Assembly (NCBI GenBank): GCA_026419785.1
Contig: JAODTK010005209.1
Location: 124,001-188,000, forward strand
Origin: Sclerodactyla briareus
Taxonomy: Eukaryota; Echinodermata; Holothuroidea; Dendrochirotida; Sclerodactylidae
Direction of reading: 5' to 3'
DNA length: 64,000 bases
Shown: positions 1 to 64,000 of the stretch, piece by piece
How the letters are laid out: every line of letters starts with the position of its first letter
How positions within the stretch are numbered: the first letter of the stretch is position 1
The notes under the pieces: model-generated
Told to the model about the DNA's origin: nothing
The model's input: the letters and a program-made list of their open reading frames with translations, nothing else
The model's database searches: none
Translations under genes and position numbers: made by a program

Positions 1-1084
1 AAGATGTTTCAGGGGTCAATGACTGACGTTGGGTCCCAGTGTGGTCAACTTCCATTCAAAGGGGACTGTTTAGGGGCCGGCCCTTAATACTTCTTTTTAC
101 CCGAATGTTACTGTGGTAATGATCATTATATGACATCACATCCGGGAATCTTAAACAAGCTGAAAGAAGCACCACCAGGAACTTCATGACAAAGTTCAGA
201 AACAATCTGATGCTGGTAAAAAATGACTGAAAAGAGATTTTGACATCCTTACATATAGCCTATTGTGCTCCTTCAGTTACATGACCTTGAACTTCCTCAA
301 AGCAAGAAATAGTCCAGGGTCAATAAACATTGATTCCAAGTTGGTGAACATCCATAAGGAAACCCATTTGGAGCAGCAGAGGGCAATTGCTAACAATTTG
401 GATACTAGATAGATAGGTAAGAATGACATGCAGCTCACATAGTCATAGGCCACAGCTGATTTGAGCAGAAATCAATCTGCCAGGAGCGTATGGAGAACCA
501 CTGTTGTCTAAAATCTTGCGACTTGTCAGCGAGATATAAGAACGAATTGGGAGAAAAATGAAGGAAAGTCATGAACTACTTTTAACAGCTCTTGCTATGG
601 ATCTTCAGCCTACTAATCCAGGTCATATTTGCATAGTTTGTGAAATGACCATATAAAGAAAATAAATCCCGGCTGAGTGAGTTATTGACAGAAAACTAAC
701 GTGTAGAATCTTCTACTGACTCCTACTTCCGATTAAAAATCGAACTCCTCCTACTTTGGCAAATTTCTACCTACTTTTTCTCCGACTTTTTTTTATGGAG
801 CCTGTTGCATGTGAATACAGGGAATTGTCATTATAATCTTGGGTCACCTTGATCCGTGCATTCCCACTGAGAATTGTGTTCTCAGGGTCTGAACTGCGTT
901 CTCACCTGGCCACCAGTGCAGGGGGGATTCCATTCGCCTGCTCGAGATCAGTGGGAACACAGGCATATTCCAAAATAATAATCTCGGTCATCGTCCACTA
1001 CATAGTACATGCGAGGGAGGCCCGGTTTACATGTTTTATTAGACTGCTCAAACCAGCTACGCTGGTTGAGCTATTGGAATCTGC
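1..1084. other. No gene seen; unique-looking non-coding DNA
   Basis: I see no splice-bounded open frame, RNA gene or clear repeat here. The open frame that begins near 849 is kept open mainly by the microsatellite that follows it. Confidence 0.4.
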
Positions 1085-1090
1085 ATGTCA

Positions 1091-1091
1091 C

Positions 1092-1122
<31 letters not shown>

Positions 1123-1183
1123 CTATCTATCTATCTATCTCTATCTATCTATCTATCTATCTCTATCTATCTATCTATCTATC
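1091..1183. repeat. (TATC)n microsatellite
   Basis: About 93 bp of TATC tetranucleotides with regular CTC interruptions. It generates spurious Ser-Ile-Tyr-Leu open frames in all three + frames, none of which is a gene. Confidence 0.97.
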
Positions 1184-1329
1184 CACCAGTGTGTTATCAA
1201 ATGCCTTTTTGGCTCTTCAACAGTAAATTCTGCGATGGCATGTCTGACGAACCTTGGACACATTGTCATTGACCCATGGACATGTTTGACCTTGTGAAAG
1301 TCAAGGTCAAAGGCATTAAAGGGGAATAT

Positions 1330-2800
1330 AGGCCATTATGGGTAAAATCAAAATGTATCTCCTCCTACAAAGTTTTGTGTACAGGGCTGCATGTTCAGTT
1401 CATAATGATGGTCTAACAACCATACCTGTGGGGGGTTCAGGAATTTTTGCTCCCAGGTCCCATCAGGCCAAGGGCCAATCCAATTTATTGAAATTTCACA
1501 CAATAGTACTCGGAATCTCCTCCCACAAAAGCCATTGATGTTCTCAATAGTGCACACATGGTCCTTGGTAGAGGACCATTGGGGGTGTTCAGGAATTGGG
1601 GCTCAGGGCCAGTTTGGGACCTGGGCCCATATATGAAATACCGTAAATCTTGTATCTCCTTAAAATTTTGTTGCAAAGTGATGACCGTTCTTGCCATGAT
1701 GAGTGGTCGAATAGCCTTATCTGTAGGGCTGCTCAAGGATTGGGTCCAATGCCCAGTGGGGCCTGGGCCCATCATGTGGAATTTGCCCAAACAATGTGCT
1801 TTCTCTCTTACAAATTTTATGCACAGTGCTGACATCAGTCATAATAAGGAATGGTCTGACAGCTGTACCTTTGGGTGTTCAGAAATTTTTGGTCCAAGGT
1901 CCCACTTGGGACTGTAGGCCCATGCAATAAAATTCAACACAATGGTACTTGAAATTTGCATCTCCTCCAACAAGTTTCAATTGATTTTCTTTAAAGTTAA
2001 ATGTATATATGGTTCTTGGGTAGAGGGCCATTGGGGGTGTTGGGAATTTGGGTCCAGGGCCTATTTTGGCCCAGGGCAGGGCATATGGAAAGACTGCAAA
2101 ATCTTGTATCTCCTGCCAATTTTGTTGCACAGTGTTGAAGTTCAGTCATAATGATGGTCCAATAGTGTAACTGCAGGGGCCCAAGATTGGGGACCCAGGA
2201 TTTGGGACCAAGGCCAGTGTATGCCCTGTTTACATCATGTGGAATTACGCAAAAATGCTTCTCCTTCTCTTGTGAATTTTGATGCTCATTGCTGAACATA
2301 CCGTTGTAAAACAGATGTTCCTTGTGCGGTTCCAGGGATTTTTCCCATGCACTTGGGGCAGAGGGTCCATATCATGAAATATCACGTCATGGTACTAATG
2401 CAACTCCTCCAACAAGTTTCAATTGATTTTTACTGTAAGCTACTTGGGTTTGGCCATTGGGGTTGTTTGTGAATTTCTGGCCGAGGCCCAATGTGGGACG
2501 AGATTGATGGCCAATAATGTGAAATCAGCAAAAGATTCTTACAAGGATTGGTGTTAATGTGTAGTCAGGATGCGGTTGATAGCCGTTTACTCCAGAGTTT
2601 TCAGGAATTTTGACTTGAGGCCCAGTGTGACCCAAGGGCCCATCTTGTGCAATCACGCAAAATGGTTTCCTCATCCTACCAATTTTAGTGCCTAATGTTA
2701 TGTTCGATCATATGGATGGACTAGCCATGGCCTACAGACTTTTGGTCAAAAGTTGTTAAGGGGCATAATGAACTATCATTGAAAAAACTGCAAAACTCGT
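1330..2800. repeat. Diverged tandem array of about 150-bp units
   Basis: The same phrases recur about every 150 bp: a GTTCAGGAATTTTTGG-like start, a CCAGGGCCCA-like core, GGGCCCATCATGTGGAAT, then a run reading roughly CTCCTCCTACAAATTTTGTTG. Copies can be seen near 1436, 1588, 1735, 1880, 2035, 2190, 2340, 2470 and 2600. Units are only moderately similar, so the array is old. A further copy of the same family lies at about 58.5-59.0 kb. Open frames inside it are accidental. Confidence 0.8.
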
Positions 2801-5800
2801 CAAAGGCTTTTCCCTCTACAATTTGTTGGATTACTCTGGAACTTCTGTCACATTATCACAGAATGATGTAACTGATGGTTCAGGGATTTCAGGTTTCAAA
2901 GCATTAAAAGGCTCTTCTAAACTAGTCATATTTTCATAATTATCAAATGAATTGATGTTTAAATAAGTTTTATTGTCTGCAAGCATTTTCTTACAACATA
3001 AACCAGACCAGTTGGGCTAAGCTGGACATTCATAGCCAGGTAAATGATTTCCACTGCATGTGCCCCGTCACGGGTACCCATCTTTACTTATTAACGATTT
3101 GGTTTTGTCATGCATGTAACACTTCCATTACCGTATCAATGAATTGACTCCATTGACTTTGTATTCATTCCCTAAATCCCCCCCCCAATTCTATCCCACA
3201 TCATGTATTCCATTTTAGCTGAAGTTGGTCACCCTTCTCTATGTCATCCGTTGCCTATTAACTTTTAGAGCAGAGAAGAACCCTTCTGTTTTACTCTTTG
3301 TACCTAGCTGCCATTGTCTATTTTTTTGGAATGGCGGGAAGTTGGGGGGGGGAGGGACAACCTTAGACTGCTCATGAAATTATTATCACCTAGTGAGTCA
3401 GGGTAGTTGGTATTATTAATTGAGTACATATACAAGGGTATGTGGTCAATGAAACAGTTGATTGGAATGGGGGATTTGGAGTTTATGGTTTTGTAGGTGA
3501 TGAGGTCTGTAGTATTGGTCAGTAGCCAATGGACTTAGTTTCTGGCAGAAGGCTGGGCCATGGGATTGGAAACTACTGGAAGCCTGTGGTGATCTGGAAC
3601 ATCAAAAATTGTTGGAAAAAACACATCTTTGCTCTCCATACTCATCCAAGTTAAAGCTGAGTCATAAATTCATTTCTTCCTCATTCTATGTGAGGGTGCA
3701 CCTCCTTTGCCTATTTTTGTTCCAAGAATGAGACACTAGTTATTCGCAGGTAGTCATAGGAGTCTATTGGCATTTGCCAATTTTGTGATGGCCATTTGCA
3801 AATATGTACAGAAAATGAATAATTTGCGTCATTCCTACTTATTTTTTAACGGCTCCTGCCATGTGGCTCTGATCAAGCGGCCTATTCTCCTCAGTCTAAA
3901 ATGGGATAAATCATTTTTGCGTCAGTATTAACATATGACCAATAGGAAAAACTGTAGGTAGGGTATCCATGTAGTTGGTCATTCCGATATTTTGCAAATA
4001 GATTAGATAGATAGATAGATAATTTCTTCAGCCATTGAATAAAAATCTGACAATGGAAATTGGTTGAAAACAGGAGCTCAAACGTAAACAATAGAACGAG
4101 TAAGACATAAAAAAGAACATTAAAAATGTAATACAATTCGACGACCAGGTAAGGAGTTAAAGTGTATAAAAGGGAGACTTGAAACGTGTAGCAAATATAC
4201 CAATATACACAATGAGAGGCAGTAGCTAAACGTGACGGCAGACTAGGCACCACTCAGCGGGCATATAGTATGGTATTCTTTACAAGATAGGATACTTACT
4301 ATATGAGAGCCTCTGTGATCCCCTTGAATGTAACGCAGCCTTACACAGGGCAAGAACTGGAAGTACTGAAGAGCAGGATGGTGAGTATCATACACAAACA
4401 TGCCACACTGAACTGGGACAATTTTTACCATATGAAGGTCATTTTAATGGGCACAATAATAGGCCGTTGTGTGATGAAATGCTTTCCCTTTCAATGGTCA
4501 TTCCTGTGACGGATGATGGCCTAACTGAGTAACAAAGTTCATCTTGGCCTATGAAAATCAAGAGTCAAAGGTATTACCGAGGCATATAGGTCATTGTTGA
4601 AAATGGCCTTTGGGCCTTGTATGTGAGCCTTCAGTTCAGTTACATAATTGTTACATTCGTTTTGTATGATATTGTGCAGTTTGAGCTCAGCACCCTTGAG
4701 TGCTGTTATTATAGTTAGTAGTCTGAGAAAACCCCTGGATTACCACCTGAAAATTCATACAGATACCTAGCTGGCCTGGAAGTACCTGAAATTCCCAATT
4801 AACATTGCCCAATGCCTAGTAATGAACGCGTACTAACAGTATGCATGTGAGTTCAGGGATTTTAGGTAAAAAGTTATTGAGGGGTCCATCTATGTTATTG
4901 GTTTACCAGATCTTTTTTTCTCAATTTTCTAAGATGCAACATTCTCACATGGCATATCATTGAGATTATATGGTGGCTAAAAATTTGCTAATACTAGGCA
5001 GTGTTGAAAGGGGGCAGTCTACATGTTCATGAGGGGGATTAGTTATTCATCTTGCGTGCTTGTGCTGAAGTTTAATTAGTCCATGTGACAGTACTAGCTT
5101 GTAGGGAAAATTAACATCGGCAGGACACTTTTCATTCACAGCTAGAAATATGGCAGAGTTGGGGGCCTCACCTGACATTGTGGTGATCACACACGCTTCT
5201 TTATTGAAGTGTTAGCTCAAGAAAGCCTGGCAGCAACATGAGACCAGCTCTCACTACCTACTAAAGGGTAAGCAAGAAGGTCAGATCGGTTTTGGATTGG
5301 AGGTGTTTTCTACATTATGAGAGATAAATACCCTGTATGAAAGCAGAAGTACCAAACGCTAGCGGATCTCATACTGCGAGCCATGGAGCCAACAAAGACA
5401 TTTTAAAAGCGGTTTTGCTTGGTTATGCTTGGCAATTAAGTTCACAATGCAAATTGCGAAATTACTCGGTGGAAAGTGTTTTACAGACATGGTTCCTTGT
5501 GGCAGGAACTTTGAAGAACTGAAAAATCTGAGCCATTCACAGGCTTGTTATTTGACTAGCGAAATGAACAAGGGGGTTCTTGAACACAGTCTCGCCAGTG
5601 TTTTTATAACCTAGGTATTTAGTTTCTTTCAATTCTTGATCTGAGCCTCAAAACAAGGGGAGTTGCTCATAGCAAATGTGATAACGCACCATATAGAGGG
5701 GGCATATGTTGCCTTTGCTTTTTCATGTGTCACTAATCAGTGACCAGAGTGGCACATTTTAAAATTATTTGAGCCTAATGTTGACAATTTAGTGCTCTAT

Positions 5801-5862
5801 TGCATTGCCATCTACTGTTAGCTTTTTGTAACTACCAACATCTGTATGGAAGTCCCATACAG
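2801..5862. other. Non-coding stretch with a short GATA tract
   Basis: No exon-like segment was found. A short GATA microsatellite lies at 4005-4021. The 120-codon open frame on the - strand at 3891-4253 is low-complexity and hydrophobic, has no splice signals or motif, and was not accepted as a gene. Confidence 0.4.
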
Positions 5863-5966
5863 TGTTGGCTGAGAAGAAGCCGGAAACACTGGAGGATGTT
5901 TCGGTACGGAGATGAGATTACGTCCTTGGGAGATGATTCTACAGAATCATTTCCTGGCCAAGATGA
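5863..5966 (+). CDS. Possible coding exon, family unknown
   Basis: A CAG acceptor at 5860-5862 and a GA|GTGAGT donor after 5966 bound 104 nt. One frame reads LAEKKPETLEDVS; a second frame then continues as an acidic, serine-rich stretch (DEITSLGDDSTESFPGQD). Joining them needs one indel near 5898, a kind of error common elsewhere in this window. No domain is recognised, and no neighbouring + exon was found within several kb. It could be a chance open stretch. Confidence 0.33.
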
Positions 5967-6239
5967 GTGAGTTTCATTGCATATTTTTACAGTATTGTGA
6001 ACTCTGCATGAAATTAGTCCTAGGACTAAACTGGCCATGCCTGTTTCCTATGGTGGAATACTGTAGCCACATTGAATTATGTGAAATGGTATTTACTTAC
6101 AGCATTTTTGTGGTGGAAAATAATTAGCTAATGCCGATTTGAAAGGTACTTTGCGAGATGGATGCCATCATTTGGAGCTGGGGGAGGGGGGTTTCAGAGT
6201 CAACTCCAGGCATGCCAAGAACTGTGTAGATGAATTCTA

Positions 6240-7330
6240 ATTTTGGGGACGACCAAAGTCACCTGGCGGGTCGGAGAGATTGCCGTCTGTAAATCTTGTG
6301 AGTTCAATGAGTCCCGAATGCTTGATCTGATCTAACTGAATTCGGTTATAATGTTGCCTTTCTTGTGGGAAGCGAAAGTACCCTATTGTCTGTGCTGTAG
6401 ACAAATGTGGGAACCTGGATATTTGGCTAACTTGGCTGGCTGAACACACTAACGTGACCCCACCTGATGGATGAAGGAGCTACTGGACCCACAACATTGG
6501 CGTATATACTAACTATGCTAGGGATAGCCAGGTTTTGCTGAAGGAGAGGGAAATTCAAACTATTGTCCCATTAAGACTGGCATCATGGGATATGGGAGGA
6601 AGTTGGTCCCCTCCTTTTCTCTCGTTCATGGGGCTGAGATACAAAATGGAATAGGGAGTAAATAATGATGAATGAAATGATGCACAATAGGGAATGTAAA
6701 CTTAAAAGTAGAGGGACCTATCAGTCAAGGGAGAGCAGAACGTTCTAAGGAGACATTACTCCTAAATGCTCAAAATAAGCTTTCCCATGACATAGAATGA
6801 TGAAAAAGTCCAGAGGCCTTTAATCCAGATCAAATCAAGTTTAAATTTAGATATACTGTGGCTTATTGTAAAAAGCAAAAGTACCCTATTACTTTGTGCA
6901 TGTAGACTATGATTATTCTGTGAAAAATGGGGGAAATTTTTGAATTTTGACTTGTGAAAAATTAAACTTGGACTCACCCAGATGGATAACGGAGCTATTG
7001 TGACGACCACACCCGGGGTGCATCGATCGAACTACTCCAGGTTCATAGCCAGGTTTTTGCTGTGGAAGGGGGGAAAATTCGAATACTACCCATGTTCGAC
7101 CGAAGCATGGATATAAGGAGAGGAGGTGTGTTATTCTTGACGAGTCGAGAATCTGCAAGGTAGTCATGTCGGTGTGTATGGTGTGACACCTGCTTGTGAA
7201 CACATTTAACTCAAAACATACAACTGGTGAAATGAGCTGATACTTGGTATTTGTGTTCCTCATGATGGGGGCATGAAATCAACAGAGGTCAAAGCCTGAA
7301 ATCTTTACAAACACCCAGGTTCTCTGATTG
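6240..7330. repeat. Degraded copy of the dispersed AGGTCA-rich element
   Basis: The segment carries recognisable pieces of the family in the usual order: a 'cgaatgcttgatctgatc' piece, an 'aagtaccctattgt' piece, 'gaccccacctgatggatgaa', then 'cctgcttgtgaacac' and 'tgtgttcctcatgatg' near 7190-7265. Order and spacing match the better copies at 22.4 and 33.8 kb. The open frames across it are spurious. Confidence 0.7.
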
Positions 7331-7739
7331 AGATATTCCTTTTGTGTGCCAGTTTCATACTGGGATACAGAGACTCTAATAATAGATTTCAGTTGAGGCC
7401 AGGGTCATTTTGAAGTAGAATAATGGGGAATATGCAATTGTTTGACCAATTTAAACTTTAAACCAGATGAGAACCCATGCTGGGTGGATGAGCTTATACT
7501 TGTAGTTACCTATGGTTAGCTTATTACCCAATGGTTTTCGAGTCAGGTCATCACAGGTTTATCAGAGTTCATTCTATAAACAGTAAAACAACAAGGGAAG
7601 TAGAAAATGCTTACTATAACGTAAAATTTGTTCGTGCTCACTCATGAAGGTTTTACGTTCGGTACACCTCCTTTGTCAAGATACAGGGTAGTATGGTAGT
7701 ATAATCCAAGGAATCACTATAAAAAGCGATAATATCAGC

Positions 7740-7949
7740 CTAATTCCACATATTTCCAAACTGCCAGATGGATCTTTTCCTGATGAGAACTTCTACAGTA
7801 GGAAGGGGTCCTCCAACTGGTAAACGACAGGCCACCTCAGCAGCCACAGCAGTAAGATCAATTCTTTCCTGGTAGTAGTTTCGAGTTAGCCAACTTTCCA
7901 GTTCTGGGACTTTTTTAACATGGATTTCAGGGTCACTGAAGTCATTCAA
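7740..7949 (-). CDS. Terminal exon of the unrecognised - strand gene
   Basis: The acceptor reads tttaaatacag| and is followed by 70 codons ending in TAG. The translation starts LNDFSDPEIHVKKVPELESW and ends with RKRSIWQFGNMWN, and its composition is that of a normal globular protein. It begins in phase 0, matching the proposed phase-0 end of the 9010-9134 exon. No AATAAA signal is evident just downstream. The family is unknown. Confidence 0.65.
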   Translation of the reverse strand: MNDFSDPEIHVKKVPELESWLTRNYYQERIDLTAVAAEVACRLPVGGPLPTVEVLIRKRSIWQFGNMWN

Positions 7950-10900
7950 CTGTATTTAAAAATTTACGAAGAAAACAAATATCGAGTGGGGAATTTCAAT
8001 GGATGTTCGGCCAGTGTTGGTCGTTTGAGGCTAGAACCCTGAAGCGAGGTCGAGGTCTTACCATCGAGTCACTAGAGAGATCCTTGGCCAGTGCCTAAGG
8101 ATTTGAATACTAAACCTCTGAATTAGTGTTATGATGGTTTCCCAGGTTTAAGCATAAAGGCTTTTGTATCTGTTCATTTTTATTATTATGTCCCACCGTT
8201 AAGAATAAATGTGATGACCCAATTGTATCATTTAAGTTAAGAAGTTGGTATACTCCTGATCTCAGCTGGCGTTCTTTGCATGCACAACGACATCACATTT
8301 CGACGTGCGTCACAGTGACAATCAGTCTGTGGATCAACGTCTCGTTCAAATTGTGGATTCACTCCCACAGGATCGAAGAGGCAATCAGAGCACTATTAGA
8401 GAACCCTGTCTTTGAATACTGCTAAAAATGTTCTAAATGAGCCATGTTCAATGGTGCCCACCCCCCCCCCCCCCCCCCCCCCCCCCCTTCGCCACTTTTT
8501 AAAGAAAAACAACATTGAAAAACTTCTAATTAACGCCCACTCCCCAATACGGCGACACTGTGGGAGGAGTTCAGTTCTAATGGTAATACTCCTAAAAAAT
8601 TGAAGATAAGATAATGTTTGTGTGTCTGAAATATTCCTAACGTTATACTGAAATATGCTTCGGCTAATTTTGCTGAGTAGAGGCATATCGGAAAACAAAC
8701 AGCTCAGTCACAATAGTTGGCCATGAAAATGATTGAAAAAAATACTTGTAAGGACAAGCAATTAATGTTTGCCGCCGCAACAGGTTGGGGTTGGGACCCT
8801 GTGAATTGAAACAAGAGTTGCATGTTTGTTTGTTACAAATTTTGTAATGTCAGTGTGTTGCAAAGTTTGACATAGGGGATTGCCAGTTAGCAGTTTGACA
8901 ATTCAAACATATCACTGGAAATACTCTCTTAAAAACATCTTTTTTACAATTTAACAATATGTTGGACAGTGCTGATGCCTATAGACTTGTAGCTTTGCTA
9001 GATTGACACTTCTTGTGGGAAATTGGTGCTCAGAAGAAAAGTGCTGAAACTGTGCGTCTCATGATAGTGATTGTAATAGTGTCTTTCCACATCGGCAAAA
9101 AAACAGGGTCTGCTGTCAATTTTTTCATGCATGCCTAAAATACGAGAAAAAATTTGCATGCCCGCATCTATTCTCGAGGCCATACTTACACGAAAAAGTG
9201 GACGGTGCATCGGAACGTGGAAAACGCCTGTTGCCTGTGCCCCGTAGTTTTATATGGTATCGATCTGGCGATACGCTGTCATGTGGTTAATTATCCCTTT
9301 GGCCAATTGACAAGTTACAGATATGATGAATCAATTGACTTTCAGTAGATGGGAGGGATGTACAGTAGCAATCCATCACATGACTGTTGTATTTGAGCAG
9401 GCCTGGGTACATCAAGCCTCAATACATATATGGAAATAGGATTCCTGCTGTTTTGGGTCAGGTCAAAGGTCATTCCAAGTTATGGTCAACTCTAAATGAT
9501 GATTGTAAGTGACGCGACTGGAAGGTGCAGTAAGAATCTTAAGAAAACATATGACCCACCTTCGACAAGGACTCCCTCATGCACGACTGCATTAACTGTC
9601 TGGGAGATCCAGAGATTCCCTGTCAATTTTGACCCAAGACTTGGAGAAGGCCGTTTGTTTTTGTAGGATGCTTCACATATAGTAAGGCGGGGCACGGCAG
9701 TGTATACCGGAAAGCGATCCACTAAAAACAAAGAAGGATGAGGAATTGAGTTTTTTTACTACTTCTCTGGAAGGTCCTCATCCCTACATCAAACTGAAGC
9801 TTGATAAACCCTCCTCCAGGTGGAAGGAAGCCTCTCTCACAAGTGATATGCAATCAATCAGCTACAGAGGGTCTTCATACTGGTCTATCCATTCATACAC
9901 ATGTCATGGAGGTGAGCCTTGTTGAAAAACTCTCACCTGTTATTAGGATGAAATGTTCATATTTCATAGCATGTCCTCCTGAGAAGTTGTTGTTTCTTCA
10001 ACTGGTTGGTGACTGTGATAGTGTCATTGTTAAAATGACATTGACCCCCTTCAGGCCCTTCATTTGTATGCTTCCTTTCTTGCGTTTTTCTCTCTTTTTT
10101 ACACAAAGCTAATGAGGAAAGGGTGCACACACAGCTTGAAACTCTGGAAAGACTTGAATTCCATTTTCGCTTTTAAGCCCCAAGAGTCCTGAATTCAGGA
10201 AAGTCTGTTGGAAAGCACTTTTGAAAGGGGCTTGAGAATTGTTCATTACGTGTTTATCCACAAAGCTCCGAACACAGTTCAGGAATTGCCTCTCAATCAT
10301 TTTGGTTTCCAAGAAATTCTGCAAAGGAAACTGTCGAAAATCGGTTATGATCGTGACGTTGCCATAAGGGCCGGCCCCCATCACATCTGGATCTCCATGG
10401 ACATGTTGGTCTAGCATATTCGGCCAGGCAATACGTAATCGTATCCCATGTCAGGTCACATCAGCTGCAAGTATGTGTGAGGAACTCGAATGAAGCGCCT
10501 GCTACATGCAGTGTGACTCGACTGATAATACAACACTCAAACCATAAGTTGGTGGTAGGCATTTCACATTTACATATTTTTTCTCATTGACATTATTTAC
10601 GATGAGTCGAGGAAGAAAGACTAGTTAGAGCTGTTCACTATGTCAACAGAACATATGGAGACTATTACTTGAGTTTTGTATCTGAAAACATTGTATGGAG
10701 GTGTATATTGTATTTTGCTGTGTTCTCTTACAGGGGCCTGGGGGGGCTGGTGGCTCATTCCTCTCTATCAGATGGGTACCTTTTTCCAAGCACGTTCATT
10801 CCCCATATTTACACCTTGCAGGTATGTCTAAGATTGTAAAACTTTCAACTGTTTTATTGATTCCTCGACAAAGTCAAATGAATCTATGCAGTCTGCCTGT

Positions 10901-13900
10901 GTGTGTGTGTAGAATGTGATGCCCAGCTTGTAAACATGGTATGTGTGTTCCCCATGATGAGTACATGAACCCTATTGTGTTGGGGTCAGTTCAAGGTCAA
11001 CAAGGTCAACGTCTGAAAATCTTGAATTTTAGTTGCAACAGAACCCCTAATTGGTTGGTTGGGAAAATGGAAAATTTTGTCAGAGTTATATGCCCATAAT
11101 GACTGGGTGCAATCTTTCCATTGGTCCCCCTGTCTGGTATAGGTTGGTCAAAGGAATGGTTCAAGTCAAGGAAATACTAAGCCTTTTGGCTTTCTGGTTA
11201 TGCAACCAATTGATGATGTACTCACTCATATTGAGTCTGATCAAATGCAGATGAAATGTACAAGCGTGCTCCTCTTTGTAGAGATCAGGGGGTAGTTTTG
11301 GAGGGTGAGAAAAGAGGAAATTTGTGAAGAATTGATATTTTAACATTTTTACCTTGTAAACATGATAAGTCAACCTTGACAGGGTAGGGGAAGCTTGAGT
11401 ATGTATATTCCCCAGTAAATCAATACATGAGCCATGTTGTTTTTGGGGTCATAGGTCTTCTGAGGTCAACAGAGGTCAACGTCTGAAAACCTGTGAACAT
11501 GATAAGCCAGAATTGCATGGTCTGGGAAACAAAAATCCATGCTTTCACAAAAAACAAACAAAAAAAGACCCAAAAAACATGAGTGTTCATGGGTTGCGAC
11601 ACGGTTGTTCGGGGGTAGCTCCCTAGGGGTGTTAGCACCCGTACCCATATCAGCATGGTTTGGCGGGGTTGATGACAGTGGCGAATGGCATGGTCTGAGG
11701 CATGGTGCAGGGCCGACATGACACCCATTATTTGGTCCCGCGCTAGTCAAACCATTTTCCTGTCACTGTCAACCATGCCACCAGTTTATTTCATGCTACA
11801 TGGGACACCCAACGGTTGAAACTTAGTCACAATGATCACAAGTGAAAGAGCATCTGGGGTGTTCACAGAGTTGAGGATAGCATGGGCCATATACACTTGG
11901 CCTCGGTCACACATGCTCAGAGATGGTGTGTTTGGGGTTCATGCAGAGAACAACCAATGGAGATGTGAAAAGTTTTTCAGTATTTTTTTGATAATATTCC
12001 TGTTTTTAGGTGTGAGGTTAGGCTATCTTGGCCCAGAGGACTTACCAGCGCCACAACTCAACCAGGGGAACTCATCTAAAATTGTTGAGGTGAATTTGAA
12101 TCTCATATCCTCCTATTGCTCAATAATGATCAACTCCATTAGCTTTTAATGATTTTTAATTTACTAGCAAACTCCACTCGGACACAAACTAACTTTATTT
12201 TCAGTCGCATCTGACTTGCTATCCACAGATCTTTGTATCAACACTATTTGTATTAAATATAATAGTGGAAGGCAGGGCAGGGCAAATAAATTATCACAAA
12301 ATGACTAAAGGCAGATTTGACCACACTCTTTAAAATCATTTAAAGAGGAATTGTTGTTCTTGCAACACCTGGTGAATGATGGATGGAGCCATTTTAAATG
12401 GAGGTCACAACCAAAATCTGTCTCACTGTATACCACGATATTTATCATTGGCCGTACCTCTGTACACTATAGGTATACCATGTCGACACTAAATTTCGAA
12501 AAACATGACCAATTCTTCATCGGGGCATCATGCAAAGATTGACGTCGCTCTTTCGCCATATGCTTACCAGAGGGACTATACCCATTGAGCAAGTCCACTC
12601 AATTTGAACCCTCGGTTCTCCATTTTTTTTTTTAAATGTGCATGTATTCCCCCCCCCCCCCCTCTCCCATCCTCTGAAGGGGGATGGTCAACAGCAGGCT
12701 GGCTCTAACGTGCTACTTTAACTTTAGATGTCACACTGACACATAAGTATGTTGATGTTGTGCTGCATTAGGTTATCAGAGCTGGCCCAAGCCATCAGCC
12801 TTGATGTTTGTTTTTGTACAATTGTGGTGGTTTGGACAAGTTCAATTGCCAAAAATATGTAGGTCTTAGTAATGGCAGAAATTGTGAAAAGAACAGCCAA
12901 GTTTGATCATTGAAGAAAAAAGTTATGTTTGAAATTGCCAGTTCATATTCTGAGTTCACAATCACAATCTGAATCATTATCTGCTGAGCATCTCCATATA
13001 ATTCCAATGGGAGGGAGCGGGGGGGGGGGGCTCAGGGGGTGAAACACTACTTGGGTCTCAATGTGAACTCTGTGTGAATTTTCCTTTGCAAACAAGGAAA
13101 AACATCCAGACATACTCAGATAATTTCAAATTGAGTGGACCAGAGTTTCTCCACATGGATTATTTGAGCTTGTTGTACAGTTTGATACCTCACAATATGT
13201 AAAGATGGGGAATTCACACAGGAAAAGTGAAATACGGGATAATTGAAGTGAGCGCGTATAGACATGAATTCATTCCCTCAAGAGATATATTTTGTGAAAC
13301 TTTGCAATGAACCAAAAAACCACCCTAAGCTGGATTTGCTACCATTTTTTGCGTGAAATAATGACTTCTAGGAGAGGTACAAGACTGTTTTCAGTGCCTT
13401 CCTTCAACCTTTCTGAAGGTGGTTCCCAATCACATGTTTGACCAAAAACCCCCCATTATGATTCACTGCAGTAAGTTTGAAGCTCACCTCACACTATTGT
13501 GCAATGGTATAAGTGAGGGGTTGTATAGGACCATTATCGCACAACTTACATGAACAATGCATTGCAGTGGAATCTCAAGTTCTGCCTGGTTTGTTTTGGT
13601 GGGTGTCCATCACACCACAATTCAAGAAGGTTAATGAATGCTGCTCCATATGGCGCGTAACACTATATGGCTATCGTGTATCGGTGAGGTAGGGAAAAGT
13701 TTGACTACCCCTTACGGGCATGGTGTAACAATGATCTAAGATTCATAAATATGGTTCCTTGATTACCACTTGGCATTTTCTTAGTAATATAGGTAACTGA
13801 CAATGATTCCACTCTCACAAAGCATAATTTCTGAGTTTAGTCACCCGCATTCTCAGAACGAACCTCATTTGATATCTCCACCAGGGCCAAATTTAGGTAG

Positions 13901-15164
13901 TACCACAATGGGGAATTCCTCAACTCTATTTTGAGTTTTCATTCACAAAGAAGCTAATCAAAGGGTATATGATTATCAAACTGCCAATTCTAACTAGCAA
14001 AAAGCTTTGTCAATCCAGTTAAATTTTCCTGATCTCACTGAAAATCCGGGATGTTTTTACCATTTGATCAATTTGCCTACCAGTTTTCATACCGTTACAG
14101 GTCCTCCATGTACAGGAGGTGGCTGCATTTTGTGGACTTGACTCAGGGTATACCTATGAGCGATGATCGTCGGGTTGCCACCTGGGTTGACCATTCTCTA
14201 CTTATCAAAGGTCTCCTTCAGCCTCCATTTCCTGTCCACCTTTCCTGCCACCAAGCTACCATACTGTAGTGATCTATTGTTAGTGACTTGGATATAAGAC
14301 TGCAATTGCAAAATAAATTTGTTGGAATGATAGTATTTGGTGTAATTTCGTGGAATAGGTCCCCTGTGGCAGAACAAATACATTTGACTCAGATTATACC
14401 ATGAGGCATGAGTGTAGGTAGGGCCTACCAGGTTTGTGGAGATGGTTGGATCATTTTCCACTTATAAAAGGTCCATTCAGCCTTAATTTCATTTCCTTTC
14501 AGCCACGAGCTACCCATTCTGTTGTAGTCTATTGTATTGACTGAGATAAGACTGCAAATGAAAATAAAATCTGTTGGAATGATATTATTGGTATAATTCG
14601 TGGAATAGGTAACCTGTGGCGAACGAATCCTTGGTCACGACAACGGCATTTTTGAAAATGTGCAGACTGTTCACCCCTTTTCTTCAAAAAGAAATGATTT
14701 GAGTGCTGTATTTTGAACTGAAGTTCGTCTTGTAGATAGAGAGTGAACAATGGCATTTCATGTTCAATGTATTCATGCTCCATTTTCTTGAATATTTCAA
14801 AGGCTGAGTGAGCGTTTGGTTTGTGACCCAAATGTCCGTAAAACAACGCTCTTGAGCAGCGTGAATGATATCTTTTTGGTCCAGCTCTTGCTAAATAAAA
14901 TGGTATCAATCAGGTTATTAAAGTTATTGTTAATAATGTGATATGTTTTCTTTTCTCAGGTGGCAGTCGAGACTAAGACATGGTCTGAAGAGACTGCTTG
15001 GCCTGGTCGCGATTGGTTTGTCCAGGGATTGTCTGTGGGGGTCTTCTTTCTACAGTTCCTGAGTGGTGGTATAATTTCTGGGGACCACAAACCACATCCA
15101 CAATCATTACCTGTACCATCTCCAAACCTCCACCTTACCGGAGTCGCCTTTATTTCCACCAATT
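7740..15164 (-). CDS. Multi-exon gene of unrecognised family (locus overview)
   Basis: Six - strand segments have AG acceptors, GT donors and protein-like translation: 15111-15164, 14614-14890, 10219-10464, 9560-9721, 9010-9134 and 7740-7949. Phases agree at the junctions 15111/14890 (phase 1), 10219/9721 (phase 1), 9560/9134 (phase 1) and 9010/7949 (phase 0). The 14614/10464 junction does not agree, so an exon or base is missing there. The last exon ends in a stop. About 870 nt of coding sequence (roughly 285 residues) are visible and the 5' end is not identified. The protein is soluble-looking, rich in His, Tyr and Phe, with no signal peptide, repeat or motif I know. I do not assign a function. 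Confidence 0.6.
8461..8487. repeat. Poly(C) tract, 27 bp
   Basis: An unbroken run of 27 C. It creates proline or glycine runs in the overlapping open frames, which are not genes. It lies in an intron of the - strand gene. Confidence 0.97.
9010..9134 (-). CDS. Internal exon of the unrecognised - strand gene
   Basis: A strong acceptor (ttctcgtattttag|) opens a 125-nt exon whose frame reads MHEKIDSRPCFFADVERHYY and continues to TNFPQE before a weak GTGTCA donor. It starts in phase 1, which joins exactly to the end of the 9560-9721 exon (GAA G|GC ATG). It ends in phase 0, as the last exon needs. If the weak donor is wrong, the frame ends at TAG eight bases further on. Confidence 0.6.
9560..9721 (-). 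CDS. Internal exon of the unrecognised - strand gene
   Basis: 162 nt bounded by a textbook acceptor (catccttctttgtttttag|) and a GAAG|GTGGGT donor. The translation is clean and protein-like: DRFPVYTAVPRLTICEASYK, then a Lys/Ser/Pro patch, then LWISQTVNAVVHEGVLVEG. Both ends are phase 1. This is the clearest exon of the - strand gene, and no frameshift is needed. Confidence 0.75.
10219..10464 (-). CDS. Internal exon of the unrecognised - strand gene
   Basis: From an acceptor at ccatacttgcag-type sequence (AG just above 10464) the open frame reads RIAWPNMLDQHVHGDPDVMG, then GPYGNVTIITDFRQFPLQNF, and continues to a CAAAA|GTGCTT donor. The first 30 nt carry stops in every frame, so one indel near 10435 is inferred (GYDYV then RIAWPN). 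Beyond the donor the frame stays open to 10109, so an alternative is a terminal exon ending there. The phase-1 end fits the next exon. Confidence 0.6.
10855..11500. repeat. Dispersed AGGTCA-rich element, short copy plus fragment
   Basis: The copy at 10855-11190 starts with TTGATTCCTCGAC and a TG run and passes through 'tgatgcccagcttgtaaaca', 'gttccccatgatgagtacat' and repeated AGGTCA. It ends with 'gtcaaggaaatactaagcc', the inverted counterpart of its start. A second fragment with the same phrases covers 11340-11500. Confidence 0.8.
11501..14089. other. Intron of the - strand gene; no feature beyond C and G runs
   Basis: No exon-like segment was accepted. There is a 14-bp poly(C) run near 12650 and a G run near 13020. 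The open frame at 12351-12542 (+) is protein-like in part but lacks splice borders. Confidence 0.35.
14090..14640. repeat. Direct duplication of about 240 bp beside an exon
   Basis: The block ending 'gtaatttcgtggaataggtc' (to about 14370) is repeated about 255 bp later as 'gtataattcgtggaataggt' (to about 14612). Shared phrases such as 'ataagactgca' and 'gttggaatgata' come in the same order. The second copy ends inside the 3' end of the 14614-14890 exon, so the duplication includes an exon-intron border. The copies are diverged and hence not recent. Confidence 0.7.
14614..14890 (-). CDS. Internal exon of the unrecognised - strand gene
   Basis: 277 nt from a ttttatttag| acceptor to a CCACAG|GTTACC donor, open throughout. 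The translation begins ARAGPKRYHSRCSRALFYGH and later contains FEIFKKMEHEYIEHEMPLF and HFFLKKRGEQSAHF. It starts in phase 1, joining exactly to the 15111-15164 exon, and ends in phase 2. No family is recognised. Confidence 0.7.
15111..15164 (-). CDS. Short upstream exon of the unrecognised - strand gene
   Basis: 54 nt between a pyrimidine-rich acceptor (ttttctgttgataag|) and a good donor (GTACAG|GTAATG). It reads LVEIKATPVRWRFGDGT, phase 1 at both ends, so it splices in frame to 14614-14890. The + strand here is also open for about 86 codons (14960-15220), which may be the shadow. Confidence 0.5.
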
Positions 15165-16530
15165 CTTATCAACAGAAAAATGGCCATTTTGGTCCTATGC
15201 TTCTAGATCTATTAGATTAGGAGAACACCTTTTTCACTTATTTCACGTAAGGGTTGATATGAAGGGGTAAATTAGCTGGTGAACAAGCTCTGAAGTACCC
15301 TACAGAAGCACAAGTCATGAAACCATGCAGGCACTACCATTAGGGGTTCTCCCCCAGCTGTAATTGCATACATTTCCTGCTGTAATTGTCCTCATGTGGT
15401 GCCCAGTGTATGTGCCCCCCACCACACGGCCCCCCCACCTTCCACCACACCGGCACCCCCCACCTTCCCACATTCCAATCTCGGTTAATCTCGGCATTGG
15501 TTCATTGTATCGGAGTGGACATCAATGAGTGTTTAAACTGGGTAACAGTCACTCATGATCAGCTTAGTCATGAGACTTGGATCCCATTTCTGTGTTGATA
15601 TGCACTATGTCAGTATTATGGGAGTATGAATGTAATATATACCGTATTCATTCTTCCGCTAAGTGCCCCTCTCCTGTAAGCGCCCACCCCAACCCAAAAT
15701 ATTTTTCTGTTTGCATGCCAGCAGTAGCACAGCCCTACTGCTCGATTCATTGAAGGGCATACCGCCATCAAAACCATGGTATTAAAACCGAATCGCCTCG
15801 GCCGCATTCGCCACTCGCCGTCGTCAGATAACGATGTTGTTGCTGTGACTCGCGTAGACCTAAGGTACTCAATTCCATGATGGATTGATTATAATTGTTA
15901 TTTTTCATAGCAATGATTTTAGCACTTTCAACAATCAAGTTCCCCAGGCTGTGTCTTGCTTCGGTCTCCATCCGATTGAGGCAATGTTAGGTGGGCATGC
16001 ATGTGTGTCCGACCCTGTGTTACCATACCCATTCCTAGTTGCGCGTGTTTATTGTATATCGCAGATGGCATTAGTCATATGAACTATTATGTTCTTACGG
16101 CTGAATGAACGATCGTTTCTGTGAGTTTTATTTTATTCGTGAAGGGCGGGTTGGGAAGGGGGGCGGATACCGTGCTTGTGGAAATAGCAAGACATGTTTT
16201 GCTTCCCTGTGTCGATTTTGAATGTTGTTTACGTACACATTGTCAGTCCCGCAAAAATACAACAACCCCACAACGATACAAAACGTTGTTAAGTCATACT
16301 TCCGTAAGCGCTCATCTGAAACTTTGCCAAGTGCCCTGGGGCGCTTTGCGGAGTGGAATTACAGTAAAAGGGAAAATCTTCCAAATTGTTTTTCTTTGAA
16401 TTTTACTCCTTTTTTCAAAAAAGATGATCCCAAGAAGATTTGAAGCATCTGGTACGCAGGAGACAGATCCAGATGTCCCCTGTGCCAGAGAGTTAGAACA
16501 AAACCAGGCCACATTATCACCTCAGGGAAG
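15165..16530. other. No accepted gene; C-rich patch at 15414-15480
   Basis: This contains a CCCCACC-rich stretch and otherwise unremarkable sequence. The - strand frame at 15885-15971 (METEARHSLGNLIVESAKII) is protein-like and could be a first exon of the - strand gene, but no convincing donor follows it. Confidence 0.3.
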
Positions 16531-16539
16531 TGAGGAGTG

Positions 16540-16945
16540 CGGGGTCGATGAAGGAGATAATCTCCTTTCATGGTAGAGGCGGAACAAACCATTGCCACAT
16601 TATAAACCTCATATTTAGTTTGGGGTAGTGTGGGGGTTAGAAGTAGATAATCTACCTTCCATGGTGGGAGTTGGATCAAACTCATGTCACATTGTCAACC
16701 TCAGGTTTAGTGAGAGTGTGGGGGTTAGAAGTAGATAATTCTACCTTCCATGGTGGAGGTTGGAACAAATCATGGTCACATTATCTACCTCAGGTTCTCG
16801 TGAGAGTGTGGCGGTCGAAGTAGATAATTACTTCCATGGTAGAGGTTGGAACAAAACCATGCCAATTATCTACCTAATGGGTGAGTGAGACTGTGGGTGG
16901 TTAAAAGTAGATAATCTTTTTTACCTTCCATGCTAGGTTGGAGGA
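16540..16945. repeat. Minisatellite of about 87-bp units
   Basis: Four to five copies of a unit containing 'gaagtagataatctacctt', 'ccatggtggaggttggaac' and 'gtgagagtgtgggggtt'. Copies differ by small indels. Confidence 0.85.
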
Positions 16946-17029
16946 AAGCCGCTGCCTATCTACCTTGGGCCAGACACTCTTGTATTAAGCAAGGTAACGA
17001 TGTTGGGCCATGGCACTCTGCATTAGGAA

Positions 17030-17510
17030 GGATGCCGGTTTGCCCCAAGTGGATCCCTGTTTAGACCACGTGTGCCGGTGTTTTGCCAGAGTAGCCTTGC
17101 TGTAGACAGGTGCCGGTTTTTGCACAAGTAGATCACCGTGCTTTAGACAAGTTGTGCCGTGTTTGCACAGTAGATCACCTTGCTTCAGACAAGGGTGTCC
17201 GGTTGCACAGTAGGTCACGGTCGCTTTGACAAGTGTGCAGGGTTGCCCAGTAGATCACCTTGCTTTAGACAAGTGTGCGGGTTGGGGGGGGGGTTTGCAC
17301 AAGTAGATCACCTTGGTTTAGACAAGTGTGCCGGTTGCACAGTGGAGATCACCTGCTTTAGACATGTGTGCCGGTTTGACACAGTAGATCACCCTTGCTG
17401 GAGTATGCTGTTGCCCGTAGCTCACATTGATTTGACAAGAGTGCAAGTGGTCCAGTGACTCAAAATGCTTCAACAGAGTGTCAGGGCCAATAGCTCACCT
17501 TGCTTTAGCA
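17030..17510. repeat. Minisatellite of about 40-bp units
   Basis: About a dozen copies of a unit with 'cagtagatcaccttgcttta' followed by 'gacaagtgtgccggtttgc'. It follows the 87-bp array directly and uses an unrelated unit. Indels between copies are frequent. Confidence 0.88.
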
Positions 17511-18489
17511 TTTTATTTTTGGTGAGTTGTCAACATATAGGACCATGAACAACAACATGTTTTGTATGGTTGGTGGTGTTGGTGGTAGTATAGTATAGCA
17601 ATTATTGTTTTACGCTAAGAGCAGGATTGCACAATCTGCACACACGAACTTAAAGTCCTGACACAAAAAAAAAATATATGCGGGAGAGGCCCGCCCTGGT
17701 TTCCACAATAGGAATTGCAAATTCTGCACTTTCCAATCAGTCACGATCTTGGTATGCCAGGCACAATGTATGCATACTTATATTACTGTGTGTCAGACAT
17801 CGAAATCTGAAAGGACAGAAATACAATACTTTTCACGTTTACTACAAGCCAGCACATCAATAACTTTGATTGATATGATTTCGCAGAACTGGTTCATTAC
17901 AAATTCTATGATAACCCTGTGGAATGGGACCGAAATCACTGTAAAATAATGTTTAAAACTTTGATGTTAAAACATTTGGAACTGGCTCAATTAAATGAAA
18001 ACCGGTAAATTGGTTGTTACCAACCATTCCCCAAAAATTTATTTAAGGTGTCTTCACAGATGGCCCTTTTTTTCAGCTAAGTTTTTGGCCCTGTACAATA
18101 CTAACAAGTTCGTAGCTAGGCCTACTGCTGGCTCCTTTGTGGCAAATATAATTTTTGTTCTCTTTTATACCACACAAAATACAATTTTCTCTGGAAAGAA
18201 CATTCACTATGGTCAGAAAACTGTTGCCGTGGAGGATTTGCCCTTTTGGCAACAGTCTGACATTTAGCTATGGGAAGTAGGAACAGTATGGCATGGGGTT
18301 GCATTATCCCATGACCCCACTGCCCCTACAGTGTAACTTTGTAGCACTAGTTTGCAAGGTAGTCGTGTAGAGAAGAGTCCGGGAGACAAACTGGGGCTAA
18401 AAAAAAGAAGAGGAAGGCTGTAACGCCGCACACCCTTCCTATTGTTAGGAAGCTGGCAAGTGGCAATGTTTGACAGTATGCATGGTACC

Positions 18490-18611
18490 AAGATTCCCTG
18501 ACTGTATTTTTTCTGAGCTGCCTCTTACCTGGCATTCGTAAATTGTGAGATCATGGGTCAACTCCCCCCGCGCCCACGTAGAGAAAAAAAAAAAAAAAAA
18601 AAAAAAAAAAA
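18490..18611 (+). mobile_element. Possible SINE 3' part with poly(A) tail
   Basis: A box-B-like segment (gatcatgggtcaactcccc) is followed shortly by 28 consecutive A at 18584-18611. This is the layout of a tRNA-derived SINE inserted in + orientation. The 5' part is not clear, and target-site duplications were not found by eye. Confidence 0.4.
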
Positions 18612-18874
18612 CATTTGTGAGCGCTGCATAACACTGTAGCAAATTTATATTATATGAGTATAATATAATGTTGTTGTTGTTTTGTTTCGTCAACTTGACT
18701 CATACATTCTCATACTTTAACAACAATAAAGCATTTACTGAATTATTGTCTCAACTCAACTCTCCCCACTATGGTTTAGCCTGGCTAAATACTGTATCCA
18801 GAGGCAATCACTGATTGTGCAAATTGGCAAGAGTTGCGAATTGATCGAGAACCAACTTGTTTCGTTCCCTACAG

Positions 18875-19018
18875 ATTGTGTTTGATACCACTGCCATCTC
18901 ACGTATGTAAAGAATCACAGGGCTGCCAATTCGAGTTACACCACCAGCCTGGACAGGTTATAAAACTGTATCCACCAAGTGGATTAGATATGCCCAGAAA
19001 CTCACTGGACTTTGGGAG
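18875..19018 (+). CDS. Exon of an unrecognised, secreted-looking protein
   Basis: A strong acceptor (gtttcgttccctacag|) and a GGGAG|GTATTT donor bound 144 nt that are open in one frame: LCLIPLPSHVCKESQGCQFE, then GQVIKLYPPSGLDMPRNSLD. There are three cysteines, one with a preceding hydrophobic patch. It ends in phase 2, whereas the next exon found (19376) starts in phase 0, so an exon or a base between them is missing. The family is unknown. Confidence 0.6.
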
Positions 19019-19375
19019 GTATTTTCTAGCTCTCAGTCTAGCATTCTGGAAGGTGATTGCGTATCATGTGTAACAGGAAAAGGGCCACAGCAATTACAGT
19101 TAATACGTTCTCAGAAATCAAAAAGAGTGATTTGAATAACAACCGTTCAGAGATGAATGGGACAAAAATGTCTGTAATGAATGAATAGTTTCATGATTGC
19201 CTGAGGGCATTAGTTGGGCTAAAATAATTGTATTACTAAGTGAAATAACTTAACAGGATCTACAAAGTGAGAGAGTAATTGTGAAAAAAATTTTAAATTA
19301 CAGCATTATCGAAAAAAATAAATAATCGGTATAAAACAGAATTTACAGTGTTTTGGCATATTTTTGTTTTGATAG

Positions 19376-19689
19376 GGCGTTGATTGTCAAGGGGTAATCA
19401 AAAGCAGCTTGCCAAATGAAAAGATCATTTTTTAACAATCATGCACACAAGTTTCGTAATACAATGCCTTGTGTTCAATTTGATACTAAGAAACTCAACA
19501 TGGTGAGATTAGATTTTCAAAAATGTACCATGAATCATACTCCAACAAATACGCCCGGGGGAGTTATGTTTGGAACGTGCGAGGGTGTTCAATTGAGAGT
19601 GATACCTGAGGCTAGTAGTACGAGATTATCATGGATCAATCGTATCTGGATTTATCAGCACAGTATAAGTAGAATTAGCGTGCTGGCAG
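19376..19689 (+). CDS. Large exon of the same unrecognised + strand gene
   Basis: The acceptor tttttgttttgatag| opens a frame reading GVDCQGVIKSSLPNEKIIF. After one extra T in a T6 run at 19430-19435 it continues through FRNTMPCVQFDTKKLNMVRL and ends SISRISVLAG at a GGCAG|GTGCAC donor. It spans about 104 residues with four cysteines. The phase-1 end matches the 24299 exon. It looks like an extracellular beta-rich domain, but I know no matching family. Confidence 0.65.
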
Positions 19690-19762
19690 GTGCACAATGA
19701 AGTTTGAATGACAGCAGTGTACCAAGATCATAAACTGAGTCATTTTTCCAATGTTTGTTGTT

Positions 19763-19900
19763 TGTCTCGCCTGAATGAAATTCAGTGAGAGACATAGTGG
19801 TCACTATGGCATATGTGTGTATGTGTATGTCACACTTTCTCGTTTAGAAGGATTTCACAAACATGAGACGATTATGACAAAAAAAGTTGTGTGTAGCACC
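19763..19900 (+). mobile_element. Left end of the TGTCTCGCCTG TIR element, fragment
   Basis: It begins TGTCTCGCCTGAA and is followed by 'gagagacatagtggtcac' and a TG-rich run, just as at 44727. No right end was seen nearby, so this is a truncated copy. Confidence 0.7.
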
Positions 19901-20068
19901 GGGGGTGGGTGTACACGATCTGATCTGATGTTGGGCAAGGCAAAGTATTAATTAGTTGGGTATAGTCATTTTATGTAAATTATGTTTAAGCTGTTCCAGC
20001 AGGATTATGCAAGAATGTATGTGTACGGATGAGTTTTGTAGTTCAAATCCATGATGACCTCCCCATAT

Positions 20069-20286
20069 TCAATAGAGCAGGACCAGTGCACACGTGAGGT
20101 AATGGGAGGGGTCATGTTGCATTGGCGTCACCAAGTACATGTGAAATGCAGCCCCAGCAGAGGATACGCGATGGTAGTGAGTGGCGAGGGAGGGGTGGTG
20201 GCTGTTCCAGATGGGCTGGGTAGGAGGTGTTCCAGAGGGGATCGATCCACGGCCTGACGTCTTGAAGGGCAGGCAATGGAAGGCAA
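20069..20286 (-). CDS. Possible exon on the - strand, family unknown
   Basis: A good acceptor (aatagctttttctcag|) precedes 72 open codons that end in TGA: AFHCLPFKTSGRGSIPSGTP, later HYHRVSSAGAAFHMYLVTP. It could be an upstream exon of the 7.7-15.2 kb - strand gene or a separate one. The + strand is also open over part of it, so the call is tentative. Confidence 0.35.
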
Positions 20287-20401
20287 CTGAGAAAAAGCTA
20301 TTATTTTTGCTATAAGCTAATCTTGTAGTCACTGAGAAAGCAGATGGTACACGTGGAGCCGTGGGCATAATTTTCACATCTAGTTCGAGAAGGAGTAACA
20401 A

Positions 20402-22385
20402 GCTCCAATTTTCCGCACGATTGACTCAATTGACTGAATTGATTTCTTGCATGGCTACCTCCTCGCCGTATTCTGGAAACTGATGCACATTAGGACTCGG
20501 TGTCCCCAACGCAAGGGTGGGGGGGGGGGATAATGAGCTCGGCTGTCTGATTCATGATCGGCAATTGGGCGCTTACAATTGGGCATATGGCGCGCTTCCT
20601 GGTGGACGGTCCCGCCCACCGCCTTCTGTCTCCATAGACCTTGGGTTAGGGCTGTCTGCAGAAGCAGCCAAGTAGCTCATGGTTGGCGCAGCTGCGCGGT
20701 ACCTCCAGAGAGTTAGGGAATAAGTGAACGGACAGGCTGGCCCTGGTCACTTGTCAGAGGAGGCAGGGGTGATTGGAAGCGGAGGGTGGGAGGGGGATGC
20801 AGCTAATGCCTCCATGCATGCGTTTCATAATTAATGTTTTGGGCAGAATGATCGTGAGGAAATTTATGTATGTAGTATGTAATGAAGTTCAGTATAAGTC
20901 CGGATAAAACGGTGTAATAAGGTGCCCCTATTTGACGTATTAGACTGATGTCACCATGACTAGAGAAAAGGTGGTAACTGTTTGGTGTTTGCTTTTAGTT
21001 GTGCCATAGTTTTAACGAAAAACTTCAGGTTGCGCTTTGCCTTTCTATCATAGCAGACTCACCCCACTTAACCATGGATCAAGGTGTAATTGTGGGTCAT
21101 TGTCCAAATGTCACGGTTAACTCACATGTGGGTTATTGTACCAATGTTTTAGGTCACTGAAGTGACTGATGGGTGAGTCGTGGTCAAGTTGTACAGCAGG
21201 GTATGTGGCTTTGGGAATTTGGGGTGTGTCCACTCTTCATACTGTCAGTTTTGTGACTGAGTTTTTAGAATCTTGTAACCAGTTTGTTGTCACCTAAGTG
21301 CAATGACTCACTTTGTCCCGGATAGTGGGGTGAATCATGTCAATTGACAAGTGCATTAGAATGAATACCCCTCACTGCATAAGGGCCTACTGTACATTCT
21401 TGTCATGACATACCATTAGGTTTGTGTCATTCATTTTTCATTGAGAAAGAAAAATAATTGTGGTCGCGAATTGAGGACCAAGCAACACTAGCTGCGGACT
21501 TTGTCATCTGATTATTGTTTGTGACACAGAGTGCAGCGCCTATTGTTTGTTTGTTCGCGAAGGCCCAGACAACACAGTTTCTAAATAGTATCTGTTGATT
21601 GTGTACAAGGGGGAACCTTAGTTTTGGTATGTTAAATGGTGATCAGTCAATTCTTATTACTTACCAGCACTCGGGAACCAGGATCTAATTTTATATCTAG
21701 ACAGAATGCCCTACAATGGATCAGTTTATAGAGTATAGCCTATTGTATGAGCTTCCAGGATCTGCACTATTATGTAACGTCACTCTGTATTTCACTGGCA
21801 AATTTGGACTTCTGCCAAAAAGGAGCATATGAATATATGTCAATTTCGCTTTGGTGGACCGGTGATTTTCTGTTCATGTACCGTAAATTATTCTAATTCT
21901 CTATGACATTTGGGCATACCCATTGCCACCACCCGCCCTCTGGGCATGCATGTTTCTGGATCAATTCCCGTCCCATTTGAGTAGCAGATTGGAGAATATA
22001 TTTATATGGGGACTGCATTTTTATATATAATTCATCCAGAACTGGTTAAATTGCAAAGTTCTGTCTATTTGGCCATATTTTCACTAAATCAATTTTGGAC
22101 ATGACTTGTAGACCTGCGATTAGAATTTGTGACTGCAATAGTGTCCTTGATAACTGTTGTTGTCCTTGGTGGTCCTTCAGTGCTAGTTTTGCCATCCAAA
22201 ATGCCATCTTTCTGATCACTGAAGATTTTTGGTAACCTGATTTGTGCTTGCTTGTGTCCTACATTTCTCTTAGTGTGGGTTCACTTGTTGATGTTATTTT
22301 GAATTGTGAAATCAACCCATCACGCCATACTTTGTTTGTCTACCATTCTTGGCTCTTTCTGCAGCTTGCAGAATTGTTTTCTTTC
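20402..22385. other. No gene seen
   Basis: Mixed-composition sequence with a short G run near 20520 and a GC-richer patch at 20560-20720. No exon with splice borders and no tandem repeat was noted. Confidence 0.35.
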
Positions 22386-22389
22386 CTCT

Positions 22390-23720
22390 CTTTTTTATTC
22401 CTTGAACTAAGTCTAGGAATCTGTGGTCAGTCACGTTGTGTGTTGTGTGTAGGTGTGTGACGCCCAGCTTGTAAAACACTATAACTTGACGGGTCTGAGT
22501 AGGTCAGGCTTATACTTGGTATTCGTGTTTCCCATGATGAGTACATTACCATGTTTTTGGGTCAGGTCATAGTCAACCAGAGGTTCGAGTCTGAAAACCT
22601 TTGCAACACATAAGTCAAAATTTGGTGTAAGTTGATTAGGTGTATAGACTAGCTTCCGCTTTGGGGTCTACAGGAACTCCTATTGTTTTTGGGTCAGGGT
22701 CAGAGTGAATTTTTTGTCGAAATGAAAATTTGTGAAAATCGATAATTTGGGGCCAATTTAGGCTGTAAAAACGATAACCGATCCCATCTTGATGGTTGAA
22801 GCTCATTCTTGGTAGTTGTGTTCCCATGATGAGTACATTAACCCCGATGTTTTTGGGTTCCGGTCAGAGGTCACCAGAGGTCATGAGTATGAAACCCTTG
22901 CAAAACACGATTAAGTCAAAATTTGGTTGTAATTTGTTAAAGTTGGAAATTAGGTTTGTATAGCTTCTTATGGGGAGTAAGTACAGGAACCCTATTGATT
23001 TGGTCAGGTCAGGAGTGAATTTGGTACGAAATGGAAAAATTTGTGAAAATCGGAGATTTTGGCCAATTGAGCTTGTGTAAACCGATAAATCGACCCCATC
23101 TGGATGGATGAAGCTCTTGTTATGTCTGTGTTCCCAATGATGAGTGACATGAATATAGTGTTTGGGGTCAGGTTCAAGGGTTCATCTGAAGTTTCACCAG
23201 AAGGCAAAAAGTATGTGAAAACTTGTTAAACAGGGATAAGTCCAGATCAGTTGGTCTGATCAGGTGAAATTAGGTGTAGAGCTATGGGAAGTGTACAGGA
23301 ACCTATTGTTTTTCGTACAGGTCGGGGTGAAGGTAAACTTTTGGCTGAAAACAAAACTTGTGACCAGTCTATATTCTTGCCAATTTCGGCTTGTGTAAAC
23401 ACGATAATCGACCCCTACTGGATGGAATGTGTGAAACTCATACTTGGTGGGTGTGTTCCCCATGATGAGTACAGTGAAACCATATTGTTTTGGGGTCAGG
23501 CAGAGGTCATTATTGAGATTAGCAGAGAGTCAAAGTCTGAAAACCTTAAATGTAGTGTGTAGTTTCTTTACCAAGGGTTACAAGGGAACCCTATTAGTTG
23601 GTGGGGAAAGATAGGAAATTTGTTTGCCCATAATGAGAGGTACAATCTCCCAGTTGTCCGTGTGTCTGGCTAAAGGTCGACAGAAACAGTAAAAGAATCA
23701 CTAAGCATTTCTGGTTTCTT
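22390..23720. repeat. Dispersed AGGTCA-rich element, long copy
   Basis: The longest copy, about 1.3 kb. It starts with a TCCTTGAACTAAGTC/TG-run boundary and holds about three internal sub-repeats of roughly 380 bp (each with 'cccatgatgagtacat', AGGTCA motifs, 'gtacaggaaccctattg' and a 'gaaaatcgataattttggcc' piece). It ends near 'aaaagaatcactaagca'. It has no coding capacity. Confidence 0.88.
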
Positions 23721-24298
23721 TCTGGGGTTTTTTTTTTTTTATTGTAATGCAACTTCTACAGATTTTAAATTGCCCTAATGGTTAGACAGTGTTATCTTTG
23801 ACATCCGTTGAGAGATCTATGCAGTCATGTTCATGCGTGTGGGCATGAATATGAACAACTGGCTCGCAACACAAATATACAACCCCAGTATTTCAAGTAA
23901 TTAGCTTAATTGGGAATTCCAGCTGACATTCTGTGCTAGCTGTCACAATGTGTTACTGCACTGTTCTCCCAGTAGCAATTTTGAATTATTAACTCATTGC
24001 AATGCAGTTGAACTGCATGTAAGGGTGTTTGTGAGAACAGAACAAAAAAAAGGGATCACAAAATCAGCTCGCGTATGAGCCTCAGATTTGGATTTTCCAA
24101 TCCTGTAAAGCTCATGATATTTTTCGATGTGGCTCGGGGGGAATGCCCCTTTTTCATTATCCTCAACCCTACCAGGTGAAAAATGAGGACAGGTGCTTAA
24201 ACCCTCTCTCTCGAATTGTCAGCGAGTGGGATGATATATCCAGAGCCTGTTGAACATGAGGAGGGACGGAGAATCATTTTTAAGAACTTGTTTCTCAG

Positions 24299-24421
24299 GA
24301 TATCAATGGGTAAATTTGAATGGGGACACTCAAAACCACTGCTGTGATGCGGGACTCGGATCAAGAAAACTGTTTACAACACTTTCAAAGAGGCATTTAT
24401 CGTCCTGCAATGCTAATTTGG
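24299..24421 (+). CDS. Exon of the unrecognised, secreted-looking + strand gene
   Basis: 123 nt with a classic acceptor (gaacttgtttctcag|) and donor (TTTGG|GTATGT), phase 1 at both ends, fully open. It reads YQWVNLNGDTQNHCCDAGLG, then KLFTTLSKRHLSSCNANLG. A CC pair and a further Cys suggest a disulphide-bonded extracellular module. It joins in frame to 19376-19689 (G|GA) and to 25476-25562. Confidence 0.7.
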
Positions 24422-24563
24422 GTATGTTGCGGGAGCTGAAGTCCTAACAGGGAGCAATGCTTGACTTACCCCCATACCCTTCAGTTTGTAGACATGAGTC
24501 ATCTTGAGACCTGTGCATCACAAATTAATAGAAGATCGTTACAAACACCTTTGATTGTAAAGA

Positions 24564-24645
24564 ATCCACCAAACTGCGGAGCAGGCACAGCTCCTGAGAG
24601 AAGTGGAGAATCCCCCCCCACCTCCTGAAGACAAAGAGTGGGAAG
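24564..24645 (+). CDS. Possible exon, Glu/Pro-rich segment
   Basis: After an AG at 24562-24563 one frame reads AEQAQLLREVENPPPPPEDK and then EWE before a possible GTAGTT donor; the frame stays open well beyond. The AEQAQLL helix resembles the N-terminal helix of SEC14-like proteins. However, it lies upstream of a better candidate for that helix and does not fit the phase of its neighbours. Confidence 0.35.
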
Positions 24646-25475
24646 TAGTTGGGGGGAGAGAGAGGTGGCAGAGTACCAGATCCAGCCTACTGGGAAAATC
24701 TCCTCAGATCTTGGTTGTGTATAAAGAGTGGTCTGTTTTGGTACTTTTTTTGGGGTCAGCGGGGTCCAAGTTCCTCAAGATTTGGGGGGTCAATCAAACA
24801 ATGCTTTTCAAGAGTAATGGTGTTGAAGCGCAAGTTTCAGGCGGCGAGGAGACAACTACAGCAGCGACCCTTACACCCAAGACCAACCATATTCCAGGAC
24901 ACAACTTTTTGTTGGGGGAATATTTTTTATGCAAACAATTTTAGATGTGTGGGTGGTTGAGCCAGTAGTATAGAAAAAATAGAGAATTTTATATTGAAGA
25001 TACACAAATAAATGAAAAAAACGGTGGTGGTGTTGTGCAGGAATTGTCCTAATAAGTTTCAAATTCAACAAACTGTCATCATTTTGAACTATGGAGGGTG
25101 ACCAGAGAATTCACAAGGAAAAAATATTGTACCTACTCTAGTTCCCATCACTGAGTATGATTCTGGAGTAAACGGTTTTTAAAGCAATTTAGGCTACCCT
25201 AAAGCTGTGTAGCCAGTGCAGCCAATGTGCACTGACACATAGGTGTTTTATCCAAGGTTAATAGGTAAGCCTGTAACTGCATGGTTAAAATTGTTTCATG
25301 GATAAGGCCAATTTGTGCCCTTGAACTGTCTGTCTGTCAGAAGAACTTATGTACTCAAATGGAGGACTAGCTTTAAGTTATGTCGTTGATTAAAAAGACA
25401 ATGTAATCATTATCCCCATGTTCATTTTAAGTGGTTAGAGAAATAAGTTTGTCCTTTCTTCTTTCTTTTATCTAG

Positions 25476-25562
25476 GATCAGATAATAATCTGTTTGAGGT
25501 CTATCACATTACCTCACCGATTATTCTGATAATAAATGGATCAAAGTGCTCCGGCCAATCAG
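25476..25562 (+). CDS. Exon of the unrecognised + strand gene
   Basis: A very strong polypyrimidine acceptor (cttctttcttttatctag|) and a CAATCAG|GTGCAA donor bound 87 nt, phase 1 at both ends, open: SDNNLFEVYHITSPIILIIN, then GSKCSGQS. It contains a short hydrophobic stretch and an NGS glycosylation sequon. It joins in phase to 24299-24421 before it and to 25824-25942 after it, so all of these may belong to one transcript with the SEC14-like exons. Confidence 0.65.
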
Positions 25563-25823
25563 GTGCAAATTCTTTGCTAATTATAGTTGAAGCAGCAATA
25601 GTGCCAACAAATCTTAATATTCTTCACTGGATAGTCCTGTTTTTTGCACTCTGTTCGAATTTGAAAAAGGGTTGAGATACCTTGTTGAAACCCACTATTT
25701 GCTTGTCATAAAATATTAACTGCATCGTAAGAGAATTGGGAATTGTTCTTTCATGATAGATGTGACCACAAGGTTCCCGAGTTGGTATCTAGGATAAGGC
25801 TGCTACTCCGTGAGTCTCTTTAG

Positions 25824-25942
25824 GGTTAGGTCTGTCAGACTTATTTTTCCTGGTGTTTGAAGTTTGTGCTGAGAACAAGAAGCAAGATTGAGTGGAAGAG
25901 TTGGAGACCTATCAGGCTGACCAGGCTGCAAAGCTAGCACAG
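25824..25942 (+). CDS. SEC14L: SEC14-like gene, N-terminal helix exon
   Basis: The acceptor tgagtctctttag| and the donor GCACAG|GTAAAT bound 119 nt. The 3' half reads VEELETYQADQAAKLAQ, which aligns with the amphipathic helix just before the FRE-type motif of SEC14L proteins. An in-frame TGA directly precedes VEEL and no ATG follows it. Either the initiator lies elsewhere or was lost to an error, or the upstream half (FLVFEVCAENKKQD) is real coding with one wrong base. It ends in phase 0. Confidence 0.55.
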
Positions 25943-28900
25943 GTAAATACTAAATTAATCTCTTCTATATGTATACAAAATTGTTAATTAACTTGTTATT
26001 GGGGGTCGGTTCCATGAGAGGTTTATAATCTACATACCGCCGTCTGCCTCATTTATAGCATGGTTTAGGTTCCTCCTGTGGTACTGGTTCCCTGAGAGGC
26101 CAATATTTGACAGTCCTCTTCAAGCCCCATGTATAGCATGGTTAAGGTTCCCCCTGTTGGATTGGTTCTCCTAGAGGGCAGGTATCTCATACCTCCTTTC
26201 CAGTTAGCCAATTTACTAGCATGGTTGGGGTCCCACCTGCTGTGCTGGCCACCTGGAGGGCAGGTATTACATATACTCCAAGCCTCATAGCAACTCCGAT
26301 TCCGCTTGCAGGCCATGAATTTTATACTTATTTTCTAGCCAGGAATACCAGCGAAAAAAACGGTATTGTTGGGTCAAAATCCCCACCCCCCTCCTTCCCC
26401 CCCCCCCCCGCCTCTCAAAAGCAAAAGGAAGATTTGTCCTACCAATTCAATACCCAGTGATGATTCAGTTCACTTGGTGTCACCCTGGGCAGGGCTATAT
26501 CTCTGCAGGGGGATATTTGGTAATCGATGCAGCCAGCCAAGTCGCTTGTAAACTGTCTTGACAAGTGTAAGAGGGAAGTGGACTAGATGGCTTTTTCCAA
26601 CCTGTATATCCAATACCTTCAATGTGTTGTGGCTGACTCCATGAGAGGCAGATAATTACATACCTCTCCCAGTCTGCCCCATTCATAGCATAATCAAGGT
26701 CCCACCTGTTGTAATGGTTCAGTATTGGGGTGGGTGGGCGGGGGGGAAGACCAGGGTACTCCGACATATTGGCCCCCGTTATTAAAAGTGAATCTCAGAG
26801 ATGGTATTTTAAAATATCAAGATATGATCCAGGCAGATATGTACTACACGCTTTGTTTTCTGGTCCCCCCTAAGCTTTGTGATCTCTTTTTTTGATGTGG
26901 GGCCACATAAATAGTCCACAGAGCAGCAATCGTAAATGTCAGAATTTTTCGGTGGCAACCCCCATTCACTCCATTCTGGTGCCAGGGTATTGCCGATACA
27001 GATGTACAAACATTTGTAACCCCCTCTGCTTTCTTACAATCCTGGTAGGAACCCTGGCCACATCAAATCCATTCTGTGTTCCCCCCCCCCCATATGAATT
27101 ATCTAGAATGCCCTATAACACTATTTTGTTGAAGTGTTGTCATATCTCTGTTTTCTCAATGTTTTCTGACCTTGAAACCGATTGTCTCTCAGGCAGTGTT
27201 CTCTCCACGGCTAGCTTGGAGATGATCATTCTGATTCAACTGAGTGTAGTCAAGTATTATCTTGCGTTCGCATTTACCTCGTTGAATCTCGTGCTCACGA
27301 CTTTCCCACCTTCCCGTGAATTGCGTTCCAGTGAAACAAGTCGTGAAGATGGAATACAAGGATGGTGGCCTACATGAGCGAACTTAAAAACACTCCGTAT
27401 GTACAATATTGGAATGAAGAAGATCTAATCTGTGTTTTCATTAGTCCTAGAATATTATTTATTACGGCAACGAGAATCGAAGGGTATTATTGAATTTGAG
27501 CATTTAACAATTTCGACAATCGAACGTTTTGACGATAAACTTTACTACACTGGTAGTGGTTGCGCGAAAAGCACTCGATCGCCGACGTTCGGCGAACAGC
27601 CTTTTGAGTCTGCGATATTCGCTAGTTATGGAATTGGTTCGCAACTAACGGCAGTGATTGTTTTCCGAATGTTCTCATCTTCGAGAATATTGACCTGAAT
27701 TCTTCATTTGTACATGGGAATAGTGTCTATTTGGCTTCGACTTTTCAACTCAGTGGTCCGATGTCCGCCATCTTGGATTACAGTCGTGGACGTCGAGTGC
27801 TATTCGAAATTCCCACTTCACAACTGGTGATTCACGACTTTGTTTACAACTGGAACGGGTCGTATCGTGTACACCGTGTCACGGTTAAATGGAACGCAGC
27901 ATTAGTACCCTAGGAACATCAATCATAAGTTTGTGAGGACAACGCACCTCATGAAGTCCCACCTGAAACCACTGGCGTTCCTTCTCCACATAAGCTCCAC
28001 GCTCCCTATTGTAACCTCACAATCTATGGCGCATGAAAATCCAAAACACTGCAACATGCCAGGGAAAGTTGTTAGCCACATAATGTACTATATAGAGAAT
28101 GTGACCTGCATCGGCAAATTTGTGGATCAACTGCTTCACATGACCTGCTACAGATGATACACCAGCCTCTGATCATAGCTGCCTTCCTTGTTTCTTCCAT
28201 GTTCAGAGAGAGTTTGAAGGATGTTCTGAAGGAGAAACACCCGGACCCTACCTTCTCAGGTTCTTGAGAGGTTTTGTTTCTCTTATCATTTGTCATAGAT
28301 TGTGGGATTTAATTATGGTTTGGAACCCTTCTTCTGGACGCTAATACCCCATACTTATCTCAACGTACTTATATTTCAGGCTGCATACCATTACTCCTAC
28401 CCCCCCCCCCTCTTGTTCCCAAAGGGGTATTCACCCACTCAATGCAGATGAAACAACAGTTGTATGGCATTGTAGAATGGAGGGTCAGTCATCATTCAGT
28501 TATAAAGAGAAATAGACAAGAACTAGTGTACCCATAACATACTTATTTTCAGACACATCTATTACCCCCCCCCCCCATACCCTCCCCCCCCCCCCCAATA
28601 CCCTCCCCCCCCCCCCTGCTCCTTTCCACTTGTTTGCCATCACCCCTTTGATGCAGACATGAAGCAAGAGTCGTATGCATTTCATGGTATGAAGGCAGTC
28701 ATTAGTCAGTCAGTCATAAATGAGAAAATTAGACAAGAACTATGTTTCATATTTTCTCAAGTTTATATGAAAAATAGCTGTCTCTGGATTTTATTAGGGA
28801 AACTCACTAGCTTCCTTCAACCTCAAGTCACATTCACAAGTGTAACATATGTCCTTACTGGTTGTTACCGGTACACTACTAGTTTTGTATCTGTAGTGAA

Positions 28901-31900
28901 AATAATAAACCAAGGAGCCCCTTTTCGGTTGCAACGGACTGCCATTGTAACTACGGAAAATTCTGGACCATGACCTGTTGGACTTTAATTCATGTTGTAC
29001 TGTATGCACATTTCATGTGGGAGAAGCTTGAGGGAGGACTTGTGCAGTTGAAGACATGTATAACACTGTTTATGAATTAATGGCGTTTAGAATGTTAATA
29101 TAAACATTTCTTTCTCAGGTCATCTGATCTCAATAATCGAGGTCAGACAGTGATGGCATGTTTCTACGCAGTTTTCCATCCACTATCTTCTCACTGTCAT
29201 TGATAACCCTCAAGTCCTCATCCGCATAACCAGCTATTTATTTTCCTGGCACCCGGGTTTCCATATCAGACATTTTGCCATTGACTGTGGCCCCTTAGGC
29301 CAGTGTGTACTATCTCTGTTCCTATCTTGAGTGTTCACCTGACTCCAACATCCTCATTTTCTCAGAGAACAGTGTAGCTCAATGGACTACAGCTTCTCGT
29401 AACCTTCCAACTGAAATTGTCGCTGCAGATTTAGGGCAATACAGCAAACAGACAAATGTAGTTGAATTTACTTAATGGATCTTATGCTGTGAGATCATGC
29501 CTAGCGGCCTAGCCACTTCCAACTGCCCAGCCTCCTCCAGGAGAAGCAAATTAGGGCCCTGGACCTGACCCATCTCCACCCGAATGTCCTGAAGTACCTT
29601 ATGCTGCGCAACATAAACTACAGGATGATCACAAGGGATCAGCCCTGATCCACTGTCCTGTGCCATATGCCCATATTAGGAACACTTACTGTCTTTGTTC
29701 CTTGTGGCGTCTGCTGGCATCTACTAATCCCATGACACTGAACACTGTGAGCGCTTTTGTTTCTCGTGCATCTACGAACCCCATGACTGAGAGCTTGTTG
29801 TCATGTGGCATCCCCTAATCCCCTGACCCTGAACACTTGAGAGCTTTGTTCTTGTGGCATCCACTAAACCCATGACACGACACTTAAGATCTATTGTTCT
29901 TGTTGGCATCCCTAAAACCCAGACACTGAACACTTACGAGCTTTGTTTCTCGTGGCATCTACGAACCCCATGCACTGAACCCTTAGAGCTTTGTTTCTTG
30001 TGGCATCCACTAACCCCATGAACCACCTGGAACACTTGAGAGCTTTGGTTTCTTATGGCATCCACTAAACCCATGACACTGAACACGTTAAGGCTTTGTT
30101 TCTCGTGGCATCTACTACTCCATGACACTGAACAGCTTGAGAGCTTTGTTCCTGTGGCATCTACTAACCCCATGACACAGAACTCCTTGAAGCTTTGTTT
30201 TCTTATGGCATCTATTAACCCCATGACACTGTGAACAATTGACAGCTTGTTTCTTGTGGCATCTACAACCCCTGACACTGAAATCTTTGAGAGCTCTTGG
30301 TTTCTGTGGCATTAGAACCCATGCCACAAATCTTGAGGAGCTGGGTTTCTCGTGACATTACTAACCCCATGACACTGAACACTAAAGAGCTTTGTTTCTC
30401 ATTGGCATCTACTAAACAAATGACCCTGAAAACACTTGACGGGCGTTGTTTTCTCGTAGGCATCTACTAACCCCATGACCAATGAACATAAAGGGCTTTG
30501 TTTGTTTCTCATGGCATAGAAACCAATGACACTGAACAATGACAGCCCCTTCTGTTTCTAATGCGCCCTTATAACCCTCATACACTGACAATAGAGCGGG
30601 TTTCTCATGGCATCTACTACCCCATGCCATCGGAACACTTGACAGCTTTTTTTCTCATGGCATCTACTAACTCCATGAAACTGAACACTTGAGAGCTTGG
30701 TTCTTGTGGCATCTATTAACCCCAATGACACTGAACAATGAGAGCTTTGATTCTCATGGCATCTACTAACCCCATGACACTGAACACTTGAGAGCTTTGA
30801 TTATCATGCATCTACTAACCCCAAGACACTGAACACTTGACAGCTTTGTTTCTCATGGCATCTACTAACTCCATGACACTGAACACTTGAGAGCTTTGCT
30901 TCTTGTGGCATCTATTAACCCCATGACACTGACACTTGAGAGCTTTGTTTCTTCTCATGGCATCTACTAACCCCATGACACTGAAACTTGAGAGCTTTGA
31001 TTATCATGGCATCTACTAACCCCATGACACTGAACACTTGACAGCTTTGTTTCTCATGGCTCTACTAACCCCATGACACTGAACACTTGAGAGCATTGTT
31101 TCTCATGGCATCCACTAACCCCATGACACTGAACACTTAAGAGCTTTGATTCTCATGGCATCTACTAACCCCATGACACTGAACACTTGACAGCTTTGTT
31201 CTCATGGCATCCACTAACCCCATGACACTGAACACTTGACAGCTTTGTTTCTCATGGCATCTACTAACCCCATGACACTGAACACTTGATAGCTTTGTTC
31301 TCATGGCATCTATAACCCATGACACTGAACACTTAAGAGCTTTGTTTCTCATGGCATCTATACTAACCCCATGACACTGACACTTGAGAGCTTTGTTTCT
31401 CATGGCATCCACTAACCCCATGACACTGAACACTTGAGAGCTTTGTTTCTTGTGGCATCTACTAACCCCAATGACACTGAACACTTGAGAGCTTTGTTTC
31501 TCATGGCAATCTACTAACCCCATTACACTGGACACTTAAGAGCTTTGTTTCTCGTGGCATCTACTAACCAACCCCATGACACAGAACACTTGAGAGCTCT
31601 GTTCCTTGTGGCGTCCACTAACTGAATCTCATTTTTCAATTCTGTGACATAATATTCCTTGTTCACTTCCCAGCCAGGAACTTTAACTTGAAGAAGAGTG
31701 AGGACATGATTAGAAGTGAGTGGGAGAAAAAAATGAACACGCACTTCCTTCAAGTATATTGAAGGATATTCTTAGTCATAGGGTATTTTTGGGGAGTCAA
31801 ACGCTCCTTCAAATTAACTTTGTGTCATCAGTGACCAATGGTACTTTGTGAGGTAGGTGTTCAAGAATTTGTTGGAAAGTTGGTGGTCATGTAGGTGTCA

Positions 31901-34900
31901 ATTTGAGTCACAAAAGGTCATTTTATTTGCAATGAGATACTTGCTTGTATATGGATTAAGCTACAGCACCACTGGTACTCTAGTTGTACATATGGGTTTA
32001 TACATAGTTACAATGAGCGATTTATGCAACCATCCCGAATTTTATTTTCCTCGATGATGACAAGAAAGAAGAATTCCTCATCTAAATGGCTTGAGAGCGA
32101 GTCAAATTCCACTTGCTACCTGTGACCATCATGGTTGCAACCTTGCATGCTTCTAATTGATAAATACGAACGCTGTAATGACATAACTTTTTCGTTTGTT
32201 TCTTCTTCCAGGCATAGAATGGAGGGTCAGTAACAAGATGTCAACCTTCACCAAGGACTGTGCACTCCTGAGGTGAAATATATTCTCTAGCTGATATTAC
32301 ATTGTGTTGATTCCTTAAATGCTATAATATAATAATAACAGTCTATATAACGTCGAACTCCACACAAAGGTTGTTCATGCGCTTTAGCAGTGCGGAGAGT
32401 GCAGTGGTAACATTAGGGCTAGGAAAAAAGTTTTCAGATGATGTCTGAAACTATCAATATGAGTCAATGGGACCTCAATAACAGGAAGGGAGTTCCATAA
32501 GTGGGGAACATAGCCAATAAAGCTACGGTCACCATATGGTTTTGTTTGAGACCTGGGAAACCTGAGTTGATGCTGAAGATGGAGCGAACATGTCTGTGCT
32601 GACTCTGTGTATGTAGGCAAATTTGTAAATGAGCTTGAGTACCAGTTTTGATAGCACGACATGCAATGATGAGAGCCTTATAGTCAATGCGCTGAGGAAT
32701 AGCAAACCAGTGTAAGTCTCTCAGTAGGGGTAACGTGTAAATTTCCTAACCCTGTTCAAACTACACAGGCAGCTGTGTTTTGAACTCTTTGTAGCGAGAT
32801 AATTGGCTAGTGGAAGCCCCCAACACTTCAATATCACTTCAATATCATTTCCGGCCCCTTCATTCAGGGCTTGGCCAAGTCCTGGTTCAGGAATAGCACA
32901 TCCTGTAATACTGGTATATGTCCAGGTGGGGTGAGGCTAGGTCTTGGTTTAGGAATAGCACATCCCTGTGATACTGGTATATGTCCAGGTGGGGTGAGGC
33001 TAGGTCTTGGTTTAGGAATAGCACATCCCTGTGATACTGGTATATGTCCAGGTGGGGTGAGGCTAGGTCTTGGTTTAGGAATAGCACATCCCTGTAATAC
33101 TGGTATATGTCCAGGTGGGGTGAGGCTAGGTCTTGGTTTAGGAATAGCACATCCCTGTAATACTGGTATATGTCCAGGTGGGGTGAGGCTAGGTCTTGGT
33201 TTAGGAATAGCACATCCCTGTAATACTGGTATAATGCAGATGTGTGAAGTTTGATTCTTTCTGGTTAAAGAGCACAAAAAGTTTTCATGCCATGGCCCTA
33301 ATATTGAATTGTCTTATATTCCGTTACTGTCACCTGCCAATGTGGTGCACTTGCAGTGATACTTTGATATCTCAGTTGATGAACGAATAGGTCGGCGTGT
33401 AAGAATCTGCAAAGATGAGAGGAGGGACCACCAGAGATATATGTGAAGCTTGAATATCAATGTATAGATGGTGGATGGTGTCATACCAAGGAATGTTTCT
33501 TGTATATAAGGTGTTTCCTGTGGGTCCCTGTCATCGTTGGCTGGCTCTCATGGAACTTGCGAGGGATCAGTCATAACATGATGTAATAGTCACTCAAGGT
33601 GTTAATGTGAGTTTCTGACTAGCTGGCTGTCATAGGATAGAGCTTGTGAAGATGCAATGTAAGCTGCAATGTAACATATCCTGCTAATACTGTGTCCATG
33701 GCCTGCAGTTTCTCATATGCATTGATACCCGTCCTGGTTCACTTGAAGCCCACGTTGCAGCCTGAGATATTCTGCCCATAACTTTGGGGCCTTAGTTGTA
33801 CATGTACCAACATGACATGTCCTTGCTTTGATTCCTTGAGAAGTCAGAGACTCATGCGTCATTACATTGTTGTGTGATGTTGTTGTTGTATGAACGCCTG
33901 CTTGTGAACCGATAACTCGACCCCGACCTGGTGTATAAGCTCATACTTGGTATGTGTGTTCCCATGAATGAGTACGAATCTAAGTTTTGGGTCAGTCAGA
34001 GGTCATATGAGGTCACCAAGTTCGAATTCTGAAAACACATTTGTGACACGATAATCCAAATGGTTGGTCTTGATCGGGTTCAAAGATGTGTCGCTTTCTT
34101 ATGGAGATTACAGGAGCCCTGTTGTTTTTGGTGTAGGATCGGGGTAATGTTTGTCAAAAATAGAATATTCGTGAAAAGTCAATATTTTGGACCATTTTGG
34201 CTTGTGGAACACTGTAAACCCTCGACCCCCATGCACCTTGATGGATGAAGCTCATCCTTATTATGGTGTGTAACCATGATGAGTAATGCCATCCTAATTG
34301 TTTTGGGGTCTGGTCAGATTTCATCTGGGGTCACCAGAATCAAGTTAGAAAACCTTGTGAACACGATAAGTCCAGAATGGTGTCTGATCGGGTTCAAATT
34401 TGTGTTTAGCTTTCCTCATGAGGAAGAACAGAACCCCATTTTTTTTGGTATATGTCGGGGGGTGAATTGTGGTCAAAAATGAAAATTTGTGGAAATAGTC
34501 AATAATTTGCCACATTTTGGCTTGTGAACACGATAACCTCGACCCCACCTGGATGGATGAAGCTCATACTTGGTTTGTGGTTCCCCATGATGAGTAGAGG
34601 ACCCTATTGTTTTCGCGTCGTCATAGGTGATCTTGAGGTCAACAGGTTTTTTTCAAAGTCTGAAAATCTTGAATTCTTGTGTAGCTTTCTTATCAAGAGT
34701 TATAGGACCCCTAATTGGTTGGTTGGGAAAATGGGAAACTTGTCAAATGTTATGTGCCCATAATGAGCTGCTACACATTCCCATTCGTCCTTGTGTCTAC
34801 TATAGGTTGTCAAAGATCAAGGAATCACTAACCTTTCTGGCTTTCTGATTCATTTCTAACAAGTATGTGTATGGTGTCTTGTCTTGTGTGGTTTGTGTGT

Positions 34901-37900
34901 GTGCGTGAATGCCTTCCTAATTGTAATCAAACGAAGGAAGTCACCTCCGGTTCGATTAGGTGGGTAGGCTTATCATGTTGAGTACGAGCGCTATTGACTA
35001 TAGCATATTAAAATTTCTTCTACTTTCAGTTTGAAAATTAGGCGAGTCAGACATGCCTGTCCAGTTTTGTGGGCAATATTCCCCAATGGATATACACCAG
35101 TGCCTCTTTAGTGTCACTCTGGGTCCAGTTTTGAGATGATAATTTGGCTTTCAGCTACTTTTCAATCAAGCCTGTGCTAAATATTCTAGTGAGATCAAGT
35201 TCAAATTGGCACGTTCCCCTAATAAGTACACAATCGTCATATTGGCGTTTAGTGTCAGTCTGGGGTCGATTTCTGGGATTTGAGACAGCATAGAAACAAT
35301 TTATATAGCTCTTTCATTTGTATAAATCAATCTAATCAAGTCAGACAAATGCTCGTTGTAACTCAAGTTCCACTCAACTTGTTGTTATGTTTTACACATG
35401 ATGAGAGCATGGATTTCAATCACTAATCTTCTCACCCTGTAATTCGTTAGTCCCACCCAGCTCCCCCCCCCCCCCTCCTGCCTTGTTAACATTGTGTGGA
35501 ATTCCATGAAATTGGGGCAGTTCTGTCTCTCATTTGAATATGGTCTCAGCATTCCCCTGGCAGGCATGAACTCTGTATCAAATAATCAACTGTCCATAGT
35601 GGTTTGGACCTCTGTATAGGCATCAGAAACTAATACATTGCCCTGTATGTGGAAAAACTTGTGTCAGGGCTATGTGCTGAGTAATTATTCGATTTAGGCA
35701 ATGAAAATTATGAACTTTTTTGGGAAGGTATAAGATAAACTCTTCATATGTTTGTTTTCTGCCTACTATATTTGTCAATATTTTTTTTAATCATGGAAAA
35801 CTATAAGGGACCTAAATAATTGATGTCATTAGAAATGTTTACTGAATAATGGTGATTGTGTTACTAATTAGTCTCTACAATTACCACTGATAGTCGCACA
35901 GTTGTGTTTTACAACAAAAAAAGGGTGATCTCCGGAGTTCACCAAAAACAGCAGTTCAACTGGTATGCCCTGTAGTTCCCAGTGTCATGTTCCCTCAGAC
36001 CTGATGAGGAGGAGGTGGGGGGGGGTGGGGACTGGGGTTGAGTGGTGGGGGGGGACGAGGGGGGAGCAGGAGGGTGGGACGGTGATTCGGCCAGGGGCGA
36101 CCCGTTTGGCTGTGGACCACTCTTACGGGACCTGGTGTGATGGAACTTGTCAGGCTGTCGGATGTTGTTCGACCGATGATACGGGGGGATATTGACATCC
36201 GGACCACCAACTAAAGGAACTGACCTATCATCACTTACAAATTCAGTAGTGGTTTGCAGGGCAATTGAAAAGTTCTGGCCAAGAGGATCTACTGGAGGGA
36301 CAAAGATGGGAACCATGTTGAGATATATGCCTAACTAATGGTTTTTTTATAAATTTATTTGGCCAACTGGATGTTAAAGGCAAGTCGATCCCCCTGTTAT
36401 TATATTACCATTAATCTAGATCACATTTCCCAAGATTGATGGGGCAGTAATATGATTTCAGTTCAACAAGCCACGCAGCTGTGTGTGCAGTATGGTGTGT
36501 GTTTTGTAATGTTAATCAGACCCCCGGGGCATTGAATACACAATTTTCTAAGGGGTGTGAACTTTTGGAACCGACGAGATTCTTCTGTCTGAGACCGACG
36601 TCCTTGATTGACTATTTTGTCTTTTCCTAGGTTTGTCGGCGACCGTTGTGTAATAAAGACGAGGAGGGCGGGGTGGTGGGGGGGGGGGGTTGGCCGCGGG
36701 CGGGGGGTGGGGGAGGTGGCCAATCTTTCTTTGTAGGTGGCTTCGTACAACGTACTTTGTTACAGTTTTTATGCATTCTTCGCTTTCACCACATCCATCT
36801 TCGGGGGCATTCAAGGTTCCTTCTTAAAAATTGACTTTGGCCGCTCAGAGACTGACTTTGCCGCTACGGGACCAACTTTTCAATATCTCAGGGGGGTGTC
36901 AAACCCCCCACATTTACGCCCCATCAAACACCAGACTTGATCAGGTCTATGTGGGTGAATTCATATCTCTCCTGTCAATCTTTTAAGGACAGGTCAAGTA
37001 AAAAAATCATCTGAGATTAATATATGTCATCTCTGACAAAATTTGTAGCATGGTAAGTCAGTAACACGGTTCAGAAGCCCATGGCCCTTCTCGGAAATTA
37101 CTAATTAAACGTACAAAACAGACCAAACAGGGCTCAATTCTTTCAGTGTCAAGAATACCGGGGTAGTTAGTATATTCGGGGTGACGTGTTATATGCAAAT
37201 ACAACCTTAATGTCAATCAGTTGAATGTATTTGGTTATTACATCAGTCATTCACCTAGTTTAGTGTCTACCGTTTTACGATACATAAATAGTGATGATAC
37301 CACCAGTTGTGCTAATGACCATTCTGCTAATGAGTGATTCTCACCATATCAAGGAAAAAAAATGCTTCAAACAGATCTCTGTAGAATATCTGACAAAACA
37401 ACTTGAATAGAGGTATTTATAATGAGTAAGTATGTAATAATACACACATAGCATATATAGTCTATGCTATAAAGGGTTCAACCACAGCATATATGTGGAA
37501 TCCACTGGCTCTAATGGCATTATCCATTTACAAGCAGTGGCACGAAGTGCTAAGTGGTCTCTGTGAGTTGTGTCTTTGTTATTGTCGGTATGTATGAAAT
37601 GAAAAACAACTTTTTTTTGGTAGTAACATGTTATGAAAAATAGGATGAGTAGGATTTGGCATTCAGTTACATTACTCGGAAATTGGGGTCCACACTAGGC
37701 CACATTTACATCCCCTGTTGACTATGCACAGGCGAATTTCAAAGTGGGAATCATCATTGCATGCTTTCATTTACAAGGTAACAAAAAATCCAAGTTTATA
37801 CAATGTTTGAATGGTTCAACTACTCATCTGGGCAAATCCATGATAACTGATGCTACATTATGATGCTTAAATTCCAAAGTACAGAGGGTGACAAAGTGAT

Positions 37901-40900
37901 ACAAGGAACAAAAAAAACCCCCAGTGTTTCCTGGAGTCACATTTTGTTGGAGGTGTGTATGCGTTGAACAAAAACAGTAAAACACGGTTTTGAGAGTCAA
38001 ACATATACCAGCATGACACTCCCATGGCAAACCCAAACCTCCCCAACTGCTTGGATATTTCACTTGAGCTCTTGATCCACATATATGGCCCATGAGCGCT
38101 ATCAAGGAAGGTGGATGTAATGTGAGAATTCCATTAAAAACCCAACTGTAATACCTAGCTGTAATCCAAACATTTATTGGACATGTGATTGTGTTGTTCT
38201 GTAGGATCATGTATTCGTTGAAGTCCAGTGAGCGAGAGAAAGTCGGAATACATCTGTGGAGCGCTCTATGACAAGCAAAGGAGAACTCAAAGAAGGTTTG
38301 TTCCCAGACGCCTAATATATTAGTGACTTTGGAAATTGTAGCACCCACTTTTTGATTCCTTGGACGAAAAGTCAGAGGAATCTGTGTTGCAGGTCATGAC
38401 AGTGTGTGTGTGTGGTGTGTGTGACGCCTAACCTGTTAACACGATAAGTTGACCCACGCTTGGATGGATGGAGCTCTTACTGTGTCTATGGGTTCCCCAT
38501 AATGCAGTCGCATGATCCCTGCTTTTTGGGGTCAGTCAAAGGTCATCTGAGGTCAAGAGAGGTCAAAGTCTGAAATCTGTAAAACACGCTAAGTCCAGAA
38601 TGCCTGGTCCCATCAGGTTGAAACCTGGTATGCAGCTTTTTTATGAAGAGTACAGAAACCCACCACCCCCATTGTTTTTGGTGTAATTCGGGGGTTTCAG
38701 ATCGGTGAAGAATTGAGAAATTGTGAAAAATTTGGTGATTTGGGCAATTTTTAAGCTCGTTAACTAACTAACAACACGATAAGTTACCCCGCTTGGCTGG
38801 TCGAGTTTCATATTTGGTATGTGTGTTCCCCACAACGAGTACATGAACGCGATGGTTTTGGGGTCAGGTCAGAGGTCATCTGAGGTCACCATAGGTCAAA
38901 GTCTGAAAATCTTTAATTTCAGTGTGTAGCTTCTTATCAAGATTATAGGCCCCTATGGGTTGTTTGGATAAATGGGAAATTTGTCGATGTTATGTTGCCC
39001 ATGCATGAGCTGGTGCAATCTCGCATTTTTGTCCCTTGTTCTAGCTAGAGGTTGTCAAAAGAGTCAAGGAATACTAAGCCTTTTGGCTTTTCGGTTACTT
39101 TGAGTCTTCTACCATCTCCTGATTTCCAGATTTTGCCTAATTTTGGTGTGAAGTTTTTTTTCCTTCTAGAAATTTGGGTAGTGAAATTGGTCTGGGTTTT
39201 CGCCTAATGACCTAATAGATTTTCAAATCCGGACACTGTAGGACATTGACATATTGACACAGACCAATGAAGCATGCTTCACAGATTTCCCAAGACTGAC
39301 TCCCTGCCTAGATACATGCTCTATAGATATCTCCATCCAGACTCTTAGACCTATCATGCAAAATGGCTTGAAGATATCCCCGAATCCCCCCCCCCAGACA
39401 TATCATGCATGCTCCGTAGATGTCTCCATCATGAACCCGCAGCCCTATGATGCATACTCTGAGCAAATCTCTGCCCCCCTCCCCCTCGACCTATGATACA
39501 TGTTCTGAAGATGTCCCCAGACCAGTCCCCAGACCAGCCCTCAGACCTATGCATGCTCTGTAGAAATCTCAAGACTGTCCCCCACCTATGTGCATTCTCT
39601 TCAGAAATTTCAGCATGACCCTCAGACATATTATGCATATGCTGCAGAAATCTCCAGACTGGCCGTCAGACCTATGGTGCATGCTCTATAGATATCTCTA
39701 GACTGACCCTCAGACCTATGGTCATGCCCTATAGATATCTCTAGACTGACCCTCAGACCTATGGTGCATGCTCTATAGATATCTCTAGACTGACCCTCAG
39801 ACCTATGGTTCATGCCCTATAGATATTCTCTAGACTGACCCTTGGACCTATGGTGCATGCTCTATAGATTAGATACTATAGACTGATCCTCAGACCTATG
39901 ATGTATGCTCTGTAGATATCCCCAAACAGACCCTCAGACCTTCGATGTATGCTCCTAGATATCCCCAAACAGACCCTCAGACCTTCGATGTATGCTCTGT
40001 AGATATCCACAGACTGACCCTCAGACCTATGATGTATGCTCTCTAGATATCCACAACTGACCCTCAGACCTATGATGTATGCTCTGTAGTTATCCACAAA
40101 CTGACCCTCAGACCTTTGATGTATGCTCTGTGGATATCCACAAACTGACCCTCAGACCTATGATGTATGCTCTGTAGTTATCCACAAACTGACCCTCAGA
40201 CCTTCGATGTATGCTCTGTGGATATCCACAAACTGACCCTCAGACCTATGATGTATGCTCTGTAGATATCCACAAACTGACCCTCAGACCTATGATGTAT
40301 GCTCTGTAGTTATCCACAAACTGACCCTCAAACCTATGATGTATGCTCTGTGGATATCCACAAACTGACCCTCAGACCTATGATGTATGCTCTGTAGATA
40401 TCCACAAACTGACCCTCAGACCTATGATGTATGCTCTGTAGATATCCCCAAACAGACCCTCAGACCTTCGATGTATGCTCTGTAGATATCCGCAAACTGA
40501 CCCTCAACCTATGATGTATACTCTGTAGATTCCACAAACTGACCCTCAACCTATGATGTATACTCTGTAGATATCCCCAAACAGACCCTCAGACCTTCGA
40601 TGTATGCTCTGTAGTTATCCACAAACTGACCCTCAGACCTTCGATGTATGCTCTGTGGATATCCACAAACTGGCCCTCAGACCTATGATGTTTGCTCTGT
40701 AGATATCCACAAACTGACCTCTCAGACCTATGATGTATGCTCTGTAGTTATCCACAAACTGACCCTCAGACCTATGATGTATGCTCTGTGGATATCCACA
40801 AACTGACCTCTCAGACCTATGATGTATGCTCTGTAGATATCCACAAACTGACCCTCAAACCTATGATGTATACTCTGTAGATATCCACAAACTGACCCTC

Positions 40901-43900
40901 AAACCTATGATGTATACTCTGTAGATATCCACAAACTGACCTCAAACTTATGATTATTCTGTAGATTCCACAAACTGACCCTCAACCTATGATGTAACAT
41001 ACTCTGTAAGATATCCCACAACTGACCCTCAAACCTATGATGTATGCTCTGTAGATATCCACAGACTGACCCTCAGACCTATATGCATGCATCGAGATAT
41101 CTCCATCATGCCCCTAAGACCTTTGGTATGCTCTGGAGATCATGATACATCATAGGTCATGTAAAAAGGCTTTTTTGTTTCCTTGAAGAAATCAAGAAGA
41201 ATTTATGAGTTATGTCAGTGTGTGGTGTTGTGGTGTCTGTAAGTGTGTCTGTGGTATGTGGCATGTAAACTAATAACTTTTCAGTCTGAGTTAATAGATG
41301 CCATACTTGGTATTGTGTTTCCATTAAGTGTGTACATATCCTTATTGCTTTTGGCTCAAGTTGGAATCATAGTCTAGAGTCTTTCAGAAAGTTCATAACG
41401 CTTGGTCCGATCAAGCTGAAATTTAGTGTGTAGCTTCCTGATGGCGGGTACAAATCTCTATTATTTTTTATGTACGATCAGGGAGTCACTTTTGATGGGA
41501 ATGTGAAAATTTCTGTGGAAAATCAATATTATTGCTAATTTAGTTTGTGAACAATCATGTGACCGAACCCCACCTGAATGGATGAAACTATACTTAGATG
41601 TTTGTTTCCCCATGATGATTACGAAGAAGTTAATTTGAGGTCAGAAAGGTCAAAACCGGGATACCTGGTGAATATGAAGTTCGAATAGTTGTTTTACTTT
41701 AAATGTGTACAGCTATCTTATGGGAAGTACAGGAACCCCAATACTTCGGAGGATCGGGTCAGTTTTAGGAAACGTTCCATTCACTTCGTAATTTCACCGA
41801 TCACGGTTGAATCATCTTTGTTGTCTCCAATTCAATTTGCAGCTATGGGTAGAATAGGTGTGTCTTCTAGGTATTCTTATGAGCTACACAATGACTTCCA
41901 ACTAAATTGGGGCATTGGAGTGCCCTTTTGTTGCCCTTTTGACCTGAAATAAAAACTGGAACTCCCCTGCTTCTTTCCAACCATTGGTTCGTATATTCCA
42001 GAGGCAACTGGGTTTCTTCTGCATTCACAGTGGCTGCTATTTGCCCTCTGATTTTCCAACATTTTTTATCTTCTTCAGCAGGACGTTACATTGAAGGTGT
42101 CACCTGATTCTAGACATGAGGGCCTTGGAAGTCACTTCCTGGGAAGCCATCATCAACTTGTGGAATGATGTAGGATACGTTCGTGTGAATGCACTCCCGA
42201 CCTCATTGTTGAAAAGTTTTGGTTCTTTGGATTTTTTTTCTGAGTGCTCTGGGATATAACATAGGCAAAGAAATACCTCATCTAAAAGGAATTGGAACCT
42301 GATGTGACAGATGAATAGGGGGAAATAGGCCTGCGCTATTCAATGTTTCCTAAAACACTGAAGGGAAAGGATATTTCAGAACCATACACAATACCATGGA
42401 GCATAGAGTCAGTTCTTGAGTTCTCACACAACACACGGAAATCCAAACAACCAGATGGGTCATTAGCTGATTGAGTGGTACTGTAAGAGCTGGATGACTT
42501 GCCTCTAGTCCTATGATCAGCTCCGAACTAAGAAAGGGCAAAGTTACAACAAGAACGGATGCAGTTGGTCCATATGTGTGCAAGAAGCATGATAAAATCT
42601 TCATTAAGAATAACAAACTCTATCAAGGCATGATATGAGCCTGATATCACCCTAACCATTCTCAATTGTTATTTCTGTTTTTTTTTTGTTTGTTATTTTT
42701 TTTTTTTTTTATGGGGCCAGCTGAGCAATGATGCCCCTTTCCTGTGCTAAAAAGAAGTAGAATCAACCGCTTAGTGATCTCATAAAGCACTGTGTAGGCC
42801 ACACAGGGATCTCCATGCTGGCTGAACTTGGCCTCAAGGTCCCAGGTAGCCCGTGTCCTGTGTATGCTATATAACATATAATTGGATGTTTTGGTGGGAT
42901 TTCATCGTTATCGTTTTAGGGGAAGTTTATATTTCGAACTTGGCGTTAGTAGAATGAGTGATTTCTATTGAATGATCTTCGTTGGAGATCTGTGTGCACA
43001 CTTTCCTTTTTGCACATGTCTGCATCCATACTTACCGTTGTAACATTGACAGTATCACGATGTCGAAAACATGCCCGAATCGCTTATCAGATATCAACCC
43101 TGACCATTAATTATTTGTCACTCGTACTCGTACTCGTACTATATAGCGTGCACCTCTTGCTCATTCTCTCCTGACGCACCATTTCAGTATCTCAATTCAC
43201 AACTAAGCTAATCTGCCCCCCTAATAATACCATTGTTATCGCTCATGAGCAGTGGCGTACCCACGGAGTTCGGGGGGTTGAAACCCCCCCCATGACCCAA
43301 GTGACCAAACAAAAAAACATGGAATTGAGAGAAAAGACGCTTGAAAGATTATCATTTGGTAATTGACCATTGTCTAAATGTGCACCATTTGGGAGCCAAA
43401 ATCCATTTTTTCGCCAAAGAGGAGAGTGTCCCTCCCCCATGGCTGGAACCCCCCCTCCAAGACAAATCCCTCAGTACGCGCCTGCCTGTGGGGTGGATCA
43501 GACACAGTATGACACTGTTCTTTCCGTATGTCCTTCGTTTCTCGGCAGATGATGGTGATCATGGAGCAGTACTACCAGAAACCCTCAAGAAGGTGTTCAT
43601 AACCAGAGCGCCGGGAATATTCCCTCTCGTCTACAGCATTGTCAAACCATTCTTGGACGAGGCTACGAAGAAGAAGGTCAAAATTCTCAAAAGTGGGTGT
43701 CCTGTGCATACCATAGAAACACTGTTCAACTGAAGGATGAGGAATCCATGCTATCAAGTGTTGCCAAGTGTGTGTGTTTGTGGCATTCTGCTTGTGAACA
43801 GGATAACACGGTCTGGCCTGGGTGGATGAAGCTCATATATGGTATGTGTGTAGGTTGAGTACATGATCCTTAGTGTTTCAGGTCAAATCAGAGGACGTAA

Positions 43901-44799
43901 GGTCTACAGAGGTTGAAGTCCAGAAACCTTGTAAGCACAGTAATCCCTGAATGCATGAGCCAATCAGGGTTTGAACTGGAGTCGGGGCTTCTTATAGGAA
44001 AGACAGAAAGTCAACACAAATGGGTAGTGGAGAAAAAGGAAGAAATGTGAAAACTGGGGTGTTTATTTCATGAACTAATTATATTTTGAGCAATTTTCGC
44101 TCGTATTCATGGATACGTCCATGCCCAGATGAATTCTCTGTTTTGAGAGTTGGTGGGGGGTGAGTGAAGAACCATAGTTGTATAGCCTTGTGAAATGCTT
44201 GGATTACATTCTGTGTACTCTCTGATGCTATGTACAGTAATCCTAGCTCTTCGCTTCTTGTCAAGATGTTGTCATTCCCTCTGGAAAAGAGGGTAATTGT
44301 GGAAAAAATTTGTTTACATAATGCTTGCAACCAGATTCTCACGTAGGAGTAAGTAACAAATGTTACTTGTGTGAATGTGACTTGGCTGCTCCTAACTTTA
44401 TTTGCACAAGCTCTCCTTCCTCCAACAGGAATTGACAGGACAGACCCACTCTCGCCCTTGGAAATAACGGTACTACCCAAAATGGATATGACCTCCTCAG
44501 ATGTGTGCAGACCAGTAATCAAATTCATCCAGCTGGACCCCAAAACAGTCAGAAAGACCGCAGGAAATCTGACACATGGTAATACAGAGTCAATACATAG
44601 CAAAATTGTAATCTTGAGAGCCCGGATAACAACATTAAATCATACTCCTTTCAAAAATGGGAGCCTTTTGCTCAAGTGTCTGCTCTGTTCACCGAGAGGT
44701 TGAAGATTGCTCTGCTCCCCCATTTTTGTCTCGCCTGAACTATGTTCAAGGAGAGACATAGTGGTCCCTTTGTTGTGTGGGTGTCTGTCTGTCCGTCTT

Positions 44800-44834
<35 letters not shown>

Positions 44835-47800
44835 GCCGTACGTGCGGGTTCGATCTCTCCTGAAACCGTGAAAGCATAATGTTGGGACCTTTTGTGGAGG
44901 TGCGCAGTGACAAGAGTGCCGATGGATCCACCTTTTCACCGAAAGACCACACTCATTTGCATAATTGCATATTTAATGAAAATTGCCGCGCTTGTGTACA
45001 AGAATCTTTGATTGGTAGATGCATTGGTGATGCGTTCGCAGATGTAACACTATGAAGAGTACACAAATCAATCAGATTCCTGGCGGATAAGGCTAATTAA
45101 GTAGTATAATTGCGGGTGGTCGGGGGATCATTTCTGTGATATTTTTGAAGTTTGTTTGATTTTGACGAAACATGGGGAGGAGGGTTTATCTATAGTCCCA
45201 TGAATTTTACAGTATGGACAAGGGCCCCAGAGGTAATTTAATGGTACTAATCTGTTTACCTAGTCGAATTGCATAATTTATGCATATTAAAGCTGGTTGA
45301 AGTCCTCATGAACTTGGTGAATTATATATTATTTGTTGTGCTTCATGTAGGAGACACTCCCGCTCAATCGGACACGTGCTCTGGTGTTACAAGGGGTCAA
45401 ATTTTAATTTAATACGTTTTCCGCAATAACATTGGGCGTGTTCATGGAATGCAATATACTTTAGGAGTAGACTGCATCACATGGAAATAACCAATTTTTA
45501 TAAAAACGCCATGTCATTGGAGGTCACAAAAGGTCACGATAGCGGTCAAAAACTGATTTTAGTACTTTTGCAATAGCACTGGGAATGTTCATCAGAATGC
45601 AAAATGCCTAGGAGTAAATGTTATCACATGGAGAGTTCAATTTCATAAAGACTGCCATGTCATTAAAGGTCATTCAAGTATAGGGGTCAAAAAGGTTTTC
45701 TGGCCATAACGGAGAATTGAAATATCTGATGAAGGCGGAAGGTTCACATTGTGATTATGCCCTGCATGTGTGTGACCATTGACCTCACATTGATCTTGTC
45801 GGGGGTCTGTGAGTTAAAGGTTGAGTCTTGAATAAATGGCTTATTTAGGGAGTTACGGGGAAAAAAATAAACGGTATTTTCGGAATGGATAGGACTTTGT
45901 GTGACTCAGGAGGAGAAAACTCCCGCTTCAATCGGACACGTACTTTGGTCATACAAGGGTCAAAGTTTAAGTAATAGCTTTTTGCAAATAAATTGGCGTG
46001 TTCATGGAATTCATATGCTTCTAGGAGTGGATGCATCACATGGAGGTAACAATTTTATAAAAACAGCATTTCATTGGAGGTCATCAAAGGTCACGTAGGG
46101 GTCAAAAAGATTTTAGTTTTGGCAATAGCACTGGGCAAAATGCAAAAGCTACTAGGCAGTGGGGTATCAACTGGGAGAGTTACAATTTTCATACAACGGC
46201 CATGTCATGAAGGTCAGTCAAGGTCAGTTAGGGGTCAAAAACTGTTTTCTGGTCTTAATCGGAGAATTGAAAATATCCTGTGCATGCTGGAAGGTTCACA
46301 TTGTGATATTATTGTTTGACCTGCAAATGTGTGGGGACCTCTGAACTCAATTGGACCTCTTGTCAGGGTGGGTCATGTGGTTAAAGGTTGAGTCTTGATG
46401 AATGTGCTTATTTTAAGAGTTACTGGGCAAAATAAAATAGAAACTGGTATTTTTGGATATGTGATAGACCTTTGTGTGGCTTCATTGAGGAAACCAACTC
46501 CCGCTTCGATCGGAACGCCATCTTTTGTAGTTACAAGGGGTCAAAATTCACTTTACTAGCTGTTCGTCGCAAAAAACATTTCGGCGTGTTTTCATTTGGA
46601 ATGCAATATGCTTCTAGGAGTGGATGCATCACGTGAGAGTAACAGTTTTATCAAAACCGCCATGTCAGTGAAGGTCATTAAAGGTAAAATAGGTGGTCAA
46701 AAACTGATTTTTTGTCTCGCCTGAAACGTTGTTCAAGAAGAGACAAGTGGGTCACTTTGTCAGGTTTAAACCTGGCAAGTAGCTCTGGTGTTTGAGATAG
46801 CGGGGTATGGGAGGGCTGGTATTAAATGGAATCTTATGGGTGACACTGAGGAATACAGACAAACTTTATGAGATAGGACTAGTTTTCACTATGAGCTTGG
46901 TCTACCGTTATCTCTCTCGCCGAAATGTTCATTGAATCAGGTCACTAGGGGTTATGCAGTGGGTTGTACATAATTGCTTGATCCTTCCATGTTCACGTTT
47001 TTTTGAATCCAATGAAATGTATAGTGTGGTTTCAAAAATTGGTCCTGGGATCAGTGAAGTTAGAAAATGGGTCAACCGGAAGTTGATTATGTGCTACATT
47101 TGCATAATTAGGCAGTCTTAGTCACATTTCCACAAACTTATAGGTAGACGTTGTTCAATAATCAGTTCCTTACAGATTTGAAATTGGTCACTGACTAGTT
47201 GGCTGTTTTCTGTCATCCTAATACCAGAATCTTAAACAACTCATTAATGCCCTTGTAATTGTTCGCATGGTACTTAGATGAAAACAAACTGACGCCTAAC
47301 CAGGCGAGACACTGGGGGGCGGTCGCTTGTTAATAAAAACTGTAATGTCATTAAAGTCATCAAGGTCACTTATGGACAAATAATGCCAAATACTAACATC
47401 CCTGCATAGCCTCCAAAATATATGTTGTAATGGCTTGATGTTTTCAGACAAGGTGCCATTTATGATGGGAATATTTCATAAACTGTTATGTTTATCAAGG
47501 CCATTCATTATCCTAATCTTAATTGTGAGAAGTATTGAAATTAGTAAAATAGCCCCAACAAAACTCCATACATGTTTTTGATTTATTATTTTGCCCCCTC
47601 TTGGCTACCCATTTATTTAAGAATGGTATATTCTAGCTCAGCATCACTACAATATATCAGACTATCTATTGAAGATTTTTACTCATTTCAACTTTCAACC
47701 TCTCAGGTCTGGTATTTCCATATAATCTTAACTAGTTTCCTATCTGTAACAGCAGGAGATTTCATTTATTGTCCGTATATCAACTTCATTGGCATACCTG

Positions 47801-50800
47801 TTGACAAAATGTAGAGTACCATGGCTGCACAATTGATTGAGAGCGAGTTACTGGGATCCCCCTACTGTAATACACCTATATATAGCCATAAGTCCAGCAA
47901 TACAGTTGGCCCTACTGTACAGGTCAACAGCCTGATGGTGTCAGGTTACACCACATGGAATGCTGCAGTAGCATTGAGAGGGGGTGGTTGTGACTCCCTC
48001 GGGAAGTTTACTACTGGATTATAGATGTATATAAAGTGCATACTCTTTGACGATAGATGCTATTGCTATAGTTCATATTTTTTTCATTCCATCACCACTT
48101 ATTTCTATAATTATCGCTATATAAAATTGCATTATTATGAATATTTTACATTATTATTTCATAGACTTGAAGGTCATTCAGTTTCTACTTTGCATGCTCA
48201 TTCCAATTTCAAAGTTCGTTTGATTGTCTGACCTTTCGAAGATTATTTTGAGAATTTTGAAGTCAGAACTGGGTCATGGAATTTTCCGTTGCTATTTGTT
48301 TCGAATTTACCTGTATTGTTTGCACGTGACTAAAAGAACAATCACCGATCCGGCAACCAGGCGAGACACTGGTTGCGATCGCCTGTTCTGTCACTCCAAG
48401 CCGGGATAGTGGGGCATGACTGGGACTACATCATGCCGCAGCATGACCACCTGAAGCTATTGATCCTCTATGTGCCCTTGGCCTCAAATTTCTGAACACA
48501 TCATATATACTATTTGACAATGAATGTACTGACTAACCGTCATAATCCATCAATGTACTTCCACTTCCAATTATCTTAAACCCCCCCCCTCACCCTTACT
48601 CGTCACATTCTGGCAATTGTTGACGCATTCTGAACGGTCATCCCCATGGGTCCTAACGCTGTCACCAGAATTCTGGTTACATGTCGCATTGTTTGCAAAG
48701 TTATAGTAATTAGTTCCCAAATTTGATGCTTGAACAATTCACAGTTTTAACTTTGAGGTCTTCTTGACCACGGTTAGCTCAGACTTTTGTTGTGTGTGTG
48801 GCTTAGGTGGCTAGCTAATATGCTTGTCTCTTAGCCCAGTGTCCGACAACGGGCGACACCAACAAATCCGGTTGTTAGCTCGGACACCCGGTGTCGACAC
48901 CCCATATACTTTGATGTGAGGATATTGATGACAAGCTGTCATGATCATCCTGTACATTGTGTGGGAGTGGAAGCAACTTGACAGTTCAATCGAAATGGCA
49001 GAATCGACCCCTAGATGACCGTGGACCTCAATCTTAACATACTGACTGAATATACTGAATAACTGGTCATGTGAACAAACATTTGAAATCCTGTGGGAGT
49101 GGGAGAAAAAGTGTTTTGTTCTGTTTACTATCGAATGTCATTTCTGGCAAAAATTACCTTCAGATTACCTTTGACCTGAATTCCTGAACTTTCATATAAG
49201 CATGCATCACCAATAATACTGACCAACTTTCAAATATATCCATTGAAAGCATTGAGAAAATAAAGCAGTTTCGCATATTCCCACAAAATGGCCACATGTG
49301 TAGACCCTAGATGAGTTTTGACCTCAACCTATCTGAGCACCATAGATGACCCTCCAATCGACCACTCATTTATCAATGTGACCACCAGTTGATCCATCAA
49401 CGGATTTAAGAATGAAATTTGAATCATTGTGGACAGTTGGGTGAATGGATGGAAAGCCGCAGATTCGGACACCACACACACCCCACAAGCATGAATCGAG
49501 ATAAGGGTCAATGGGACTGACTGATCCATGGACCACGTTAAAACATTGTCCAACGCCAACACAATTAGATACCCAATAAATCCTCTGAAACCGATGTTTT
49601 CCTGTATTCCACAGCCGGAAGCTGGAAGTTCACCTGTTGAAAACATCGAGCCGACCAGCTTCCAAAATACTGGGGTGGAAGCCTGGCCGACCCTGATGGT
49701 GACCCCAAATGTCCCAGCAACAGGTATGAAAATACTTGAATAATCCCTGCCTGCCATAGAACAAACGCACGGGAAATATGCTTCATTGAATTGACCAGAC
49801 AGCATGCTCAAAAGTCAGAGAGTGCAGGGTCCAGTGCAGTGGTCTCTACTGTTGGTAGAGTGTCCCCAGTTGTAGTGTCAGCTTAAAACCACTCTGGCGG
49901 AATGTTGGTGTTCAAGTCCCTGTCGGGTCCTACCAAAGACTTTACTACTCGAGTAGGTCCGATACTGTGTTCGGCAAGTCTATAAAAAAATCTAAAAATA
50001 TATATGATGAAATAACTAAAATGCACCAGGCCCGCCACAAATGCATGTTGTGTTCTGTAACTATGGCAACTACCTCTGAGCATTGTGTTGGTTCAAATAT
50101 GGGGACCATATAAGGGAAAGGGGGAACCTGACCCCTTTTTTTTTTCTTTTTCCCAAAATGGTACATGTGAAAATCATCCAAGGTGATTAAACCCCCCCCC
50201 CCAAAAAAAAAAAAAAAAAAAAAAAAAAACACATTTTTCACCTCCCCTGTTTCAAACCCCTCTTTTCCTGATTGTTGCTGCCCATGCTCACAGATCTTGG
50301 TGATTCCCCATTTGGATAGAGTTTGTTACTCAACATTAAATACCTCTACTCAGAAGTAAACAGTGTAGATTTCTCTGAGGATTGCTTTGAAAATGTTCAT
50401 CGGCCACTGCTCTACCCATAAAAACAAACATAACGAATGATTCTTACAGGCAACTTCCTGAACTCCTATTGGCCAGACAGTGGGTGAAGCAGGGCATCTC
50501 ATATAACAATTATCCAATCATGCCAAATTATTCCATTTTACCAAGTAATTGGATGCTGAAGAGAATATCAGTGTAATATTGGTCAGGAAATGTTTATGCA
50601 TGCATAGGAAAGGGAAATCACTTTTTCCCCGAAATTCAAATGAGGACAATCCCCAATTTTTGTAGCCTCCTCCCGCATGTTTGTCTACATTCTCAGTTCC
50701 ACGAATTGCAAGGCCGTGGTTGTCAAATGTGAGTGTCATGATACCTGTCAACTGAACTGGCTCGGAACAAGGTCAGTTACACTCCACATGGCTTTGGGTA

Positions 50801-53800
50801 CTTACTCCGCGTTTATTACAAATTAGAGTAAATCAAAAAACCCTCAGGGGTAGGCAGGAACTTCTACATTGCCGTATTTACCTTTTGATACCCTGGTAGG
50901 GAACGTGGGAGTTCCTGTTGCCCGATCGTTTAATGTGTTGAGCTTATAACCCAGAGTTGTGGGTTCGAGACCACACGTTTTGCCCTTGAGCAAGTGCTTC
51001 ATCCCGATCGCTTCTCTCACCCAGGTGCTAAATGGCTACCGTGAGTACAACTTGTGTCAAAGTGCACTGCTGTGCACGCATATTCCGTTTGTGTGGGACC
51101 AACGAGTTTCCCACTACCAGGGTAATATTTTGTGAAGCGCACTTGAATACTACACCCTGTGTAAGTGCCATATAATTCTAAAATTTATATATAGCTATTC
51201 CTTTATATTAAAAACTGACTAGGGTTAGGTTCTGAAAGAAAACTTCCTAGTTCACAACATCTGAAAAGAAGATCTCATCTATTTCTTTGGCATTACCACT
51301 TTCATTCGATTCGCTGTGAAGGCACAAACATCCCCACCCCCGTGATGTTATCAACTCCTTTTTGAACATTTGAAAACCAACACGGCACGTGGTAGAAACC
51401 CCATCTTTTGGTGCATGGGTGTTGATATATCCACTTTACAAAAAAACTTTGCTAGTATAAAGTGAATCTGTTTACAGGCATATAACCATCTTACTGCAAG
51501 TGCACTGTTCTTCATATGTACCACATTGAAAGATGACTATGTGTTTTCCCTCGCAGGTCCGTAAATCTGTATAATTTGCTATCGTTATGGGCTTCATGGT
51601 GTACAACCGCTACGGCGCACCTACGACTCATTAGCAGTGGGGTTCGGGGAAGTTTACAGTAGGGACCATAATCACCTTCAGCTGGTTCTATACATTCAGA
51701 GAATACAGGAAATAACCGATCATGGGTTGACTGCATCTATTCCACTCTAATCCCCTGGGGACTTATTCTCAACATTATTAATGACCTCTCACTCATGGCA
51801 TAATACATAATACACAGACACACATTCGTAAATCATATACACTGCTAAATACTATCAATAGGGGCGTCCCCCTGTACTCGGCGGCCGTAGTCCCACTAGT
51901 CCGTGGCATCCGGTGTCCCACATCAATCCCTCGAGAGCCAGAGTCTAACTGGTTCTATGACGCCAATAGCTTGCTGTGGGGTCCCTCAGCCTGCCATGCG
52001 AGGTCCCGACTACCACGGTCAACTCCAAAGCGGCGACGGCGAGCAAGCTCCCAGCCCCCGGGGTCCCCCGGCGCAGAGAGTGCCTCCTTAAGCCCCAAGC
52101 CCCCCCGGCAACAGCCGTGGTCCCTCAACCCAGTTCCGTGCAATCGGCGTCCAACAGGATCGGGCCTATCACGCAGCCCCATTGGCTGTCTGTGTGATCC
52201 AGAGCATCAAACACAATTATTGGTATAGCCTCTCTCTTCAACTTGGACAGCGTGGTGCCATCAGCGATGACCCTCAAGTGAATGGTCATGGGGTAGGATA
52301 ATCTAACAGCACAACCCAATTTTTAATAAGGAAAAGCGTATATACTGTAACAAACTAACGAGTAATAATGGGGATATACTAAATTGATCCCCAAGAGCAT
52401 ATCATTTCGGCGGCAGTGCCATACAACCACTGGCTCTAAACTTCATTACCTAGTTCAGCGTTAAGGAGACGCGGTCCGAATCAACTATCTACATTAATAT
52501 TCGACTCAGTGATAGGACACCCCACGGCCCTGTATGCCTACTGGAATCGAATCACCTGTGTAACAATTAAGTGATGTCAGTAAAGGGCCATGGTGCTTTA
52601 ACAGTGTACCCATCCTTGGCAGATACACCGGTGGGGCTCCCACACCTCGAGGTCTCAGTCCCGAGCATAGATTAACTGCAAACGTCTCACTAAGTATCCA
52701 CAGGAATTTAGGATAAAGTGGGGCTATACAATGGGGGATCAATAAGAAATATCATAGGCCACCAGCAATAATGTAACCCATTTGTCAAATAACCAGCTGA
52801 CAATAACACTGTCACTCTAAAAACATGCACGTTCAATCCTCTATGGGAATTCACCTGTACCACTACAAGATCAACAGGTAGGGGAATTATTGGTCCAGTC
52901 ACAGAGACTGTTACCATGGCAACCAACTGTTCAAGAGCCTAGAAGTCCTCTGGGGCATACTAAGCCTCGGTCTACAATGGACATCATACAAGCCACAACC
53001 ATATAAAGTAAACAGAATTCGCACATACATAACATGTACAAATAGTCTTGTTAATAGAGTATTAATTTGCAATTGGCATATCAGATCTGAATGAATTGAA
53101 TATGCTGCTCAATACTAGAGGCATTCAGTATTTTGCCTTCAAACATTAAATCACATACACATGACATATCTGACTGCCATTAGTCTGGGAAGTTTCTTGG
53201 ACTCTCCATTTTGGGATTGAATCAAATTGGGATAATATGTTACTGGGGGTAAACATTCAATGCAAATGCAACTCCAATAGACACGTTTAAAACAATTGAA
53301 ATTGTGCTTGTACAGCAATGGCCAAGACGTAACTAGTCAATATAGCAGGATCCCCCGATGTAGCTAATCTGTGTACTCAACATGCAAATCAGTTATTAAG
53401 TTACATTGATGGAGACCAGCCTACTAGGGATCAACAGAAATAACTTTGACTCTTACCTTGTGATCCAGAGAATCAACACAATTAAATGGTATAGCCTCTC
53501 TTCACCTTGGACAAATAGCGGTGTGCCATCACAATGACCACAAGTGAATGGGCATCATGATGAAGGAGACATGTTTTAACCTGGAAAACTTTTAACTCTC
53601 TTCTTATGAGTGGTGTTGATCACCACTCAAGAACAAAGCAGGATTTCATCCAAACCAAGCCTGTCCCTAGTGCCCAATCGCCGAATAGACATTTCTTGTC
53701 GCTCCCCACCCCCCCTAACACAAGGCATAACATAAGCCTGCGTTCCAACTAAAAAACCCACACAGATGAGGGGGAGATGTGCTTCAGAGGCAATAAATCC

Positions 53801-56800
53801 TATAAGAGAAAGTAAGTGATACCGGAACAGAGGTTCTGCACCCGCTGTGTGGTTGCCTACCAGTTCCACCTGTTTGCCTAATCAATCACCATTAGTGGTT
53901 AAGACAGAGGCTGGCACAATCACATCATATTAGTCAGCAGGGGAGGAAGAGTGTGGTGGAGGCCATAGGCTGGACCCTCTAACACCAGTGGGAAGGGTGA
54001 GGGGCAAAATTAGTAGCCTGCTACAGTGGCATCAATATTTATCACATTTTGCACCGTGCCAGTGTGTGTTTTGCCCTTTGTGGTGGTTTTTGCTGCCTTA
54101 ATGATTGGGTATATACCTGGATGGTTGTCAGCATTGTGGGTATCACAGTTGGTAGAGCCCTGCTCACCACCCAGTAGAATAGGATCTGAATCCTTATAGG
54201 GTCTTTCTCGCTGAGTGCTCAGAACAGTACAGAGCTATGCCACCCTGGATGTCTGTTGAAACCAGAAATCCCCAGGTTGGGCACCCTTGGCAGGGTAGTC
54301 GTGATAGGTGTATACCCATCTCAAGAATCGTTCTAACAGGGTAGTAACTATGGAGCCCTTTCATGACTTGGGTACCCATGGCAGACCCTGTCAAGACAGG
54401 CTGTTATACTTGTGGCCCCGTTTTATCTAAGTTCCACGTCAAGGACAAAAGGGTTCAGTATGCACAAAAATGGTTGACATGGTTGAAAGGCATCACTCAA
54501 GACATGAGTGTCAGAGAACCTGTTGCCCATCTCAGTTGTTCAGACACTTTTTAGCAGCGCATCAAGTATGCACCATTGTCAAGCCTCCATGACTCCTAAA
54601 AATCAATGTAGTGATTCATAGCGAGAGAACCCAACATACCAATGCAGTCAACGCAGGTCCCCGGCCAAGGGTACCACGCGGCAACGGAGTACCACTCGGC
54701 AAAGGGTACACTCGGCCAAGGGTACACTCTGGCCAAGGGTACCACTAGGCCCAAGGGTACCACTTAGGACAAGGGTACCACCTCGGACAAATAATAACTC
54801 AACAAAGTAGGATCCAGCGGTGGCTATAAATTATGTCAAAGCCAACTTTAGCCATTGAGGGCATGTCCCATTTCCTTCAGGTATTCAAATAATTTCTAGA
54901 CCAGTGAGAGGGACATCAACTATGAGGTTGATGAACATCTGGTAGATTGGGGTCCAGATCCTGCTAATGCGGGTTGCACCGTCCTGGATGAGTTCTGTGA
55001 AAGCTGCCATATACTGTGGGTAATTGTGCATGATGCTAAGGTGGTTTGCTTGATGATAATAATGACGCATGATGCTGCCTGATAATTATGTGATAATAAT
55101 TATGATGATTATAAAAATGATGCTGTATGATGATAATATACTAATGATGATGTATTGATAATGATGTTGATGATGGTGCTGTTAGCACTGCAGATGCAGT
55201 ATATTAGTATTTGGGCCCATAAATGATTCCACTGCGCCTTTCGGCTGGAAAAGGACCACAATATAGGTAACATTGGGCAGAGATAGACCAAAACTGAATT
55301 TTTCCCCCCTTCATGAATTTTTGGCAAATCTCTTCCTGCCTCCCTTATACCCATACTGAACGCATTATACCTGGAGATGTATATCATCAGATTTATGTCT
55401 TTGAGCTCTGTACAGCGTGGGAAGATACCAGAGTCTTACTACATGAAAGACCAGCTCTTTGAGGAGGAGGGGCCCCACACCAAAGTGGTCAGCAAGAGCG
55501 GGCAAGCAAGATGATCAAGTATGAGTCCGAATCCCTGAGAGGCCGCGGGTATCAGGTGAAATTGGGGACATGTCAATTAGTTTTGACCCGTGGTGGCTGT
55601 GGTACAATGTAACAGTAAACAGTTTGGCAGCATGGACATTATTATGCAGTTTTAGTGCATGGAGATACCTGCTTAGCATAATTTAATGTCAGGCCTGGGC
55701 GGGGGGGGGGGGGGGGGTGGCAGCAACTCATACCCTCCCAAACCGCAAGTCGAAGGAAAAGGAAAAAGGAAAGAGAAATAAATGCTGTGACCAGCACCTA
55801 GCTGTGGGGGCTAATGATCCTGAAACTCCAGCCTGAGCTCACCTGTTGTGATGTCAGACGACCAGAACAGCAGTTTTCTGTCTTCTCCCCTGCAGCATGC
55901 TAGCCTAGCTTCACCAACTGCATTTCCTTCCGGACACTTCTTTTTCCAGTTTAGTATTATTTTTTGTTTTATTTTGGGTGAAATTCTCTAACTCCTCTGA
56001 AAAATTACAACATCATCCGGAATTTTGTTAGAGTGATGTTAATTTCTCCCTGGCGGTATCATAAGTTACCCTTGCTGCCATGGTCGATACTTCCTGATGT
56101 TGGATCTTGCAAACTTCAAAATCCCCCTTTGAAAATATTTAGCTAGGACTCCCGACAGCCTCTGTATTTTCTTTCTGAATTGGGGGGGGGGGGCATGCCT
56201 CTCTCCCCTACCCTCTGCCCTGTCACACCCTTGAGTAATGACTCTTGACATGGCTAATCAGAGAACTACAACTGTGTAACAAACTTTTACGTTTAACTGC
56301 ATTATACCTACCCGGGGTTGCATCAATGAATGGATCCAAATGAAAACTCATGCAGTGGCTAATAATTGCTCAGTCAGTTTACATGCTCAAGGGTAAAGGA
56401 GTGACATTTGCCTTTGTACAAGTGTCATTTGTGTTCAGAATTGTCTCCGGTTTTGATTGCTTCCCACCGTCTTTCAGGTGTTAGCATGTCAGTGACATTA
56501 AATCCCATTGAATTTAGCATACCCATTTGAAATTTTTGTGATTCCAGTCACCTAATCGGCTGACCCAATGCTGTATCGGCAAAGCCTGGCAGTTACAATA
56601 ACCTGGGTGGCCTCCCTATCGCCCATCTTGTTTTGGTTTGCCGGACAGCACTCTGTGAATCTTTTTATTGCCTCTTTCGCTACAATATGCATTTGAGGGT
56701 AAGAGCAGTGACAATTGTCCCATGAGAGTCAGAATGTTTCTCTCACACTTTTGTCCTTAGCCGAGATGCTCCTCTCCAACCCATGTGCTAAAAAATGGGA

Positions 56801-58470
56801 ACCTGTAAGTACAGCAACCGGTGCTGTTTAGCTGCTGCCCACAATGCTCTCTTCTCCAAGGATTGTCCGAAGGCTACCAGCTCGGGGATGATCAGGTACT
56901 CCTCTCCTGTGAAGTGCTCTGAGCACTATGGTGGGAAGGCACAATTAAAAAACCCAGATAATAATATTATGTATTATTACTATGTATTTGTATTTGTATG
57001 TTTTAATTTCTTCTCTCACCCAAGGGTATGTGTTCAGCGCCCGAGGAGGGAGACAATCACGTTAACATCTACTCCTGGCGAAGCGGAAGGCCAAAGGACG
57101 ATGGGTATGCTGCATCACTGAGAGAGCTATGACTGTCACATCAGCCCCTTTGATGGGGTCGTGGAGGCCAAGGACCTTGGCTTTTGTGAGTTATTGTTAC
57201 CTCCAAGTAAATCAAACCCCAGTTTTTGTGCACAACAACCTAAATCTATCTATCAACCGATGTTGTCAGGTGGTGATAGTGGCCGTGTGTATAACAACAT
57301 TAACAGTAGATTTTGTATGTATCAGATTCAAAGTTTGATCACACTCTCAGACAGGTATTACTAGGTGTAATAAACAGTCAAGGGATATATAGCGCTCCAT
57401 TAAATTCGGTCTGTCAGTGTTACTTTTAATGAAGCTCCCCTTCAGATTAGCTCTGTCTGTAGAGCTCTGGATTCTGATCGAAGGTTGTGGTGTTTGAAAT
57501 CCTACAAGAGGCCGATCAGCCTTTTTGATGCACCCCCCTCTTCATTGCATCTTCATTTGCTTCTTTCTACCCATGTTGAATGGGACCTGTGGGCAGTTGA
57601 ATAGTACAGGCACTGTGTTAGACTGTGGCCACTATACTATCTGGGATTTCTGGGAGTGCGGCCACTTACTATGACTCAGGGTATCATGGAAAGATGCTGT
57701 AGACATGTCCATGACTCCAATATATCACTATACAGGTACTGTAAAATTCCATATATCAAGATATTATTACAAGAATGTTGGGTGGCACAAACACACACTG
57801 AAAGGTCGCTTCTACCCGCAAATCAATTTTTGGCATTTCGCTATACCAAAATTAGCAGTAAAGACACTAATGGTGAGCCTTTATATCAATTTTTTAGAAT
57901 GCCAAATAGGCTGGGAACATGTTATGGACAGCATACCGAGGTAAGCATTTCAAACCAAATTCTTTTGAGAAAGGAAGCCATTATAATTCGCTTGGAATGG
58001 TGTTAGTAAGTACTTCCAACCAAGGAATTAGGCACAATGCACGCAAGCATCCCCTGATTTTTCAGTTTCTATAGTGTCCTCATTTCTGACACAGCCAAGG
58101 TCTGGTGGCTTGTAGTTCATAAACCAGGTTCTCCAAATGTTGTCACAAAGATGTTTTTGGGTGAGTTGCAAGCATCCCTATGAATCTTTCAGATCACTAT
58201 CCCTACCTAGGTGCATTACCTATGTAATGCTACAAGGACCAGCCACCTGAATGTGTCACAGCAAAAATGTTTGACACCAATGTTAGTCTTTCTTATATCT
58301 CATCATGTTTGAAATTTTTGTTTCATATGTGTTCTGTTTTGAGAATACTTCCAAGTGAAAACAAGCCACTGAGCTATCAATTGAAGGTCATGGAACCAGA
58401 TGAGGAGTCCTATCGGAAGGTGGAAGATATGAATGATGCTGCAGATCATGCCATTGCTTGGTTTGATTAA
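25824..58470 (+). CDS. SEC14L: SEC14-like CRAL-TRIO/GOLD lipid-binding protein gene (locus overview)
   Basis: Twelve + strand exons, listed separately, rebuild a protein of roughly 400-425 residues, the usual length of animal SEC14L2-4 proteins. Domain order is an N-terminal CRAL-TRIO helix (YLLRFLRARNF, SEDMIR, IEWR), the CRAL-TRIO lipid pocket (DxEGLG, YYPETLK, RAPGIFP, the final WGG), then a GOLD domain to the stop. Family members are cytosolic, bind and move hydrophobic ligands (phosphatidylinositol, tocopherol, squalene), and regulate lipid metabolism. Exon order is collinear and most phases match. Introns run from about 0.5 to 6 kb and are full of repeats. Several exons need 1-4 nt indels, all indels and not substitutions, which favours assembly error over decay. 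The start codon is not resolved. Confidence 0.9.
26030..26290. repeat. Tandem repeat of about 88 bp, three copies
   Basis: The unit carries 'tagcatggttaaggttcccc', 'tgttgtactggttccctgag' and 'agggcaggtat...cctcc'. A fourth copy stands apart at about 26625-26730. All lie in the first intron of the SEC14-like gene. Confidence 0.75.
27260..27960 (+). promoter_or_regulatory. CpG-rich block with a YY1-type site
   Basis: This stretch has many more CG dinucleotides than its surroundings, with clusters around 27560-27605 and 27770-27880. It contains CCGCCATCTTGG at 27765-27776, a full match to the known YY1 consensus. It lies inside the intron just upstream of the 28207 exon. It may be an alternative promoter and first-exon region of the SEC14-like gene. 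No first exon that splices in phase was found in it, so this is inference. Confidence 0.35.
28207..28270 (+). CDS. SEC14L: SEC14-like gene, CRAL-TRIO N-terminal exon
   Basis: A strong acceptor (ccttgtttcttccatgttcag|) and a TTGAGAG|GTTTTG donor bound 64 nt. The 5' part reads ESLKDVLKEKHP and the 3' part, in the next frame, reads PYLLRFLR. Together they match the 'F-R-E...D-V-L...LLR-F/W-LRAR' signature that opens the CRAL-TRIO N domain. One base is missing near 28248. It ends in phase 1 (AGA G|), so Ala of 'LRAR' is completed by the next exon. Confidence 0.8.
28380..28740. repeat. Direct duplication with poly(C) tracts
   Basis: A block (C tract, then 'gatgcaga...aaca', then 'agtcattagtcagt'-like text, ending 'agacaagaact') occurs twice, at about 28395-28525 and 28560-28750. 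C runs of 10 to 14 bp sit at 28400-28411 and within 28565-28617. Confidence 0.7.
29705..31620. repeat. Minisatellite array, 50-bp unit, about 38 copies
   Basis: The unit is roughly 'catggcatctactaacccca' + 'tgacactgaacacttgagag' + 'ctttgtttct'. The array covers about 1.9 kb of intron and stops about 55 bp before the 31674 exon. Copies differ mainly by 1-3 nt indels. The - strand frames MGLVDAMRNKALK... are products of the repeat, not protein. Confidence 0.97.
31674..31715 (+). CDS. SEC14L: SEC14-like gene, 42-nt micro-exon
   Basis: Bounded by a pyrimidine-rich acceptor (ccttgttcacttcccag|) and a consensus GTGAGT donor. It reads (A)RNFNLKKSEDMIR, matching the 'RARxFdlqKSEaMLR' helix of SEC14L proteins, phase 1 at both ends and without frameshift. 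Its 5' side lies almost against the 50-bp minisatellite. Confidence 0.85.
32212..32272 (+). CDS. SEC14L: SEC14-like gene, exon with the IEWR motif
   Basis: A near-ideal acceptor (tttgtttcttcttccag|) and a CTGAG|GTGAAA donor bound 61 nt, phase 1 in and phase 2 out, fully open: IEWRVSNKMSTFTKDCALLR. 'h(L/I)EWRk' is the hallmark that ends the CRAL-TRIO N domain. The join with the micro-exon gives EDMIR-S-IEWR. Confidence 0.85.
32384..32815 (-). pseudogene. Non-LTR retrotransposon reverse transcriptase fragment (3' end)
   Basis: Read on the - strand the pieces come in the order expected for the C-terminal part of a LINE-type reverse transcriptase: LQRVQNTAA, then LLRDLHWFAIPQRIDYKALI, then FPRSQTKPYGDRSF, then PHLWNSLP and FRHHLKTF before a stop. 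At least two frameshifts separate them, so it is dead. The class is CR1/L2/RTE-like; the exact clade cannot be told from this much. It lies antisense in an intron of the SEC14-like gene and is cut off upstream by the 63-bp array. Confidence 0.88.
32882..33233. repeat. Tandem array of 63-bp units, six copies
   Basis: Nearly identical copies of a unit containing 'ggaatagcacatccctgt', 'aatactggtatatgtccagg' and 'tggggtgaggctaggtcttg'. Five copies are 63 bp and the first is 62 bp. Two variants (GTAATAC and GTGATAC) occur in blocks. Because 63 is divisible by three, long frames open on both strands; they are artefacts. The high identity implies recent expansion. Confidence 0.95.
33823..34850. repeat. 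Dispersed AGGTCA-rich element, about 1 kb copy
   Basis: Starts TTTGATTCCTTGAGAAGTC and ends GATCAAGGAATCACTAA, so the outer 11 bp (TGATTCCTTGA and TCAAGGAATCA) are perfect inverted repeats. Inside are the usual internal repeats with 'gaccccacctggatggatga', 'ccccatgatgagta' and AGGTCA motifs. Confidence 0.88.
34851..36259. other. Intron sequence; G-rich block at 36010-36085
   Basis: No accepted exon. The G-rich block gives a proline-rich open frame on the - strand (35939-36316). That frame overlaps, in antisense, the SEC14-like exon at 36260 and is rejected. Confidence 0.4.
36260..36380 (+). CDS. SEC14L: SEC14-like gene, exon with the DKDG motif
   Basis: After a gtagtggtttgcag| acceptor (phase 2) one frame reads AIEKFWPRGSTGG. 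A shifted frame then reads DKDGNHVEIYA, and after about 27 extra nt with stops a third piece reads FGQLDVKG. This is the family pattern '...GGxxGYDkdGxPVwi...fGxlDxKG' in the right order. The exon ends AAAG|GCAAGT, which would be a GC donor unless one G of a run is missing. The extra 27 nt are unexplained. Confidence 0.65.
36660..36722. repeat. Interrupted G-rich tract
   Basis: G runs of 4 to 10 bp in close succession, so the + strand could form a G-quadruplex. The opposite strand encodes a proline run inside a spurious open frame (36548-36814). Confidence 0.75.
38205..38295 (+). CDS. SEC14L: SEC14-like gene, exon before the CRAL-TRIO core
   Basis: The acceptor attgtgttgttctgtag| and the donor AAGAAG|GTTTGT bound 91 nt. 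It reads IMYSLKSSEREKVGIHLWSA and, after one missing base near 38270, MTSKGELKEG. It corresponds to the 'KGllfS...LL...tk.lG' segment of the family. It starts in phase 2 and, with the base restored, ends in phase 1 as the next exon requires. The 174-codon open frame on the other strand is a shadow. Confidence 0.75.
38355..39090. repeat. Dispersed AGGTCA-rich element with DR1/DR4-spaced half-sites
   Basis: Starts TTGATTCCTTGGAC plus a TG run and ends GTCAAGGAATACTAAGCC. It contains four perfect AGGTCA copies at 38866-38898 with spacers of 1, 4 and 4 bp, and another trio near 38529-38565. Confidence 0.88.
39265..41150. repeat. Satellite-like array, 44-bp unit, about 41 copies
   Basis: The unit is 'ctgaccctcagacctatgat' + 'gtatgctctgtagatatcca' + 'caaa'. 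Through about 40080-40830 copies with GTAGTTATCC and GTGGATATCC tend to alternate, giving an 88-bp dimer. The edges (39265-39850 and after 40960) are more diverged, as expected for an old array with a homogenised centre. Confidence 0.97.
41180..41720. repeat. Dispersed AGGTCA-rich element, partial copy
   Basis: Begins TTCCTTGAAGAAATC with a TG-rich run and carries 'gcatgtaaactaataac', 'ccccatgatgattacg' and 'gtacaggaacccc', like the other copies. It directly follows the 44-bp array. Confidence 0.78.
42082..42169 (+). CDS. SEC14L: SEC14-like gene, CRAL-TRIO core exon (DxEGLG)
   Basis: A strong acceptor (ttttttatcttcttcagcag|) and the donor AATGAT|GTAGGA bound 88 nt. Pieces in three frames read GRYIEGVT, LDM, GLGSHFL and IINLWND, matching the family's 'G(K/R)xVexxTxIxDxEGLGlkhLwKP' strand. 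About four single bases appear to be missing. With them the exon runs from phase 1 to phase 0 and joins the next exon to give WND-MMVIMEQYYPE, the family's exact spacing. Confidence 0.8.
43549..43692 (+). CDS. SEC14L: SEC14-like gene, CRAL-TRIO core exon (YPETLK...APxxFP)
   Basis: The acceptor tatgtccttcgtttctcggcag| and the donor CAAAA|GTGGGT bound 144 nt. It reads MMVIMEQYY and, after one missing C at about 43576, PETLKKVFITRAPGIFPLVY and KPFLDEATKKKVKIL. This is the most conserved part of the SEC14 domain: the YPE(T)LK loop, the APxxFPxxY helix that gates the lipid pocket, and the KPFL...T(K/R)KK helix. It is the exon that identifies the gene. Confidence 0.95.
43735..44050. repeat. Dispersed AGGTCA-rich element, short copy
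   Basis: Begins with a GATGAGGAATCCATG/TG-run boundary just after the 43549 exon and has 'tgcttgtgaacaggataaca' and 'ctgggtggatgaagctcat' in the family order. Confidence 0.7.
44783..44836. repeat. (CTGT)n microsatellite
   Basis: About 54 bp of CTGT units just inside the left end of the TIR element. Its reverse strand gives the DRQTDRQT open frames, which are spurious. Confidence 0.95.
45340..46710. repeat. Internal tandem repeat of about 560 bp
   Basis: Landmarks such as 'ctcccgcttcaatcggacac', 'ggcgtgttcatggaatgcaa', 'ttctaggagtggatgcatca', 'gccatgtcattgaaggtcat' and 'aaaggttgagtcttgaat' recur in the same order starting near 45350, 45915 and 46498. The third copy is cut by the inner element at 46713. 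Confidence 0.88.
46713..47311. mobile_element. Nested 0.6-kb copy of the TGTCTCGCCTG TIR element
   Basis: TGTCTCGCCTG at 46713-46723 and CAGGCGAGACA at 47301-47311 bound a 599-bp unit whose left end (gaaacgttgttcaagaagag) resembles the outer element's left end. It interrupts the third internal 560-bp repeat. Confidence 0.78.
48839..48901. other. Hairpin and palindrome
   Basis: GTGTCCGACAAC near 48839 can pair with GTTGTTAGCTCGGACAC ending near 48887, apart from a short bulge. Directly after it comes the perfect 12-bp palindrome GGTGTCGACACC at 48890-48901. The function is unknown. Confidence 0.6.
49615..49723 (+). CDS. SEC14L: SEC14-like gene, exon ending the CRAL-TRIO domain (WGG)
   Basis: The acceptor tttcctgtattccacag| and the donor AACAG|GTATGA bound 109 nt. 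Reading across about three 1-nt gaps it gives GSWK, HLLK, NIEP, QLPKYWGGSLADPDGDPKCP. 'LPxxyGG(S/T)xxDPDGxPKC' is the diagnostic end of the SEC14 domain in SEC14L2-type proteins. The visible open frames on both strands here are shadows. Confidence 0.9.
49840..49995 (+). mobile_element. tRNA-derived SINE-like segment
   Basis: 'ctactgttggtagagtgt' resembles a tRNA D-arm (box A), and 'ggtgttcaagtccctg' 60-70 bp later resembles box B. It lies just downstream of the 49615 exon. No cloverleaf with intact stems was found, so it is not a working tRNA. Confidence 0.5.
50192..50229. repeat. Poly(C) then poly(A) tract
   Basis: 11 C followed at once by 27 A. This may be the tail of a reverse-transcribed insertion, or its length may be inflated by sequencing. 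Confidence 0.9.
50889..51180 (+). mobile_element. tRNA-derived SINE with a conserved central domain
   Basis: The box-B-like 'gttgtgggttcgagaccac' is followed by 'cttgagcaagtgcttcatcc' and 'ccaggtgctaaatggctacc', the arrangement seen in the central domain of many invertebrate SINEs. The element lies between an 11-bp inverted repeat, TACCCTGGTAG (50889-50899) and CTACCAGGGTA (about 51115-51125). Confidence 0.72.
51840..52200. other. GC-rich block of unknown nature
   Basis: Strongly GC- and CpG-rich compared with its neighbours and open in several frames on both strands (for example 51971-52228 + and 51955-52182 -). None has clear splice borders or a known motif. It may be part of a repeat whose 3' end is the duplicated segment at 52192. 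Confidence 0.4.
52192..52295. repeat. Direct repeat copy 1 of about 100 bp
   Basis: Contains 'tgtgatccagagcatcaa', 'ggtatagcctctctcttcaa' and 'tcaagtgaatggtcatgg', and is repeated at 53459-53560. The - strand of copy 1 is open and protein-like (TIHLRVIADGTTLSKLKREA). Confidence 0.8.
52910..52923. promoter_or_regulatory. RFX-type X-box
   Basis: GTTACCATGGCAAC is a full match to the known X-box consensus (GTNRCC, short spacer, RGYAAC). It lies in an intron of the SEC14-like gene. Function is inferred from the motif alone. Confidence 0.45.
53459..53560. repeat. Direct repeat copy 2 of about 100 bp
   Basis: Matches 52192-52295 with scattered indels: 'tgtgatccagagaatcaaca', 'ggtatagcctctcttcacct', 'acaagtgaatgggcatca'. 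The copies are about 1.27 kb apart in the same orientation. Confidence 0.8.
54140..54200 (+). mobile_element. tRNA-like SINE head fragment
   Basis: 'atcacagttggtagagccct' (box A-like) followed by 'aggatctgaatcctt' (box B-like). It is degenerate and short. Confidence 0.4.
54659..54790. repeat. Tandem repeat of about 17 bp
   Basis: About eight copies of a CTCGGCCAAGGGTACCA-like unit; most contain GGTACC. Confidence 0.92.
54885..55070 (-). CDS. Possible coding segment, family unknown
   Basis: 61 open codons on the - strand read YPQYMAAFTELIQDGATRIS and then WTPIYQMFINLIVDVPLTGL before TGA. The + strand is open over the same bases (VDWGPDPANAGCTVLDEF). Either strand could be an old exon or transposon remnant. 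No splice sites decide it, and it lies inside an intron of the SEC14-like gene. Confidence 0.25.
   Translation of the reverse strand: MRHYYHQANHLSIMHNYPQYMAAFTELIQDGATRISRIWTPIYQMFINLIVDVPLTGLEII
55035..55190. repeat. Low-complexity GAT/ATAAT tract
   Basis: Irregular GATGAT and ATAAT repeats over about 150 bp, ending at 'gatgttgatgatggtgctg'. Confidence 0.85.
55416..55555 (+). CDS. SEC14L: SEC14-like gene, exon linking CRAL-TRIO and GOLD domains
   Basis: The acceptor ctttgagctctgtacag| and the donor TATCAG|GTGAAA bound 140 nt. It reads GKIPESYYMKDQLFEEE, then KVVSKSGQA, then, in the next frame, MIKYESESLRGRGYQ. This matches the '(G)GxIPxxYYvxDQ...v.i.rGs...veYe' linker of SEC14L2-type proteins, where the GOLD domain begins. 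One base is lost near 55511 and probably one near 55420. It ends in phase 0. Confidence 0.9.
55556..57024. other. Intron with G-run and no accepted exon
   Basis: A run of 16 G (one T after it) lies near 55700, and a 10-G run near 56180. A 35-nt segment at 56862-56896 has splice-like borders but no place in the protein. Confidence 0.4.
57025..57185 (+). CDS. SEC14L: SEC14-like gene, GOLD-domain exon
   Basis: The acceptor ttcttctctcacccaag| and the donor GGCTTTT|GTGAGT bound 161 nt. It starts in phase 0, reading GMCSAPEEGDNHVNIYSWRS, then SGRPKDDGYAASLRE. After a 2-nt loss in an AG run near 57122 it reads SYDCHISPFDGVVEAKDLGF. The second half aligns residue for residue with the 'xYnsHlvPedGxlxcxdpGiY' segment of the GOLD domain. 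It ends in phase 1. Confidence 0.85.
57444..57610 (+). mobile_element. tRNA-derived SINE
   Basis: 'tagctctgtctgtagagctc' is a good box A/D-arm, and 'ggttgtggtgtttgaaatcc' a decayed box B at the right distance, like a tRNA-Lys-type head. About 80 bp later 'acccatgttgaatgggacc' corresponds to the central motif also seen in the SINE at 50889. It lies in the last intron of the SEC14-like gene. Confidence 0.65.
58262..58470 (+). CDS. SEC14L: SEC14-like gene, terminal exon
   Basis: The acceptor gaatgtgtcacag| is followed, in the phase 1 required by the previous exon, by KMFDTNVSLSYISS and an open stretch to SENKPLSYQLKVMEPDEESY and finally NDAADHAIAWFD with a TAA stop. 'xFDNtyS' and 'kk(l)xYxvxVxxPD' are the last two strands of the GOLD domain. 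The 20-residue middle part is hydrophobic and could instead be a short intron ending at the AG at 58342-58343. No AATAAA was seen close downstream. Confidence 0.75.
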
Positions 58471-58499
58471 TCAGGGTCGCCTTTTGGCTAGTTGTGGCA

Positions 58500-58990
58500 C
58501 GGGCTCCGCTGCTATTATGATGCTCCATAGCGAACTTTTCCGGTTGTTCAAAAACAATTGGCTCAGAGTCCCCACCTGGACCCTGAAATTTTCATACATG
58601 GTACTTGAAATGCATTTCCTCCTACGAGCTTCCATTAATTTTCTTCGAAGTTACATGTTAAATGGTCCCATGTTATGGTCATGTTATGGAGGCCTGGTTT
58701 GGAACCCTAGGGTCCATTAAATGAAATAACGCAAACTGTATCTTCCACAGATTTTGTTGCAAAGTGATGATGGTCGGCTATAGATTAACGTCATATATAT
58801 TGGCTTGGAGTACAGCTCCTGCAGGATTCTGCACTTTTTGTGCCCAATGCCCAGTTTGTGCTCTAGGACCCATCATATGGAATAACCAACCAATCTCATC
58901 TTTAATTTTTTTTGCATACTGTAGTTTGGGATGGTCGACAGTGAAAATTCTTGAGGCTAAGGCCATCTGATGGTCAATCTGACCAGTTGT
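58500..58990. repeat. Copy of the 1.3-2.8 kb repeat family
   Basis: Shares 'ttttgttgcaaagtgatgat', 'ggtacttgaaatgcat', 'tcctcctac', 'gacccatcatatggaata' and the CCAGTTTG..CCC pattern with 1330-2800, in the same order. It directly follows the stop codon of the SEC14-like gene and so may form its 3' UTR. Confidence 0.8.
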
Positions 58991-59729
58991 TTTGAACAGT
59001 CACGCCTCTACATTCTAAATTGAATGAAATCATGAGTTTGAGAGATTGTCAGTATTGTATTGACCAATGGTATAATTGAAGTGTGTTCATGGGCTTTTTA
59101 GGTCCCATGGACACTTGAGGGACCGTTTTGTGCCCTTTAGGGAAAGTTTGATTCTTCTACCTGATAATGTAACGTGGTCAGTTTTCATCACATTCATCAC
59201 AGTGTCCATAGTATGGTTGTTTGGGAACTTGACATTCTTTTTCCTTTTGAGGGCCAAAGTTTTTATAGTGGAAAGTCACTTCTGGACCAAATTGTTTTTC
59301 TCTCTCCTCCTCAGCCAAAAATCTCTTTGATTTCCTTTTTCCCGTCATGCCTTGATCAGTGTATCAATACTCCGGGGACATAAAAGTATTCAGGAATTCA
59401 GTGAAAGGGTTTGAGGGGCAGTATTCAAATTGGTGGTGAAAAGTAGAAATTTGTCTCCGCTATGTTTTGATTCGATGCGTAAATGTCATCTAGCCACCAT
59501 TTTACCATTATTATGAGCATTTATCGAGAAATTGTACAGGGTGATCTGCTGTACAACTAGGCAACTTCTGTAAGAATGGTAATTTGCAAGAATGGAGCGG
59601 ATTCTCCCTCCTCCTTTCATGAGCATGAATCATCATAGAATTATATACACATGATACATGAACTTAGGCAAATTGTTTACCCTACTGTAACTGCATGAGT
59701 TATTATAATATATGTGACATATGACATTG

Positions 59730-60170
59730 TCCACTCGATATGTCAGGATTACTATCACATTAATGTTCAAAACAGCTAGAAGTGCATTAACCTGCTACTG
59801 TTTCATCCTCTTTGTAATGTTCCTGGTGTAAGTTATTACTATTGGTACCACGAGATATGTCAGGATTATGCTCACATTAAGGTCAGAACAGAGCTAGAAG
59901 TCATTAACCCTCGCTATTGTTTCCCTCTTTGTAATGTTCCTGGTGAAGTTATCACTTTACCATAGATGTTTCGAGGATATGGATCACATTTAGGTCCGAA
60001 CAGCTAAGAAGGTCATTACCTGCTACGTTTACATCCTCTTTGTAATGTTCCTGGTGAGTTATTACTATTGTACACTAGTATGTCGGATGTATATCACATT
60101 AAGGTCAGAACGCTAGACAGTCATTTAACCTTCTACGGTTTCATCCTTGTTGTTCCTGGTGAATTATTAT
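59730..60170. repeat. Minisatellite of about 115 bp, four copies
   Basis: The unit includes 'tgtcaggattatgatcacat', 'taaggtcagaacagctagaa', 'tttcatcctctttgtaatg' and 'ttcctggtgaagttattac'. A further copy begins at about 61028, on the other side of an unrelated 0.85-kb segment. Confidence 0.9.
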
Positions 60171-60179
60171 CTCATTATC

Positions 60180-61025
60180 TCCCAAGGGCCGGATGAGATC
60201 TTGTAGTCACTTTGCCATTTCACCTATATTTACGTTGGGTTGCCATAGCAACGGTGCTAGGGTAACCATAGTGGTTGTTTGGAAATATCCACTGAGTGGT
60301 ACCATATGGGGGGTACTCATGGGGGCCGGGTGATCCAGAAATGAGGTGCACTCGTAAAATGTCAATTTGTGTTGGGGTGCATGTGTGGTGTGGTGTTTGC
60401 GTGTCGTCAGATTTGTGATGGTTTTTCGCAAATATTTCAATTTTTTGGAGTGGCTGAACAAAGCGAAATTTTGCACACGCCGAATAGTTCTCTCAAAATA
60501 GACGGAAACTAGCAAAATGTGGGAATTTAGGGAGGCCAAAAGACAAATTTGGGGCAATTTTCTCATTTTTACAAGTTTTTCTACTATTTTTCAAAATATT
60601 CCCTTATTCCGATGGCCGAATGATTTCAAACTTTGTAGCAAGTAAAAGGCACAAATATAATTTTCCCATGCAATCAGCCAAAATTACCAAAAAAAATGCC
60701 AATTTTAGGGGGAAAAAGAGATTTGGCCAATATGTGACAAATTGCTGACAATCTGTTCAGTTTTCGGTATATTTAGAGTCGGGAGGACTGAATGATCCAA
60801 ATTCAGAAGAAGGTACAAAGTATCGAAACAAAGGATTCCCACATTTATGGTAAAATTAACTGAAATTTCCATGAAAATGAATATTTTTTGGGGAAATGGC
60901 GGTTTTCAGAATATTTTGTAATTTTGTCCTTCTGCAACTCGCGGAAAAGGTAGCAAGAGGAACAAAATTAATAGTTCACATTTGCCGATGAGGATCCTGC
61001 AACTCCGGGGATTGGCCTCTTGTTT
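60180..61025. mobile_element. Insertion-like segment interrupting the 115-bp array
   Basis: Sequence between two members of the 115-bp array that is unlike the unit. It is A-rich with repeated 'aaattttgg'/'ccaaaatt'-type words and no usable reading frame. It looks like an insertion into the array, but clear terminal repeats or target duplications were not found. Confidence 0.5.
60239..60252. promoter_or_regulatory. RFX-type X-box
   Basis: GTTGCCATAGCAAC is a full match to the X-box consensus and nearly a perfect palindrome. It lies near the left side of the segment that interrupts the 115-bp array. Function is inferred from the motif alone. Confidence 0.45.
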
Positions 61026-61027
61026 AT

Positions 61028-61110
61028 ATTGTACCACTAGATGTGTCAGGATTATGATCACATTAGGTCAGAACAGAGAAGTTCATTAAACCTGTACCTG
61101 TGTCATCCCT
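61028..61110. repeat. Separated copy of the 115-bp minisatellite unit
   Basis: Starts 'gtaccactagatgtgtcagg' and continues 'attatgatcacatt' and 'aggtcagaacagagaagt' like the array at 59730-60170. Confidence 0.85.
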
Positions 61111-64000
61111 TTTTGTCCTTACCTCATGGTGTGGGAAAGGGTCCATGGTATCCAGCAGAAAGTAGACTTTTGTAGTGACTTTGGTGTTATTTTCTATTTC
61201 AATTTCACTGCATGACAGTAAGAGGTTGTGTTAATGAATTCTGTAAAACCAGTAACACATTCAAATTCCCCCCCAACAGGTAGCAGCAAAATATTTTTTG
61301 TATAGCTAGAATTTCCTTGTCTTAGCTGACCATTCTTCAGCTAGAATTTGATCTCCTACAATTTAGCTTCTTCTCATCTATCAACCTTCTGTGACCTACC
61401 ATTACGGCCGTCACAGGCCCCGTCAAGCCGTCAATGTCCTTCGCCTTCCCTCAATGATGCTGTTCCATTGTTTGGTATACAGTCATCTCTAATATTTAGG
61501 GTTCTGCACCATCGAATCTTTAGTGATCACTAGGTTTCTTTGTTTCTTGGGTTGTACTTTATGCTGATCTGCATGCTGCCTCCATTGTTAGTTTGTACAG
61601 GCGAGACAATTGGAGAGGGGATTAATAATAAAGTACCCTTGTCCATTGTATTCTCAGTGCTAAAACTGTAACCTCTGTTTAAGATTCCACTGGATAATTG
61701 ATCCAAGATTCCATCTGTGTGCATTTATGGTCTGAATGAAGAAACTAGTTACCATTGGTGGGACATAGAACTGGTTTTTTAGCCATAGAATAATCCTTAT
61801 AAAAAATATATTTTGAAGAATGAAAGTTTTGCTTGTGATGAGAAAACAAATGGGCCTATGGAAATGGGGGACACTTCTGTAAACTGATTATTTAGCGAAC
61901 TCACCAGCTGAAGATACCGGGTCACCAGATGGTCAGACAAATGAAAAAAGTGGCCTGTATTGTCGAGGGACCAGCACAAACCAATCAGCTCTCGCCACAT
62001 AGATTTGCAGCCGCTATGTTTTGTCGAGTTTGGGATATCCAGTATTAGCGTCCCACCCGGCAAGAAATGTCAATACAATGATTGCACTCTCCCCAGAGGC
62101 TTCTTCCAGAACAAGAGTGGTCGCTATAACAGACCTGGACAAAACACGTCTTCCCGATTACGCTGACCTCGCGTTGATGGGGTCTCAGGCTCAGCAACAC
62201 CAAGATTCTGCAACAGCGTCCATATCCTGGAGCTTGGAGAAAAGGACGAGGCCTTTCTCCCCACCGTCACCGTTGGGGCCTGATCGCAAGGACTTCTTAA
62301 CTCTGGGGGACTCCAATACGTGAGATGATTTGAAAGCACCAGGCGGCCGAATCAAACCCCTGGTTTCGCTCCTCGGCCTCGGATGGACAGGCCGTTCAGG
62401 TTTCTGGTTAACAGCAAATGAAGAACACTAATAGCTCAGAACTGCAGAGACAACTTGGTGCAGAGAACTTCGACAGCTCTTCATGCACTACGTAAAGGTA
62501 TCCAGCCGAGTTACCGATAGATTTGTCTGGGAGGGGGGGGGGGGGGGGGGGGTTGGAGGTCGGAACCCGAGGGAATGCGCCCTCATAAATTGCCTCTCCC
62601 CTAGGCAAATAAGTAACAATTTATGGGCCCCTAGACACGGTGAGAAATACTTGCTGAAGAACAGCTGCAAATCCTTACTGCACTGCACAAAATCAATTTG
62701 TTGGTGTTAAGAATTTATTGATTACTTCGGTCATGGGGTCTGAACCCCCCCCCCCCCCCTCCCTCCACGGTGAGTTCGCCCCTGATGGACTGATGCCTGT
62801 ACGGCTGCTTTTACTATGCGCGCGATTAGGCGAATGGACAAGGCGAATATCTGAAAGGCGAATCGCGTGTCTCGTGGGTAGGCCTATTTACTAGGCACGC
62901 AATCGTCTATATAAAATTCGCGGGGGAAACACAGAACTAGTGAGCGGCTATTAGCGCCGAAAACGGACAAGAAAACTTGGCGCTGTTAATATCCACGTGA
63001 GCTCGTAAACACATCAACTTGGGCAAGATGCATTGTTGCCACCAGATATACCTAATATACAGTGGCGGCGGAAGTCTCACATTTAGGGGGGGGGACGCAG
63101 GACTAAACTTTTGATGAATGTGTGTGTTATATCTAAGCGGAGCGCCACCATGGTTGGCGCGGAGCGTACCAGACAATTTTGGTTTTACAAACGCCCAGAT
63201 GGCGGAAACGACACTTCCTGAGCGTTGTGAGCTCTATGTACCCAGTCGTAAAACTGGGTCATGTCTGCAAAATGGTAGTTCTAATTAAAAAGTATGTATG
63301 AAGAGATAGGCATATCGGATGGGTTTGGAGACAGCAAATTCCCGCTGAGGGAGATCTCGGGGAAAGGGACGTAACACCTTCGCACCCCCCTCCCCCCCCT
63401 CATCTAAGAAATCGACTTTCTTCTCTTACGGTGAATTGTCCAGTGCATATGATCGACGACACAGGTAGACCCTGTCCCGCCCAGTTGGCCAGCCCACCTG
63501 TGGGTCACGTGGGTTTAGCGTTATCGGATTGCAGCGGCAAGGGGTTTAGGTCGACTCCCGTAGGTGGGGCGAACCAAACACTGGAAGAGTGAACATGTTT
63601 TGACACTTTGGTTTCCTCGCATTTTACACTAGTTGACCAACTAAGTGACAAATTATCACGTACGGTAGGAGACACCAAAGGGGTGTCTTTGAAACGTACG
63701 TAACAACCTTCCATTGGTGATGAAGTGTTGTAACAAACAAGGGGAATCAAGGTTTCAAAATATGTTATTGTTGTATCGCAACATATCTGTAAGTAAATTT
63801 ATAGCAATTTTTACAGGGATACAGTTGATACATAAATCCGCTGTTTGGTGGCTTCTTTCATTGAAACGAACGTAACACCTAAAGCCATTACTGCAAGATA
63901 GTAAAATGATAAAGTCATTCACCGGACATGTCATGTTGGTGGTATCTTATGTTCATAATAAAGCTGAACACAAATGCAAGCGTCACTTCTATTGTCTTCT
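61111..64000. other. No accepted gene; homopolymers and weak open frames
   Basis: Contains a lone TIR right end CAGGCGAGACA at 61598-61608, a 22-bp G-run near 62531, a C-run near 62746 and a C-rich patch at 63386. Open frames at 61960-62340 (both strands) and 63505-63750 (-) look partly protein-like but have no recognised motif. The phrase 'acgtaacacct' recurs near 63370, 63694 and 63867. Confidence 0.4.

Follow-up and report, generated by a model that had tools for sequence, protein, structure and literature searches.

The 64,000-nucleotide stretch of Sclerodactyla briareus DNA analysed here (the window) contains, as judged from its sequence, a real SEC14L2-type homologue on the + strand at 25888-58470. 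Hereby, ten collinear exons were accepted, which run from 25888 to a TAA stop codon ending at 58470 and of which the last two (E9 and E10) are weak candidates. It would belong to the animal SEC14L2/3/4-type genes: CRAL-TRIO helices at the N-terminus are followed by the lipid-binding SEC14 core and probably by a GOLD end, the coding sequence being spread over some ten or more short exons, between which lie long introns rich in repeats. It is a damaged or poorly polished copy of a known family and represents no new kind of system. We consider it fairly probable that an ordinary SEC14L2/3/4-type gene has here been broken by unpolished draft sequence.

Results and Discussion

Detection of the locus

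To locate the gene, human SEC14L2 (residues 2-397 of the query were checked against PDB chains) was aligned with the region 24-60 kb in a spliced, frame-shift-tolerant alignment with strict costs, in which three tandem arrays were masked. The best path scores 261.6. Sixty shuffled SEC14L2 queries on the same DNA reached 70.5 on average (SD 8.7, maximum 90.9) and the reversed query 74.8; alignment to the reverse strand gave 60.0 and to the upstream 24 kb 76.0. The SEC14L2-type family, the + strand and the collinear exon order proposed in a first-pass annotation of the letters are supported. The path spans residues 1-295 of human SEC14L2 and leaves E9 and E10 outside; compared to the accepted exon list it reads the first part of E2 in another frame, ends E4 at 32225 and starts E5 at 42031. 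It also includes a segment at 34806-34959, which we rejected, as the same residues aligned alone do not score above chance. A candidate exon at 35058-35188 was rejected because its borders are poor and it scores lower than the average shuffle, a micro-exon at 57326, which had been included in one of the joined pieces, was superseded by E10, and spliced alignments with loose intron costs or otherwise cheaper settings were discarded, since they yielded many spurious tiny exons.

Three further results are free of the bias that homologue-guided joining of exons introduces. A tblastn search without a splicing model returned E6 (E = 1.2e-8) and E7 (E = 1.6e-5, reading through one stop) as its two best exons. 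Searched by itself in the PDB, the open part of E6 hits SEC14-like protein 2 (E = 5.8e-10), 20 of 38 residues of this exon being identical to human SEC14L2. Pfam CRAL_TRIO is found above its cut-off (E = 4.6e-8) in one raw frame at 43572-43694, with stops written as X and nothing joined. Joined queries, i.e. pieces connected by X at the frame changes and composed with the homologue in view, give E-values that are optimistic for this reason: 4.5e-10 for CRAL_TRIO_N (40 bits compared to a cut-off of 23) and 9.4e-21 for CRAL_TRIO (profile positions 55-153 of 153).

That the likeness arose by chance is a reading to which we give next to no weight. In its favour, neither E5 nor the GOLD part reaches significance in a separate test. 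The distance between the alignment score and the shuffled maximum, the match of E6 alone and the raw-frame CRAL_TRIO match argue against it, and for the core it is already refuted.

Exon structure

The accepted exons are as follows.

E1, 25888-25942, + strand: N-terminus; SGRVGDLS, then ADQAAKLAQ in another frame; one frame change; donor ACAG/gtaaat
E2, 28207-28270, + strand: CRAL-TRIO N-helices; RESLKDVLKEKHPD, then YLLRFLR in another frame; one frame change
E3, 31674-31715, + strand: (A)RNFNLKKSEDMIR; single open frame; good AG/GT borders
E4, 32212-32272, + strand: IEWRVSNKMSTFTKDCALL; single open frame; good borders
E5, 42079-42169, + strand: SEC14 core around EGLG; GRYIEGVT, ILDM, EGLGSHFL and EAIINLWND in shifting frames; three frame changes
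E6, 43549-43692, + strand: SEC14 core; PETLKKVFITRAPGIFPLVYSIVKPFLDEATKKKVKILK; strongest exon; one frame change; good borders
E7, 49615-49723, + strand: end of the SEC14 core; DQLPKYWGGSLADPDGDPKCPSN after three frame changes; good borders
E8, 55416-55555, + strand: linker towards GOLD; RGKIPESYYMKDQLFEEEGPHTKVVSKSG, then SKMIKYE...; one frame change; good AG/GT borders
E9, 57025-57185, + strand: proposed GOLD part; ..EEGDNHVNIYSW.., then ESYDCHISPFDGVVEAKDLGF; one frame change; weak
E10, about 58324-58470, + strand: proposed GOLD end and C-terminus; YVFCFENTSK, then NKPLSYQLKV...AWFD; one frame change

For the N-helices, the core and the linker, homology and collinear order can be regarded as demonstrated, as can most of the borders and the stop after the last segment. 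E6 coincides exactly with the exon named beforehand at 43549-43692, and the previously proposed gene end, 58470, is the last base of the TAA that closes E10 in frame at 58468-58470. Nothing SEC14-like was seen at 25824-25888, where the gene had been said to begin, and compared to the twelve exons announced, ten are supported, E9 and E10 weakly so. The exon translations are not clean: frame breaks, of which no mention had been made, lie within eight of the ten. The view that annotation based on open reading frames would miss the gene, no single frame covering more than one exon, is supported together with its reasoning. Among the motifs that had been listed, raw frames contain LLRFL, IEW, APxxFP, DPDG and YYxKDQ; none contains YPET, and EGLG is present once, as RHEGLG.

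The splice borders noted for the segments hold in part. Most are GT/AG. The AG of E2 is out of the protein frame (its donor, gttttg, is also weak), E10 shows no AG at the start predicted from the homologue, and the splice phases of E7 and E8 disagree. Furthermore, the first codon of E1 is TTG where ATG is expected. In E4 IEWR alone is clearly aligned, the remainder being an extension to the next donor. Tested alone by alignment against shuffles, E5 is not significant (98 of 150 shuffles score as high), and its assignment is based on where it lies, on its borders and on the joined query for the core. No PDB match was obtained for the open 29-residue piece of E8 or the 21-residue piece of E9, each searched alone, and the open part of E10 alone matched no SEC14 protein in the PDB.

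Comparison with known SEC14-like proteins

With the long joined query, and hence again with optimistic E-values, human SEC14-like protein 2 (SPF/TAP1; PDB 1o6u, 1olm) ranks first (3.5e-43), closely followed by SEC14-like proteins 4 (PDB 4tlg; 6e-39) and 3 (PDB 4uyb; 1.1e-38). N-helices, SEC14 core and linker are shared with SEC14L2 in common order. In contrast to SEC14L2, SEC14L3 and SEC14L4, the locus lacks a detectable counterpart of residues about 80-138, its frames are broken, and its GOLD end is weak. Which of the three is nearest is not discriminated by the data. Yeast Sec14 and YKL091C as well as the alpha-tocopherol transfer protein share the CRAL-TRIO core, with much weaker scores (in the range of 1.8e-16 to 1e-9), and leave the linker and the GOLD part unmatched.

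The order of SEC14 and GOLD is also common to SEC14L1 and SEC14L5, which, as far as the description in PMC10225987 goes, are PRELI-SEC14-GOLD proteins. These carry PRELI at the N-terminus, whereas no such domain was seen upstream here in the frames scanned with Pfam (six frames for 1-14.85 kb, one frame per strand for 14.8-25.8 kb). In the spliced alignment E1 is matched to the very start (residue 1) of SEC14L2.

The missing middle part and the proposed GOLD end

The gene had been described as nearly complete, a view that we do not share, as the first third of the CRAL-TRIO core (human residues about 80-138) appears to be missing from the recovered exons. When residues 78-140 were sought in 32273-42078, the best score was 34.8; shuffled queries averaged 38.6, and 48 out of 60 did at least as well. 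Three ungapped probes covering residues about 80-138 likewise gave no + strand match in this region among the eight hits listed for each.

A GOLD domain had been placed last in the exon order. In line with this, joined E9-E10 finds SEC14L4 (2.3e-5), SEC14L2 (5.4e-5) and SEC14L3 (6.4e-4) by phmmer, a weak match with the optimistic bias of joined queries. The claim is not supported by a separate alignment of the GOLD part, which is not significant (32 of 200 shuffles score as high); the Pfam GOLD model reaches 18.1 and 12.6 bits, both below the cut-off of 25.9, and three smaller separate pieces of E8-E10 gave no Pfam family.

The sub-threshold GOLD scores and the outcome of the shuffle control would suit another kind of CRAL-TRIO gene, similar to Sec14 or the tocopherol transfer protein, which has no GOLD end and to which E9 and E10 are foreign. 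We consider this very improbable, since yeast Sec14 (1.8e-16 at best) and the alpha-tocopherol transfer protein (9e-10) score far less well than SEC14L2, SEC14L4 and SEC14L3, the beginning of the protein (SGRVGDLS) and its linker (DPDGxPKC..SYYxKDQ) match the SEC14L2 pattern, and the top matches of joined E9-E10 are the same three proteins.

Origin of the frame breaks

The 1,014 exon bases contain 12 frame changes (three each in E5 and E7, one each in E1, E2, E6, E8, E9 and E10), which are known from homology modulo three only and are taken here as single-base events. As written, the sequence offers no single continuous frame over the spliced exons. Such a frame is no family trait as such, but for want of it this copy cannot be called intact. 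In the reading that we favour, the frame would be continuous in the living organism, and both the breaks and the unfound middle exon would be products of an unpolished draft. Alternatively, the locus could be an unprocessed pseudogene: a SEC14L2-type gene, either duplicated or lost, in which the introns are kept, whereas frames, start and borders have decayed and at least one middle exon is gone. We regard this as unlikely, yet the number of frame changes, the TTG in place of ATG, the absent AG of E10 and the missing middle part speak in its favour.

Draft error is preferred over a pseudogene because of the absence of stops and the indel-rich repeats. The 22 assigned open segments amount to 324 codons, with a few bases entering the count twice, and contain no in-frame stop, an absence that is partly circular, as the segments were chosen for being open. 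Under neutral decay, 12 frame breaks without a stop have a probability of 0.017 at 8 substitutions per indel, which argues against a pseudogene, and of 0.22 at 3 substitutions per indel, which is compatible with one. Moreover, E6 is still close to SEC14L2.

Single-base indels are common throughout the window, also beyond the exons. Five of the six tandem arrays are rich in them, with 74 indel events compared to 124 mismatches at 29806-31622 and 33 compared to 15 at 59726-60169. In 42 dispersed repeat pairs (excluding those with fewer than 60 columns or touching the listed tandem arrays) we counted 1730 mismatches and 587 gap events; 362 of the latter span a single base, and alignment near 70% identity inflates the gap counts. 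In neutral animal DNA about one small indel occurs per 5-10 substitutions, and the indel share of the repeats is thus high. The sixth array, 32879-33233, shows 1 indel and 4 mismatches in 355 bases. An error rate like that of the exons is therefore not uniform across the window, and this nearly indel-free neighbour counts in favour of a pseudogene.

The same holds for the position of the frame changes. A clustering at base runs, as is typical of long-read errors, was considered and not borne out: a run of at least 2 lies within 3 bases of 11 of the 12 changes (11.0 expected) and a run of at least 3 within this distance of 5 (3.9 expected). Similarly, 62 of the 147 single-base indels in the tandem arrays adjoin the same base, close to the share of bases in runs within these arrays (0.28-0.50). 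Draft error is still ahead of the pseudogene, with its odds lowered by this test.

Surrounding sequence

Minisatellites with periods of about 50, 63 and 44 bases occupy the introns at 29806-31622, 32879-33233 and 39538-41140, respectively; the 63-base array is near perfect, the 50-base array full of single-base indels. A dispersed repeat family (22435-23719, 33827-34850, 38351-39097, 10934-11200 and 41405-41621), whose copies are about 68-73% alike, is probably an old mobile element; the frames scanned there gave no Pfam match. At 45332-46711 two adjoining copies of about 800 bases are 76.5% identical and unusually indel-rich, with 59 gap events (41 single-base) compared to 104 mismatches.

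Positions 1-25800 are gene-poor as far as scanned: in the same frames as used for PRELI no Pfam family exceeds its cut-off, the best being APOBEC1 with 12.9 of the 27 bits needed. No second gene was found in the Pfam-scanned parts of the window. Neither ten longer open reading frames (above cut-off) nor two frame chunks, both outside the frame of E6, gave a Pfam match. Over the whole window, neither Rfam at gathering scores nor a tRNA scan produced a hit, and a search of phage DNA with E6 gave no match.

Function and implications

An animal origin of the gene is suggested by its similarity to SEC14L2-4 and by the length of its introns. According to PMC10225987, human SEC14L2, L3 and L4 consist of SEC14 and GOLD without an N-terminal extension, SEC14L1 and L5 having PRELI in addition, and the ligands of the former three include alpha-tocopherol, squalene, phosphatidylcholine and phosphoinositides. 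By homology, the gene product is predicted to be a lipid carrier. Like its relatives, it would hold one hydrophobic molecule (a phospholipid, vitamin E or a squalene-like compound) in the SEC14 pocket and would move or present this cargo between membranes.

Where a draft breaks the frame about once in 85 coding bases, annotation based on open reading frames no longer sees an ordinary multi-exon animal gene and splice-based annotation has difficulty finding it, and we caution that such a draft-broken locus can pass for gene loss. If the breaks are real, the locus would be an instance of the loss of a SEC14-GOLD lipid carrier. That an animal lineage is losing this carrier, or has duplicated and discarded it, and that the locus is accordingly a decaying, intron-containing SEC14L2-type gene, seems to us slightly less likely still than a pseudogene as such.
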